This document shows, piece after piece, positions 1-64,000 of a DNA stretch of 64,000 nucleotides. Every line of letters starts with the position of its first letter. The stretch's first letter is position 1. A model generated the notes under the pieces. The model was not told where the DNA came from. It did no database searches and worked only from the letters and a program-made list of their open reading frames with translations. The DNA comes from Patagioenas fasciata. Taxonomy: Eukaryota > Chordata > Aves > Columbiformes > Columbidae. The stretch is from assembly GCF_037038585.1 (NCBI RefSeq), contig NC_092560.1, forward strand, positions 85,669,549 through 85,733,548, written 5' to 3'. A program made the translations under genes and the position numbers.

Positions 1-480
1 TGAAAGGTGCGACGTACGGAGCTCCATCATTTGCCACCAGAACTCCAAATCACAGAGACAACGTTGCTGTGCAGCTGCTAAGGACAGTGTGTGTCTCAGG
101 TAGAGTAACGTCCTTTGTGCTCTGTGTGCGTGTTCCTCCCTTGAAACGAAGGTGCGCTGCCCGGAGTTTCACGTTCCGTGTGGTACCTGCTGGGCTGAGT
201 CTCCTCCCTACGCTCGCCCGTTTTAGCCACGTCTCTGCTCCAGCCCAGTTCGGGAGCAGAGTGGGTCGTCACTGACTGCAGGGCGGTTGCACCTTCTTCA
301 AGCTGCTAACACAGGAGGATGAATTTGGCTTTCTGCTCACATCACACATTCAGATACTGGGCAAGTTGTGTATCTCCTTCAAAAAAGAAACACTGTCAAG
401 GGGCTGACAGAGCGTGAGTTTCACAACACAACAAACCAACTCTGCTAGGCTTACATCGTTTTGGTAGTGCATAGCATGTT

Positions 481-1321
481 TCACTTAATCCCGTCATTGC
501 AGGTCTCTTCTAGAGCCTCCATTGTCAAATCTTGCTGGTTATTCACCCAATTTCCTTTCCTAACTGTCTTCCCTTTTCCCTTAGCGTTTTGAGAAGCTTG
601 ATCCTGGGGTGTCTGGGGGTTGCCAGCTGACAAAATGACATTGCTGTGGCCTTGCTGAGAACAGGTGTCCCTGTGAGCCACCTCCCGGGAGCAGAGCTGA
701 AGTTGAAAGGCGGCCTGAAAGCCCCGGTGAGAGTTTTCGTTAAAGAAACCGGAGATGATGGGGTTGACGCTGCTATTGAAAAAGGCCAGCCGGTGAGCAA
801 AGGGATAGATATAAATGTGAAAGAACTGCAACTGGACATCTGAAAGGTTGACATAGTCAGAAAGCATCATCAGAGTCCACAAGGGAAGCCAGGAGAGGGT
901 GAAAAGCAAAACCACAATAATGAGCATTTTGATTACTCTTTGTTTCTTCTTTGACGTGCTGTGCCATCGCTCCTGGCTGTGCTTTCCCACCGTGGGCATC
1001 GCAGTGTTGAAGAGAGCAATGCTTATCCTGGCGTACATGATAACAGTGAGCGACAGGGGAGCCAGATAGATGTTCGCAAAGAGAACTGTTGTGTAGATCT
1101 TTCTCATTCCTGGGTCAGGCCAGTCCTCTCGGCACCAGTATACGGGGCGGGTTTCGTTGCCGTAGCCGAGGATCACCCTGAAATGTTTCTCTTCTTGTAC
1201 GTGCAGCATGACGGCAGAAGGACGCGTGATTGCGATGGCCAGAATCCAAGTGACGGCTATGATGATGACTGCAGTTGAAACGGTCAGCTTCTGCTCGAAC
1301 GGATGAACGATGCAGCGAAAC
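481..1321 (-). pseudogene. NPFFR2: NPFFR2-like receptor, last-exon fragment, detached copy
   Basis: Translation matches the C-terminal half of neuropeptide FF receptor 2, a Gq/Gi-coupled plasma-membrane receptor for RFamide peptides. The exon opens at 1321, directly after a splice acceptor (TTTGCTGCAG on the minus strand), with [10 protein letters not shown], the residues that normally follow the DR of TM3. It then covers TM4, the ECL2 YWCREDW with the disulfide cysteine, TM5 ([12 protein letters not shown]), TM6 with SWLP, TM7 and a C-tail ending [12 protein letters not shown]. The intron sequence before the exon shows it is not a retrocopy. No exon for TM1-3 is visible upstream. TM7 reads NPIIS instead of NPxxY, and the usual Trp of AHWL is Arg, so a working receptor is unlikely. 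The frame is open for about 280 codons to the stop at 481. Open frames also run upstream into the intron (an ATG at 1392), but I treat that as chance. Confidence 0.88.
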
Positions 1322-2130
1322 CTGCAGCAAAGATATCCGGCGACATACGTAGAGAAGCTGTTTAAGGAACGCTCACTCAAACAGGCAAGCATACGTTCGC
1401 TTCTTCAATTGCATGCTTTTTAAACAGATTAAACATGATACTCCAGTTGTTGGAAGCTGTGCTGTTGCTGGAAAAGTTACCATCGTGCGTTGCAAAGGGC
1501 CTCAGAAGGGAAACACTGATCCGGAAACTGGAAATAAGTTAGCAGATGCCAGTGTGAAACCAGCCACCGAAAGGACAGAGACCGATACAAAAGCCACACC
1601 TCTGATCCCAGGTGGCTGTCTCCTCCAGCCAACATCAGGAAACCGCAACAAAGAGGATAAGAAATTAATAGGAGATTTATAGCCGAATTAGAATTAGGGT
1701 CCAAAGAAGCTGTCACTGGTGACGGGAGAGCAGTGGTACCTCGCAGCGCAAGGAGCTGATGCGCTCTGTTACGATTAGGTGAAAAGGTAAGAGTGAATTT
1801 ATAAACTGTTTGCGAAGGAGTGACCCAGCAATGTGAAATGTGTCTAGAAAACCATCATCTTAATACTGTATACAGGGTATAAATAAGAACAATTGGACGA
1901 GGGAAATGTCCCAGGACAACACTGGCAAATAGGGTTCTCCAAGCTGCCTAGAAAAGAGGGGTATGGCTATTGGGTGGCACTCAGAGCAGCTCCCTTCTCA
2001 GGTTGGCCAGGAGCATTCCCGTGCCGGGGGGCGGCTGCCGGCCTGTGGGCCGGGGGCTGCGGCTGTTTGGGGCGCTGCCCCCGCTTTGTTTTCCTAGGGG
2101 AGCCCCCCGCCGCTTTTTGGGGGTTGTGGT

Positions 2131-2176
2131 ACGTGCACGTGTAAATGACACAATGAGAGTAAATGACACAATGAGC
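2131..2176 (+). promoter_or_regulatory. Palindrome ACGTGCACGT plus 18-bp direct repeat
   Basis: A perfect 10-bp palindrome (2131-2140) abuts two head-to-tail copies of GTAAATGACACAATGAGA/C (2141-2158, 2159-2176), each with an AP-1/CRE-like TGACACA core. The same block lies near 46386, 54959 and 63538. In unit 1 the palindrome is broken (ACGTTCACGT) and one core reads TGACGCA. Regulatory role is inferred from motif form only. Confidence 0.4.
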
Positions 2177-2341
2177 TGCCTGTCGGGGCCGTTTCCCTCG
2201 TGTCGCGTGACGGTGTCACTTGTGGCGCCCCAGCGTGAGCAGGGGCCGGCGATGCGGGTGGGGGATGCGGGGGTCAAAAGGGAGTCCCCCTGAAAAGAGG
2301 GGGTCACAGTCCAAACGTGCCTGAAAATTCCCGGGGGAGGA

Positions 2342-2353
2342 GAACACGTGTTC
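2342..2353 (+). promoter_or_regulatory. 12-bp palindrome GAACACGTGTTC with E-box core
   Basis: A perfect inverted repeat centred on CACGTG, kept in the later units. It lies between the G-rich block and the AT-rich block of the unit. A bHLH binding site is possible but not shown. Confidence 0.35.
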
Positions 2354-2439
2354 GACCTGTAAACACGAGTGTGGGAATTGCAAACAGAGAAATCTGTCCT
2401 TGGTATTTATATATTGCAGGATGGCATTCACATGTCTAT

Positions 2440-2800
2440 CAAATGCTTTTATATCAACGCCCTTTTCTACTCTATTATATAAAGGATTTTTAGAATGTAA
2501 AAAATTCCTGTTGATGGTTTTAAAAATACCAATATCTTGTCTATATGTAAATTAAAAAATGAAGGACTCGAAAATGAGAAAAAATTATATAGAAAGCAAT
2601 TTAAAATAGAGAAAAGTGTGAGTAGGTAGAGCTACCTGTAATGACTGTGCGTTACATAATCTAAACGGATATTAAATATCATCTCTATGTATTCACTCAT
2701 ACCCGTGTACGTATTTTTTTAATAAGTGCAAATAGATATCTCCGTCTAAACCTAGGTAATTGTAAATATGTCAGAATCTGTAGATCTGGAAAGATCCTGA
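2440..2800. other. AT-rich block of the array unit
   Basis: AT-rich, gene-free stretch with recurring TAAACGGATATT and AAATAGATATC-like words. It resembles the degenerate repeat at 14780-15130. Copies lie at about 46695-47055 and 55265-55630. No open frame of note. Confidence 0.5.
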
Positions 2801-3041
2801 AGCAATGCGGGGCTGTGGGCCCGACGTCCGCTTCCTGCGGCAGGCGAGAGAGCGAGCCCCTCTCTCCGGGTGGCGAAGGCTCCCTCTGCGCGGCGTGCGG
2901 CGGGCCGGGGGCCAACGTGCGCGGCGGGGTCCGTGCGCGTATCCTGGAGCGGGACGGCTGCCTGGCGAGCGAGCCAGCGAGGCTCCATGTCCCCGAAGCC
3001 TCGTCTCGTAGGAGCCCTGACACCCCACCGTGTTCTCCTAG

Positions 3042-3153
3042 GCTGAGGACGGCCGAGCGCCCCGAGTTACCGGAGAGGAAGGGAGGAGAGAAGGAGACGG
3101 GAGCGTCTGAGCTGTTAGAAGCCTCCTGGCAGCCACCGAAAGCGAGAGCCGCT
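3042..3153 (+). other. 112-bp exon candidate (array type), first copy
   Basis: Bounded by an acceptor (GTTCTCCTAG, ending 3041) and a strong donor (GCT then GTGAGT, from 3154). One plus frame is open across it (…LRTAERPELPERKGG…) and the upstream GC-rich DNA is also open in that frame. CpG-rich DNA is often open by chance, and no domain is recognisable. It may be an exon of a non-coding transcript. Five copies with the same boundaries occur in the window. Confidence 0.45.
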
Positions 3154-3189
3154 GTGAGTCCCTGGCCCTCGGGGCCTCGTCCCCAGCTT

Positions 3190-3600
3190 GTGTGTCCTGG
3201 TGCCTCCCTGCCCCTCCGTCTCCTTTTTCCCCACGCTTTCTCTGGCCCGTTCTTTTCCCTGCCATTAGTTTCCTCTCTGTGTCTGTATGTGCTGCTCTGT
3301 CTCTTTCCTTCCTCCCTCCCTTCGCCGTCTCTCTCTCTGTGCCTTTGTCGTGCTCGGCGTTGCCGGCTTTCTTCATTCCGTACGGCACTGTTCCCGTCCT
3401 CGTTCACGTTCTGAGCCTTTGTGCTGCCCCCCGCCCCGTTTTTTTTCTCTCTTTTTATTTTCTTTTTTCCTGTCCTCCGTCTCTCCGCAGGGCTCCTCAT
3501 TCCTCTCTTTCTTCCTCCAAGCCCCTGTGTTCCCCGCGGTCTCTCGCTCTGCCATCGTTTTTGCCTGTTGCCCTCTCTCTTGCTTCCCGTTGATAGGAGG
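3190..3600 (+). repeat. Pyrimidine-rich tract of the array unit
   Basis: About 400 bp of C/T-rich DNA (runs such as CCTTCCTCCCTCCCTTC and TCTCTCTCTCTG). Copies lie near 41750-42150, 47450-47850 and 56025-56425, with a diverged relative at 13063-13300. The tract is open in several plus frames as a low-complexity artefact. It could form triplex or act as a strong polypyrimidine stretch; no gene is supported. Confidence 0.6.
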
Positions 3601-3689
3601 AACAAAAATCTTTTAGAAAGCCCTTGGCATAAGGCAGCAAGACCAGGCCTAACGGAACAGAAACCTAACAGAGAAACACTAGCTCTGTA

Positions 3690-4150
3690 GGGACTGGAGG
3701 TGGGGCAAAGCGGGATGTCCTTGGCTCGCAGGCTGGGAAAATGGGACGTTCCACTAAATGGAGAAGGAGCTACTTGAGTAGCAGCACAAAATGACAGCGG
3801 GCGTGCTCAAGACATGAGGTCGAGGAGCCGACACCGGGGCAGGGGGCACCGGGCTGCAGGGGCACCGGGGACCGCTGGAGACCCTTGATGGACACTGGCA
3901 TACCAGAGATGGACTGCCAGCGAAGGGTGGGGTTATGGAAAGAACTTCTGTTTAATGCACTAACTAAGCGGTAGAAGCAAATGAATATGCAATAGGTGTA
4001 TGTAAAGAATACCAAGAAGCGTGAATCACACGTACGCTCAAATACAGGGGCCATCCTCTGAGCGTGCGGTGCGCTGTATTGAAATTGCCCGCCGTTTAAC
4101 ACTTTCAGAACAGCGTTAGAGAGTCTTTTTTGCCGACTTTTTGGTATCTC
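3690..4150 (+). mobile_element. Solo LTR-like retrovirus fossil, detached unit
   Basis: The end near 4091-4150 matches the LTR end at 6450-6530 (shared words TTTAACACTTTCA, CAG(C/T)GTTA and GCCGACTTTT). The part before it has the AT-rich, TATA-like look of an avian LTR U3. The left limit is approximate. It is a broken remnant, carried as part of the unit rather than as an independent insertion. Family is probably avian class II, the same family as the pol remnant of blocks D1 and D2. Confidence 0.5.
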
Positions 4151-4731
4151 TCCGCGTCCCGTGGTTCCTCGCCGTGTCCCCGTGTCCCGCTCCCTGCCCG
4201 TGGTCGCGTTCCTCTCTGTCCCGTTGACCGTGCCGGGTTTTTTTCCTCCGTCTCCGCGCCGCTGCCGCCGCGCCGATTTGTTTCTTTCTGTGCCCTGTTC
4301 CTGGTGCTCTTCCGGCCTCTTTTCCTCTGTCCCCCCTGCTGCTTTGATCTCTGCCTTGTTTTTTCAGAGCCCTGTCCCTTTTTTCTCTTCTCGCTTTTGA
4401 AGAGAAGCTGCCAAGTTAACGTATACTGCGATGAAGTTATAGAAGGTGTACCCGTCATTAACCAGTTGACATGAGGTAAATGCTTTCTGACCGCCTGCAC
4501 GATGAGGGGATATTTTTCACCTTTTAGATCCTTCTGCACGACAAGAGGGAGATGGAAGGTTAAGTAACACGTTGTTTAGAAGCTGAGAGCTTAGTTTATA
4601 TTTGACTAATAATTAACAGATGTATTGTCAGCGAGAAACTAAACGATTATAACTAACATCGTCAAATGAAATAAAGAACGAGGCTTAGCAGTGCTGCTGA
4701 CTCTGCCGTCCCGTTTCTTTCCCCGTTTCAG

Positions 4732-5190
4732 GCGGTGAGCCAGCCGGAGGACCCGCTCTGTCCGGCTGCAGGGCCCGTGGAGCCGAGGACTCTCTTGGCG
4801 CACCCCGGGGATGTCTCTGGAGCTGGGTACCGGAATTGTTTTGTTTTGGAGACGGTGGGATAAACTTGGAGTACAACTTGTGAGGGCGGTGTGTCGTGGG
4901 TAGGTTTGAGTATTATCTGTGGAGTACTGCTGTAGGTGTTAATAGTTATTTGCTCGTATTTGTTACAAGATGAGCCGTGTCGTTCCGTGTGACGCGTAAT
5001 GGGAGGACGGCGTAGTAGCGGTATTCTGAAAAAGAGCCCGTTAGGGTGTATTTTAGGTCACAGGAAAGAGATTGAGGAACCACCTGGTGATAATATGAAT
5101 AGAGCAACCTTGATGAAATCTTGTGAGCAGAGGCCATTGTATAAATTGGACAAGGAAGGAAAGCCTGTGCGCAAAGCGCGGTGCTGCACC
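4732..5190 (+). mobile_element. Retroviral leader and gag start fossil, detached unit
   Basis: From about 4999 the plus strand encodes a short gag matrix-like N-terminus (opening MGGRRSSGILKK, then CEQRPLYKLD), preceded by leader-like DNA. It is broken: only the beginning of gag is present before unrelated sequence. The leader here is shorter by 444 bp than in the array units. Family probably avian class II. It has no capacity of its own. Confidence 0.55.
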
Positions 5191-5499
5191 CGGAAGGAGG
5201 CGAACCTGTGAGGAAGAGTGATCGAGAAGGAGGGTTGGAGCGCACCTGTGAGTCAAGAGGGCCCCAGAAAGAAGACACGGGTGGTGGAACCACAGGTCAG
5301 GAGAGCTCAAGGAAGGAGAAAGGTGATTGGGGCAGTATGGGTTTTTCTAGCTCACGCGCTAATGGAAACAGTTTGGATAATAAAAGAAATGTATTCAAAA
5401 CCAATAATTAAAGGCAGGGAATGTTTATATGCTATGTATTGGATAGACCTGAAGGTGTATTTGTTCCTACAACAAAGGTGAAGTTACAATGGTAATTAA

Positions 5500-6450
5500 C
5501 TGAAGATGTGAATTTCCAGATTGCATTGGCAACATACGCAGGGAACATATCAGTTTATTACCCTCAACATAAACTGTGGGCTGAAATTGGTAATTTACCG
5601 TTGTATGGCAAGTGCTGCTGTCAGCAATGACAAGACTGAATTTACCGATGCCTCTGGTTGCTCACGTAAAGTTGTAATTACATGGCTAAACTCAGATACC
5701 CAGTGTTGCAAACACAAGGTAGAAAAAGGAGACCAAGGGTCAAACAAGTTCTTGAGCTGACAGCTGTTAGGATCGCTTTTGAGTGTTCTGTAATGAGCCT
5801 TTGAATGTTGTAACTGACTCATTATGCAGCTGGCATACTTAACCGCCTGGAAGCTTCTTTTCTTAAGGAAGAGGATAATCCTCTTTTGATGGCTGGATTG
5901 AGAATGCTATGGTTCCTAATAAATCATAGACGTCATGGTTTTTATGCAGCGCACATCCGCTCTCGCGCTGCCCTTCCAGGACCTCTTGTGGAAGGCAATA
6001 GGAGGGCCGATGCACGAGCTGTGCCGCTTACTGTGCCTAAAGCCTTGGAGCAAGCTAAATTATCACATAAACTCTTTCACCAGAATGCAAAGTCGTTAAA
6101 ACGACAATTTCAAATTACAACGGATCAGGCCAGGAGCGTTCTTATGTCCTGCCCTGATTGCCAACAGTCGGCACCCGTGCCATCCAAAGAGGGTGTTAAT
6201 CCAGGAGGGATTACTGACAAGTACGGCCAGCTGATGTAACGCGTTGTTCTGAATTGGGTAAATACGTATGTGTTTCTGTAGACGCTCATTCCAGATTTCT
6301 CGTTGCGGCTGCACGCACTGGTGAAAGAGCACGGGACGTCTGTAAACAGTGGTTGGCGTGTTTTGCTGTTTCAGGAGTTCCAGGATATGTAAAACCAGAG
6401 GAAAGCGGAACGCACGCTGGATTAGAGGAGCGATCCCCCGAGTGCCCAGC
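5500..6450 (+). mobile_element. Endogenous retrovirus pol remnant (RNase H and integrase), D1
   Basis: Plus-strand segments resemble retroviral pol. Around 5600-5760 is an RNase H-like stretch with the TDASG word. Around 5890-6240 is the connection and zinc-binding N-terminus of integrase, with spaced histidines (LSHKLFHQ) followed by CPDC. A piece of the integrase core with VSVDAHSRF follows from about 6254. The element is broken and incomplete: no full gag, protease or reverse transcriptase is present. The HHCC arrangement and overall look suggest a class II avian element. The insertion is old, while the copying into block D2 is recent. Confidence 0.75.
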
Positions 6451-6551
6451 GCGCCGTAATAAAAGTGCCTGCTTTTTAACACTTTCAAAACAGTGTTAAA
6501 GAGTCTGTTTGCCGACTTTTCGGTATCGTTTTCTGGCGACGAGGATGGGAT
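6450..6551 (+). mobile_element. LTR end with tRNA-Ser-type primer binding site, D1
   Basis: A poly(A) signal (AATAAA) near 6460 and R/U5-like DNA are followed at 6534-6551 by TGGCGACGAGGATGGGAT, the exact complement of the 3' end of tRNA-Ser(GCT). That is the form of a retroviral primer binding site. Position directly after an integrase remnant and ahead of leader-like DNA means an LTR here is flanked by pol on one side and a leader on the other, as in tandem or recombined elements. Fossil, not functional. Confidence 0.7.
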
Positions 6552-7620
6552 AATCTGCCTGACCTCCCGTGGACCCCAGGATCTCTGGGACCTTGTGCCG
6601 GCACCGGGGAATTCCCGGAAGGGATCACGGATCCTCGGGCCAGCTCGGGACGTGGGTAAAACCCCATCAATGAGATAAGGCACTTTCATAGTCTGGTTTG
6701 TTTGCAGGCTGCCTGCGCGAGACGTGGGCGACACCAGCGCGTTGGGTCTGTGCATTTTGGTAAATTGGGTAAATTAAAAAGAAATAAAAAAACAAAGAGG
6801 AAAATGAGAAAACAATAAATAAAAGAGAAAAACGAGGGAATAGTAATTTGGTAAAGGTACCTTTAGTGATTTTGCTGTTTGTGCCTTAGCAATTGTATGA
6901 TTGTTTGTGTCTTTAGTGATTTGTTGTTGTTGTTACTTGTGTCTTGGGTGATTTTGTAGTCCAATACTTATGGTTCACCAATTGTCTGTTATTGTGATTG
7001 TGAAATAGGTAGTGGACAATGGACAGGAGCGATTCGGAAGAAATCCCCCCCGGGCTGTGTTTTGTGACATTGGAAAAGGATCGTTTGACTCCCTAGGGAA
7101 CAGCAACCAGGGAATATTGTAATTAATGGTGGCCACTGTAAATAATATTAATATGCTGCACAGGTCTGGGTGGGTATACCCGAAATGTGTAGTATAGTAA
7201 TGCACTACATGTAATATATAATGAGATATGTTTTAAATCATATATTGTCTATTATATAATGCATATTACACAGTACAAAATGTTACATACGCATTGTATT
7301 TGAAAAAGGACAATCAGGGAAAGAAATTGAAACCAGTAAAAGGTTTGTTGACGAACAGATATTGGTGTAGAATACACAGAGAACATTAGATCAGGATTGT
7401 CCCTTGGTGAATGCAGGGTGGCATCCTAATGTCCTTATATCGGGGGACAGGCTGAATTGGTATGGACAGTGCATTTTATACGGGATTGGACACGCTGTGC
7501 CTAAAGCTGTAAATACGCCAAAGCCTTCTGAGATAAAACAGGATCGTCTGTGCCTCATTTGCTACACCCCTTTATCTGTTTCCCAAATTACGATTTAGAC
7601 TGTATTTACCATTGTAAAAA
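6552..7620 (+). mobile_element. Retrovirus-derived leader and unassigned remnant, D1
   Basis: Leader-like DNA with a perfect GGGAATTCCC palindrome (6607-6616) is followed by A-rich DNA and then short protein-like stretches near 7010-7190 and 7404-7598. I cannot assign these to gag or env with confidence. A copy lies at 35400-36470. Broken fossil. Confidence 0.4.
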
Positions 7621-8450
7621 TAAAGCTTTCCCCCTTTAATTTTTGTCATGTATTGGAGCCCGTCCTACCTAAACTGTAGAAAAGACAGCAGCCATGTGTA
7701 TTTTTAAATAAAGATTAAATCAAGTCTGCTAGCTCATTATCTTTAAGCGTTCTACTGTGATCACCTCCCTCCCAAGGTTTTGTGTCTATTGTATCAGGGC
7801 CTGACACCCACGGCCACAGTGGATGAATCGCCATGGGCACAGCACCAGGACCCGCTTGTTGGTGTCCAGGGTATCCACTCCAGCAGACACTGTTAGTAAA
7901 AGAGCACATCATGGAACTGGAGAACCATCTAATTGTGTCATTATACACATTCACTGCTCTTTTTTCTGCTTTATACCCCTGGTAGCTTTTTAAAATGGCA
8001 CAGTTTGAAAAGGATTTCTGTTTTGGCCCTGCACACGGAGGCTGATTTTCCTTTTCTAGGGCCTCCCACCCGGTTCACCGCACCCGTGTGATCACTGCGC
8101 TGCACGTGGGCAAAATCAGCTGTGCCCTGTGTTTCTCCCGTAAAATAGTAAGAACGCTAATACAATCGTGCCAGGAACTACCTTCACTGTGAATATTTGA
8201 AGGAACCCACTGCTAATGTATTGTTAATGGGTACTTGCATTGTGGATTAGATGCAACAAAAATCCATACTTTCTTTTATCCTTTGCTGTACAGGAGGTGG
8301 TTGAACTTTTCTATAGCAGATTCAATCACCTGTTGTAAAGTGAGATGGTCGTCTCCTGTGAGGAAGCAGGGTAGATTTACCCATGCTCTATAAGCACCAT
8401 GGATGAGCTATATAGAGTAACAGCTTAAAAACAAACCAACCAGCAACAAG
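7621..8450 (-). other. Unassigned fragment, probably old element DNA on the minus strand
   Basis: Gene-free as far as can be told. Minus-strand stretches near 8290-8400 (with CFLTGDDHLTLQQ) and 7715-7954 look protein-like, but neither has a recognisable domain or clean ends. It is followed by A-rich DNA at 8425-8505. Copied at 36470-37298. Confidence 0.3.
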
Positions 8451-9190
8451 AAGCTAACGATCAAAACAACAAAAGGAAAAAAAACCCAAACAAACCAACC
8501 CAAAAGCGCAGAGGCTCCTGAACGCCCCCTCTCAGTGCTGTGATGTCCGTTTCCAGGGAGCCCGTGGGGTGTCCCCACAACCGCAGACACAGGTGACCCG
8601 GCTGGGTGGTGCCAGCAGAGAACAGTTGGTGTGACCCAGCCCGCTGCGCTGCCCTGGGAAAGCCGGGGACAAAGGGCCGGGCCGGGGCATGGGGAGGTTG
8701 GTTCCAGCTCACGGATCAGCTCACAGCGACTGCGGAAACAGCCCCGAGCCGGGACGGGCCCGGCCGTGTGCTCCTGTCCCCCGCCGCGGGGTCCTGGCTC
8801 TGGACGTCGTTGCACAGGATCGTTTGAGAACCGTTCCTGAAGGATGCGCAGCGCCCAGAGCAGCAGCGCCTGCCCGGCTGCTGCTCAGCCGAGGGTAAAG
8901 GGCTGGAACTGACCCTGTAACAGCAGCAGAGCTGCCGCAGCTGCGGGCGAGCCGAGTTACTGCTGCAGACAAGACACGGGGCACAGGGAGAGGCAATGTA
9001 TTTTATTAGGATAGAAGGCATCTTTAGGAAAAAAACACATTTTAGCAATGTCGGGCTATTATCTTTTATCAGTGTGTCTGCCATGTGCGCGGCTCTGGGA
9101 AAGCGCGTTCGGGGAGCTCGGGCTGCCCACGGGTCAAGAAAAAGCGCCCGCGCTGCGGGGCCCGGGGGCGCTGCGTGACCGCGCTCGGTG

Positions 9191-9223
9191 CTGCCGTCTG
9201 GTGGCCACAGCCCGGAACTGCAG
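9191..9223 (-). promoter_or_regulatory. Two-part CTCF-like site 1
   Basis: On the minus strand TGCAGTTCC (upstream module form TGCAGTNCC) is followed by the core-like CCACCAGACGGCAG. The core matches CCASYAGRKGGCRS at all but one position. Best-matching site in the window. Confidence 0.6.
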
Positions 9224-9644
9224 CTGGGGAGCGGCGCCCGGTGCCCGTGCCGCGGGTAAGAGGGGGGCGCTGCCGCTGCGACCGAGGTCGTGCCCGTCAG
9301 AAAGGGGGGGGCAGCGGTCGGACGAGCCGCCGGGAAAAAAAGAGGCGCCCGGCTCTCCCGGGGCGGCCCCGCTGCGAGAGGAACGGGCGAGGCGGCAGCA
9401 GGAGGCGGCGGCGTCTCCTCAGTCCCGGGCACAGGGGAGAGAAACCTGCCGGCTGGAGCTCCTTACGGCTCTCTCTGTTCACAATGAATTTAAGGGTAGG
9501 TGACCACCCGCCCCGCTTGTCAGCGTAAAGCAAAGGAGCGCGGTTTGTTGTTTCCTTTCAAACGCGGCTGCTTGAAGCCGCGCGGGCAAAGGGCGTGGGG
9601 GGCCCGGCAGGGCGGAGAGCAGACGGGTGAGGGTGCAGAGCGGG

Positions 9645-10335
9645 CCAATCAGATGGCGCGGGAAGGCTGGGGGGGGGCGGATCGCTGATAGGCTACCAAG
9701 GTACGTCAATTGCCATTCTGTCCGCCAATCAGATTGCCGGAGGGGCGGGTGTCGGAGGCTCCGTACTGCGCATGAGCAAACTGCGAGTACTGATGGGCCA
9801 AGAGAATGATGATTGACTTGTCTTCGGCAGCCAATCGTGTTGCGGAAAGGGGCGGGTGCTGCTCTCTCCCTACTGCGCCTGCCCTCACTGCGAGCTCTGA
9901 TAGGCGGAGAAAATGGTGATTGACGTGCCTAGGCAGGCTATCATTTTGCCGGAGGGGCGGGCGTTGCGGGCCTCTGGGCGCCGGACGGAGCATCCAATAG
10001 GAGGACAGCGTGGTGGGGTGGAAAGCAGCCAATCAGCGCGGGTCCTGGCGAGCGGGTCCGTGGTGTCTCGGGGTGGGTACCGGGAATTAACGGGAACGGG
10101 GGTCGGGGCGGCTGCGGAGCGGTTGCTGCAACCGGCACCCGGGGACCTGGAGGCAGTCGGCTCAGGGCAGCCCTTCGTGAGGTCCCCGGAGGCGGCAGAA
10201 AGGAAGGAGACGACAGAAAGGCAGAGGGGGCCTCCGGCCGCGGAGGTCTCCGGGGCGCGGCAGGTGTCGGTGCCCGCGGAGCCCGGCGGGACGGTGGGAG
10301 AGTGCGAGGGGAACGGAGCGGCGAAAGAGGCGGCA
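9645..10335 (+). promoter_or_regulatory. Modular CCAAT/GC-box promoter with first-exon donor, D1
   Basis: Five CCAAT boxes (9645, 9725, 9831, 9994, 10029) alternate with GGGGCGGG boxes (9742, 9849, 9954). The stretch 9725-9937 is two ~107-bp modules in tandem, each running CCAAT, GC box, TACTGCGC(A/C)TG, CTGCGAG, TGATTGAC; partial modules lie on both sides. There is no TATA box, as is usual for CpG-island promoters. A strong donor (GGCAG then GTGAGT) at 10335/10336 makes a plus-strand transcript with a first exon ending there likely. The exon is open in one frame but unrecognised, so coding status is unknown. Confidence 0.65.
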
Positions 10336-10817
10336 GGTGAGTGCGGCCGCGGCGAGGGTGACCGTGCCGTTGGAACGGGGGGAGTGGGATGGGCCGGCGC
10401 GGTGAGGAGGCGTTCGGTTCAGTTTCCCTCCTGCCCTTACGGCCGAGTTGGCGAAGCCGGTGGGAGGTGTGTGACCCCGAGGGCAGGTGCGCCGAAGGCT
10501 TACGGTCTGGAGCCGTGTGTCCCTCCGGGACAGCAGTCGCTCCGGGAGCGGCGCAGCCCCCGTTAGTCGGGGGGAGACGTTTCAAACCAGAGCTAAGGCG
10601 CGGTGGCAGGCTCGGTGGCGTGGCGGGTCGGGCGCCGCTTCGGCGGGAGCTCGGGGCGAGGCCCGGCGGGTTCTGTGTCCTGTACGCGCGGCTTTCGTTC
10701 CGCGGCTCTCTGTGTGCGTTTTTGTTTCGTTGCGTTTGTTTTCTGGAGTTTATTTTGCGGGGTTCCAGCGAAACGCGGCACGACCGCTCGCCCGGGGCTG
10801 CCGCGGCGGTCTCAGTG

Positions 10818-10850
10818 CTGCCGCCCTGTGGCGAAACTCGGGTACTGCAG
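10818..10850 (-). promoter_or_regulatory. Two-part CTCF-like site 2
   Basis: Minus strand TGCAGTACC, nine-base spacer, then CCACAGGGCGGCAG. Spans 33 bp like site 1, with a weaker core. This sequence version recurs in D2 and in every array unit. Confidence 0.5.
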
Positions 10851-11127
10851 CGCACGGCCGGGGGAAGAGGCGCCGTTTGACCCGAAGCGGTCAGAAGTGC
10901 CAGAAACCAACGCCAGAACCGGCAGGAGCTGCGGCTTCGCAGTTCTGTCAGCATTGATCTTAGGACTCTGATTTTGATGCTAGTCGTTTTTACTTACATT
11001 ACGCTACAGTGTTCTGTTTGGTACCGCTAGTGGGTAGCAAATAATTGTGCTGTACCACAACGCGAGATGATAATATTTCGTAGATTTATACTGCCAAAGA
11101 GTTTGCAAGTATATTGAAAAGGGGGGA

Positions 11128-11602
11128 ATTCAAGAGAAGCTACCAAGTTAATGTATACTGCGATGAAGTTATAGGAGATGTACCCTTCATTAACCGGTTC
11201 ACGTGAGGTAAATGTTTTCTGACCGCCTGCACGATGAGGGGATGTTTTTCACCTTTTAGATCCTTCTGCATGACAAGAGGGAGACAGGAGATTTAATAAC
11301 ACATTGTTTAGAAGCTGAGAGCTTAGTTTATATTTAACTAATAGATGTGTTGTCAGTGAGAAACTAAACATTTATAACTAACTTCATCAATTATTTCTTA
11401 GGCTAGATATATTGTATGTTCAAAATTTAAAACAATTGTAATTTATGTGTAGCAGCTGTGTGACTATAAGCAATGCAAGAGCATCCAGTTGTGGGAGCAC
11501 TTACAGAGGACGACCTCCAGAGCTCCCCAGTGCAGATGAAAGGAACATTGCCTGCTTAACGGTGTAATTGACTCTGCTGTCAAGCTTATTTCTCCGTTTC
11601 AG
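11128..11602 (+). other. Segment shared with the array unit, ending in a splice acceptor
   Basis: Homologous to 4395-4731 of the unit (copies at about 39970-40444, 48656-48986 and 57231-57561), but with extra AT-rich DNA before the acceptor. The acceptor (TTTCTCCGTTTCAG, ending 11602) is kept in all copies, although the DNA after it differs: in the array it leads into the leader and gag-start piece. A splice role is plausible. Confidence 0.4.
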
Positions 11603-11892
11603 TACGAGCCCGTCCCGTGGCCTCACAGGGCTGTGTCCTGTGGCGGTGCTGTGGGGAAGGGGCGAGATGCTTTCCTGCACCGGTGGATGTGTTTGCTTTT
11701 ATGCTGAGCGTGTCCTAAACGGTGTCAGTTTGTCTTAATGCTGTCTGGCGTTGCTGCAGTTGCTCTGGTTTTTTGAGGATGCCTTGTGTTTTGGGGTGGC
11801 CCGTTTCCCTTGAATCCTCCGTTAGCTCAGCTGCTCTCCTGTCCCTTCTTCTGACTAATTCCTCTGCTTTCTCCTGCTCTATTTTTTTCAGA

Positions 11893-12754
11893 GGCTGAAC
11901 TCTAATTTGGAATTTCTGTGTTTCTGAGGGGGAGCTGTGAACGCCCGATGCTCAGCAGACCCCCCAGCCCAGGCGGGGAATGGAACCTGGGGAGCAGCGC
12001 CCAGGTGGGAGACGCGGCGCCGTCCTCCGTCCCCAGCGTGCGGCAGAGGAGCAGGAGGCGACAGCCGGCCGGGGGCAGATGCCGGGTGCGTCCCCAGCTC
12101 GCCAGAGCTCCCCCCGAGCCTCCTCCCGCGGCCCCGCTCGCCCCGTGCAGCCGCCCCCAGCTCCGGCAGCTCCTGCGAGCCCGTCCCGTGTTCCTGGGCC
12201 GCTCCCAAGCCCCGTCGTGAAGGCGGCAAGCCGGCCCTCGGCACCTCTCCGGTGGCCCCTGCGGAAGGAGCAGGCTGGGGCAGGGGTGAGCTACGGTGCT
12301 AACAGCCGCTGCTTCTTCTCTCCCTCTCCCAGAGGCTGCGCTGAGGATGTGGCCGTTCGCTCCCAGCCCGGGGGATGCCGTTGGCTGCGCCCGCCTCGGG
12401 CTGGCGAGGCTCGTCTGGCAGCGTGGCGGGAGAAGGGACGGGGGAGCACGTCCCGTGCGTGGGCGGGGGCTGCTGCTGCTGGAGCCAGAGAGGTTGGGGA
12501 GAGGAAAAGAGGAAGAAATGCGGGGCCGTCGGCCCAACGTCCGCTTCCTGCGGCGGGCGAGAGAGCGAGCCCCTCTCTCCGGGTGGCGAAGGCTCCCTCT
12601 GCGCGGCGTGCGGCGGGCCGGGGGCCAACGTGCGCGGCAGGGTCCGTGCGCGTATCCTGGAGCGGGACGGCTGCCTGGCGAGCGAGCCAGCGAGGCTCCA
12701 TGTCCCCGAAGCCTCGTCTCGTAGGAGCCCTGACACCCCACCGTGTTCTCCTAG
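11893..12754 (+). other. GC-rich exon-like DNA of block D1
   Basis: Begins after a good acceptor (CTATTTTTTTCAG, ending about 11892). It is open in one plus frame for 260 codons (11980-12759) and in a minus frame for 279 (11902-12741); both are Ala/Pro/Gly/Arg-rich with no recognisable domain. The D2 counterpart (about 40735-41596) keeps both frames, but its overall identity is so high that this says nothing about selection. Treated as possible exon of a plus-strand transcript, coding status unknown. Confidence 0.35.
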
Positions 12755-12866
12755 GCTGAGGACGGCCGAGCGCCCCGAGTTACCGGAGAGGAAGGGAGGA
12801 GAGAAGGAGACGGGAGCGTCTGAGCTGCTCGAAGCCTCCTGGCAGCCACCGAAAGCGAGAGCCGCT
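12755..12866 (+). other. 112-bp exon candidate, block D1 copy
   Basis: Same acceptor and donor as the copy at 3042. Here it lies downstream of the block D1 CpG-island promoter and of acceptors at 11602 and near 11892, so it could be a later exon of a transcript starting near 10 kb. Unrecognised product, possibly non-coding. Confidence 0.45.
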
Positions 12867-12930
12867 GTGAGTCCCTGGCCCTCGGGGCCTCGTCCCCGGC
12901 TTGTGTGTCCTGGTGCCTCCCTGCCCCTCC

Positions 12931-13560
12931 TTGGTGGTGGTTTTGGTTTATTATTATTATTTTAAAATTTTGCTTCCCTATACCTCTCCTTTTCTCTCTG
13001 TTTTTGTGTCCTGCTCCATCTTCTATGGCTGTTTTTCCCTTTTCCATATCTTTGTCTTGATCTGCATCAGTCTCTTTTTTTCCCCACAGTTTCTCTGGCC
13101 TGTTCCCTGCTGTTCTTTTCTTCTCAGTACCTGTACGTGCAGCTCTTATCTCCCACCTTCCTATCTCTTCTTCCTTCCTTGCCCTTCTCTCTCTATTCGT
13201 TTGTCTCGCTCACTGTTGCTGGCGTTTTTTGTTCAGCATCTCAGCGTTCCATTCCTCCTTCCTGTTCATCTCTTATTCTTTCTGACCTTTAATGCTGCTC
13301 CCTGTCCCATTGTTTCTCGCTGTATCCCTGTGTCCTGCTCCCTACCCACAGTCATATTCTTCCCTGTCCTGTTGGCCATCCCAGGTTTCTTCCTCCATTT
13401 CCTCTTTCAGCTGGGTGTCTGCTGCCACCGTTTCACCGCGGTTGCCCCGTCTTCTGCTACAGAAGTACCAGACAGACAGAAGGAATCCAGAGCGGTCTGC
13501 CCGTACAAGGTACGGCTGGGACGCGTGTCTGCGTTTTTCCTGAGGTACTTGTAGAGTGGA
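12931..13560 (+). repeat. Diverged, CpG-poor relative of the array pyrimidine tract
   Basis: After ~130 bp of unrelated DNA (12931-13062), the segment 13063-13305 aligns with 3218-3440 of the unit and 13305-13440 continues with what lies at 4151-4270 in the unit. The ~700 bp that separate these parts in the array, including the LTR-like piece, are absent here. Nearly every CpG of the array version is TpG or CpA here. This looks like the older, uninterrupted form. Confidence 0.6.
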
Positions 13561-14780
13561 CTTTAAAGTTAACATTAAGAATGCACCGACTCTCCTTCTA
13601 TATTTTTAATACGAAATATTTTACCAGAAGTACTAAAAATAAGGTCTGTTCTGGAGCACGGTACACCTGTGCAGAGCTCACCTCCCTCTGGTTATTTTCT
13701 CTTCCTGAAAGCGTAATCTTCTGTTTCTGTGGGCTTACTATTGAATGATACTATGGAAATGATTTTGTACTAAAAGAGGAAAGGAGGTGTTTGTAAGAGT
13801 TCAGATGTCCAGAAGAAACAACCTGATTCAATGACAAATGCTTTGTTCTTTTTCACTCAATAGGTTTTTAAAATATCTTAGAATAGTACTCAAAAAGCTG
13901 ACAGAGATACAGGCACCTGGGCAAATCGGTTTTGTTCTGCGTGTTTGCCAGGTGTTCCCAAGAAGCACTTTCAGCCTCGTAACTGGTGGCGGTGAGTCCA
14001 TGTGTGGTTTGGATGAGTTATTGTTTCAATAGTGACTTTTTTCTCTTAACCTACAGTGTGTAGTTCTGACTTCAGTTGGTAAGAAATCTTCCAAAACGGC
14101 AGCATTCCTCATTCCAAGAAGCTGCATTTTATGAACCTGCCCTCCGAGTGGATCTTCCCAGGTGATGTAGTGGGCAGTGGCCTCATCAACAACAGGACTG
14201 TTCATTTTCTTTGAAACAACCAACCAAAGTCCATTTCCTTCCGCAGAGCCCAGCACAGCAGGCCTGGCAAAGGTTGGTGGCACCGCTGGGCTTTGGGTTC
14301 CCGGTTGCGACAGTCGAGCTGTCACGGTCACAGAAACGTGTTCCCCTGTGTGCTGCAGTGCAGCCAAAAGTGTTCGTGAGTCTGACGCTCCTTTTTCGTA
14401 GCCTTATGCTGCACTGCAGGAATGGGGATATTTATTTATTTTTTAAAGTAAACCCATGTCTTCTATCTCAGTGATTTTCCTATCAATGAAACTTAAAGCA
14501 AATGGTCTAATTTACATGTTGACTTCCATAGTTAAGAGTAATTGTTAAGTAGGTGCAGCATATAATTTATTAGGTGTACTTAAGCAGGTGGGTATTTGTT
14601 CTAAAAATTGAAAAAGAGAGGCAACTGGATGCGATGAGTGTTTTCCCCAATATCTGACAGCGTGCTCTGACGTACTTTGTTTCTGTCTGGCTCTCAGTGG
14701 CGCTTTTCCCTGGCAGGTCGGGGTGTCCCTCGTGCTTGAGCCGTGCAGCTGGCCACGTGTCACTGCTCATCGTGCCACAC
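13561..14780. other. Single-copy DNA, no supported gene
   Basis: AT-richer than its neighbours. A minus-strand frame (14026-14367) has a protein-like run (AHYITWEDPLGGQVHKMQLL and following) but no recognisable family or clear splice sites. It is noted as unidentified. Confidence 0.3.
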
Positions 14781-15130
14781 GCCAAGTGTGAATCGATAGC
14801 TCTGTCTAAATATACATAAATGTAATAATATGATTGTAACAATATGCCAACATCTGCAAGTCTAGAAAGATATTTGTGTCCAAAGAGAAGGCTAAACAGG
14901 TGCGTAAGTATAAATGGATATTCTAGATAATAAGTGGTGATATATATAAACATAAACAGATATTCTGTATAAGTTTAAGCAGATATATACATGTAAATGC
15001 ATACGCAAGTGTGTAGATGTCTAAGTAGATATACATTACAGTGGAAATAGATGATATATATGAATCAAATATATTCCCTAAATACATACGTATGTGTAAA
15101 AAGAGACATAGGAGTCAATGTCAGTGATGT
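14781..15130. repeat. Degenerate AT-rich repeat (TAAACAGATATT-like)
   Basis: Irregular repetition of words such as TAAACAGATATT, TAAGCAGATATA and TAAGTAGATATA over ~350 bp. Similar words occur in the AT-rich block of the array unit (2640-2770), suggesting shared origin. No gene. Confidence 0.45.
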
Positions 15131-15516
15131 ACAAGGTTTTTAAAATGCAAAGAAATTCTGTTTATAGAAAGGATTAAAAAACTCATCCTTACCCGGAAAT
15201 GTCTCTGGCGGGTGCACTTGAGGGAAAGGCCTGAGCTGCCCCCAGGGAGCAGAACGGCACCCGCACCTGGTCAGCGGTGGGAGCAGGGGCTGGGGGGCTC
15301 TGTGTGCGAGCCAGACGCTTCGTTCCATAACTGCGGCAGCCGGGGAGCTGCTGCGAGCTCTCTGCTGAGTGACTGACTGTGTGGTGATGGTTTTTACTAC
15401 TCACAGGGCACTGGGCGAGCCCAATTTAGTTTTCTTGTAATCTAACTTAAGTAAAAGCGTACTGAATAGAATTAATCACCCGACTTACAAGGCTGTGTGT
15501 CGTCTTTGTGTTTGTG

Positions 15517-15538
15517 TTTTTTTTTTTTTTTTTTTTTT
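15517..15538 (+). repeat. Poly(T) run of 22
   Basis: Uninterrupted T run; on the minus strand it could be the poly(A) tail of a retroposed sequence, but I could not identify a body next to it. The purine-rich stretch at 15655-15755 (AGAAATAGA words) is a simple repeat. Confidence 0.6.
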
Positions 15539-15759
15539 GAATACGCTCTCTGCTTCATGTTGCTGGGAAAACCGTGTGCTGTAAAGTTCTGCTCATATTT
15601 ACCAAAAGCAGCTACAGGTTACACTGGACATCTGTGAGATCAGGTGTGGTTTGTACTTCGCAGGGAAAGAAACAGAAAACAGGAAAAGAAATAGAACGAG
15701 AATTAATAGAAGTAGAAATAATAGAAATAGATGGGGTCGAATAGAAACAGAACAGAGCA

Positions 15760-16330
15760 GAGCGTCGTGCCGGATATGCAAATCTCCTCGGGGCTCGGGC
15801 AGGGAGGTGAGTAGGCGGGGAGAATGCAAATTGAGATTCGAAGCCTGCAAATCAGATTGCGAGAGATAAGAGGAGGGGCGGGGCGCGTGGGAACGACAGG
15901 CGGGGCGAGGATGGGGCGGAGAAATGCAAATCAGAGGCGTGGCTACGCAAATAGGGCACTAGAGAGCTCGAACGGGCCGCCGGGAGGTTCCGCCGAGGAG
16001 GGTTCTCTGGGTGGGGTGGTTCTCTAGAGCGGATTTTCTGTTCCGCGTTGTCCCGGGTGGCTCGTTTGCTGTGGGTGATCCCGGGTGGTCACCTCGGTGC
16101 AGGTCACCCCCGCACACAAGCGCACGTTCAGCCCCGGTTCCGCGCATGCGCGGTGGCGCCCCGGTGCTCCCGCGGTGCACCGCCCGCCGGGTGTCGCTGG
16201 TGCTGCCGCCCGGTGGCCACAGCGCGGTACTGCAGCCCGGCGCGGGGAGTGCGGCATCGGGCTCAAACCAGAGCTCAAGCCCTGCGCTTGTGGGACGGCC
16301 TAGTAGAGCTGGGCTTCGGTTTGGAGGAGT
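15760..16330 (+). promoter_or_regulatory. Diverged promoter with three octamer motifs and NRF1 core
   Basis: Three exact ATGCAAAT octamers (near 15776, 15824 and 15924) and a near match (ACGCAAAT) lie in GC-rich DNA with GGGGCGGGG. A palindromic NRF1 core GCGCATGCGC is at 16142-16151, and a two-part CTCF-like site at 16203-16235. The words AAATCAGATTGCGAG and AAACCAGAGCT tie it to the D1 promoter, so it looks like an older single-copy relative. Octamers bind POU factors (Oct-1, Oct-2, Oct-4). The transcript is unknown. Confidence 0.5.
16203..16235 (-). promoter_or_regulatory. Two-part CTCF-like site 3
   Basis: Minus strand TGCAGTACC, nine-base spacer, then CCACCGGGCGGCAG, again 33 bp. It lies in the diverged promoter, so the geometry is older than the recent duplications. 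Confidence 0.55.
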
Positions 16331-16704
16331 TTTAATGCACGTGTTAAATTCCAGAGGAAAACTTTGTCCAGTCAGTTAATTGATACGGTTTTAGTGGCAT
16401 GTTTTACATGTTAATATACAAAGCAGGGTTACAGTGTTCTGTAACATGCATAGGAGGACGTATATTTAAGACAATTCTAGATGTAAACAAGCATTATGGT
16501 TCTTATTGGGATATTTTGGCATCTAAACTCTTAAATGGGGGAAAACGTGTGAAGCTCCTGCTAGAACCGCTGCAGGGTGGTGAAGAATGAATGTGGGACA
16601 GATCACGTTTAGATGCTTCACTCCGGTCACTTTCAGTCCATAAAGAAGCCAAATAACATGTTTGTGATTTATAAACGTTACTTTAATGTTCATGGTTTTT
16701 GCAG

Positions 16705-16794
16705 GTCACACATCCCAGGGTCTCAGCTGCTGCAGTTCACATAATGTACAGTGAACAGGAGGCGCTGGGTGTCCCTAAAGCGCGCTTCAAATCT
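16705..16794 (+). other. Protein-like exon candidate A (30 codons)
   Basis: Acceptor GGTTTTTGCAG ends at 16704 and donor GTAGGG begins at 16795. The exon is exactly 90 nt; one frame is open (VTHPRVSAAAVHIMYSEQEA and on), the other two are closed. Composition is that of a real protein. The gene is not recognised. It may belong with candidates B and C on the same strand. Confidence 0.4.
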
Positions 16795-17576
16795 GTAGGG
16801 TACTCTTACCTGGAACCCTCATTTGACATTTACCATCTTTGGTTTTCTGAGTGTGTTCAACTAAGTAGTAGTTTATTTTTAATGCATCATATTCAATTTA
16901 TGTTAAAATACTTTCTTTCTAGTCTGTGAAAGTATGCAACGTGACTCAATATGTTTGAATTGTAATTATTGGCCAGGTGACACGTAGTGGAAATAATCTT
17001 TATTATGATAGTGATGTTTTTCTCAAGGATTTTGCTAAGAAAAGCGAATTTCTCAGATTAAATGGGTAGAAGTCAGCCAATACTTTTTCAAAGAATGTGA
17101 GTTTGTCTCTACCTCTGTGACTAGTTGGAAGTATTCAGGTGTACATAATGTATACATTAAAAACAAATAAAGGCATCACTGATGTTCTGTTGTTGTGTAT
17201 GGGTGTTTTTTCCTGTTGCTTCATAGTGGTCCAGACAAACTAAACAGAACACAACAGCAGAGTATGAGTCAGTGCACCTGGAGCTGGATCGTGTCATCTT
17301 GATCTTTATCACGAGACGTGTGATTCAATCACACTAAAAGAATATTACCAAATTGATATATGTCCACCTGTAAAATAATCGCTACATGCTTCGGTACAGT
17401 CTGTGTAGTTATGACAACATAATTTAGATAGCAGCAATTTTTAACCTGTTTTTTCCCTGGTAAATAATTTGTGAAGATAGAATGGAAGAAAAAGATTAAC
17501 AAAAGTTCATAAAAAAAAAAATAGATTTTGTTATGATTTCCATTCAATTTCTGATCTGTTTACTTTTGTTTTACAG

Positions 17577-17644
17577 TTATCTCAAAATTCCTGGATACAG
17601 AGCAACTGCTTTCCATTTCGGCACAGGTTCCAAAGCAGGATAAG
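17577..17644 (+). other. Protein-like exon candidate B (68 nt)
   Basis: Acceptor TTTTGTTTTACAG is strong and the donor AAG/GTATGT is good. Two frames are open: one reads ISKFLDTEQLLSISAQVPKQ, the other LSQNSWIQSNCF. The second is in phase with candidate A. No family recognised. Confidence 0.4.
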
Positions 17645-20600
17645 GTATGTTTCAAAATGCACCTTAGATGAGCAGTTACCTGGCTATATATAAGTGTGGC
17701 ACCTATGCATGATATGGTAGGAAAAAGACTGCGCCTTACAAAGACACGGACTAATGTTGTCATAGTCTGAGAGTGTATCTTATTGTACAGCAGCAGGAGA
17801 TTCTATAGGAAAACATTAGAAACATTTGGGTTTGCTTCAATATCACGTTTATCTTAATTTATACAAACTGACTGCAAAAGCTGTTGACTTTTTCATCACT
17901 CCCCACTCTCATTCTCTGTAAATGTTCATCCTGTTTGACAGTACCAGGATGAGAGAGGAATTTTCTTCACATCAGCATAAAAGGAAAAAGTGTTAACAGA
18001 CATTTACTCTCTTATTTTTGGAGGTTAATACAATTTTTAATAGCCAAAAGAAAATTAGGCATCTTTCTTACTAGAAATTAAATACTTTCTTAGCTTTTAG
18101 GTAAGACAAATTAAGATAAATCAGTCTTTATTGTCTAGAAAGATCATTTTGAAAATGGTTCTTAAGAAGCACTCTTGACCTGGCTCGGCTGTGCTTGTAA
18201 TGCAGATAAACCGGTATCGATCACTGAGTCAGCTGTGTGAACACGCGAGGTCAGCGATGGGACGTGGCTGTCGGTTCCCGTGACACAGACGCTGCACGAG
18301 CCAAGCGCAGGTTTTTCGTGCAGATGTTCCGTGTTCCCCCCGCACAGCACCGGACAGAAAACGAAGCACGTCCTGGCAGAGCATCAGCCAGAACAGTGTC
18401 TGGCAGCCCCTTCTGCGGGCGGTTCTCGCCTCGGCCCGTGCTTTTCTGCTGGCCTGTGAATGCAAGGAGCAGCAATGTAGTGAAGAACTGATTCCTGTGA
18501 AGTTTTCCCAGGGTCCTGTCTTAGGGATTAAAAGAGTGCCCTGCTCTTATCTGTCACCTTCAATCACATGTCTTACCAGGTGCACCAAAATGAAATGTGG
18601 ATAAAAGCGCTTATTGCTAAAAGCATAAATAGACAATAGAGCTATAAATGCTTATAACAAGATAGTTTCCTTGAAGGACAAGCAATAGTTGGTGTGTTGA
18701 TGTTAAAGCTTCATCAGGAAGGCATTTTCTTGCTCAGCGCAGGTTCAGTCTGTGAGCGCGTTGTGCCCCGTGTTGCAGCCCCTGGAGCCTCAGGAGCTGG
18801 TGAACAGGGGAGGCTCCGTCACAGAGCGCCCGGGAGAGCTACTGAATGTTCTTCAGGTTCATGTTCCTTACAACCCCCTCTTTCCCCCTCAGGATTTATA
18901 GAGAATTTCACCTCTGAAGTCTTCTGGGAGCTGGAGACAGACAGAATCTTTGCCTTGAAAATCACTCCAGTGATCACTTCAGGATCTTTCAGAGAGAGAT
19001 TTTGTTCATCAGACCTTGTCTTGTATATTGATCTGTACGTTAACACGTGCACTACAAATATCAAACCAAGATAAACACGTGTAGCTCACTACTGGATCTG
19101 GGTTAGACCAGACACAGCAGTAACCGCTGTGGGCCTGAGGCAGCGGAACCTCAGCTTTTTTCTACCAAGCATATTGTAACCGTTCCATTATAAGTTGCAT
19201 TTGCCTGCTGTACCTGAGTAGGATATTTCTGCCAATGCGTTGGAGGCTTCTGCTTGCCTGTGTTCATGCTGGTGTGCCAGCATCCTAGGGACTTACAACT
19301 TTGTCACCTCTCCGTGTCTTCTCGCGGGCTGACTTGACTGCTTCCTCAATGACTTATCTAATGCCAGTTAAAGCAATCAGGTACAGGCTCGGTCAAGGTT
19401 GTAGTAAATGCAGAAAAATCTCTTTAATGACACATCAGAAAGCTGAATGTTTGTTGCTCCCAGCTTTCATTGCAGAGATCTGTAACACGAAGGAAAGATC
19501 AGGTGTGTGACTAAAGCTGGCTGGATGTCTTCGTGTATACAGAGGACCATGCACACCGAACTTGTAACTGCGCTGTTTCCAATCGCAACTGGCCACAATA
19601 TAGCAGAGCATGTTATCAATGTTAATTCAAGAGCTAACTCCATTGCTTTTATTAAATGCTGGATTGACCTATTCAGTGTGTTCCACTCTCCATACAAGTT
19701 TTCATTGCAGAATGTCCCCAGCTGTCCGTGTGTGGGAGGTGACTCCGATTCAGGTCCCCTTAGTTAGAAAAGAGTAGATGGGGTACTCAAGGACCATAAA
19801 CAAAAAAACCCCAACACCTTTTATTTTGCAGCTTGGCCCAAGTAGCAGGAAGATTTACGCTGCTTAAGCCAAATTGGTGAACAGTTTAACAGCCAAAGGG
19901 TTTACACAAAGGAGTTTTGTGGCTCTAAGCCTTAGGTTATACTGCTCATAGAGGGAGAGGAGATGAAATAAGGGTGTAGGAAAGGAAAAGAGAAGCAAAG
20001 AAGGAGAACGAAAGGCCCGTCCCCTCCCATGTCAGCCCGCGGCCTTTGTCTGCGGGCCTCGGCTGGTGTTGGGATGTAAATCGCGATTCACCTTCTCCTG
20101 AGTGCCCCATCTGCTGCTGGACACGGTGTCCATACGGGATTGTTTTTGCTCTGAGTGACCCATTGCTGCGGGATGAGCTGTTGTTGCCATAATGTCTGAG
20201 ACATAATTCTGTTGAGTCTCTGGCGCAGGAGGCAGATGGTGCTTGTCTGAAAAACCCCCAGTTTCAATCACTACAAGTGTTCATGGTTTGTTCAACATGA
20301 ACGTTCTCTCATCCTAAGGGGGACTGTCAATTGGCAATCTTGGTGAGATGCGTTACTGGAGAAATCGTGTCATCGGTGAAATCAAGTGCTTCCTCTTATG
20401 AAATCTGTGTATATAAGCAAATTAAAGGTATCTGGACAAAACAAAACATCCTTAAGAGACCCTCCTGTCTCAGTCATTCTGGCTGGGGTCTGAGTGGCTG
20501 GAACATGAGGGTGGGCAGGATCAGGGCAGTGAGCAGCAGGGAACACCAAGAGTCACTCATCCTTTCTTCTCAGGACAGCACCGCACTGTGATCATCTGCA

Positions 20601-21438
20601 GTGCTCAGAATCCTGTGATTTAACAGCACAAATTCTTCTATCATGCAATAGTTCCCACATCTGGTATCTTCTCAGCCAGGAACAAGATGGGTTTAGGGAG
20701 GGGATTGCAGATGTAAAGCGTTACCTGCAGTGTGTGGAAAGAAGATGCTCAGAGCCATGAACTGGTTGAGAACTGGGGGTCCCCGGTCTGCAGTTGGTGT
20801 TTTGTCTGCTCATCAGACACTGGCGCTAAGTGCTCAAGCAAACTTTCCTTTCCACAGCCAGGCCCACCTGGGAGTTGGTTGAATGCATGAGCTGTCTTTA
20901 AAGAACACGTGAATTTATCTGATTCTCCGCTGGATTTTTTTCCCCCGTAGCTTTATGCCACCAGATTTGTTGCATTAATATGTTACTTACATAATTCCCT
21001 GCAGACCCACCTCTCAAGCCTCTTGTCATGTTACTTACCTGACACATTCAATGCCTATACATCTCAGTAACAGTGTGCATCTTTGTACAACACAAACATG
21101 TGCGTGTGTGTATGCACATAAAGGTATGTAATTTGGGTCAAATCTTTATTTGCTGTATGTAAGTATGATAACACAACTTGCAGAAAAACACAACCTACCA
21201 ATAAAAACAAGTTTCAGCTTAGGCTTTAGGTGGGTGTCTCTGGTCTGTCATTGCTGGTTTTGTGCTGATCTTCTTTCTGTCTCCATTCACTGGAATCACA
21301 TCCTCCGTTCAACTGCTGCAAGTCTGCACAGCCAGTCTGTTCAAGACAGTCAGTTTAAGCGTATTCTATTTAAAAGAAAGAAGTCTTTGGACACTCTGAG
21401 TTTACAGCTCTGTTCCGAAAGGGCACAAGTTAATACAG
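17645..21438. other. Single-copy AT-rich DNA, no supported gene
   Basis: Several acceptor-like sites (for example ending 18893, 19711 and 20462) lack a matching donor or a convincing frame. The A-rich and GC-rich stretch at 19780-20280 could be an old LTR on the minus strand but shows no diagnostic ends. Confidence 0.35.
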
Positions 21439-21541
21439 GTGGATCAACATTATGTAAATGCCATAGGACAAAATGTGGCTACTGTTGTTTATCTGCTACA
21501 ATTTCTGCAGCGTTTTCAGACAATTTTAGAAGTAGACTCTT
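21439..21541 (+). other. Protein-like exon candidate C (103 nt)
   Basis: Acceptor TTAATACAG ends at 21438, donor GTAAGG starts at 21542. The frame reads VDQHYVNAIGQNVATVVYLL and continues as a helical, leucine-rich run (LQFLQRFQTILEVDS). It starts in phase 0, as candidate A does. The product is unrecognised; a helical domain of a cytoplasmic protein would fit. It could equally be a pseudogene exon, since neighbours were not found. Confidence 0.45.
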
Positions 21542-22899
21542 GTAAGGAATCCAGGATCTTGTGCTTACCTGCATATTGCTCATTCTGCACATTGTCTTCA
21601 ATTAATGCTGACCTGAGGTATTTATCTGCAGTACAACACAGTGTAGATACTAAATCAGGTCTGGAAGCCATCTCAGGAGATGTATTAGCTCATAATTACA
21701 TCAAAAATAGAAGGAATGCTACTTCCTTGTTTCCTGTGCTTATTGTAATAAGGCACATATGTGGTAGCAAGAGTTCGTGACCCCCATACTTCATATGCTT
21801 ATAGCAGTGTACAAATAAGTTATTAAAATTAAACTGGCTTTCAGATCTTCTGTTTTAATTACTTTTCCAATTTGACTCTTTGTGTTTTTCTTTATCACTG
21901 GAGTCCAACCCCACTCACTGTCCCGCGACTGGGGACTCCAGACAAGGCGACACAGACGTGGGGGTGGCTGCACAGTGGAGCTCAGCGGACTTGAGAACCA
22001 CTCAGCTGGTGTGAGGATCAGAGACGTACAAAGCAACTTTGCTTTTTAAATGATGAGGATGATGTGCTTTGTTTTGGAAGACATCAGATTTTGAATGTTT
22101 AAGGAAGCTGTAACTACCTCGATGTTTCCTTCTTACCGCAGTCGGATTTCTGGTTCTGTCGAGTTGTGCTCCTCTCCCGCACCAAGTGGTGATCGTGGGG
22201 CTCAGGGTGAGGGGGGGCAAGGAGGGCGGGGGTGTCCGTGGACTTGAATAAGTTTTGTTTGGGGTTTTTTAGACGCCTCTGTTGACACATTGTATAAAAA
22301 CTGATTGCTGCAGTGCTAATGAATGAACAGGATGATAAGCAACAGATTTGAGAACCTGTTTGGGTTTTGGTTTATTGAAAAATTATTATTTAACTCAAAA
22401 AGCAATAAGATCTTGCAGTGGTCTTCTAATACTTACTGGTAGCTTTTTAATGTACTGGTTTGGAACTTTGAGATTATATTTGATATGAAGTGGCTGTTCC
22501 ATCGTGGAATATTGCAGGAGTAAACTCTTGCATTTCAGCATTCCTGGCAGATCTGCAGCTTGATAAAGACCTGAGGCTGTTTAGTTTAATCAGACTTTTG
22601 TAGATCCCACCTTCACTGTTCAAAGCACTGGCTGTCAATGTGTTTTCTGGTGTTGTCACTTCTTTCTGAACAAAGACGACAGAGGTACACAGCTCTACTG
22701 GTATTGTCTGTTTTATTTAAACATGGAACTTTAACTTGAAAGCTTAGAAAGCTGTGGTCTGTGGTATATCTTTGTAATGTTTGTAAATTCTTATGCAGAT
22801 ACTCTTATGCCAACCAGCACGAACTTTTGTGAGTGTGAACTGCTGTGCAGTTAGAAAGAAGAAAGGTGTGTGAGCTAAACCAGCAGGAAGGCTGCAGCC
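21542..22899. other. Single-copy DNA, no supported gene
   Basis: AT-richer DNA without convincing exons. GC content rises sharply from about 22900 at the edge of the next CpG island. Confidence 0.4.
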
Positions 22900-23647
22900 G
22901 TGTAACCTGGGGGGCGCAAACGGCACGAAACGGGCTGCAGCGGCGGAGCCCTCGGTCCCGGGCTGTCCCGGGCAGACGCAGCCTGAAAGCTCCCGGCCCC
23001 GCCCTGCGGGCGGACAGCGCCGCTCTGCGGCCGCCGGTGGCTCCGGGACGGGAGGCGAGGGGCAGGGGGGGCCAGTGCCGGGCGCGGAGGCGGGGGGGGG
23101 GGGCGCAGCCCGGTGGCGGACGCGGACGGGATTGGCTCCTGCGCGGGATGGGCGGGGACACGCTGCGTAAGTGCGCGGGCCGCGGAGCGCGTGCCGGCGG
23201 TGCGGCGGCTGGAGCAGCGCGCGAGGAACGGCGGGGCCGGCGGTGAGCGAGGGGCGGGCGGACAGCGGGGAGGCTGGACGGGGCCGGCCCGGGACCGGCT
23301 GAGGGGCGAGGCTGGAGGGTGACAGACGGGCTGGTTTCGGAAGGAGGAAGGCGAGGGGCAGCCAGCCGCAACAGCGCGGCCCCAGGCCGGGGCGAGGGGG
23401 AAACACGCGGGCGGCTGTGAGGGAAGGGAGCCCCGCGCTGAGCGCTGCGCGGGGCTCGGGCGGGGCCGTGGGGCGGAGGGGGAGCCCCCGTAGTGACACA
23501 GGACAGAGGGAGGAAAGCGAGCGGGAGGGGGCAGCGGCGGGTCGGGAGCGCCAAGGGGGGGCGCGAGGGGCGGGGGGGGCCGGGAACGGAGGGAGCGGCG
23601 GAGGAACCTGAGGGCGGGACGGCGCGGGAGGAGCTTAGGCGGGAAAA
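22900..23647 (+). promoter_or_regulatory. CpG-island promoter ahead of the 52-bp minisatellite
   Basis: Dense CpG DNA with an inverted CCAAT (ATTGG near 23130) next to GGGCGGGG, and a donor-like GGCG then GTGAGC near 23242. The next good acceptor on the plus strand is at 24443, in front of an 84-codon frame. A spliced plus-strand transcript with a non-coding first exon fits, but this is inference. Long frames on both strands are compositional artefacts. Confidence 0.5.
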
Positions 23648-24255
23648 GCTGAGGTACCTCGGGGAGGGGATGATATCGGGGGAGGCTTTGACGGGAAAGG
23701 CTGAGGTACCTCAGGGAGGGGATGATATCGGGGGAGGCTTTGACAGGAAAGGCTGAGGTACCTCAGGGAGGGGATGATATCGGGGGAGGCTTTGACGGGA
23801 AAGGCTGAGGTACCTCGGGGAGGGGATGATATCGGGGGAGGCTTTGACAAGAAAGGCTGAGCTACCTCGGGAAGGGGATGATATCGGGCGAGGCTTTGAC
23901 GGGAATGGCTGAGGTACCTCAGGGAGGGGATGATATCGGGGGAGGCTTTGACGGGAATGGCTGAGGTACCTCAGGGAGGGGATGATATTGGGGGAGGCTT
24001 TGACGGGAAAGGCTGAGGTACCTCAGGGAGGTGATGACATCGGGGGAGGCTTTGGCGGGAAAGGGTGAGGGACTTAAAGGAGAGGACGGAAGGGAGAGAG
24101 GTTTTGGTGGTAAAGGCTGAGGTACCTCAGGGAGGAGATGGCATCGCAGAGGCTGCAGTGGGAAGTGCTGAGGTAGCTCTGGGACGGGATGGCACTAAGG
24201 TGTGGTTTCAAAGGGAAATGCTGAGGTACTTTGAGGAAAGGATGCTGGGCTAGGA
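23648..24255 (+). repeat. 52-bp minisatellite, about 12 copies
   Basis: The word GCTGAGGTACC starts at 23648, 23700, 23752 and 23804, and the register of exactly 52 bp is held through about ten copies to 24116 before decaying. Most copies contain the perfect palindrome GAGGTACCTC and a GATATC. The array starts right at the downstream edge of a CpG island. Confidence 0.9.
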
Positions 24256-24443
24256 ACTATGAACACATCAGATCGGTTAAGAGAATGTTGATGACAGAAA
24301 TTTCTACAGTAAAGTATTCCAGCAAAGACAGGGAGATGAGCAAAACTTATATCAGGCCTCCTAGGATTCCTGCAGGTTAGGGGTCAGGGATGATGAGGTT
24401 GTTAACTCGGTCCTAACTTTTTCTTTCTCTCCCTCTCTTGCAG

Positions 24444-24709
24444 CACCAGACTGAATGGAGAAGCAAGTGGATGGGAAGTTCCTGCGCCACGACACAGACC
24501 ACATTTATTACTCTCGCCCTCCGAGACCCGGAGAACCGAACCGTTCTCATCGTGCCTTGAAGCAACCTCTGCTCATGCGCTTCTCCCAGGGAGAAGGCAG
24601 AATGGGAGTGACTCGCCACGTTATACCACAGGGTGCACACTCTGCAGCTTTCAAGCCCAGCTCTGCGTTAGCTCACCCCTGCAATTTTGCACCGCCCACG
24701 CAAATTTGA
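24444..24709 (+). CDS. Exon with 84-codon frame, copy 1, unknown protein
   Basis: A strong acceptor (CTCCCTCTCTTGCAG, ending 24443) precedes ATG at 24455 and an 84-codon frame ending at 24709. The protein opens MEKQVDGKFLRH and ends in PCNFAPPTQI. It has no signal peptide, membrane segment or domain I recognise. It is rich in Arg, Pro and His. A related frame of the same length lies at 33086-33340 with nine replacements and about four silent changes, all in the first 59 codons. That pattern gives no sign of purifying selection. It may be a real lineage-specific protein or a chance frame in a duplicated exon. Upstream CpG island 22900-23647 could be its promoter. Confidence 0.3.
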
Positions 24710-25411
24710 GTTGTCACTGGTTGTTGCAGCGTTTGGCTTTGGTGAGGACAGCGTGTGTTTGTCAGCAGTTGGTGTAGGGTGGAATCTTGAGGAGAAAGTG
24801 ATATTTCCGTGCCAGAACTGGTTGGTGTTTGCATGGTATTGTGGTAGTTGTTCCCACAGGTGATCAGTGCTGGAGTGTTATTGCAGGATGAGGGGATTTT
24901 GAAGGCTTGTCTGTGAGATGCACTAGAGGCAGCAGTTGCAAGCGAAAGGCTGAGGTGTGGAGAGTTTGTCGGTGGGTTTTGGACAGTTGTCAGTTGAAGA
25001 GTTGGTTGTTTGCAGGTGAGGTGTAGAGCAGAGGGTGAAGCTGACTTTGCCTGGGCGGCGCAACTGGATGGGTGTGCAGAGCTGAGGAGAGCGGGCTTCT
25101 GCGGGTGACCCTAAAGCTGGAGAACCAGCCAGCGGCAGCTCCAGACAGTCCCGCTGCCGAGCTTGGCCGTGTAGGGCCAGTGCCCTGGGGCACAGGGAGT
25201 GTGACCCTCCGCAAGCACCAAACAGCAGGTGAGGACTGTGGGGATTTGTACTGAGCTATGATATCTCTAAGGCATGTGCGAGGGGCCGGGGCCAAGGCAA
25301 GGTGGGCTCGTTGTGGGGTGTGGGGAGGTGTCAGCCCCCGGACTCAGCCCCTGTCTGATTGTAGTGCCCTTGGGCTGGTGTAGCTCAGTCCTCTGTGTGT
25401 TTCTCTTCAGG
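24710..25411. repeat. Duplicated intron-like DNA after the 84-codon exon
   Basis: Matches 33341-34014 closely. No gene of its own. It ends in an acceptor (TTTCTCTTCAG) in front of the repeated exon-like cassette. Confidence 0.6.
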
Positions 25412-25473
25412 TGGAGCAGCGTGCAAAGGAAAAGCAAGGAAGGAGAGGAAGGTGGTGAACCTATGAGGAAGAG
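25412..25473 (+). other. Exon-like cassette, copy 1, split by an LTR element
   Basis: Begins GTGGAGCAGCGTGCAAAGG after an acceptor. After 62 bp it is interrupted by the LTR element 25474-26453; cassette sequence resumes at 26454. Frames are Lys/Glu/Arg-rich without a domain. Confidence 0.5.
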
Positions 25474-26453
25474 TGTAGCGAATCTGGCGTGGACTCACGG
25501 TAAGGTGCCATGAGAGACATTTATTACAAACTCAGGTTTGCATTTATACTCGCTATGATGCTTGCTCAAGCATTTGCTCTTTAGCTAAGTTAGACATTAC
25601 ATGAGCGATGTAACTGCCATATACGCATTTTTTTCTATAGTAAGCTGTCCCTCTGTCCCTGATGTATCAGTCCTGTATCCTGTATCTTAGTAGTCATAAT
25701 TTTTCCCCAAGTAGATGAATATTTGCAAGCAGCTTTATCTCCAGTCACTACCTGTTCATATAATTCTCATTCATCTTTGTGCCATGTCTCCAACTGAAAT
25801 GTACCAGTTGTAGGAAAGTCTAGCACATGATTAGCAATCCATTCTAATAAACTCACCAATCAGACCCCTGATACATCCTGATTTTGCGTTTGTAGCGCAT
25901 GTTGAAGGACATCCAGGGTTTGTCTTTGCTTAAGGGATAACTTCCCTCCCATGGTTCCCAATCGCTCACCTTTCGTTGGTGGTGGGCGCGCACTGTCCTG
26001 GTTCCCGGTCCTGTTTCCTGGTTCGATTGGGCTTCGCTACCAGAGCGGCTGCTGCCTTTATAGGCACGCTGAAAGTCCCTGTTCCAGGGCGCCATTTGTA
26101 GCGAATGCGGTACGGACTCTCTTTTAAGGTGCAATGAGAGATGTTTATTACAAATTCAGGCTTGTGTTTATACTCGCTATGATACTTGCTCAAGCATTTG
26201 TTGATTAGCTAAGTTAGTCATTACATGAGTGATGTGTTTTGTGTTCCCACCAAAGTCACTGCCATAAACACCTTTTTTGTCTATCACAAGCTGTCCCTCT
26301 GTCCTTGATGCATCAATCCTGTATCAACTCCTCTGTCCTTGATGTATCACATAGCATACAGTCCTTTGTTCTTGTATTTTTCCACTAATGCTTGTTCTCA
26401 TGCTGTTGACTCTTGCAGTTTCTCATGTGCCCGGTCTTCCGTGTACTGACACA
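25474..26453 (-). mobile_element. Short LTR element with 6-bp target duplication
   Basis: Flanked by GAAGAG on both sides (25468-25473 and 26454-26459), a 6-bp target duplication typical of class II/alpha-like retroviral integration. Two direct LTR-like repeats (25474 to about 25700, and 26097-26453), each beginning TGTAGCGAAT in plus view, face a minus-strand poly(A) signal. Next to the right repeat, on the minus strand, TGGCGCCC and GAACAGGGAC form a tRNA-Lys3-like primer site split by two bases. No coding part is recognised, so it is a broken, internally shortened element. It is younger than the cassette tandem it sits in. Confidence 0.75.
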
Positions 26454-27160
26454 GAAGAGCGATCACGAAAGAGGATTGGAGCGCACCTGTGAGTCAAGCA
26501 GAGTCAAGAAAGAAGATGACAGTGGTGGACCTGTGAGTCAGGAGGGGACAAAAGAGGAGAAAGGTGATGGAGCTACGAGTCAAGAGTGAGGAGGAAGATG
26601 GGCAGCCTGAGCCAGCGAGAAGGAGAATGTATCCTTAAGCACAGGGAACGATCTGTGATTAGTGCGTCCCCCTCCCACCCCTAGAAACCGTGCTCGGGGG
26701 TAAAGTGGTAAAATGGGAGCAGGGGCTGTTGGCTGTGTTTTGGGAGGTGGGGGTGGTGAGCAGGGGCTGGGCTCTTGGACTTGGGAGCAGTTAAGGGAGC
26801 AGGGTGGTCATCCCTTGGGAGGTGTCTGTCTGCCAGCAGGTAAAGGAGGGGGAAGAGGATCCTGCCGGGGTGAGGGCCTGGCCAGCTCTCCACTCCCAGG
26901 GCTCTTGATGCTGGTGTGGTGTGTTGCTGTAAGTGCCAGGGGTGACTGGCAAAGAAAGTCTTTGTGGGGTGCATGCTGGGAAACTGTGCTGCTACGGAGG
27001 GGCTGGGTTGGTGGGAAGGCCTGTGCGGGGGGCCGGGGCCAAGGCAAGGTGGCCTTGTGGTGGGGTGTGGGGATGCGTCAGCGACCGGACTCGCCCCCTC
27101 GTGTGACTGTACGGGCCTGGGGTGGGTATATTTTTGTTTTCTGTGCATCTCTGTTCGGGT

Positions 27161-27400
27161 GGAGCAGCTCGCAAAGGTGAAAGCAAGAAAGAAGAGGAAG
27201 GTGGTGAACCTACGAGGAAGAGCGATCAAGAAAGAGGATTGGAGTGCATCTGCAAGTCAACAGGGATCAAGAAAGAAGATGACGGTGGTAGACCTGCGAG
27301 TCAGGAGGGATCAAGAAAGAAGAGGAGGAAGGTGATGGAGCTGCGAGTCAGGAGTGAGGAGGAAGAAAATGTCCCCCTTGGGACAGGGACCTCCCTGTAA
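27161..27400 (+). other. Exon-like cassette, copy 2
   Basis: Same start (GTGGAGCAGCTCGCAAAGG) followed by ~60-bp internal repeats with GGATCAAGAAAGAAGA. Uninterrupted, so it shows the empty site of the LTR insertion in copy 1. Strongly basic translation (VEQLAKVKARKKRK), no known domain. Copies 2 and 3 lie in ~800-bp tandem blocks (26700-27400 and 27500-28200, offset 801 bp). Confidence 0.45.
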
Positions 27401-27957
27401 TCAGGACTGCGCCCTCCCACCCCTGGAAACTGCTCAGGGGCCCAGACATCCATGGGAAGGTTGTGTCCGACAACACGAGCCAGATCTTCAGCACTGGCTG
27501 CTGTTCAGCTGGGACCAGGGGCTGCTGGTGGGGTTTTGGGAGGCGGGGTGGGTGAGTAGAGGCTGGGCTTTTGTACTCATGAGTGGTTGAGAGAGAGGGC
27601 TGGACACCTCTTGGGAGGTGTCTTGTCTGTCTGCCATCAGCTAAAGGAGGGGGAAGAGGATCCTGCCGGGGTGAGGGCCTGGCCAGCTCTCCACTCCCAG
27701 GGCTCTTGATGCTGGTGTGGTGTGTTGCTGTAAGTGCCAGGGGTGACTGGCAAAGAAAGTCTTTGTGGGGTGCATGCTGGGAAACTGCTGCTACGGAGGG
27801 GCTGGGTTGGTGGGAAGGCCTGTGCGGGGGGCCGGGGCCAAGGCAAGGTGGGCTTGCTGTGGGATGTGGGGATGCGTCAGCGACCGGACTCACCCCCTAT
27901 GTGACTGTACGGGCTTGGGGTGGGTGTATTTCTGTCTTCAGGGCATTTCGGTTTGGG

Positions 27958-28200
27958 TGGAGCAGCTCACAAAGGCGAAAGCAAGAAAGGAAAGTAAGGT
28001 TGTGAACTTACGAGAAAGAGTGATCAAGAAAGAGGATTTGAGTTCATCCGGGAGTCGAGGGATCAAGAAAGAAGAGGAGGAAGGTGATGGACGTGCATAT
28101 TGAAAATGAGAGGGAAGATGGGCAACCTGAAGCATGGAGCAAGGGAATGTCTCCTAGAACAAAGGGACCTTTCTGTAATCAGAGATCCCCCCTCCTACCC
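27958..28200 (+). other. Exon-like cassette, copy 3
   Basis: Third copy, with a frame different from copies 2 and 4 through small length changes, so a conserved protein is unlikely. It leads directly into the 56-bp minisatellite. Confidence 0.45.
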
Positions 28201-28229
28201 TACAAACTGAACAAAGAGGACTGCGAGAG

Positions 28230-31200
28230 GGAGCGCTCTGACAGGACAAGAGGTATCAGTAAATCTGGCAAGAGGACAGTGGGGGAAGCGCTCTGGCGGA
28301 TCAACAAGTCTCAATATATGTGGCAAGAGGATGATGGGGGAGAGTTCACCAGTGGTTCAAAAGTCACCCAGAAAAAGGGGAAGAGGATGTCAAGGGGGGA
28401 GCGCTCTGGTCGATCACAAGACTCTCCTAAAAAACACAACAGGATGGTGGTGGGGGGGAATGTCCTATATGGGACAAGGGGTCCCGAGAAATCCAGCAAG
28501 AGGATGGTGGGGGGGAGCACTCCAGCAGACCAAGAATGTACTAAGGAGAGGCAAAAGGACGGCAGGAGGAGAGACCCAGTGGGTCAAGAGGTACCGAGAA
28601 ATCCAGCAAGAGGACGACAGGGAGGAGCTCTTTAGCAGGCCAAAATCCCACTGAGGAAAGGCAAGAGGACAGCAGGGGAGAGCGCTCCAGTTCTTCAAGT
28701 GACTTCCCAGGCAGAAGGCAGGAGCATGGCGGGGCAGGACTGCGGCAGGTCAAGAATTCTCAGTCTGGCAATAGGATGGCGGGGAGGAGCGTTCCAGCGG
28801 GAGAAGAGCGCCCTGACTAGAGGCAAGACAAGGGTGAGGGAGAGCACTCGGACGTGTCAAGAAGACTCCCCCAAAAAGTGCAAGAGGAAGGCCGGTGGGG
28901 AGAGCAATCCAGCAGATCAGGAAGTCTCAATAAATGTGGTAAGAAGGTGGCAGGTGGGAGCTCCCCAGTGGTTCAAGAGGTCCCAAGATATCCAGCAAGA
29001 GAACTGTGAGGGGGAGCGCTCCAACAGGTCAAGCGGTGTCAAGAAATCCAGCAAGACAATGGTGGAAAACGCTCCGGTGAGTCACAAGATTCCCCCAAAA
29101 AAAGGCAAGAGAATGGTGCAGGGGAGCACTCTGGTGGATCAAGAAGCACCCAGGAAAAGGGGAAGAAGATGGTGGGGGGGAGCACTCTGGTTGGTCACAA
29201 GACTCCCCCAGAAAACACAAGAGGGTGGCAGGGGGAACGCCCTAATGGGTCAAGAGGACCCAAGAAATCCAGCAAGAGGACGGCGAGGGGGAGCACTCCA
29301 GCAGGTCAGGAAGTCTCGATAAATGCGGTAAGAGCATGGTGGGTGGGAGGCCCCCAGTGGTTCAAGAGGTCCCAAGAAATCCAGCAAGAGGGCGGCGAGG
29401 GGGAGCGCTCTGGCAGATCAGGACGTCTCAATAAATGCGGTAAAAGGATGGTGGGTGGGAACCCCCCAGTGGTTCACAAGGTTCCAGGAAATCCAGCAAG
29501 AGGACGGCGTGGGGGAGCGCTGTGGCAGATGAAGAACCCTCAGTACATCTGGCAAGAGGACGGTGAGGGGGTGCTCTGATGGGTCAAGGTTGCTCTGAAA
29601 AAAGCCCAAGAGGGTGGTAAGGAGAAGCTCACCGGTGATTCACGAATCACCCAGAAAAAAGGGAAGAGGACAGTGCGGGGGAGCTCTTCAGTTGTTGAAG
29701 AGAATCCCCAGAAAAAGGCAGGAGGATGATGAGGGGGAACACTCTGGCGGGTCAAGAAGTCTCAATAAGTCCGGCAAGAAGACGGTGGGGAGGAGAGCTC
29801 GTGTGGGTCAAGAGGTCCCAAGAAACCCAGCAAGAGGACAGCAGGGGCGAGCGCTCCGGCAGATCAGGAAATCTCGATAAATGCAGTTAGAGGATGGTGG
29901 GTGTGAGCCCCTCAGTTGTTTAAGACGTCCCAAGAAATCCAGCAAGAGAACTGCGAGGGGGAGCGCTCCGGCAGGTCAAGCGATGTCAAGAAATCCAGCA
30001 AGACAATGGTGGAGAACTCTCCGGTGAGTCACAAGACTCTCCCAAAAAAGGCAAAAGAATGGTGCAGGGGAGCACTCTGGTGGATCAAGAAGCACCCAGG
30101 AAAAGGGGAAGAGGATGGTGGGGGGAAACGGCCTGGTTGGTCACAAGACTCCCCCAAAAACCACAAGAGGGGGAACGCCCTAATGGGTCAAGAAGTCCCA
30201 AGAAATCCAGCAAGAGGACGACAGGGAGGAGCTCTTTAGCAGGCCAAAATCCCACTGAGGAAAGGCAAGAGGACAGCGGGGGAGAGCGCTCCAGTTCTTC
30301 AAGTGACTTCCCAGGCAGAAGGCAGGAGCATGGCGGGGCAGGACTGCGGCAGGTCAAGAATTCTCAGTCTGGCAATAGGATGGCGGGGAGGAGCGTTCCA
30401 GCGGGAGAAGAGCGCCCTGACTAGAGGCAAGACAAGGGTGAGGGAGAGCGCTCGGATGTGTGAAGAAGACTCCCCCAAAAAAGTGCAAGAGGAAGGCCAG
30501 GGGGAGAGCAATCCAGCAGATCAGGAAGTCTCAATAAATGCGATAAGAGGATGGCGGGTGGGAGCCCCCCAGTGGTCCAAGAGATCCCAAGAAATCCAGC
30601 AAGAGGACGGCAAGGGGGAGCGCTCCAGCAGATCAGGAAATCTCGATAAATGCGGTTAGAGGATGGTGGGTGGGAGCCCCACAGTTGTTTAAGGCATCCC
30701 AAGAAATCCAGCAAAAGGACGGCGAGGGGGAACGCTCTGGCAGATCAGGACGTCTCAATAAATGCGGTAAGAGGATGGCGGGTGGGAGCCCCCCAGTGGT
30801 TCAAAATGTCCCAAGATATCCAGGAAGAGAACTGTGAGGGGGAGCGCTCTGGCAGGACAAGCGATGTCAACAAATCCAGCAAGACAATGGTGGAGAACGC
30901 TCCGGTGAGTCACAAGACTCCACCAAAAAAGGCAAGAGAATGGTTAGAGGATGGTAACAGGCAGCTTTGAGAGCACTCTGGTGGATCAAGAAGCACCCAG
31001 GAAAAGGGGAAGAGGATGGTGGGGGGAAACGGCCTGGTTGATAACAAGACTCCCCCAAAAACCACAAGAGGGTGGCAGGGGGAACGCCCTAAGGGGTCAA
31101 GAGGTTCCAAGAAATCCAGCAGGAGGACGGCGAGGGGGAGCGCTCCAGCAGGCTGAGATTGTACTAAAGAAAGGCAAAAGGACAGCAGGAGGAGAGACCC

Positions 31201-31920
31201 AGTGGGTCAAGAGGTCCCAAGAAATCCAGTAAGAGGACAACAGGGAGCAGTGCTCTGGCAGGCCAAAATCTCAGTGAAGAAAGGCAAGAGGACAGCAGGG
31301 GGGAGTGCTCCAGTTCTTCAAGTGACTTCCCAGGTAGAAGGCAGAAGGACGGTGGGGTAGCGCTGGGACAGGTCAAGATTTCTCAATCTGGCAATAGGAC
31401 AGCAGGGAGGAGCATCCAGCGGGACAGGAGCGCCCTGAAAATAGGCAAGACAAGGGTGAGTGAGAGCACTCCGAGATGTCAAGAAGTGTCAAAAAATCTG
31501 GTAAAGGATGGCAGGGGGGAGTGCTGTGGATATTCAAGAGACTCCCCAGTAAAAGGCAAGAGGACGGCGCGGGGAAGTGCTCCAGCACGTCAAGATCGCA
31601 CTGAAGAAAGGCAAGGTCACAGTGGGGGGGAGCATTCCCGTTGTTCCAATGGTTCAAAAGGTCCCAAGAAATCCAACAAGAGAACTGCGAGGGGGAGCGC
31701 TCTGGCAAGTTAAGCGGTGTCAATAACCCCAGCAAGGTAACGGCGGAGAGCGCTCTGGTGAGTCACGAGACTCCCCTACAAAGGACGAGAGGATGGTGGA
31801 GGGGAGCCCACCAGTGGTTCAAGCAGCACCCAGGAAAAGGGGAGGAGGCTGACGAGGGGCAGGCCTCTGGCGGGCCAAGATCGCTGAGGGAAGGTGCGGG
31901 GGAGCTTGCTGGTGGCTCAA
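28230..31920 (+). repeat. ~56-bp minisatellite, about 65 diverged copies
   Basis: Diverged repeats of about 56 bp, in two alternating kinds. One has GAAATCCAGCAAGAGGACGG and GGGGGAGCGCTCC; the other has TCTCAATAAATGCGGTAAG and GGTGGGAGCCCCCC. Many copies contain the perfect palindrome GGAGCGCTCC. Longer blocks recur: 28699 onward matches 30303 onward at an offset of 1604 bp, with a third match near 31321. As 56 is not a multiple of three, the long Lys/Arg/Ser-rich frames shift and break; I treat the region as non-coding. Confidence 0.85.
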
Positions 31921-32199
31921 GAGACCTCTAGAAAAAGGTAAGAGGGCGGCGGGGGGTGGGAGGGCGCCTCAGCTGGTGAAGAGGAACCCCGAAAACAAGG
32001 CAAGAGAATGTTGGTGGGGGGAGCGCTCTGGCGGTTCCAGAGGCTCCCCGAGATCCGCTCAGACGGCAGCGGGTAACGCGGCAGCTCAGCGTCAATCAAA
32101 GAACAGGAAGGCGGTTGACCTGCAATTCCAGAGCGAGGAGGAAGACTGGCAACCCGAACGAGGAGCAGCAGAACTTGGCATGGCCTCTGAAATCCTCCT

Positions 32200-33072
32200 T
32201 TAATCTGGGCTCAGGTAAGCTGGAAGCAGGGGACATAGGCTGGGGTTTGGGAGGTGGGCAGGTGAGAAATGATCCGCATTTTTGATCTCCTGAGTGACTG
32301 AAGCGCCTGGGAGTTCATTTGGAGTCGTTGCCTTACTTGATTTTACACTGACTTTTGCATTATATTTTAATGACGTAGAATTTTCCGTTTTGACATCGAA
32401 ACCTAAACTTCTTTGGAAATTCATCCTCTGTCCCTTCAGTCTCAGCTCGTGGCACTTCCACTGTCTCGTGGCCCGCGTTTCAATGTACATTAGATCGCTT
32501 CCTGGGCCTTGGATTTTAAGTAATGGTCCGTCACAAGTTTGTTTTTCTTGTCCTTAACGGGCAGCTTTGAGAGCTCTCTAAGGAAAAGTGATATCTTTTT
32601 ACCTTGTTACTGCTCTTTCCATGTTACGAGCAGCCACCCTCTTTATGATCAGTCTCATGCTTTTCTTCCTTTCTTGCCCAGGTTCAGAAGACCGGGAATT
32701 CCAAGCTTCAAGTTTCCTGTGGAACATTGCGGGAGACCTTGATAACGTGGCAATGAGGGAGGTGATGAAGAGAAACAATACCTGTTCCTTTCCCATTTCA
32801 AGACGTTATTTTTTACCTTCCTGGTAGCTGTGAGATGATTTGCAATCTTGCGCTAGCATCTGCCTGAAAGAGAACACGGACCCTTTGGGTGCCTCCTCAA
32901 GAAATACTTGCTCTATGGTTCTGGCGATGTCCAGGCTTCAAGGGTGGGGCATAGGGGAGTGTAAATCTTAGGGGGCCTCCCGGGATGTCTGCAGGTTTGG
33001 GTGACCCGTGGCTGGGACGGGGACACCGAGGTTGTCAATCTTGCCCTGAATCTCTCGCTCCCTCTCTTGCAG
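32200..33072 (+). other. Spacer with one unrecognised terminal-exon candidate
   Basis: After an acceptor (TTTCTTGCCCAG, ending 32681) a frame of about 48 codons (SEDREFQASSFLWNIAGDLD and on) runs to a stop at 32827. No poly(A) signal follows closely. The product is not recognised. The rest shows no gene; from about 32977 it matches 24358 onward. Confidence 0.3.
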
Positions 33073-33340
33073 CACCCGAGACCGAATGGAGGAGCAAGTG
33101 TACGGGAAGTTCCTGCGCCACGACACAGGTCACATTTATCGCTCTCGCCCTGAGAGACCCGGAGAACCAAACCGTTCCCATCGTGCCTTGAAGCAGCCTC
33201 TGCTCACGCGCTTCTCCCAGGGAGAAGGCAGAATGGCAGTAGCTCGCCACGTTATACCACGGGGTGCACACTCTGCAGCTTTCAAGCCCAGCTCTGCGTT
33301 AGCTCACCCCTGCAATTTTGCACCGCCCACGCAAATTTGA
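33073..33340 (+). CDS. Exon with 84-codon frame, copy 2, unknown protein
   Basis: Same acceptor (ending 33072) and frame (ATG at 33086, stop to 33340) as copy 1; opens MEEQVYGKFLRH. The last 25 codons are identical to copy 1. The duplication extends about a kilobase downstream, to the cassette at 34015. No CpG island lies directly upstream here, so any transcription would depend on another start. Confidence 0.3.
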
Positions 33341-34014
33341 GTTGTCGCTGGTTGTTGCAGCGTTTGGCTTTGGTGAGGACAGCGTGTTTGTCAGCAGTTG
33401 GCGTAGGGTGGAATCTTGAGGAGAAAGTGATATTTCCGTGCCAGAACTGGTTGGTGTTTGCATGGTATTGTGGTAGTTGTTCCCACAGGTGATCAGTGCT
33501 GGAGTGTTATTGCAGGATGAGGGGATTTTGAAGGCTTGTCTGTGAGATGCACTAGAGGCAGCAGTTGCAAACGAAAGGCTGAGGTGTGGAGAGTTTGTCG
33601 GTGGGTTTTGGACAGTTGTCAGTTGAAAGTTGGTTGTTTGCAGGTGAGGTGTAGAGCAGAGGGTGAAGCTGACTTTGCCTGGGCGGCGCAACTGGATGGG
33701 TGTGCAGAGCTGAGGAGAGCGGGCTTCTGCGGTTGACCCTAAAGCTGGAGAAGCAGCCGGCAGCTCCAGACAGTCCCGCAGGGCCGGGCAGGGCCAGTGC
33801 CCTGGGGCACAGCGAGCGTGACCCTCCGCAAGCACCAAACAGCAGGCGAGGACCGTGGGGATTTCTACTGAGCTATGATATCTCTAAGGCCTGTGCGAGG
33901 GGCCGGGGCCAAGGCAAGGTGGGCTCGCTGTGGGGTGTGGGGAGGTGTCAGCCCCCGTCTGACTGTAGTGCCCTTGGGCTGGTGTAGCTCAGTCCTCCCT
34001 GTGTTTCTCTTCAG

Positions 34015-34257
34015 GTGGAGCAGCGTGCAAAGGAAAAGGAAGGAGGCGAACCTGTGAAGAAGAGTGATCGAGAAGGAGGGTTGGAGCGCACCTGTGAGTC
34101 AAGAGGGAGCCAGAAAGAAGACACGGGTGGTGGAACCACAGGTCAGGAGAGCTCAAGGAAGGAGAAAGATGATTGGGGCAGTATGGGTTTTTCTAGCTCA
34201 CGCGCTAATGGAAACAGTTTGGATAATAAAAGAAATATATTCAAAACCAATAATTAA
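34015..34257 (+). other. Exon-like cassette, copy 4
   Basis: After the acceptor ending 34014 the frame VEQRAKEKEGGEPVKKSDRE is open for about 80 codons. From 34038 on the sequence is part of block D2. In block D1 the start of the cassette is replaced by gag-start DNA, so only D2 has it complete. Confidence 0.4.
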
Positions 34258-34345
34258 AGGCAGGGAATGTTTATATGCTATGTATTGGATAGACCTGAAG
34301 GTGTATTTGTTCCTACAACAAAGGTGAAGTTACAATGGTAATTAA

Positions 34346-35300
34346 CTGAAGATGTGAATTTCCAGATTGCATTGGCAACATACGCAGGGAACATATCAGT
34401 TTATTACCCTCAACATAAACTGTGGGCTGAAATTGGTAATTTACCGTTGTATGGCAAGTGCTGCTGTCAGCAACGACAAGACTGAATTTACCGATGCCTC
34501 TGGTTGCTCACGTAAAGTTGTAATTACATGGCTAAACTCAGATACCCAGTGTTGCAAACACAATGTAGAAAAAGGAGACCAGGGGTCAAACAAGTTCTTG
34601 AGCTGACAGCTGTTAGGATCGCTTTTGAGTGTTCTGTAATGAGCCTTTGAATGTTGTAACTGACTCATATTGTGCAGCTGGCATACTTATCCGCCTGGAA
34701 GCTTCTTTTCTTAAGGAAGAGGATGATCCTCTTTTGATGGCTGAATTGAGAATGCTATGGTTCCTAATAAATCATAGACGTCATGGTTTTTATGCAGCGC
34801 ACATCCGCTCTCGCGCTGCCCTTCCAGGACCTCTTGCGGAAGGCAATAGGAGGGCCGATGCACGAGCTGTGCCGCTTACTGTGCCTAAAGCCTTGGAGCA
34901 AGCTAAATTATCACATAAACTCTTTCACCAGAATGCAAAGTCGTTAAAACGACAATTTCAAATTACAACGGATCAGGCCAGGAGCGTTCTTATGTCCTGC
35001 CCTGATTGCCAACAGTCGGCACCCGTGCCATCCAAAGAGGGTGTTAATCCAGGAGGGATTACTGACAAGTACAGCCAGCTGATGTAACGCGTTGTTCTGA
35101 ATTGGGTAAATACGTACATGTTTCTGTAGACGCTCATTCCAGATTTCTCGTTGCGGCTGCACGCACTGGTGAAAGAGCACGGGACGTCTGTAAACAGTGG
35201 TTGGCGTGTTTTGCTGTTTCAGGAGTTCCAGGATATGTAAAACCAGAGGAAAGCGGAACGCACGCTGGATTAGAGGAGCGATCCCCCGAGTGCCCAGCGC
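34346..35300 (+). mobile_element. Endogenous retrovirus pol remnant, D2
   Basis: Copy of the pol remnant of block D1, with the same RNase H-like TDASG word and integrase zinc-binding region. It differs from the D1 copy at only a handful of positions and is likewise broken. Confidence 0.75.
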
Positions 35301-35399
35301 GCCGTAATAAAAGTGCCTGCTTTTTAACACTTTCAAAACAGTGTTAGAGAGTCTGTTTGCCGACTTTTCGGTATCGTTTTCTGGCGACGAGGATGGGAT
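35298..35399 (+). mobile_element. LTR end with tRNA-Ser-type primer binding site, D2
   Basis: Same as the D1 feature; the 18-base primer site is at 35382-35399 and is unchanged. Confidence 0.7.
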
Positions 35400-38037
35400 A
35401 ATCTGCCTGACCTCCCGTGGACCCCAGGATCTCTGGGACCTTGTGCCGGCACCGGGGAATTCCCGGAAGGGATCACGGATCCTCGGGCCAGCTCGGGACG
35501 TGGGTAAAACCCCATCAATGAGATAAGGCACTTTCATAGTCTGGTTTGTTTGCAGGCTGCCTGCGCGAGACGTGGGCGACACCAGCGCGTTGGGTCTGCG
35601 CGTTTTGGTAAATTGGGTAAATTAAAAAGAAATAAAAAACTAAAGAGGAAAATGAGAAAACAATAAATAAAAGAGAAAAACGAGGGAATGGTAATTTGGT
35701 AAAGGTACCTTTAGTGATTTTGCTGTTTGTGCCTTAGCAATTGTATGATTGTTTGTGTCTTTAGTGATTTGTTGTTGTTGTTACTTGTGTCTTGGGTGAT
35801 TTTGTAGTCCAATACTTATGGTTCACCAATTGTCTGTTATTGTGATTGTGAAATAGGTAGTGGACAATGGACAGGAGCGATTCGGAAGAAATCCCCCCCG
35901 GGCTGTGTTTTGTGACATTGGAAAAGGATCGTTTGACTCCCTGGGGAACAGCAACCAGGGAATATTGTAATTAATGGTGGCCACTGTAAATAATATTAAT
36001 ATGCTGCACAGGTCTGGGTGGGTATACCCGAGATGTGTAGTATAGTAATGCACTACATGTAATATATAATGAGATATGTTTTAAATCATATATTGTCTAT
36101 TATATAATGCATATTACACAGTACAAAATGTTACATACGCATTGTATTTGAAAAAGGATAATCAGAGAAAGAAATTGAAACCAGTAAAAGGTTTGTTGAC
36201 GAACAGATATTGGTGTACAATACACAGAGAACATTAGATCAGGATTGTCCCTTGGTGAATGCAGGGTGGCATCCTAATGTCCTTATATCGGGGGACAGGC
36301 TGAATTGGTATGGACAGTGCATTTTATATGGGATTGGACACGCTGTGCCTAAAGCTGTAAATACGCCAAAGCCTTCTGAGATAAAACAGGATCGTCTGTG
36401 CCTCATTTGCTACACCCCTTTATCTGTTTCCCAAATTACGATTTAGACTGTATTTACCATTGTAAAAATAAAGCTTTCCCCCTTTAATTTTTGTCATGTA
36501 TTGGAGCCCGTCCTACCTAAACTGTAGAAAAGACAGCAGCCATGTGTATTTTTAAATAAAGATTAAATCAAGTCTGCTAGCCCATTATCTTTAAGCGTTC
36601 TACTGTGATCACCTCCCTCCCAAGGTTTTGTGTCTATTGTATCAGGGCCTGACACCCACGGCCACAGTGGATGAATCGCCATGGGCACAGCACCAGGACC
36701 CGCTTGTTGGTGTCCAGGGTATCCACTCCAGCAGACACTGTTAGTAAAAGAGCACATCATGGAACTGGAGAACCATCTAATTGTGTCATTATACACATTC
36801 ACTGCTCTTTTTTCTGCTTTATACCCCTGGTAGCTTTTTAAAATGGCACAGTTTGAAAAGGATTTCTGTTTTGGCCCTGCACACGGAGGCTGATTTTCCT
36901 TTTCTAGGGCCTCCCACCCGGTTCACCGCACCCGTGTGATCACTGCGCTGCACGTGGGCAAAATCAGCTGTGCCCTGTGTTTCTCCCGTAAAATAGTAAG
37001 AACGCTAATACAATCGTGCCAGGAACTACCTTCACTGTGAATATTTGAAGGAACCCACTGCTAATGTATTGTTAATTGGTACTTGCATTGTGGATTAGAT
37101 GCAACAAAAATCCATACTTTCTTTTATCCTTTGCTGTACAGGAGGTGGTTGAACTTTTCTATAGCAGATTCAATCACCTGTTGTAAAGTGAGATGGTCGT
37201 CTCCTGTGAGGAAGCAGGGTAGATTTACCCATGCTCTATAAGCACCATGGATGAGCTATATAGAGTAACAGCTTAAAAACAAACCAACCGACAACAAGAA
37301 GCTAACGATCAAAACAACAAAAGGAAAAAAAACCCAAATAAACCAACCCAGAAGCGCAGAGGCTCCTGAACGCCCCCTCTCAGTGCTGTGATGTCCGTTT
37401 CCAGGGAGCCCGTGGGGTGTCCCCACAACCGCAGACACAGGTGACCCGGCTGGGTGGTGCCAGCAGAGAACAGTTGGTGTGACCCAGCCCGCTGCGCTGC
37501 CCTGGGAAAGCCGGGGACAAAGGGCCGGGCCGGGGCATGGGGAGGTTGGTTCCAGCTCACGGATCAGCTCACAGCGACTGCGGAAACAGCCCCGAGCCGG
37601 GACGGGCCCGGCCGTGTGCTCCTGTCCCCCGCCGCGGGGTCCTGGCTCTGGACATCGTTGCACAGGATCGTTTGAGAACCGTTCCTGAAGGATGCGCAGC
37701 GCCCAGAGCAGCAGCGCCTGCCCGGCTGCTGCTCAGCCGAGGGTAAGGGCTGGAACTGACCCTGTAACAGCAGCAGAGCTGCCGCAGCTGCGGGCGAGCC
37801 GAGTTACTGCTGCAGACAAGACACGGGGCACAGGGAGAGGCAATGTATTTTATTAGGATAGAAGGCATCTTTAGGAAAAAAACACATTTTAGCAATGTTG
37901 GGCTATTATCTTTTATCAGTGTGTCTGCCATGTGCGCGGCTCTGGGAAAGCGCGTTCGGGGAGCTCGGGCTGCCCACGGGTCAAGAAAAAGCGCCCGCGC
38001 TGCGGGGCCCGGGGGCGCTGCGTGACCGCGCTCGGTG

Positions 38038-38070
38038 CTGCCGTCTGGTGGCCACAGCCCGGAACTGCAG
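38038..38070 (-). promoter_or_regulatory. Two-part CTCF-like site 4 (D2 copy of site 1)
   Basis: Same two modules as 9191-9223, unchanged. Confidence 0.6.
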
Positions 38071-38490
38071 CTGGGGAGCGGCGCCCGGTGCCCGTGCCGC
38101 GGGTAAGAGGGGGGCGCTGCCGCTGCGACCGAGGTCGTGCCCGTCAGAAAGGGGGGGGCAGCGGTCGGACGAGCCGCCGGGAAAAAAAGAGGCGCCCGGC
38201 TCTCCCGGGGCGGCCCCGCTGCGAGAGGAACGGGCGAGGCGGCAGCAGGAGGAGGCGGCGTCTCCTCAGTCCCGGGCACAGGGGAGAGAAACCTGCCGGC
38301 CGGAGTCCTTAGGGCTCTCTCTGTTCACAATGAATTTAAGGGTAGGTGACCACCCGCCCCGCTTGTCAGCGTAAAGCAAAGGAGCGCGGTTTGTTGTTTC
38401 CTTTCAAACGCGGCTGCTGGAAGCCGCGCGGGCAAAGGGCGTGGGGGGCCCGGCAGGGCGGAGAGCAGACGGGTGAGGGTGCAGAGCGGG

Positions 38491-39185
38491 CCAATCAGAT
38501 GGCGCGGGAAGGCTGGGGGGGGGGGGGCGGATCGCTGATAGGCTACCAAGGCACGTCAATTGCCATTCTGTCCGCCAATCAGATTGCCGGAGGGGCGGGT
38601 GTCTGACGCTCCGTACTGCGCATGCGCAAACTGCGAGTACTGATGGGCCAAGAGAATGATGATTGACTTGTCTTCGGCAGCCAATCGTGTTGCGGAAAGG
38701 GGCGGGTGCTGCTCTCTCCCTACTGCGCCTGCCCTCACTGCGAGCTCTGATAGGTGGAGAAAATGGTGATTGACGTGCCTAGGCAGGCTATCATTTTGCC
38801 GGAGGGGCGGGCGTTGCGGGCCTCTGGGCGCCGGACGGAGCATCCAATAGGAGGACAGCGTGGTGGGGTGGAAAGCAGCCAATCAGCGCGGGTCCTGGCG
38901 AGCGGGTCCGTGGTGTCTCGGGGTGGGTACCGGGAATTAACGGGAACGGGGGTCGGGGCGGCTGCGGAGCGGTTGCTGCAACCGGTACCCGGGGACCTGG
39001 AGGCAGTCGGCTCAGGGCAGCCCTTCGTGAGGTCCCCGGAGGCGGCAGAAAGGAAGGAGACGACAGAAAGGCAGAGGGGGCCTCCCGCCGCGGAGGTCTC
39101 CGGGGCGCGGCAGGTGTCGGTGCCCGCGGAGCCCGGCTCGACGGTGGGAGAGTGCGAGGGGAACGGAGCGGCGAAAGAGGCGGCA
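38491..39185 (+). promoter_or_regulatory. Modular CCAAT/GC-box promoter with first-exon donor, D2
   Basis: Second copy of the D1 promoter, with CCAAT boxes at 38491, 38575, 38681, 38844 and 38879 and the donor at 39185/39186. Here the NRF1-type palindrome TGCGCATGCGCA is perfect (38617-38628), whereas D1 has TGCGCATGAGCA at the matching place. D2 may therefore keep a site that D1 has lost. Confidence 0.65.
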
Positions 39186-39659
39186 GGTGAGTGCGGCCGC
39201 GGCGAGGGTGACCGTGCCGTTGGAACGGGGGGAGTGGGATGGGCCGGCGCGGTGAGGAGGCGTTCGGTTCAGTTTCCCCCCTGCCCTTACGGCCGAGTTG
39301 GCGAAGCCGGTGGGAGGTGTGTGACCCCGAGGGCAGGTGCGCCGAAGGCTTACGGTCTGGAGCCGTGTGTCCCTCCGGGACCTCCGGGAGCGGCGCAGCC
39401 CCCGTTAGTCGGGGGGAGACGTTTCAAACCAGAGCTAAGGCGCGGTGGCAGGCTCGGTGGCGTGGCGGGTCGGGCGCCGCTTCGGCGGGAGCTCGGGGCG
39501 AGGCCCGGCGGGTTCTGTGTCCTGTACGCGCGGCTTTCGTTCCGCGGCTCTCTGTGTGCGTTTTTGTTTCGTTGCGTTTGTTTTCTGCGGTTTATTTTGC
39601 GGGGTTCCCGCGAAACGCGGCACGACCGCTCGCCCGGGGCTGCCGCGGCGGTCTCAGTG

Positions 39660-39692
39660 CTGCCGCCCTGTGGCGAAACTCGGGTACTGCAG
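39660..39692 (-). promoter_or_regulatory. Two-part CTCF-like site 5 (D2 copy of site 2)
   Basis: Same two modules as 10818-10850, unchanged. Confidence 0.5.
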
Positions 39693-41596
39693 CGCACGGC
39701 CGGGGGAAGAGGCGCCGTTTGACCCGAAGCGGTCAGAAGTGCCAGAAACCAACGCCAGAACCGGCAGGAGCTGCGGCTTCGCAGTTCTGTCAGCATTGAT
39801 CTTAGGACTCTGATTTTGATGCTAGTCGTTTTTACTTACATTACACTACAGTGTTCTGTTTGGTACTGCTAGTGGGTAACAAATAATTGTGCTGTACCAC
39901 AACGCGAGATGATAATATTTCATAGGTTTATACTGCCAAAGAGTTTGCAAGTATATTGAAAAGGGGGGAATTCAAGAGAAGCTACCAAGTTAATGTATAC
40001 TGTGATGAAGTTATAGAAGATGTACCCTTCATTAACCGGTTCACGTGGGGTAAATGCTTTCTGACCGCCTGCACGATGAGGGGATGTTTTTCACCTTTTA
40101 GATCCTTCTGCATGACAAGAGGGAGACAGGAGATTTAATAACACATTGTTTAGAAGCTGAGAGCTTAGTTTATAGTTAACTAATAGATGTGTTGTCAGTG
40201 AGAAACTAAACATTTATAACTAACTTCATCAATTATTTCTTAGGCTAGATATATTGTATGTTCAAAATTTAAAACAATTGTAATTTATGTGTAGCAGCTG
40301 TGTGATTATAAGCAATGCAAGAGCATCCAGTCGTGGGAGCACTTACAGAGGACGACCCCCAGAGCTCCCCCGTGCAGATGAAAGAGACATTGCCTGCTTA
40401 ACGGTGTAATTTACTCTGCTGTCAAGCTTATTTCTCCGTTTCAGTACGAGCCCGTCCCGTGGCCTCACAGGGCTGTGTCCTGTGGCGGTGCTGTGGGGAA
40501 GGGGCGAGATGCTTTCCTGCACCGGTGGATGTGTTTGCTTTTATGCTGAGCGTGTCCTAAACGGTGTCAGTTTGTCTTAATGCTGTCTGGCGTTGCTGCA
40601 GTTGCTCTGGTTTTTTGAGGATGCCTTGTGTTTTGGGGTGGCCCGTTTCCCTCGAATCCTCCGTTAGCTCAGCTGCTCTCCTGTCCCTTCTTCTGACTAA
40701 TTCCTCTGCTTTCTCCTGCTCTACTTTTTTCAGAGGCTGAACTCTAATTTGGAATTTCTGTGTTTCTGAGGGGGAGCTGTGAACGCCCGATGCTCAGCAG
40801 ACCCCCCAGCCCAGGCGGGGAATGGAACCTGGGGAGCAGCGCCCGGGTGGGAGACGCGGCGCCGTCCTCCGTCCCCAGCGTGCGGCAGAGGAGCAGGAGG
40901 CGACAGCCGGCCGGGGGCAGATGCCGGGTGCGTCCCCAGCTCGCCAGAGCTCCCCCCGAGCCTCCTCCCGCGGCCCCGCTCGCCCCGTGCAGCCGCCCCC
41001 AGCTCCGGCAGCTCCTGCGAGCCCGTCCCGTGTTCCTGGGCCGCTCCCAAGCCCCGTCGTGAAGGCGGCAAGCCGGCCCTCGGCACCTCTCCGGTGGCCC
41101 CTGCGGAAGGAGCAGGCTGGGGCAGGGGTGAGCTACGGTGCTAACGGCCGCTGCTTCTTCTCTCCCTCTCCCAGAGGCCACGCTGAGGATGTGGCCGTTC
41201 GCTCCCAGCCCGGGGGATGCCGTTGGCTGCGCCCGCCTCGGGCTGGCGAGGCTCGTCTGGCAGTGTGGCGGGAGAAGGGACGGGGGAGCACGTCCCGTGC
41301 GTGGGCGGGGGCTGCTGCTGCTGGAGCCAGAGAGGTTGGGGAGAGGAAAAGAGGAAGCAATGCGGGGCCGTCGGCCCAACGTCCGCTTCCTGCGGCGGGC
41401 GAGAGAGCGAGCCCCTCTCTCCGGGTGGCGAAGGCTCCCTCTGCGCGGCGTGCGGCGGGCCGGGGGCCAACGTGCGCGGCAGGGTCCGTGCGTGTATCCT
41501 GGAGCGGGACGGCTGCCTGGCGAGCGAGCCAGCGAGGCTCCGTGTCCCCGAAGCCTCGTCTCGTAGGAGCCCTGACACCCCACCGTGTTCTCCTAG

Positions 41597-41708
41597 GCTG
41601 AGGACGGCCGAGCGCCCCGAGTTACCGGAGAGGAAGGGAGGAGAGAAGGAGACGGGAGCGTCTGAGCTGTTAGAAGCCTCCTGGCAGCCACCGAAAGCGA
41701 GAGTCGCT
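41597..41708 (+). other. 112-bp exon candidate, block D2 copy
   Basis: Counterpart of 12755-12866 with both splice sites kept; differences from the D1 copy are few. Confidence 0.45.
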
Positions 41709-41772
41709 GTGAGTCCCTGGCCCTCGGGGCCTCGTCCCCGGCTTGCGTGTCCTGGTGCCTCCCTGCCCCTCC

Positions 41773-42374
41773 GTCTCCTTTTTCCCCACGCTTTCTCTGG
41801 CCCGTTCTTTTCCCTGCCATTAGTTTCCTCTCTGTGTCTGTATGTGCTGCTCTGTCTCTTTCCTTCCTCCCTCCCTTCGCCGTCTCTCTCTCTGTGCCTT
41901 TGTTGTGCTCGGCGTTGCCGGCTTTCTTCATTCCGTACGGCGCTGTTCCCGTCCTCGTTCGCGTTCTGAGCCTTTGTGCTGCCCCCCGCCCCGTTTTTTT
42001 TCTCTCTTTTTATTTTCTTTTTTCCTGTCCTCCGTCTCTCCGCGGGGCTCCTCATTCCTCTCTTTCTTCCTCCAAGCCCCTGTGTTCCCCGCGGTCTCTC
42101 GCTCTGCCATCGTTTTTGCCTGTTGCCCTCTCTCTTGCTTCCCGTTGATAGGAGGAACAAAAATCTTGTAGAAAGCCCTTGGCATAAGGCAGCAAGACCA
42201 GGCCTAACGGAACAGAAACCTAACAGAGAAACACTAGCTCTGTAGGGACTGGAGGTGGGGCAAAGCGGGATGTCCTTGGCTCGCAGGCTGGGAAAATGGG
42301 ACGTTCCACTAAATGGAGAAGGAGCTACTTGAGTAGCAGCACAAAATGACAGCGGGCGTGCTCAAGACATGAGG
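41773..42374 (+). repeat. Array-type pyrimidine tract and LTR start joined to block D2
   Basis: Continues from block D2 with sequence matching 3219-3820 and 47474-48077. It includes the pyrimidine tract and the first ~130 bp of the LTR-like piece, which is cut at the GAGG junction. No gene. Confidence 0.8.
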
Positions 42375-42746
42375 CAAATTCAGTGCCTCTGCTGAGAAGC
42401 AGGCGACCAGTTTTAGTTAAGAACGCACACCCCGTTGGCGAACGGGTCCCGCGGCAGTTCCACGTGTTGCAGGTAAAAGAAGGAAGTTTGATCTGCCATA
42501 GAGGAACAGCCGCCTCTTTCCCTCCTTAGGGTCGAGCGTTGCCCTTGTCTTTGTTCACATGAATTTATGGGCACGCTGGAAATAGCCTTTAAGATTTATA
42601 TGTAGAGTTTAATCTAAGTGGTAAGTGGCATGGGCATAGTTAATTTTTGAACACCTTGCTGCCAGTTGAAATGTAAGGGATGAAATGTGATGGGAAGTAA
42701 TAAGTAAATTTGGGTTTGACTTCTAGGGTGTTTTTTTCCCCATTAG

Positions 42747-42822
42747 TGTAAATCAATGGCACCGTTGTCCTGTGGCTCAATCTCCGTTCTGTTCCGTGGA
42801 GTCTTCAATTTAGGATGTTCAG
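42747..42822 (+). other. 76-bp exon candidate X, array entry
   Basis: Very strong splice context: acceptor TTTTTTTCCCCATTAG ends 42746 and donor CAG/GTAAGA starts at 42823. One frame is open (CKSMAPLSCGSISVLFRGVF and on). No family recognised. Copies in units 1 and 2 keep both sites. Confidence 0.5.
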
Positions 42823-43520
42823 GTAAGAAAGTTTGTCCTTCCAAAGAATGACCAGCCATTGGTAGGACAGAGAGAGGCTTTTAAGTGCATGATCAGAATT
42901 TAAGCCAAATTCCACTTGACGTTGCTGCTGTTGGTTTTGGCTTTCACTGGTTTCCCCACAGCTCCCTAGTGTTTGGGAGCTCGGAGTGGGCATTTTTTTC
43001 CCCCAGGGAGAGGCTATGCTTAAGAATGAATTTGTTTCCTTAGAGGAGTGAGAGTCCGTTTGTGTAACACAAAGAGAAACCCCAGCCTAGTCGAGTTCTG
43101 AGTGTGTGTCTGTGAGATGGCTGCTTTACTTTGATGAGTTCACACCTGTGCAGTTGTAATGCCAAAGAGCAATGCAAGATAGGAGGGTTTTTTCCGCTGT
43201 GGGGGGGGATGCAGAAAACCAGAGCTAAGGTGCGGTTGCAGGCTTGGTGGTGTGGCGAGTGGGGCGCCGCTTCGGTGGGAGCTCGGGGTGAGGCCCAGCG
43301 GGTTCTGTGTCCTGTACGCGTGGCTTTCGTGCCGCGGCTCTCTGTGTGCGTTTTTGTTTTGTTGTGTTTGTTTTTTGTGTTTTTTTCTGCGGGATTCCCG
43401 CGAAACGCGGCACAACCGCTCGGCCCGGGCTGCCGCGGCGGTCTCAGTGCTGCCGTCCTGTGGGCAAAGCGCGGTGCTGCACCCGGGCGCCCCAATGCCG
43501 TGCCGCAGCGCGCCTCAGTG

Positions 43521-43553
43521 CTGCCGCCCTGTGGCGAAACTCGGGTACTGCAG
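43521..43553 (-). promoter_or_regulatory. Two-part CTCF-like site 6 (array entry)
   Basis: Same version as site 2. A degenerate sister copy 71 bp upstream (43450-43482) keeps the CCACAGGACGGCAG core but has TGCAGCACC in the upstream module, so the unit carries a tandem pair. Confidence 0.5.
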
Positions 43554-43730
43554 CGCACGGCCGGGGGCAGAGGCGCTGTTCGCCCCGCAGGGCTCGCGGC
43601 CAGGTATCTGTGTGTCAGTGTCCGTCCCCATTTGTGTAAAAACGACATCCCTGCCTCGATGGCTCCTTAGAACGTTTAAAGATGTAAATATTTCTACCAC
43701 TAACATTGTCGATCCGGCTTCTTTCCTCAG

Positions 43731-43877
43731 TGGATCCGTTTTGCAGTCGGTGGCCCACGATTGCTTGGAAACAGCAGAAGCTGTTCGCTCCGGCGGAGCG
43801 GGTTGAAAGGACCAGCCGCTGGAGGATGCTGAAGACTCCTGGGTCGCTGATGGAAGCAGCTTTGCATAAAGCAAGGG
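43731..43877 (+). other. 147-bp exon candidate Y, array entry
   Basis: Acceptor GGCTTCTTTCCTCAG ends 43730, donor GGG/GTACGTG from 43878. One frame is open here across the exon (DPFCSRWPTIAWKQQKLF and on), but units 1 and 2 carry TGA in that frame, so it is not a conserved coding exon. Probably part of a non-coding transcript if spliced at all. Confidence 0.45.
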
Positions 43878-44735
43878 GTACGTGAACCTGGGCATGCAGT
43901 GACGACTGCCCAGCAGGTAATGGAAGCTAAACCTTTACCTCCAACGCCCGACAAAAATAACGCCAAGAAATGCCACTGAAAAAAACACAGTCAGGGAGGG
44001 TTTTTTTTAAATTTCCTTTAGTTCCCCCCCCCCTCTCCCCCGCCCTGCTGCGTTTAGTGCAGTGAATGACCCATTGGGAGATGACTGTGGATCTGGCTGT
44101 TGAAGGGTGTCTGAAGGAGAAGGAGATGTGTGTAGAGCAGGATTGGTTGTGGGGGTGAGTGTAACTGGTTTGGCTGTGGGGTTGTAAATTCTTTTTGGAG
44201 GCTTCCTAGTTTCTGGTGTCATCTGTGGGGTGAAGCGTCTTTCTGTGTGCAGGTTTGAAAGGTGCGACGTACGGAGCTCCATCATTTGCCACCAGAACTC
44301 CAAATCACAGAGACAACGTTGCTGTGCAGCTGCTAAGGACAGTGTGTGTCTCAGGTAGAGTAACGTCCTTTGTGCTCTGTGTGTGTGTTCCTCCCTTGAA
44401 ACGAAGGTGCGCTGCCCGGAGTTTCACGTTCCGTGTGGTACCTGCTGGGCTGAGTCTCCTCCCTACGCTCGCCCGTTTTAGCCACGTCTCTGCTCCAGCC
44501 CAGTTCGGGAGCAGAGTGGGTCATCACTGACTGCAGGGCGGTTGCACCTTCTTCAAGCTGCTAACACAGGAGGATGAATTTGGCTTTGTGCTCACATCAC
44601 ACATTCAGATACTGGGCAAGTTGTGTATCTCCTTCAAAAAAGAAACACTGTCAAGGGGCTGACAGAGCGTGAGTTTCACAACACAACAAACCAACTCTGC
44701 TAGGCTTACATCGTTTTGGTGGTGCATAGCATGTT

Positions 44736-45576
44736 TCACTTAATCCCGTCATTGCAGGTCTCTTCTAGAGCCTCCATTGTCAAATCTTGCTGGTTATTCA
44801 CCCAATTTCCTTTCCTAACTGTCTTCCCTTTTCCCTTAGGGTTTTGAGAAGCTTGATCCTGGGGTGTCTGGGGGTTGCCAGCTGACAAAATGACATTGCT
44901 GTGGCCTTGCTGAGAACAGGTGTCCCTGTGAGCCACCTCCCGGGAGCAGAGCTGAAGTTGAAAGGCGGCCTGAAAGCCCCGGTGAGAGTTTTCGTTAAAG
45001 AAACCGGAGATGATGGGGTTGACGCTGCTATTGAAAAAGGCCAGCCGGTGAGCAAAGGGATAGATATAAATGTGAAAGAACTGCAACTGGACATCTGAAA
45101 GGTTGACATAGTCAGAAAGCATCATCAGAGTCCACAAGGGAAGCCAGGAGAGGGTGAAAAGCAAAACCACAATAATGAGCATTTTGATTACTCTTTGTTT
45201 CTTCTTTGACGTGCTGTGCCATCGCTCCTGGCTGTGCTTTCCCACCGTGGGCATCGCAGTGTTGAAGAGAGCAATGCTTATCCTGGCGTACATGATAACA
45301 GTGAGCGACAGGGGAGCCAGATAGATGTTCGCAAAGAGAACTGTTGTGTAGATCTTTCTCATTCCTGGGTCAGGCCGGTCCTCTCGGCGCCAGTATACGG
45401 GGCGGGTTTCGTTGCCGTAGCCGAGGATCACCCTGAAATGTTTCTCTTCTTGTACGTGCAGCATGACGGCAGAAGGACACGTGATTGCGATGGCCAGAAT
45501 CCAAGTGACGGCTATGATGATGACTGCAGTTGAAACGGTCAGCTTCTGCTCGAACGGATGAACGATGCAGCGAAAC
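44736..45576 (-). pseudogene. NPFFR2: NPFFR2-like last-exon fragment, unit 1
   Basis: Same exon and boundary as the copy at 481-1321, still open to the stop. This copy is the most changed. ECL2 reads YWRREDR, so the cysteine that normally bonds to the top of TM3 is gone, and a Cys replaces Arg after TM4 (ITCPSA). Like all copies it has NPIIS in TM7 and lacks exons for TM1-3. It differs from the detached 481 copy at about four residues. The shared TM7 lesion means inactivation came before the amplification. Confidence 0.87.
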
Positions 45577-47296
45577 CTGCAGCAAAGATATCCGGCGACG
45601 TACGTAGAGAAGCTGTTTAAGGAACGCTCACTCAAACAGGCAAGCATACGTTCGCTTCTTCAATTGCATGCTTTTTAAACAGATTAAACATGATACTCCA
45701 GTTGTTGGAAGCTGTGCTGTTGCTGGAAAAGTTACCATCGTGCGTTGCAAAGGGCCTCAGAAGGGAAACACTGATCAGGAAACTGGAAATAAGTTAGCAG
45801 ATGCCAGTGTGAAACCAGCCACCGAAAGGACAGAGACCGATACAAAAGCCGCATCTCTGATCCCAGGTGGCTGTCTCCTCCAGCCAACATCAGGAAACCG
45901 CAACAAAGAGGATAAGAAATTAATAGGAGATTTATAGCCGAATTAGAATTAGGGTCCAAAGAAGCTGTCACTGGTGACGGGAGAGCAGTGGTACCTCGCA
46001 GCGCAAGGAGCTGATGCGCTCTGTTACGATTAGGTGAAAAGGTAAGAGTGAATTTATAAACTGTTTGCGAAGGAGTGACCCAGCAATGTGAAATGTGTCT
46101 AGAAAACCATCATCTTAATACTGTATACAGGGTATAAATAAGAACAATTGGACGAGGGAAACGTCCCAGGACAACACTGGCAAATAGGGTTCTCCAAGCT
46201 GCCTAGAAAAGAGGGGTATGATTATTGGGTGGCACTCAGAGCAGCTCCCTTCTCAGGTTGGCCAGGAGCATTCCCGTGCCGGGGGGCGGCTGCCGGCCTG
46301 TGGGCCGGGGGCTGCGGCTGTTTGGGGCGCTGCCCCCGCTTTGTTTTCCTAGGGGAGCCCCCCCCTGCTTTTTGGGGGTTGTGGTACGTTCACGTGTAAA
46401 TGACGCAATGAGAGTAAATGACACAATGAGCTGCCTGTCGGGGCCGTTTCCCTCGTGTCGCGTGACGGTGTCACTTGTGGCGCCCCAGCGTGAGCAGGGG
46501 CCGGCGATGCGGGTGGGGGACGCGGGGGTCAAAAGGGAGTCCCCCTGAAAAGAGGGGGTCACAGTCCAAACGTGCCTGAGAATTCCCGGGGGAGGAGAAC
46601 ACGTGTTCGACCTGTAAACACGAGTGTGGGAATTGCAAACAGAGAAATCTGTCCTTGGTATTTATATATTGCAGGATGGCATTCACGTGTATATCAAATG
46701 CTTTTATATCAACGCCCTTTTCTACTCTATTATATAAAGGATTTTTAGAATGTAAAAAATTCCTGTTGATGGTTTTAAAAATACCAATATCTTGTCTATA
46801 TGTAAATCAAAAAAATGAAGGACTCGAAAATGAGGAAAAATATATAGAAAGCAATTTAAAATAGAGAAAAGTGTGAGTAGGTAGAGCTACCTGTAATGAC
46901 TGTGCGTTACATAATCTAAACGGATATTAAATATCATCTCTATGTATTCACTCATACCCGTGTACGTATTTTTTTAATAAGTGCAGATAGATATCTCCGT
47001 CTAAACCTATGTAATTGTAAATATGTCAAAATCTGTAGATCTGGAAAGATCCTGAAGCAATGCGGGGCTGTGGGCCCGACGTCCGCTTCCTGCGGCAGGC
47101 AAGAGAGCGAGCCCCTCTCTCCGGGTGGCGAAGGCTCCCTCTGCGCGGCGTGCGGCGGGCCGGGGGCCAACGTGCGCGGCAGGGTCCGTGCGCGTATCCT
47201 GGAGCGGGACGGCTGCCTGGCGAGCGAGCCAGCGAGGCTCCATGTCCCCGAAGCCTCGTCTCGTAGGAGCCCTGACACCCCACCGTGTTCTCCTAG

Positions 47297-47408
47297 GCTG
47301 AGGACGGCCGAGCGCCCCGAGTTACCGGAGAGGAAGGGAGGAGAGGAGGAGACGGGAGCGTCTGAGCTGTTAGAAGCCTCCTGGCAGCCACCGAAAGCGA
47401 GAGCCGCT
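47297..47408 (+). other. 112-bp exon candidate, unit 1
   Basis: Same boundaries as the copy at 3042. It lies 3' of the GC-rich block in the unit and ahead of a long pyrimidine tract. Unit 1 and unit 2 share the substitution giving EEETGAS in the open frame. Confidence 0.45.
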
Positions 47409-47943
47409 GTGAGTCCCTGGCCCTCGGGGCCTCGTCCCCGGCTTGTGTGTCCCGGTGCCCCCCTGCCCCTCCGTCTCCTTTTTCCCCACGCTTTCTCTGG
47501 CCCGTTCTTTTCCCTGCCATTAGTTTCCTCTCTGTGTCTGTATGTGCTGCTCTGTCTCTTTCCTTCCTCCCTCCCTTCGCCGTCTCTCTCTCTGTGCCTT
47601 TGTCGTGCTCGGCGTTGCCGGCTTTCTTCATTCCGTACGGCACTGTTCCCGTCCTCGTTCGCGTTCTGAGCCTTTGTGCTGCCCCCCGCCCCGTTTTTTT
47701 TCTCTCTTTTTATTTTCTTTTTTCCTGTCCTCCGTCTCTCCGCAGGGCTCCTCATTCCTCTCTTTCTTCCTCCAAGCCCCTGTGTTCCCCGCGGTCTCTC
47801 GCTCTGCCATCGTTTTTGCCTGTTGCCCTCTCTCTTGCTTCCCGTTGATAGGAGGAACAAAAATCTTGTAGAAAGCCCTTGGCATAAGGCAGCAAGACCA
47901 GGCCTAACAGAACAGAAACCTAACAGGGAAACACTAGCTCTGT

Positions 47944-48404
47944 AGGGACTGGAGGTGGGGCAAAGCGGGATGTCCTTGGCTCGCAGGCTGGGAAAAGGGA
48001 CGTTCCACTAAATGGAGAAGGAGCTACTTGAGTAGCAGCACCAAATGACAGCGGGCGTGCTCAAGACATGAGGTCGAGGAGCCGACACCGGGGCAGGGGG
48101 CACCGGGCTGCAGGGGCACCGGGGACCGCTGGAGACCCTTGATGGACACTGGCATACCAGAGATGGACTGCCAGCGAAGGGTGGGGTTATGGAAAGAACT
48201 TCTGTTTAATGCACTAACTAAGCGGTAGAAGCAAATGAATATGCAATAGGTGTATGTAAAGAATACCAAGAAGCGTGAATCACACGTACGCTCAAATACA
48301 GGGGCCATCCTCTGAGCGTGCGGTGCGCTGTATTGAAATTGCCCGCCGTTTAACACTTTCAGAACAGCGTTAGAGAGTCTTTTTTGCCGACTTTTTGGTA
48401 TCTC
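47944..48404 (+). mobile_element. Solo LTR-like fossil, unit 1
   Basis: Unit 1 counterpart of the LTR piece at 3690-4150, amplified with the unit and near-identical to it, so the duplication is much younger than the original insertion. Confidence 0.5.
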
Positions 48405-48986
48405 TCCGCGTCCCGTGGTTCCTCGCCGTGTCCCCGTGTCCCGCTCCCTGCCCGTGGTCGCGTTCCTCTCTGTCCCGTTGACCGTGCCGGGTTTTTGTCC
48501 TCCGTCTCCGCGCCGCTGCCGCCGCGCCGATTTGTTTCTTTCTGTGCCCTGTTCCTGGTGCTCTTCCGGCCTCTTTTCCTCTGTCCCCGCCGCTGCTTTG
48601 ATCTCTGCCTTGTTTTTTCAGAGCCCTGTCCCTTTTTTCTCTTCTCGCTTTTGAAGAGAAGCTGCCAAGTTAACGTATACTGCGATGAAGTTATAGAAGG
48701 TGTACCCGTCATTAACCAGTTGACATGAGGTAAATGCTTTCTGACCGCCTGCACGATGAGGGGATATTTTTCACCTTTTAGATCCTTCTGCACGACAAGA
48801 GGGAGATGGAAGATTAAGTAACACGTTGTTTAGAAGCTGAGAGCTTAGTTTATATTTGACTAATAATTAACAGATGTATTGTCAGCGAGAAACTAAACAA
48901 TTATAACTAACGTCGTCAAATGAAATAAAGAACGTGGCTCAGCAGTGCTGCTGACTCTGCCGTCCCGTTTCTTTCCCCGTTTCAGG

Positions 48987-49880
48987 CGGTGAGCCAGCCG
49001 GAGGACCCGCTCTGTCCGGCCGCAGGGCCCGTGGAGCCGAGGACTCTCTTGGCGCACCCCGGGGATGTCTCTGGAGAGACTCCTCGTCTCGGTCGGATCG
49101 CCGCGGGGACGGACGAGGACCTCTGGTGAGAAGTCTTTCTTCTCTGAAATTTGGGACCGGTCACGTGCTCGCGAACTGTCCGTAAGTCGTGGTACGGAAT
49201 TTCGGCAGGATAGCGTGGACGGGGTTGCGAGCACCTTAGAGGTATACAGTAGTTGCTGTGGAGTTGTTTGTGCGGCCAGCTTTTGGTGTTGGTTGTTCCC
49301 GTGCTCCGTTGTGGTGCAAAGCTGGCTCTGTATGTAGCTGTGAAGAGTACCGTAGTTCGGTTTAATTCTTGGATGTGCCTTGGTTCTGACTATGCACTTG
49401 AACACCGAAAACTACAGCAGGAGCTGCTGTGGCTTTAACTTGCGAGGAGTGTGAGCGTTGTGGAGCCATCTGTGTTGCAGAGTGTCCTAATTGCGGTGCT
49501 GAGTGTTAGAGAGATTTGAGCTGGGTACCGGAATTGTTTTGTTTTGGAGACGGTGGGATAAACTTGGAGTACAACTTGTGAGGGCGGTGTGTCGTGGGTA
49601 GGTTTGAGTATTATCTGTGGAGTACTGCTGTAGGTGTTAATAGTTATTTGCTCGTATTTGTTACAAGATGAGCCGTGTCGTTCCGTGTGACGCGTAATGG
49701 GAGGACGGCGTAGTAGCGGTATTCTGAAAAAGAGCCTGTTAGGGTGTATTTTAGCTCAGAGGAAAGAGATTGAGGAACCACCTGGTGATAATGTGAATAG
49801 AGCAACCTTGATGAAATCTTGTGAGCAGAGGCCATTGTATAAATTGGACAAGGAAGGAAAGGCTGTGCGCAAAGCGCGGT
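48987..49880 (+). mobile_element. Retroviral leader and gag start fossil, unit 1
   Basis: The longer form of the leader followed by the gag matrix-like start at 49697. It ends where GC-rich, CTCF-site-bearing DNA begins. Broken remnant, amplified as part of the unit. Confidence 0.55.
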
Positions 49881-49925
49881 GCTGCACCCGGGCGCCCCAA
49901 TGCCGTGCCGCAGCGCGCCTCAGTG

Positions 49926-49958
49926 CTGCCGCCCTGTGGCGAAACTCGGGTACTGCAG
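49926..49958 (-). promoter_or_regulatory. Two-part CTCF-like site 7 (unit 1, promoter side)
   Basis: Same version as site 2, about 300 bp before the CCAAT promoter of unit 1. Confidence 0.5.
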
Positions 49959-50256
49959 CGCACGGCCGGGGGCAGAGGCGCTGTTCGCCCCGCAGGGCTC
50001 GCAGCCAGGTATCTGTGTGTCAGTGCCCGTCCCCATTTGTGTAAAAACGACATCCCTCCCTCGGTGGCTCCTTAGAACGTTTAAAGATGTAAATATTGCT
50101 ACCACTAACATTGTCGATCCGGCTTCTTTCCTCAGTGTAAAGCAAAGGAGCGCGGTTTGTTGTTTCCTTTTAAAGGCGGCTGTTGGAAGCCGCGCGGGCA
50201 AAGGGCGTGGGGGTCCCGGCAGGGTGGCGAGAAGGCGAGTGAGGATGCAGAGCGGG

Positions 50257-50600
50257 CCAATCAGATCGCTCGGGAGGGCTGGAGGGGCGGAGCGCTGATA
50301 GGCGGGGAGAATGGCAATTGATGTGCGCAGGCAGCCAATCAGATTGCCAGAGGGGCGGGCGTTGAGGCCTCAGTATTGCGCATGCCCAAATTGCGCAGTC
50401 CTCAGTCAGGTCCGACCCTGAGGCGGGCACCTGGGCGCGGAGCGCGGGAAGGAGCATCCAATAGGAGGACGGCGCGCTGGGGTGAAAAGCAGCCAATCAG
50501 AGCGCACCGACTCAATCCCGTTTGAACAGCTGCCTCCCTGGCAAGCGCGTCCGTGGTGTCTCGGGGCGGGCACCGGGAGTTAAGGGGGAAACGGGGGTCG
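50257..50600 (+). promoter_or_regulatory. CCAAT/GC-box CpG-island promoter, array unit 1
   Basis: Related to the D1/D2 promoter but shorter. CCAAT boxes lie at 50257, 50335, 50458 and 50493, with one GGGGCGGG after the second and a degenerate NRF1-like TGCGCATGCCCA near 50377. It lacks the second ~107-bp module and the GTGAGT first-exon donor of D1. It lies between a two-part CTCF-like site and a poly(T)/poly(A) hairpin. A plus-strand start is plausible given the exon candidates downstream. Confidence 0.6.
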
Positions 50601-50890
50601 AGGCGAGGGAGGGGAGGCTGAGGAGCGCTCATTTTGGCCTCTCCTTCCCCTTGCCCTGCCTCTCCGTCCCTTTTGCCTCTCTCTCCCTCTCTCTGTGTCA
50701 CCTTGTCTTGCTCCCTGTCCCTATCTGTCTCTGACAAGCTGACCTGCTCCTTGCCCTCCTTTTGTATGGAATCACAGGCTCATTCTGCTTGGAGAAGACA
50801 TGTGCAATTTTCTAATGACTTGACGGTTTAGAGAAACGGCCTGGAAGAGATCATTCCTTTGTCTTTTTTTTGTGTGTGTTTTTTGTGTGT

Positions 50891-50940
50891 TTTTTTTTTT
50901 TTTTCCCCACGTGGAGGGAAAAAAAAAAAAAAAAAAAAAA
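50891..50940. repeat. Poly(T)/poly(A) hairpin with E-box loop, unit 1
   Basis: T14, CCCC, ACGTGG, AGGG, then A22: the T run and CCC can pair with GGG and the A run, leaving CACGTG in the loop. It lies six bases before the position where the array-entry copy has its duplication breakpoint. Confidence 0.8.
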
Positions 50941-51321
50941 CAGAAGAGGCAAATTCAGTGCCTCTGCGGAGAAGCTGGCGACCAGTTTTAGTTAAGAACG
51001 CACACCCCGTTGGCGAACGGGTCCCGCGGCAGTTCCACGTGTTGCAGGTAAAAGAAGGAAGTTTGATCTGCCATAGAGGAACAGCCGCCTCTTTCCCTCC
51101 TTAGGGTCGAGCGTTGCCCTTGTCTTTGTTCACATGAATTTATGGGCACGCTGGAAATAGCCTTTAAGATTTATATGTAGAGTTTAATCTAAGTGGTAAG
51201 TGGCATGGGCATAGTTAATTTTTGAACACCTTGCTGCCAGTTGAAATGTAAGGGATGAAATGTGATGGGAAGTAATAAGTAAATTTGGGGTTGACTTCTA
51301 GGGTGTTTTTTTCCCCATTAG

Positions 51322-51397
51322 TGTAAATCAATGGCACCGTTGTCCTGTGGCTCAATCTCCGTTCTGTTCCGTGGAGTCTTCAATTTAGGATGTTCAG
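51322..51397 (+). other. 76-bp exon candidate X, unit 1
   Basis: Same acceptor and GTAAGA donor as the copy at 42747. It lies about 400 bp after the poly(T)/poly(A) hairpin and downstream of the unit's CpG-island promoter, so it could be an exon of a transcript started there. Confidence 0.5.
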
Positions 51398-52095
51398 GTA
51401 AGAAAGTTTGTCCTTCCAAAGAATGACCAGCCATTGGTAGGACAGAGAGAGGCTTTTAAGTGCATGATCAGAATTTAAGCCAAATTCCACTTGACGTTGC
51501 TGCTGTTGGTTTTGGCTTTCACTGGTTTCCCCACAGCTCCCTAGTGTTTGGGAGCTCGGAGTGGGCATTTTTTTCCCCCAGGGAGAGGCTATGCTTAAGA
51601 ATGAATTTGTTTCCTTAGAGGAGTGAGAGTCCGTTTGTGTAACACAAAGAAAAACCCCAGCCTAGTCGAGTTCTGAGTGTGTGTCTGTGAGATGGCTGCT
51701 TTACTTTGATGAGTTCACACCTGTGCAGTTGTAATGCCAAAGAGCAATGCAAGATAGGAGGGTTTTTTCCGCTGTGGGGGGGGATGCATAAAACCAGAGC
51801 TAAGGTGCGGTTGCAGGCTTGGTGGTGTGGCGAGTGGGGCGCCGCTTCGGTGGGAGCTCGGGGTGAGGCCCAGCGGGTTCTGTGTCCTGTACGCGTGGCT
51901 TTCGTGCCGCGGCTCTCTGTGTGCGTTTTTGTTTTGTTGTGTTTGTTTTTTGTGTTTTTTTCTGCGGGATTCCCGCGAAACGCGGCACAACCGCTCGGCC
52001 CGGGCTGCCGCGGCGGTCTCAGTGCTGCCGTCCTGTGGGCAAAGCGCGGTGCTGCACCCGGGCGCCCCAATGCCGTGCCGCAGCGCGCCTCAGTG

Positions 52096-52128
52096 CTGCC
52101 GCCCTGTGGCGAAACTCGGGTACTGCAG
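52096..52128 (-). promoter_or_regulatory. Two-part CTCF-like site 8 (unit 1, distal)
   Basis: Same version as site 2, with the degenerate sister at 52025-52057. Unit 1 thus has two full sites about 2.2 kb apart on either side of the promoter and hairpin. Confidence 0.5.
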
Positions 52129-52305
52129 CGCACGGCCGGGGGCAGAGGCGCTGTTCGCCCCGCAGGGCTCGCGGCCAGGTATCTGTGTGTCAGTGTCCGT
52201 CCCCGTTTGTGTAAAAACGACATCCCTGCCTCGATGGCTCCTTAGAACGTTTAAAGATGTAAATATTTCTACCACTAACATTGTCGATCCGACTTCTTTC
52301 CTCAG

Positions 52306-52452
52306 TGGATCCGTTTTGCAGTCGGTGACCCACGATTGCTTGGAAACAGCAGAAGCTGTTCGCTCCGGCGGAGCGGATTGAAAGGACCAGCCGCTGGAGG
52401 ATGCTGAAGACTCCTGGGTCGCTGATGGAAGCAGCTTTGCATAAAGCAAGGG
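52306..52452 (+). other. 147-bp exon candidate Y, unit 1
   Basis: Both splice sites kept; the frame open in the array-entry copy has a stop (CGG TGA) here. Confidence 0.45.
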
Positions 52453-53308
52453 GTACGTGAACCTGGGCATGCAGTGACGACTGCCCAGCAGGTAATGGAA
52501 GCTAAACCTTTACCTCCAACGCCCGACAAAAATAACGCCAAGAAATGCCACTGAAAAAAACACAGTCAGGGAGGGGTTTTTTTAAATTTCCTTTAGTTCC
52601 CCCCCCTCTGCCCCGCCCTGCTGCGTTTAGTGCAGTGAATGACCCATTGGGAGATGACTGTGGATCTGGCTGTTGAAGGGTGTCTGAAGGAGAGGGAGAT
52701 GTGTGTAGAGCAGGATTGGTTGTGGGGGTGAGTGTAACTGGTTTGGATGTGGGGTTGTAAATTCTTTTTGGAGGCTTCCTAGTTTCTGGTGTCACCTGTG
52801 GGGTGAAGCGTCTTTCTGTGTGCAGGTTTGAAAGGTGCGACGTACGGAGCTCCATCATTTGCCACCAGAACTCCAAATCACAGAGACAACGTTGCTGTGC
52901 AGCTGCTAAGGACAGTGTGTGTCTCAGGTAGAGTAACGTCCTTTGTGCTCTGTGTGCGTGTTCCTCCCTTGAAACGAAGGTGCGCTGCCCGGAGTTTCAC
53001 GTTCCGTGTGGTACCTGCTGGGCTGAGTCTCCTCCCTACGCTCGCCCGTTTTAGCCACGTCTCTGCTCCAGCCCAGTTCGGGAGCAGAGTGGGTCATCAC
53101 TGACTGCAGGGCGGTTGCACCTTCTTCAAGCTGCTAACACAGGAGGATGAATTTGGCTTTCTGCTCACATCACACATTCAGATACTGGGCAAGCTGTGTA
53201 TCTCCTTCAAAAAAGAAACACTGTCAAGGGGCTGACAGAGCGTGAGTTTCACAACACAACAAACCAACTCTGCTAGGCTTACATCGTTTTGGTGGTGCAT
53301 AGCATGTT

Positions 53309-54149
53309 TCACTTAATCCCGTCATTGCAGGTCTCTTCTAGAGCCTCCATTGTCAAATCTTGCTGGTTACTCACCCAATTTCCTTTCCTAACTGTCTTCC
53401 CTTTTTCCTTAGCGTTTTGAGAAGCTTGATCCTGGGGTGTCTGGGGGTTGCCAGCTGACAAAATGACATTGCTGTGGCCTTGCTGAGAACAGGTGTCCCT
53501 GTGAGCCACCTCCCGGGAGCAGAGCTGAAGTTGAAAGGCGGCCTGAAAGCCCCGGTGAGAGTTTTCGTTAAAGAAACCGGAGATGATGGGGTTGACGCTG
53601 CTATTGAAAAAGGCCAGCCGGTGAGCAAAGGGATAGATATAAATGTGAAAGAACTGCAACTGGACATCTGAAAGGTTGACATAGTCAGAAAGCATCATCA
53701 GAGTCCACAAGGGAAGCCAGGAGAGGGTGAAAAGCAAACCCACAATAATGAGCATTTTGATTACTCTTTGTTTCTTCTTTGACGTGCTGTGCCATCGCTC
53801 CTGGCTGTGCTTTCCCACCGTGGGCATCGCAGTGTTGAAGAGAGCAATGCTTATCCTGGCGTACATGATAACAGTGAGCGACAGGGGAGCCAGATAGATG
53901 TTCGCAAAGAGAACTGTTGTGTAGATCTTTCTCATTCCTGGGTCAGGCCAGTCCTCTCGGCACCAGTATACGGGGCGGGTTTCGTTGCCGTAGCCGAGGA
54001 TCACCCTGAAATGTTTCTCTTCTTGTACGTGCAGCATGACGGCAGAAGGACGCGTGATTGCGATGGCCAGAATCCAAGTGACGGCTATGATGATGACTGC
54101 AGTTGAAACGGTCAGCTTCTGCTCGAACGGATGAACGATGCAGCGAAAC
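53309..54149 (-). pseudogene. NPFFR2: NPFFR2-like last-exon fragment, unit 2
   Basis: Same exon as in the other units, open to the stop, with ECL2 cysteine retained (YWCREDW) and NPIIS in TM7. Private to this copy is a Val-to-Gly change in TM6 (LIIVGLLF). With unit 3 it shares AKEKGK and WVSNQQ in the C-tail, where the other copies have KGKGK and WVNNQQ. Only the TM4-to-tail half of the receptor is encoded, and no partner exons are seen in the 8.6-kb unit. Confidence 0.87.
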
Positions 54150-55870
54150 CTGCAGCAAAGATATCCGGCGACATACGTAGAGAAGCTGATTAAGGAACGC
54201 TCACTCAAACAGGCAAGCATACGTTCACTTCTTCAATTGCATGCTTTTGAAACAGATTAAACATGATACTCCAGTTGTTGGAAGCTGTGCTGTTGCTGGA
54301 AAAGTTACCATCGTGCGTTGCAAAGGGCCTCAGAAGGGAAACACTGATCAGGAAACTGGAAATAAGTTAGCAGATGCCAGTGTGAAACCAGCCACCGAAA
54401 GGACAGAGACCGATACAAAAGCCACACCTCTGATCCCAGGTGGCTGTCTCCTCCAGCCAACATCAGGAAACCGCAACAAAGAGGATAAGAAATTAATAGG
54501 AGATTTATAGCCGAATTAGAATTAGGGTCCAAAGAAGCTGTCACTGGTGACGGGAGAGCAGTGGTACCTCGCAGCGCAAGGAGCTGATGCGCTCTATTAA
54601 GATTAGGTGAAAAGGTAAGAGTGAATTTATAAACTGTTTGCGAAGGAGTGACCCAGCAATGTGAAATGTGTCTAGAAAACCATCATCTTAATACTGTATA
54701 CAGGGTATAAATAAGAACAATTGGACGAGGGAAACGTCCCAGGACAACACTGGCAAATAGGGTTCTCCAAGCTGCCTAGAAAAGAGGGGTATGGCTATTG
54801 GGTGGCACTCACAGCAGCTCCCTTCTCAGGTTGGCCAGGAGCATTGCCGTGCCGGGGGGCGGCTGCCGGCCTGTGGGCCGGGGGCTGCGGCTGTTTGGGG
54901 CGCTGCCCCCGCTTTGTTTTCCTAGGGGAGCCCCCCCCCGCTTTTTGGGGGTTGTGGTACGTGCACGTGTAAATGACACAATGAGAGTAAATGACACAAT
55001 GAGCTGCCTGTCGGGGCCGTTTCCCTCGTGTCGCGTGACGGTGTCGCTTGTGGCGCCCCAGCGTGAGCAGGGGCCGGCGATGCGGGTGGGGGACGCGGGG
55101 GTCAAAAGGGAGTCCCCCTGAAAAGAGGGGGTCACAGTCCAAACGTGCCTGAAAATTCCCGGGGGAGGAGAACACGTGTTCGACCTGTAAACACGAGTGT
55201 GGCAATTGCAAACAGAGAAATCTGTCCTTGGTATTTATATATTGCAGGATGGCATTCACGTGTATATCAAATGCTTTTATATCAACCCCCTTTTCTACTC
55301 TATTATATAAAGGATTTTTAGAATGTAAAAAATTCCTGTTGATGGTTTTAAAAATACCAATATCTTGTCTATACGTAAATTAAAAAATGAAGGACTCGAA
55401 AATGAGAAAAAAATTATATAGAAAGCAATTTAAAATAGAGAAAAGTTAGAGTGGGTAGAGCTACCTGTAATGACTGTGCGTTACATAATCTAAACGGATA
55501 TTAAATATCATCTCTATGTATTCACTCATACCCGTGTACGTATTTTTTTAATAAGTGCAAATAGATATCTCCGTCTAAACCTGTGTAATTGTAAATATGT
55601 CAAAATCTGTAGATCTGGAAGGATCCTGAAGCAATGCGGGGCTGTGGGCCCGACGTCCGCTTCCTGCGGCAGGCGAGAGAGCGAGCCCCTCTCTCCGGGT
55701 GGCGAAGGCTCCCTCTGCGCGGCGTGCGGCGGGCCGGGGGCCAACGTGCGCGGCAGGGTCCGTGCGCGTATCCTGGAGCGGGACGGCTGCCTGGCGAGCG
55801 AGCCAGCGAGGCTCCATGTCCCCGAAGCCTCGTCTCGTAGGAGCCCTGACACCCCACCGTGTTCTCCTAG

Positions 55871-55982
55871 GCTGAGGACGGCCGAGCGCCCCGAGTTACC
55901 GGAGAGGAAGGGAGGAGAGGAGGAGACGGGAGCGTCTGAGCTGTTAGAAGCCTCCTGGCAGCCACCGAAAGCGAGAGCCGCT
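55871..55982 (+). other. 112-bp exon candidate, unit 2
   Basis: Identical in layout to the unit 1 copy; acceptor and GTGAGT donor are kept. Confidence 0.45.
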
Positions 55983-56517
55983 GTGAGTCCCTGGCCCTCG
56001 GGGCCTCGTCCCCGGCTTGTGTGTCCTGGTGCCTCCCTGCCCCTCCGTCTCCTTTTTCCCCACGCTTTCTCTGGCCCGTTCTTTTCCCTGCCATTAGTTT
56101 CCTCTCTGTGTCTGTATGTGCTGCTCTGTCTCCTTCCTTCCTCCCTCCCTTCGCCGTCTCTCTCTCTGTGCCTTTGTCGTGCTCGGCGTTGCCGGCTTTC
56201 TTCATTCCGTACGGCACTGTTCCCGTCCTCGTTCACGTTCTGAGCCTTTGTGCTGCCCCCCGCCCCGTTTTTTTTCTCTCTTTTTATTTTCTTTTTTCCT
56301 GTCCTCCGTCTCTCCGCGGGGCTCCTCATTCCTCTCTTTCTTCCTCCAAGCCCCTGTGTTCCCCGCGGTCTCTCGCTCTGCCATCGTTTTTGCCTGTTGC
56401 CCTCTCTCTTGCTTCCCGTTGATAGGAGGAACAAAAATCTTTTAGAAAGCCCTTGGCATAAGGCAGCAAGACCAGGCCTAACGGAACAGAAACCTAACAG
56501 AGAAACACTAGCTCTGT

Positions 56518-56979
56518 AGGGACTGGAGGTGGGGCAAAGCGGGATGTCCTTGGCTCGCAGGCTGGGAAAACGGGACGTTCCACTAAATGGAGAAGGAGCT
56601 ACTTGAGTAGCAGCACAAAATGACAGCGGGCGTGCTCAAGACATGAGGTCGAGGAGCCGACACCGGGGCAGGGGGCACCGGGCTGCAGGGGCACCGGGGA
56701 CCCCTGGAGACCCTTGATGGACACTGGCATACCAGAGATGGACTGCCAGCGAAGGGTGGGGTTATGGAAAGAACTTCTGTTTAATGCACTAACTAAGCGG
56801 TAGAAGCAAATGAATATGCAATAGGTGTATGTAGAGAATACCAAGAAGCGTGAATCACACGTACGCTCAAATACAGGGGCCATCCTCTGAGCGTGCGGTG
56901 CGCTGTATTGAAATTGCCCGCCGTTTAACACTTTCAGAACAGCGTTAGAGAGTCTTTTTTGCCGACTTTTTGGTATCTC
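56518..56979 (+). mobile_element. Solo LTR-like fossil, unit 2
   Basis: Unit 2 counterpart of the LTR piece in unit 1, passively copied with the macrosatellite. Confidence 0.5.
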
Positions 56980-57561
56980 TCCGCGTCCCGTGGTTCCTCG
57001 CCGTGTCCCCGTGTCCCGCTCCCTGCCCGTGGTCGCGTTCCTCTCTGTCCCGTTGACCGTGCCGGGTTTTTGTCCTCCGTCTCCGCGCCGCTGCCGCCGC
57101 GCCGATTTGTTTCTTTCTGTGCCCTGTTCCTGGTGCTCTTCCGGCCTCTTTTCCTCTGTCCCCGCCGCTGCTTTGATCTCTGCCTTGTTTTTTCAGAGCC
57201 CTGTCCCTTTTTTCTCTTCTCGCTTTTGAAGAGAAGCTGCCAAGTTAACGTATACTGCGATGAAGTTATAGAAGGTGTACCCGTCATTAACCAGTTGACA
57301 TGAGGTAAATGCTTTCTGACCGCCTGCACGATGAGGGGATATTTTTCACCTTTTAGATCCTTCTGCACGACAAGAGGGAGATGGAAGATTAAGTAACACG
57401 TTGTTTAGAAGCTGAGAGCTTAGTTTATATTTGACTAATAATTAACAGATGTATTGTCAGCGAGAAACTAAACAATTATAACTAACATCGTCAAATGAAA
57501 TAAAGAACGTGGCTCAGCAGTGCTGCTGACTCTGCCGTCCCGTTTCTTTCCCCGTTTCAGG

Positions 57562-58455
57562 CGGTGAGCCAGCCGGAGGACCCGCTCTGTCCGGCCGCAG
57601 GGCCCGTGGAGCCGAGGACTCTCTTGGCGCACCCCGGGGATGTCTCTGGAGAGACTCCTCGTCTCGGTCGGATCGCCGCGGGGACGGACGAGGACCTCTG
57701 GTGAGAAGTCTTTCTTCTCTGAAATTTGGGACCGGTCACGTGCTCGCGAACTGTCCGTAAGTCGTGGTACGGAATTTCGGCAGGATAGCGTGGACGGGGT
57801 TGCGAGCACCTTAGAGGTATACAGTAGTTGCTGTGGAGTTGTTTGTGCGGCCAGCTTTTGGTGTTGGTTGTTCCCGTGCTCCGTTGTGGTGCAAAGCTGG
57901 CTCTGTATGTAGCTGTGAAGAGTACCGTAGTTCGGTTTAATTCTTGGATGTGCCTTGGTTCTGACTATGCACTTGAACACCGAAAACTACAGCAGGAGCT
58001 GCTGTGGCTTTAACTTGCGAGGAGTGTGAGCGTTGTGGAGCCATCTGTGTTGCAGAGTGTCCTAATTGCGGTGCTGAGTGTTAGAGAGATTTGAGCTGGG
58101 TACCGGAATTGTTTTGTTTTGGAGACGGTGGGATAAACTTGGAGTACAACTTGTGAGGGCGGTGTGTCGTGGGTAGGTTTGAGTATTATCTGTGGAGTAC
58201 TGCTGTAGGTGTTAATAGTTATTTGCTCGTATTTGTTACAAGATGAGCCGTGTCGTTCCGTGTGACGCGTAATGGGAGGACGGCGTAGTAGCGGTATTCT
58301 GAAAAAGAGCCTGTTAGGGTGTATTTTAGCTCAGAGGAAAGAGATTGAGGAACCACCTGGTGATAATGTGAATAGAGCAACCTTGATGAAATCTTGTGAG
58401 CAGAGGCCATTGTATAAATTGGACAAGGAAGGAAAGGCTGTGCGCAAAGCGCGGT
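57562..58455 (+). mobile_element. Retroviral leader and gag start fossil, unit 2
   Basis: Counterpart of the unit 1 remnant with the gag-like start at 58272, essentially identical in sequence. Confidence 0.55.
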
Positions 58456-58500
58456 GCTGCACCCGGGCGCCCCAATGCCGTGCCGCAGCGCGCCTCAGTG

Positions 58501-58533
58501 CTGCCGCCCTGTGGCGAAACTCGGGTACTGCAG
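58501..58533 (-). promoter_or_regulatory. Two-part CTCF-like site 9 (unit 2, promoter side)
   Basis: Unit 2 counterpart of the site at 49926. Confidence 0.5.
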
Positions 58534-58831
58534 CGCACGGCCGGGGGCAGAGGCGCTGTTCGCCCCGCAGGGCTCGCAGCCAGGTATCTGTGTGTCAGTG
58601 CCCGTCCCCATTTGTGTAAAAACGACATCCCTCCCTCGGTGGCTCCTTAGAACGTTTAAAGATGTAAATATTGCTACCACTAACATTGTCGATCCGGCTT
58701 CTTTCCTCAGTGTAAAGCAAAGGAGCGCGGTTTGTTGTTTCCTTTTAAAGGCGGCTGTTGGAAGCCGCGCGGGCAAAGGGCGTGGGGGTCCCGGCAGGGT
58801 GGCGAGAAGGCGAGTGAGGATGCAGAGCGGG

Positions 58832-59175
58832 CCAATCAGATCGCTCGGGAGGGCTGGAGGGGCGGAGCGCTGATAGGCGGGGAGAATGGCAATTGATGTG
58901 CGCAGGCAGCCAATCAGATTGCCAGAGGGGCGGGCGTTGAGGCCTCAGTATTGCGCATGCCCAAATTGCGCAGTCCTCAGTCAGGTCCGACCCTGAGGCG
59001 GGCACCTGGGCGCGGAGCGCGGGAAGGAGCATCCAATAGGAGGACGGCGCGCTGGGGTGAAAAGCAGCCAATCAGAGCGCACCGACTCAATCCCGTTTGA
59101 ACAGCTGCCTCCCTGGCAAGCGCGTCCGTGGTGTCTCGGGGCGGGCACCGGGAGTTAAGGGGGAAACGGGGGTCG
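58832..59175 (+). promoter_or_regulatory. CCAAT/GC-box CpG-island promoter, array unit 2
   Basis: Counterpart of the unit 1 promoter (CCAAT at 58832, 58910, 59033, 59068), with no difference that alters a listed motif. Confidence 0.6.
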
Positions 59176-59464
59176 AGGCGAGGGAGGGGAGGCTGAGGAG
59201 CGCTCATTTTGGCCTCTCCTTCCCCTTGCCCTGCCTCTCCGTCCCTTTTGCCTCTCTCTCCCTCTCTCTGTGTCACCTTGTCTTGCTCCCTGTCCCTATC
59301 TGTCTCTGACAAGCTGACCTGCTCCTTGCCCTCCTTTTGTATGGAATCACAGGCTCATTCTGCTTGGAGAAGACATGTGCAATTTTCTAATGACTTGACG
59401 GTTTAGAGAAACGGCCTGGAAGAGATCATTCCTTTGTCTTTTTTTTGTGTGTGTTTTTTGTGTG

Positions 59465-59519
59465 TTTTTTTTTTTTTTTTTCCCCACGTGGAGGAAAAAA
59501 AAAAAAAAAAAAAAAAAAA
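59465..59519. repeat. Poly(T)/poly(A) hairpin with E-box loop, unit 2
   Basis: T17 and A25 versions of the same hairpin. Differences in run length from unit 1 explain most of the 6-bp unit-length difference. Confidence 0.8.
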
Positions 59520-59900
59520 CAGAAGAGGCAAATTCAGTGCCTCTGCGGAGAAGCTGGCGACCAGTTTTAGTTAAGAACGCACACCCCGTTGGCGAACGGG
59601 TCCCGCGGCAGTTCCACGTGTTGCAGGTAAAAGAAGGAAGTTTGATCTGCCATAGAGGAACAGCCGCCTCTTTCCCTCCTTAGGGTCGAGCGTTGCCCTT
59701 GTCTTTGTTCACATGAATTTATGGGCACGCTGGAAATAGCCTTTAAGATTTATATGTAGAGTTTAATCTAAGTGGTAAGTGGCATGGGCATAGTTAATTT
59801 TTGAACACCTTGCTGCCAGTTGAAATGTAAGGGATGAAATGTGATGGGAAGTAATAAGTAAATTTGGGGTTGACTTCTAGGGTGTTTTTTTCCCCATTAG

Positions 59901-59976
59901 TGTAAATCAATGGCACCGTTGTCCTGTGGCTCAATCTCCGTTCTGTTCCGTGGAGTCTTCAATTTAGGATGTTCAG
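59901..59976 (+). other. 76-bp exon candidate X, unit 2
   Basis: Identical in layout to the unit 1 copy. Confidence 0.5.
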
Positions 59977-60674
59977 GTAAGAAAGTTTGTCCTTCCAAAG
60001 AATGACCAGCCATTGGTAGGACAGAGAGAGGCTTTTAAGTGCATGATCAGAATTTAAGCCAAATTCCACTTGACGTTGCTGCTGTTGGTTTTGGCTTTCA
60101 CTGGTTTCCCCACAGCTCCCTAGTGTTTGGGAGCTCGGAGTGGGCATTTTTTTCCCCCAGGGAGAGGCTATGCTTAAGAATGAATTTGTTTCCTTAGAGG
60201 AGTGAGAGTCCGTTTGTGTAACACAAAGAAAAACCCCAGCCTAGTCGAGTTCTGAGTGTGTGTCTGTGAGATGGCTGCTTTACTTTGATGAGTTCACACC
60301 TGTGCAGTTGTAATGCCAAAGAGCAATGCAAGATAGGAGGGTTTTTTCCGCTGTGGGGGGGGATGCATAAAACCAGAGCTAAGGTGCGGTTGCAGGCTTG
60401 GTGGTGTGGCGAGTGGGGCGCCGCTTCGGTGGGAGCTCGGGGTGAGGCCCAGCGGGTTCTGTGTCCTGTACGCGTGGCTTTCGTGCCGCGGCTCTCTGTG
60501 TGCGTTTTTGTTTTGTTGTGTTTGTTTTTTGTGTTTTTTTCTGCGGGATTCCCGCGAAACGCGGCACAACCGCTCGGCCCGGGCTGCCGCGGCGGTCTCA
60601 GTGCTGCCGTCCTGTGGGCAAAGCGCGGTGCTGCACCCGGGCGCCCCAATGCCGTGCCGCAGCGCGCCTCAGTG

Positions 60675-60707
60675 CTGCCGCCCTGTGGCGAAACTCGGGT
60701 ACTGCAG
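60675..60707 (-). promoter_or_regulatory. Two-part CTCF-like site 10 (unit 2, distal)
   Basis: Unit 2 counterpart of the site at 52096, with the degenerate sister at 60604-60636. Confidence 0.5.
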
Positions 60708-60884
60708 CGCACGGCCGGGGGCAGAGGCGCTGTTCGCCCCGCAGGGCTCGCGGCCAGGTATCTGTGTGTCAGTGTCCGTCCCCGTTTGTGTAAAAACGAC
60801 ATCCCTGCCTCGATGGCTCCTTAGAACGTTTAAAGATGTAAATATTTCTACCACTAACATTGTCGATCCGACTTCTTTCCTCAG

Positions 60885-61031
60885 TGGATCCGTTTTGCAG
60901 TCGGTGACCCACGATTGCTTGGAAACAGCAGAAGCTGTTCGCTCCGGCGGAGCGGATTGAAAGGACCAGCCGCTGGAGGATGCTGAAGACTCCTGGGTCG
61001 CTGATGGAAGCAGCTTTGCATAAAGCAAGGG
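60885..61031 (+). other. 147-bp exon candidate Y, unit 2
   Basis: As in unit 1. The same acceptor word also precedes the unit promoter (near 50135 and 58710), where it is followed by other DNA. Confidence 0.45.
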
Positions 61032-61407
61032 GTACGTGAACCTGGGCATGCAGTGACGACTGCCCAGCAGGTAATGGAAGCTAAACCTTTACCTCCAACG
61101 CCCGACAAAAATAACGCCAAGAAATGCCACTGAAAAAAACACAGTCAGGGAGGGGTTTTTTTAAATTTCCTTTAGTTCCCCCCCCTCTGCCCCGCCCTGC
61201 TGCGTTTAGTGCAGTGAATGACCCATTGGGAGATGACTGTGGATCTGGCTGTTGAAGGGTGTCTGAAGGAGAGGGAGATGTGTGTAGAGCAGGATTGGTT
61301 GTGGGGGTGAGTGTAACTGGTTTGGATGTGGGGTTGTAAATTCTTTTTGGAGGCTTCCTAGTTTCTGGTGTCACCTGTGGGGTGAAGCGTCTTTCTGTGT
61401 GCAGGTT

Positions 61408-64000
61408 TGAAAGGTGCGACGTACGGAGCTCCATCATTTGCCACCAGAACTCCAAATCACGGAGACAACGTTGCTGTGCAGCTGCTAAGGACAGTGTGTG
61501 TCTCAGGTAGAGTAACGTCCTTTGTGCTCTGTGTGCGTGTTCCTCCCTTGAAACGAAGGTGCGCTGCCCGGAGTTTCACGTTCCGTGTGGTACCTGCTGG
61601 GCTGAGTCTCCTCCCTACGCTCGCCCGTTTTAGCCACGTCTCTGCTCCAGCCCAGTTCGGGAGCAGAGTGGGTCATCACTGACTGCAGGGCGGTTGCACC
61701 TTCTTCAAGCTGCTAACACAGGAGGATGAATTTGGCTTTCTGCTCACATCACACATTCAGATACTGGGCAAGCTGCGTATCTCCTTCAAAAAAGAAACAC
61801 TGTCAAGGGGCTGACAGAGCGTGAGTTTCACAACACAACAAACCAACTCTGCTAGGCTTACATCGTTTTGGTGGTGCATAGCATGTTTCACTTAATCCCG
61901 TCATTGCAGGTCTCTTCTAGAGCCTCCATTGTCAAATCTTGCTGGTTACTCACCCAATTTCCTTTCCTAACTGTCTTCCCTTTTTCCTTAGCGTTTTGAG
62001 AAGCTTGATCCTGGGGTGTCTGGGGGTTGCCAGCTGACAAAATGACATTGCTGTGGCCTTGCTGAGAACAGGTGTCCCTGTGAGCCACCTCCCGGGAGCA
62101 GAGCTGAAGTTGAAAGGCGGCCTGAAAGCCCCGGTGAGAGTTTTCGTTAAAGAAACCGGAGATGATGGGGTTGACGCTGCTATTGAAAAAGGCCAGCCGG
62201 TGAGCAAAGGGATAGATATAAATGTGAAAGAACTGCAACTGGACATCTGAAAGGTTGACATAGTCAGAAAGCATCATCAGAGTCCACAAGGGAAGCCAGG
62301 AGAGGGTGAAAAGCAAAACCACAATAATGAGCATTTTGATTACTCTTTGTTTCTTCTTTGACGTGCTGTGCCATCGCTCCTGGCTGTGCTTTCCCACCGT
62401 GGGCATCGCAGTGTTGAAGAGAGCAATGCTTATCCTGGCGTACATGATAACAGTGAGCGACAGGGGAGCCAGATAGATGTTCGCAAAGAGAACTGTTGTG
62501 TAGATCTTTCTCATTCCTGGGTCAGGCCAGTCCTCTCGGCACCAGTATACGGGGCGGGTTTCGTTGCCGTAGCCGAGGATCACCCTGAAATGTTTCTCTT
62601 CTTGTACGTGCAGCATGACGGCAGAAGGACGCGTGATTGCGATGGCCAGAATCCAAGTGACGGCTATGATGATGACTGCAGTTGAAACGGTCAGCTTCTG
62701 CTCGAACGGATGAACGATGCAGCGAAACCTGCAGCAAAGATATCCGGCGACATACGTAGAGAAGCTGATTAAGGAACGCTCACTCAAACAGGCAAGCATA
62801 CGTTCACTTCTTCAATTGCATGCTTTTGAAACAGATTAAACATGATACTCCAGTTGTTGGAAGCTGTGCTGTTGCTGGAAAAGTTACCATCGTGCGTTGC
62901 AAAGGGCCTCAGAAGGGAAACACTGATCAGGAAACTGGAAATAAGTTAGCAGATGCCAGTGTGAAACCAGCCACCGAAAGGACAGAGACCGATACAAAAG
63001 CCACACCTCTGATCCCAGGTGGCTGTCTCCTCCAGCCAACATCAGGAAACCGCAACAAAGAGGATAAGAAATTAATAGGAGATTTATAGCCGAATTAGAA
63101 TTAGGGTCCAAAGAAGCTGTCACTGGTGACGGGAGAGCAGTGGTACCTCGCAGCGCAAGGAGCTGATGCGCTCTATTAAGATTAGGTGAAAAGGTAAGAG
63201 TGAATTTATAAACTGTTTGCGAAGGAGTGACCCAGCAATGTGAAATGTGTCTAGAAAACCATCATCTTAATACTGTATACAGGGTATAAATAAGAACAAT
63301 TGGACGAGGGAAACGTCCCAGGACAACACTGGCAAATAGGGTTCTCCAAGCTGCCTAGAAAAGAGGGGTATGGCTATTGGGTGGCACTCACAGCAGCTCC
63401 CTTCTCAGGTTGGCCAGGAGCATTGCCGTGCCGGGGGGCGGCTGCCGGCCTGTGGGCCGGGGGCTGCGGCTGTTTGGGGCGCTGCCCCCGCTTTGTTTTC
63501 CTAGGGGAGCCCCCCCCCGCTTTTTGGGGGTTGTGGTACGTGCACGTGTAAATGACACAATGAGAGTAAATGACACAATGAGCTGCCTGTCGGGGCCGTT
63601 TCCCTCGTGTCGCGTGACGGTGTCGCTTGTGGCGCCCCAGCGTGAGCAGGGGCCGGCGATGCGGGTGGGGGACGCGGGGGTCAAAAGGGAGTCCCCCTGA
63701 AAAGAGGGGGTCACAGTCCCAACGTGCCTGAAAATTCCCGGGGGAGGAGAACACGTGTTCGACCTGTAAACACGAGTGTGGCAATTGCAAACAGAGAAAT
63801 CTGTCCTTGGTATTTATATATTGCAGGATGGCATTCACGTGTATATCAAATGCTTTTATATCAACCCCCTTTTCTACTCTATTATATAAAGGATTTTTAG
63901 AATGTAAAAAATTCCTGTTGATGGTTTTAAAAATACCAATATCTTGTCTATACGTAAATTAAAAAATGAAGGACTCGAAAATGAGAAAAAAATTATATAG
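61408..64000 (+). repeat. Macrosatellite unit 3, cut by the window end
   Basis: The first 2593 bp of a third head-to-tail unit, containing the NPFFR2-like exon and the start of the AT-rich block. The array clearly continues beyond the window, so its copy number is unknown. Confidence 0.93.
61888..62728 (-). pseudogene. NPFFR2: NPFFR2-like last-exon fragment, unit 3
   Basis: Almost identical to the unit 2 copy, differing at one residue of TM6 where this copy keeps the family valine. The acceptor AG, the open frame and the stop are all kept, and NPxxY is again NPIIS. All four copies remaining open could reflect young age or homogenisation rather than selection; the loss of TM1-3 and of NPxxY argues against receptor function. 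An exapted short membrane protein or a role of the antisense RNA cannot be excluded. Confidence 0.87.

Follow-up and report, generated by a model that had tools for sequence, protein, structure and literature searches.

Two-part sites in a duplicated locus

Why does one stretch of pigeon DNA carry so many sites resembling those of the genome-folding protein CTCF, all pointing the same way, and were they placed and kept for binding or simply copied together? We addressed this in a 64,000-nucleotide window of the Patagioenas fasciata genome (contig NC_092560.1), in which an earlier note had listed ten 33-bp sites on the minus strand, each with TGCAGT(A/T)CC, nine further bases and a CCAC..GGCAG core. 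The coordinates, strand and sequence of all ten are as described, and the pattern TGCAGT[AT]CC, when sought on both strands of the window, occurs at exactly these ten sites and never on the plus strand. Three further sites had been missed, here termed B1, in which the upstream module is TGCAGCACC and matches at 7/8 positions. The window therefore holds at least 13 intact two-part sites (the ten listed plus three B1), and all 13 lie on the minus strand (Table 1).

Table 1. Candidate CTCF-type sites and associated features in the 64,000-nucleotide window
Feature	Positions	Strand	Details
Broken B1	5165..5189	-	core truncated after its first bases; upstream module and spacer present
Two-part CTCF-type site, 9191 type	9191..9223	-	18.6 bits, p=4e-7; IUPAC core 14/14
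P block, CpG-island promoter-like, CCAAT and GC boxes	9520..10110	+	copies near 38366-38950, 50132-50605, 58707-59180
Q block, ends in 10818 site or B1	10569..10849	-	copies 39411-39691, 43216-43481, 51776-52056, 60355-60635
Two-part CTCF-type site, B2 type	10818..10850	-	11.2 bits
Two-part CTCF-type site, 16203 type	16203..16235	-	14.7 bits; one in window
Segmental copy of 5192-12930	34038..41772	+	98.7% identity
Two-part CTCF-type site, 9191 copy	38038..38070	-	sequence identity, duplication
Two-part CTCF-type site, 10818 copy (B2)	39660..39692	-	sequence identity, duplication
Head-to-tail array, 8.58-kb unit	42371..64000	+	units start 42371, 50946, 59525; 99.4% identity at offset 8575
Two-part CTCF-type site, B1 type	43450..43482	-	upstream module 7/8, core 8.7 bits; 71 bp from 43521
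Two-part CTCF-type site, B2 type	43521..43553	-	71 bp from B1 at 43450
NPFFR2 last-exon copy	44736..45578	-	others near 484-1323, 53312-54151, 61891-62730
Broken B1	49863..49887	-	sequence match
Two-part CTCF-type site, B2 type	49926..49958	-	adjoins broken B1 and promoter-like block
Two-part CTCF-type site, B1 type	52025..52057	-	upstream module and core match; 71 bp from 52096
Two-part CTCF-type site, B2 type	52096..52128	-	sequence match
Broken B1	58438..58462	-	sequence match
Two-part CTCF-type site, B2 type	58501..58533	-	sequence match
Two-part CTCF-type site, B1 type	60604..60636	-	upstream module and core match; 71 bp from 60675
Two-part CTCF-type site, B2 type	60675..60707	-	sequence match

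The ten listed sites comprise only three distinct 33-mers (2, 7 and 1 copies), one shared by 9191 and 38038, one by the seven B2 sites, and the third found at 16203 alone. All but 16203 lie within direct duplications of 97-99% identity, and the number and orientation of the sites are consequently not independent evidence; the shared orientation is real, but it reflects a single lineage copied head to tail rather than ten placements, and both number and orientation are largely a product of copying. The array is represented by two full units, each with three intact sites (B1, B2 and B2), and a third with B1 and B2 that is cut by the window end; a unit remnant at 1-5193 retains a broken B1 only. 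The 8.6-kb unit has 52% GC, and the sites sit within CpG islands, with a CpG observed/expected ratio of 0.91-1.05 in eight site blocks versus 0.63 across the remaining 56.5 kb. The window also contains four copies of the NPFFR2 last exon, with Columba livia as the nearest named relative. Contig counts suggesting multicopy NPFFR2 in other birds were dropped, since counts need not equal copies; the contigs are of 'lgn' source, presumably pooled read assemblies.

Copying on this scale, together with the three B1 copies that are already broken, speaks for an account in which the sites have true CTCF ancestry and little present function, most copies being weakened passengers of segmentally duplicated CpG islands; the likeness between types would then stem from gene conversion over short tracts or from a recent history in common.

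CTCF geometry and motif scores

Each site consists of an upstream module, a gap and a 19-bp core, and the gap is 6 bp at 13/13 sites; the upstream module matches at 8/8 positions in ten sites and at 7/8 in three. In published work, the commonest gap between upstream module and core in CTCF sites is 5 bp, and 6 bp is frequent (PMC9004084); the two-part geometry claimed in the earlier note thus agrees with published spacing. A GAG lies 2 bp beyond the core at 12/13 sites, and the same paper places a motif for finger 1, whose firmest element is GAG, 2 bp past its own core, although the register is approximate because that core is trimmed. Extended vertebrate CTCF sites (JASPAR MA1929.1 and MA1930.1; PMC11472169) likewise have a TGCAGT-type module, a 6-bp gap, the same order and a length of ~33 bp.

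The cores are weaker than the earlier note implied. They were scored with an approximate version of JASPAR MA0139.1, a mammalian matrix applied here to a bird, and under this matrix the core-only p-values at 52% GC are 4e-7 for the 9191 type, 5e-6 for 16203, 3.5e-5 for 10818 (B2) and 1.1e-4 for B1, the last failing the usual 1e-4 cut-off; at 66% GC they are 2.5-3.4 times weaker. Unlike the extended vertebrate sites, and again by this approximate matrix, 11/13 sites have G for the nearly invariant A at position 9, and 13/13 have C at position 12, at a cost of 4.1 bits. These departures fit passively copied, weakened sites. The C, which CTCF rarely has at this position and which all four types share, also favours a 36-43 bp element bound by another factor, such as another zinc-finger protein, or a short dispersed repeat resembling the CTCF motif, and ZBTB3 was once proposed by others for the upstream part, a proposal rejected in PMC11472169. 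We regard such an element as improbable, because the two modules, the gap and the GAG all agree with published CTCF features, and because most pairs of types have no shared stretch far past the site, unlike a longer transposable element.

Could GC-rich DNA yield such matches by chance? Core matches alone leave some room for this, with 21 in the window versus 10.1 in simulation at >=10 bits, 4 versus 3.9 at >=12 bits and 4 versus 1.2 at >=14 bits; others occur elsewhere and on the plus strand too, the highest (14.5 bits, at 31059 on the plus strand) without an upstream module. In contrast, joint matches (upstream 8/8 plus core >=4 bits) number 10 in the window, from three distinct sequences and all with a 6-bp gap, versus 0 in 30 simulated windows (first-order Markov, 1-kb blocks), with gaps of 5-7 bp scored in the simulations and 4-10 bp in the real window. 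The matrix scoring suggested earlier bears out the joint signal but not the core alone, which is unenriched at >=12 bits, and we give chance almost no weight.

Other identities were sought within the window. RE1/NRSF, suspected from TTCAGCACC-like halves, gave 0 matches, as did the ZNF143 site and two simple patterns for YY1; there are no tRNA genes, and no Rfam family reached its gathering score. A coding reading of two site-overlapping ORFs (8716-9462 and 43040-43666) found nothing in Pfam at E<=0.01.

Similarity between site types

If the sites had been kept for binding, the modules should outlast the spacers, as the earlier note proposed, and comparison of the four types is in line with this. 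The spacer varies most, in 7/9 columns versus 4/25 module columns (Fisher p=0.0017, for a small set of four types with columns treated as independent), and similarity between 40-bp flanks is mostly at the level of shuffled sequence. Three of 12 flank comparisons are lowish, matched by 22, 38 and 45 of 500 shuffles, and there may be weak homology of flanks between types. For all type pairs except B2/B1, local alignments span the site but extend no more than about 31 bases past it (37-65 columns, scores 33-57); when segments of the window were paired at random 1500 times, the top score was 38 and two pairs reached 33, and the 9191/10818 and 9191/49926 alignments, each scoring 33, are unexceptional taken singly. 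Among the changes between types are a T/A difference at the upstream module's free base and a core substitution of one purine for another.

The 10818 type and B1, which are homologous by position, have eight differences inside the site, more than the ~10% in the adjoining stretch, an excess that makes sense only with 10818 as a recombinant of B2 and B1. The 10818 type does resemble a recombinant of two sites, as passive copying with conversion would allow; however, similarity between types is mostly confined to the footprint, differences concentrate in the spacer, and conversion tracts would have to stop near the site edges in several pairs. We consider passive carriage unlikely, if far from negligible. 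Near-identical copies have 0 mismatches in their 33-mers and 0-6 per 400 flanking bases, and are uninformative about selection since the flanks also have few mismatches. A CTCF-type stretch outlasting its surroundings was seen between diverged copies within this window only; that the putative docking stretch is what old copies still share hints that it has been kept for a purpose.

A proposed origin and action

We lean towards the reading that an old CTCF-type site was duplicated together with the CpG-island module around it and retained by selection, giving a directional bank of CTCF. All sites would descend from one ancestral CTCF-type site, seated in a CpG-island module adjoining the CCAAT/GC-box promoter-like block; common descent of all four types is presumed here, with old duplication giving rise to the types and recent tandem and segmental duplication expanding them to at least thirteen sites. 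At each, the upstream module would contact zinc fingers 9-11 and the core fingers 3-7, with the 6-bp gap between. That it is mainly the site footprint which is still alike between most type pairs suggests that purifying selection has acted to preserve binding by CTCF, or by its germline paralogue CTCFL. By the direction rule for CTCF sites in PMC12885311, the finger-3/N-terminal side of these minus-strand sites would face lower coordinates. The predicted bank would then stop cohesin loops arriving from lower coordinates, or insulate enhancers lying there.

Comparison with known CTCF-bearing arrays

Among the best-studied CTCF-bearing tandem arrays are those of the mammalian X (DXZ4, FIRRE and ICCE). 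Whether such arrays persist for reasons beyond X inactivation has been called an open question (PMC6985041), and an avian array sharing their signature would offer a test of it in a lineage that lacks X inactivation. Among the literature matches listed, none is described as reporting such an array in a bird, which is weak evidence of novelty, and none links this locus to a bird sex chromosome. It is possible, though doubtful, that the array is a pigeon-lineage macrosatellite derived from an NPFFR2-containing segment and acts as a one-directional CTCF/cohesin stop bank, a bird counterpart of DXZ4, with selection on both the footprint and array size.

The human tDNA VNTR at 1q23.3 is likewise made of tandem units with CTCF, close in size to those here (7.3 kb), and endogenous-retrovirus sequence lies near both arrays; between human and mouse, its conservation is limited to the tRNA genes and a CTCF site of 24 bp (PMC4041453). 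CTCF binding is demonstrated there and predicted from sequence here, and the pigeon unit differs in lacking tRNA genes and in GC (52% versus 64%). The array is not classed as DXZ4 itself, as the paired YY1-type site has no counterpart by the two simple patterns; it also differs from that mammalian X array in belonging to a bird and in its 8.6-kb unit, 52% GC, NPFFR2 exon and three intact sites per full unit. It resembles DXZ4 and Dxz4 (PMC3491370, PMC5899087, PMC6985041) in having multi-kb head-to-tail units with CTCF-type sites of one polarity, and in apparent constraint focused on a stretch of roughly 34 bp: mammalian DXZ4 keeps a 34-bp stretch with a CTCF match inside (PMC3491370), and a comparable focus is read here from the sequence.

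Two-part CTCF-like sites and their match to CTCF

All ten 33-bp sites proposed in the earlier note (upstream module, spacer and core) are present in the sequence on the minus strand, and they form three distinct 33-mers, as it had said: the 9191 type (identical at 38038), the 16203 type, and the 10818 type (B2), with seven identical copies. The set is larger, however, as a matrix scan adds three two-part sites of a further type, B1, each 71 bp from a B2 site, which brings the intact set to 13 sites in four types, every one on the minus strand. The strict upstream module, TGCAGT[AT]CC, has ten matches in the window, every one within the ten original sites and none on the plus strand. Three broken B1 copies stop short within the core: they retain its first bases, together with the spacer and upstream module, and have lost the rest.

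Cores were scored with a 19-bp CTCF matrix, against 30 first-order Markov simulations of the window built in 1-kb blocks. Such scoring, which the earlier note had proposed, sets the two-part match well apart from chance, with ten joint matches (upstream module 8/8, core at least 4 bits) in the window and none in the 30 simulations. Cores alone give 21 matches versus 10.1 expected at 10 bits or more, 4 versus 3.9 at 12, 4 versus 1.2 at 14, and 2 versus 0.2 at 16, so the evidential strength resides in the combination. With this matrix, core p values at 52% GC are 4e-7 (9191), 5e-6 (16203), 3.5e-5 (B2) and 1.1e-4 (B1); a C at position 12 costs 4.1 bits in all four types, and a penalized G for A at position 9 occurs in the 16203, B2 and B1 types (11 of 13 sites). 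Next after the 9191 and 16203 cores is a core-only match lacking the upstream module at 31059 (plus strand, 14.5 bits), which sits within a minisatellite.

Features of the window
Feature	Position	Strand	Detail
B1 site	43450	minus	intact
B1 site	52025	minus	intact
B1 site	60604	minus	intact
Broken B1	5165-5189	minus
Broken B1	49863-49887	minus
Broken B1	58438-58462	minus
NPFFR2 last-exon copy	481-1404	minus	stop-to-stop frame
NPFFR2 last-exon copy	44736-45659	minus	stop-to-stop frame
NPFFR2 last-exon copy	53309-54232	minus	stop-to-stop frame
NPFFR2 last-exon copy	61888-62811	minus	stop-to-stop frame
Integrase fragment	5814-6239	plus	Integrase_Zn (Pfam)
Integrase fragment	34629-35087	plus	duplicate of 5814-6239
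Minisatellite	28210-31870		units ~56/112 bp
Direct repeat	24422-25440		~1 kb
Direct repeat	33051-34044		~1 kb

Duplication and probable constraint

Self-comparison revealed a head-to-tail array of an 8.58-kb unit that starts at 42371 and runs through the end of the window (99.4% identity), a remnant of that unit at 1-5193, and a 7.7-kb duplication (5192-12930 = 34038-41772, 98.7%). The shared orientation, which the earlier note had stressed for its ten sites, is thus real but, like site number, is accounted for by direct duplication for all except 16203, and only the older relation between types remains. At 5193, 43458/49863 and 10849-10850, two edges of duplications and an inferred point of recombination lie inside or no more than 4 bp from a CTCF-type site or remnant; the sites look as if they were recombination points, a pattern seen post hoc and without formal test.

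Apart from B2/B1, local alignments between types cover the site and at most ~31 bases beyond: 38/43 for 9191/16203, 37/44 for 16203/B1, 35/45 for 9191/B1, 35/46 for 9191/49926, 30/37 each for 10818/16203 and 16203/49926, and, the longest, 46/65 for 9191/10818. These alignments score 33-57. Against a background of 1500 randomly paired segments from elsewhere in the window, where the maximum was 38 and two pairs reached 33 but none 39, the scores of 33 for 9191/10818 and 9191/49926 are unexceptional singly. In most of 12 comparisons the 40-base flanks resemble each other no more than shuffled sequence does, and the best three are equalled by 22, 38 and 45 of 500 shuffles. Across the four types, variable columns number 7/9 in the spacer, 1/8 in the upstream module and 3/17 in the core (Fisher p=0.0017), a count that omits the module's free base and the preceding base, both also variable. 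The two-part sites are probably under constraint. Common descent, as opposed to convergence, is favored by the rare C that the types have in common at core position 12 and by the spacer that 9191, 16203 and B1 share. One complication is that 10818 and B1, positional homologues over 266 bp, differ at eight site bases and by ~10% alongside; we read 10818 as a recombinant, its upstream side from B2 and its downstream side from B1. The earlier CTCF interpretation stands in part: the sites are CTCF-type by sequence, with constraint probable, but they represent a single copied lineage with mostly imperfect cores.

CpG-island blocks and neighboring sequences

The sites lie within CpG islands: o/e is 0.91-1.05 across eight site blocks and 0.63 across the other 56.5 kb. 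Two recurring blocks contain or adjoin the sites. Block Q, which spans 10569-10849 and has four further copies (87-89% between groups), ends at the 10818 site or B1, with B2 71 bp past its end in array units. The promoter-like block P (9520-10110 and copies; best stretch 82% between groups) has GC boxes and 12 of the 15 NF-Y-type matches in the window (8.0 expected for the window as a whole), those 12 all plus-strand and copies of a few. Part of P (9686-9974) is internally repetitive (106-bp step, 73%), with short inverted matches and CCAAT and GC boxes.

The 8.6-kb unit has a B2-stretch copy of 275 bp (49863-50137) that adjoins P (from 50132), placing its B2 site 173 bp ahead of P; in other copies the 9191-type site lies 295-296 bp ahead, with the same polarity. 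A weak P-like trace ahead of 16203 (15797-15865, 78% over 69 bp, E 3e-7) suggests that this region may represent the P-associated module in eroded form. An NRF1-type palindrome, GCGCATGCGC, occurs at 16142 and 38618 in CpG islands near sites (four strand-matches versus 0.2 expected).

Each of the four last-exon copies of the neuropeptide FF receptor 2 gene (NPFFR2) has an open frame of 307 codons preceded by the splice-acceptor-like TTTGCTGCAG. Searches with one copy apiece matched Pfam 7tm_1, NPFFR2 among solved structures (E 6e-108) and, as best named match, Columba livia NPFFR2 (88% identity over 91%); tblastn matched all four at 85-86%, and with five sauropsid NPFFR2 proteins (E<=1) found no earlier NPFFR2 exons in the window. 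In a 47-row tree the copies group first with two other sequences (100/100) and next with Columba (98/90), and their branches are longer than that of the pigeon gene. The window is bird DNA, and its source is probably a pigeon or dove.

Elsewhere, a retroviral integrase zinc-binding fragment is duplicated, by position and translation, and the long, diverged minisatellite, with several open plus-strand frames, is flanked by direct repeats (93% identical) in an LTR-like layout.

Proposed mechanism

In CTCF, the core is described as bound by fingers 3-7 and the upstream motif by fingers 9-11, with an upstream-to-core gap most commonly of 5 bp and frequently 6 bp; a motif containing GAG, 2 bp past that paper's own trimmed core, is a possible finger 1 target (PMC9004084). 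Here GAG lies 2 bp past the 19-bp core in all sites but 16203 (12/13), although the register relative to the trimmed core is approximate. An IL3 insulator without the upstream motif is reported to bind threefold less and to lose enhancer blocking (PMC12885311), and in alpha-globin work which that paper cites, insulation was greater when the finger-3 side faced the enhancer; by that rule, the minus-strand sites face lower coordinates. The candidate sites would be bound by CTCF and are predicted to stop cohesin or enhancers on the lower-coordinate side. Putative CTCF sites that a human motif picks out in duck show enrichment at domain boundaries (PMC7787181), which makes a mammalian matrix reasonable in birds.

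Comparison with CTCF-bearing macrosatellites

Judged on sequence, the sites and array show the pattern of CTCF-bearing macrosatellites. For the human tDNA VNTR unit, conservation with mouse is described as limited to the tRNA genes and one CTCF site of 24 bp (PMC4041453), and in DXZ4, bases invariant across 25 mammals fall in a 34-bp stretch whose bases 3-21 match CTCF (PMC3491370). Unlike DXZ4, the present array is in bird DNA with a 52% GC unit, and two patterns found no YY1-type site in the window, which together rule out identity as DXZ4. Dxz4 sites share one polarity, and inversion moves contacts to the opposite side (PMC5899087); if it works, the array described here would act like DXZ4.
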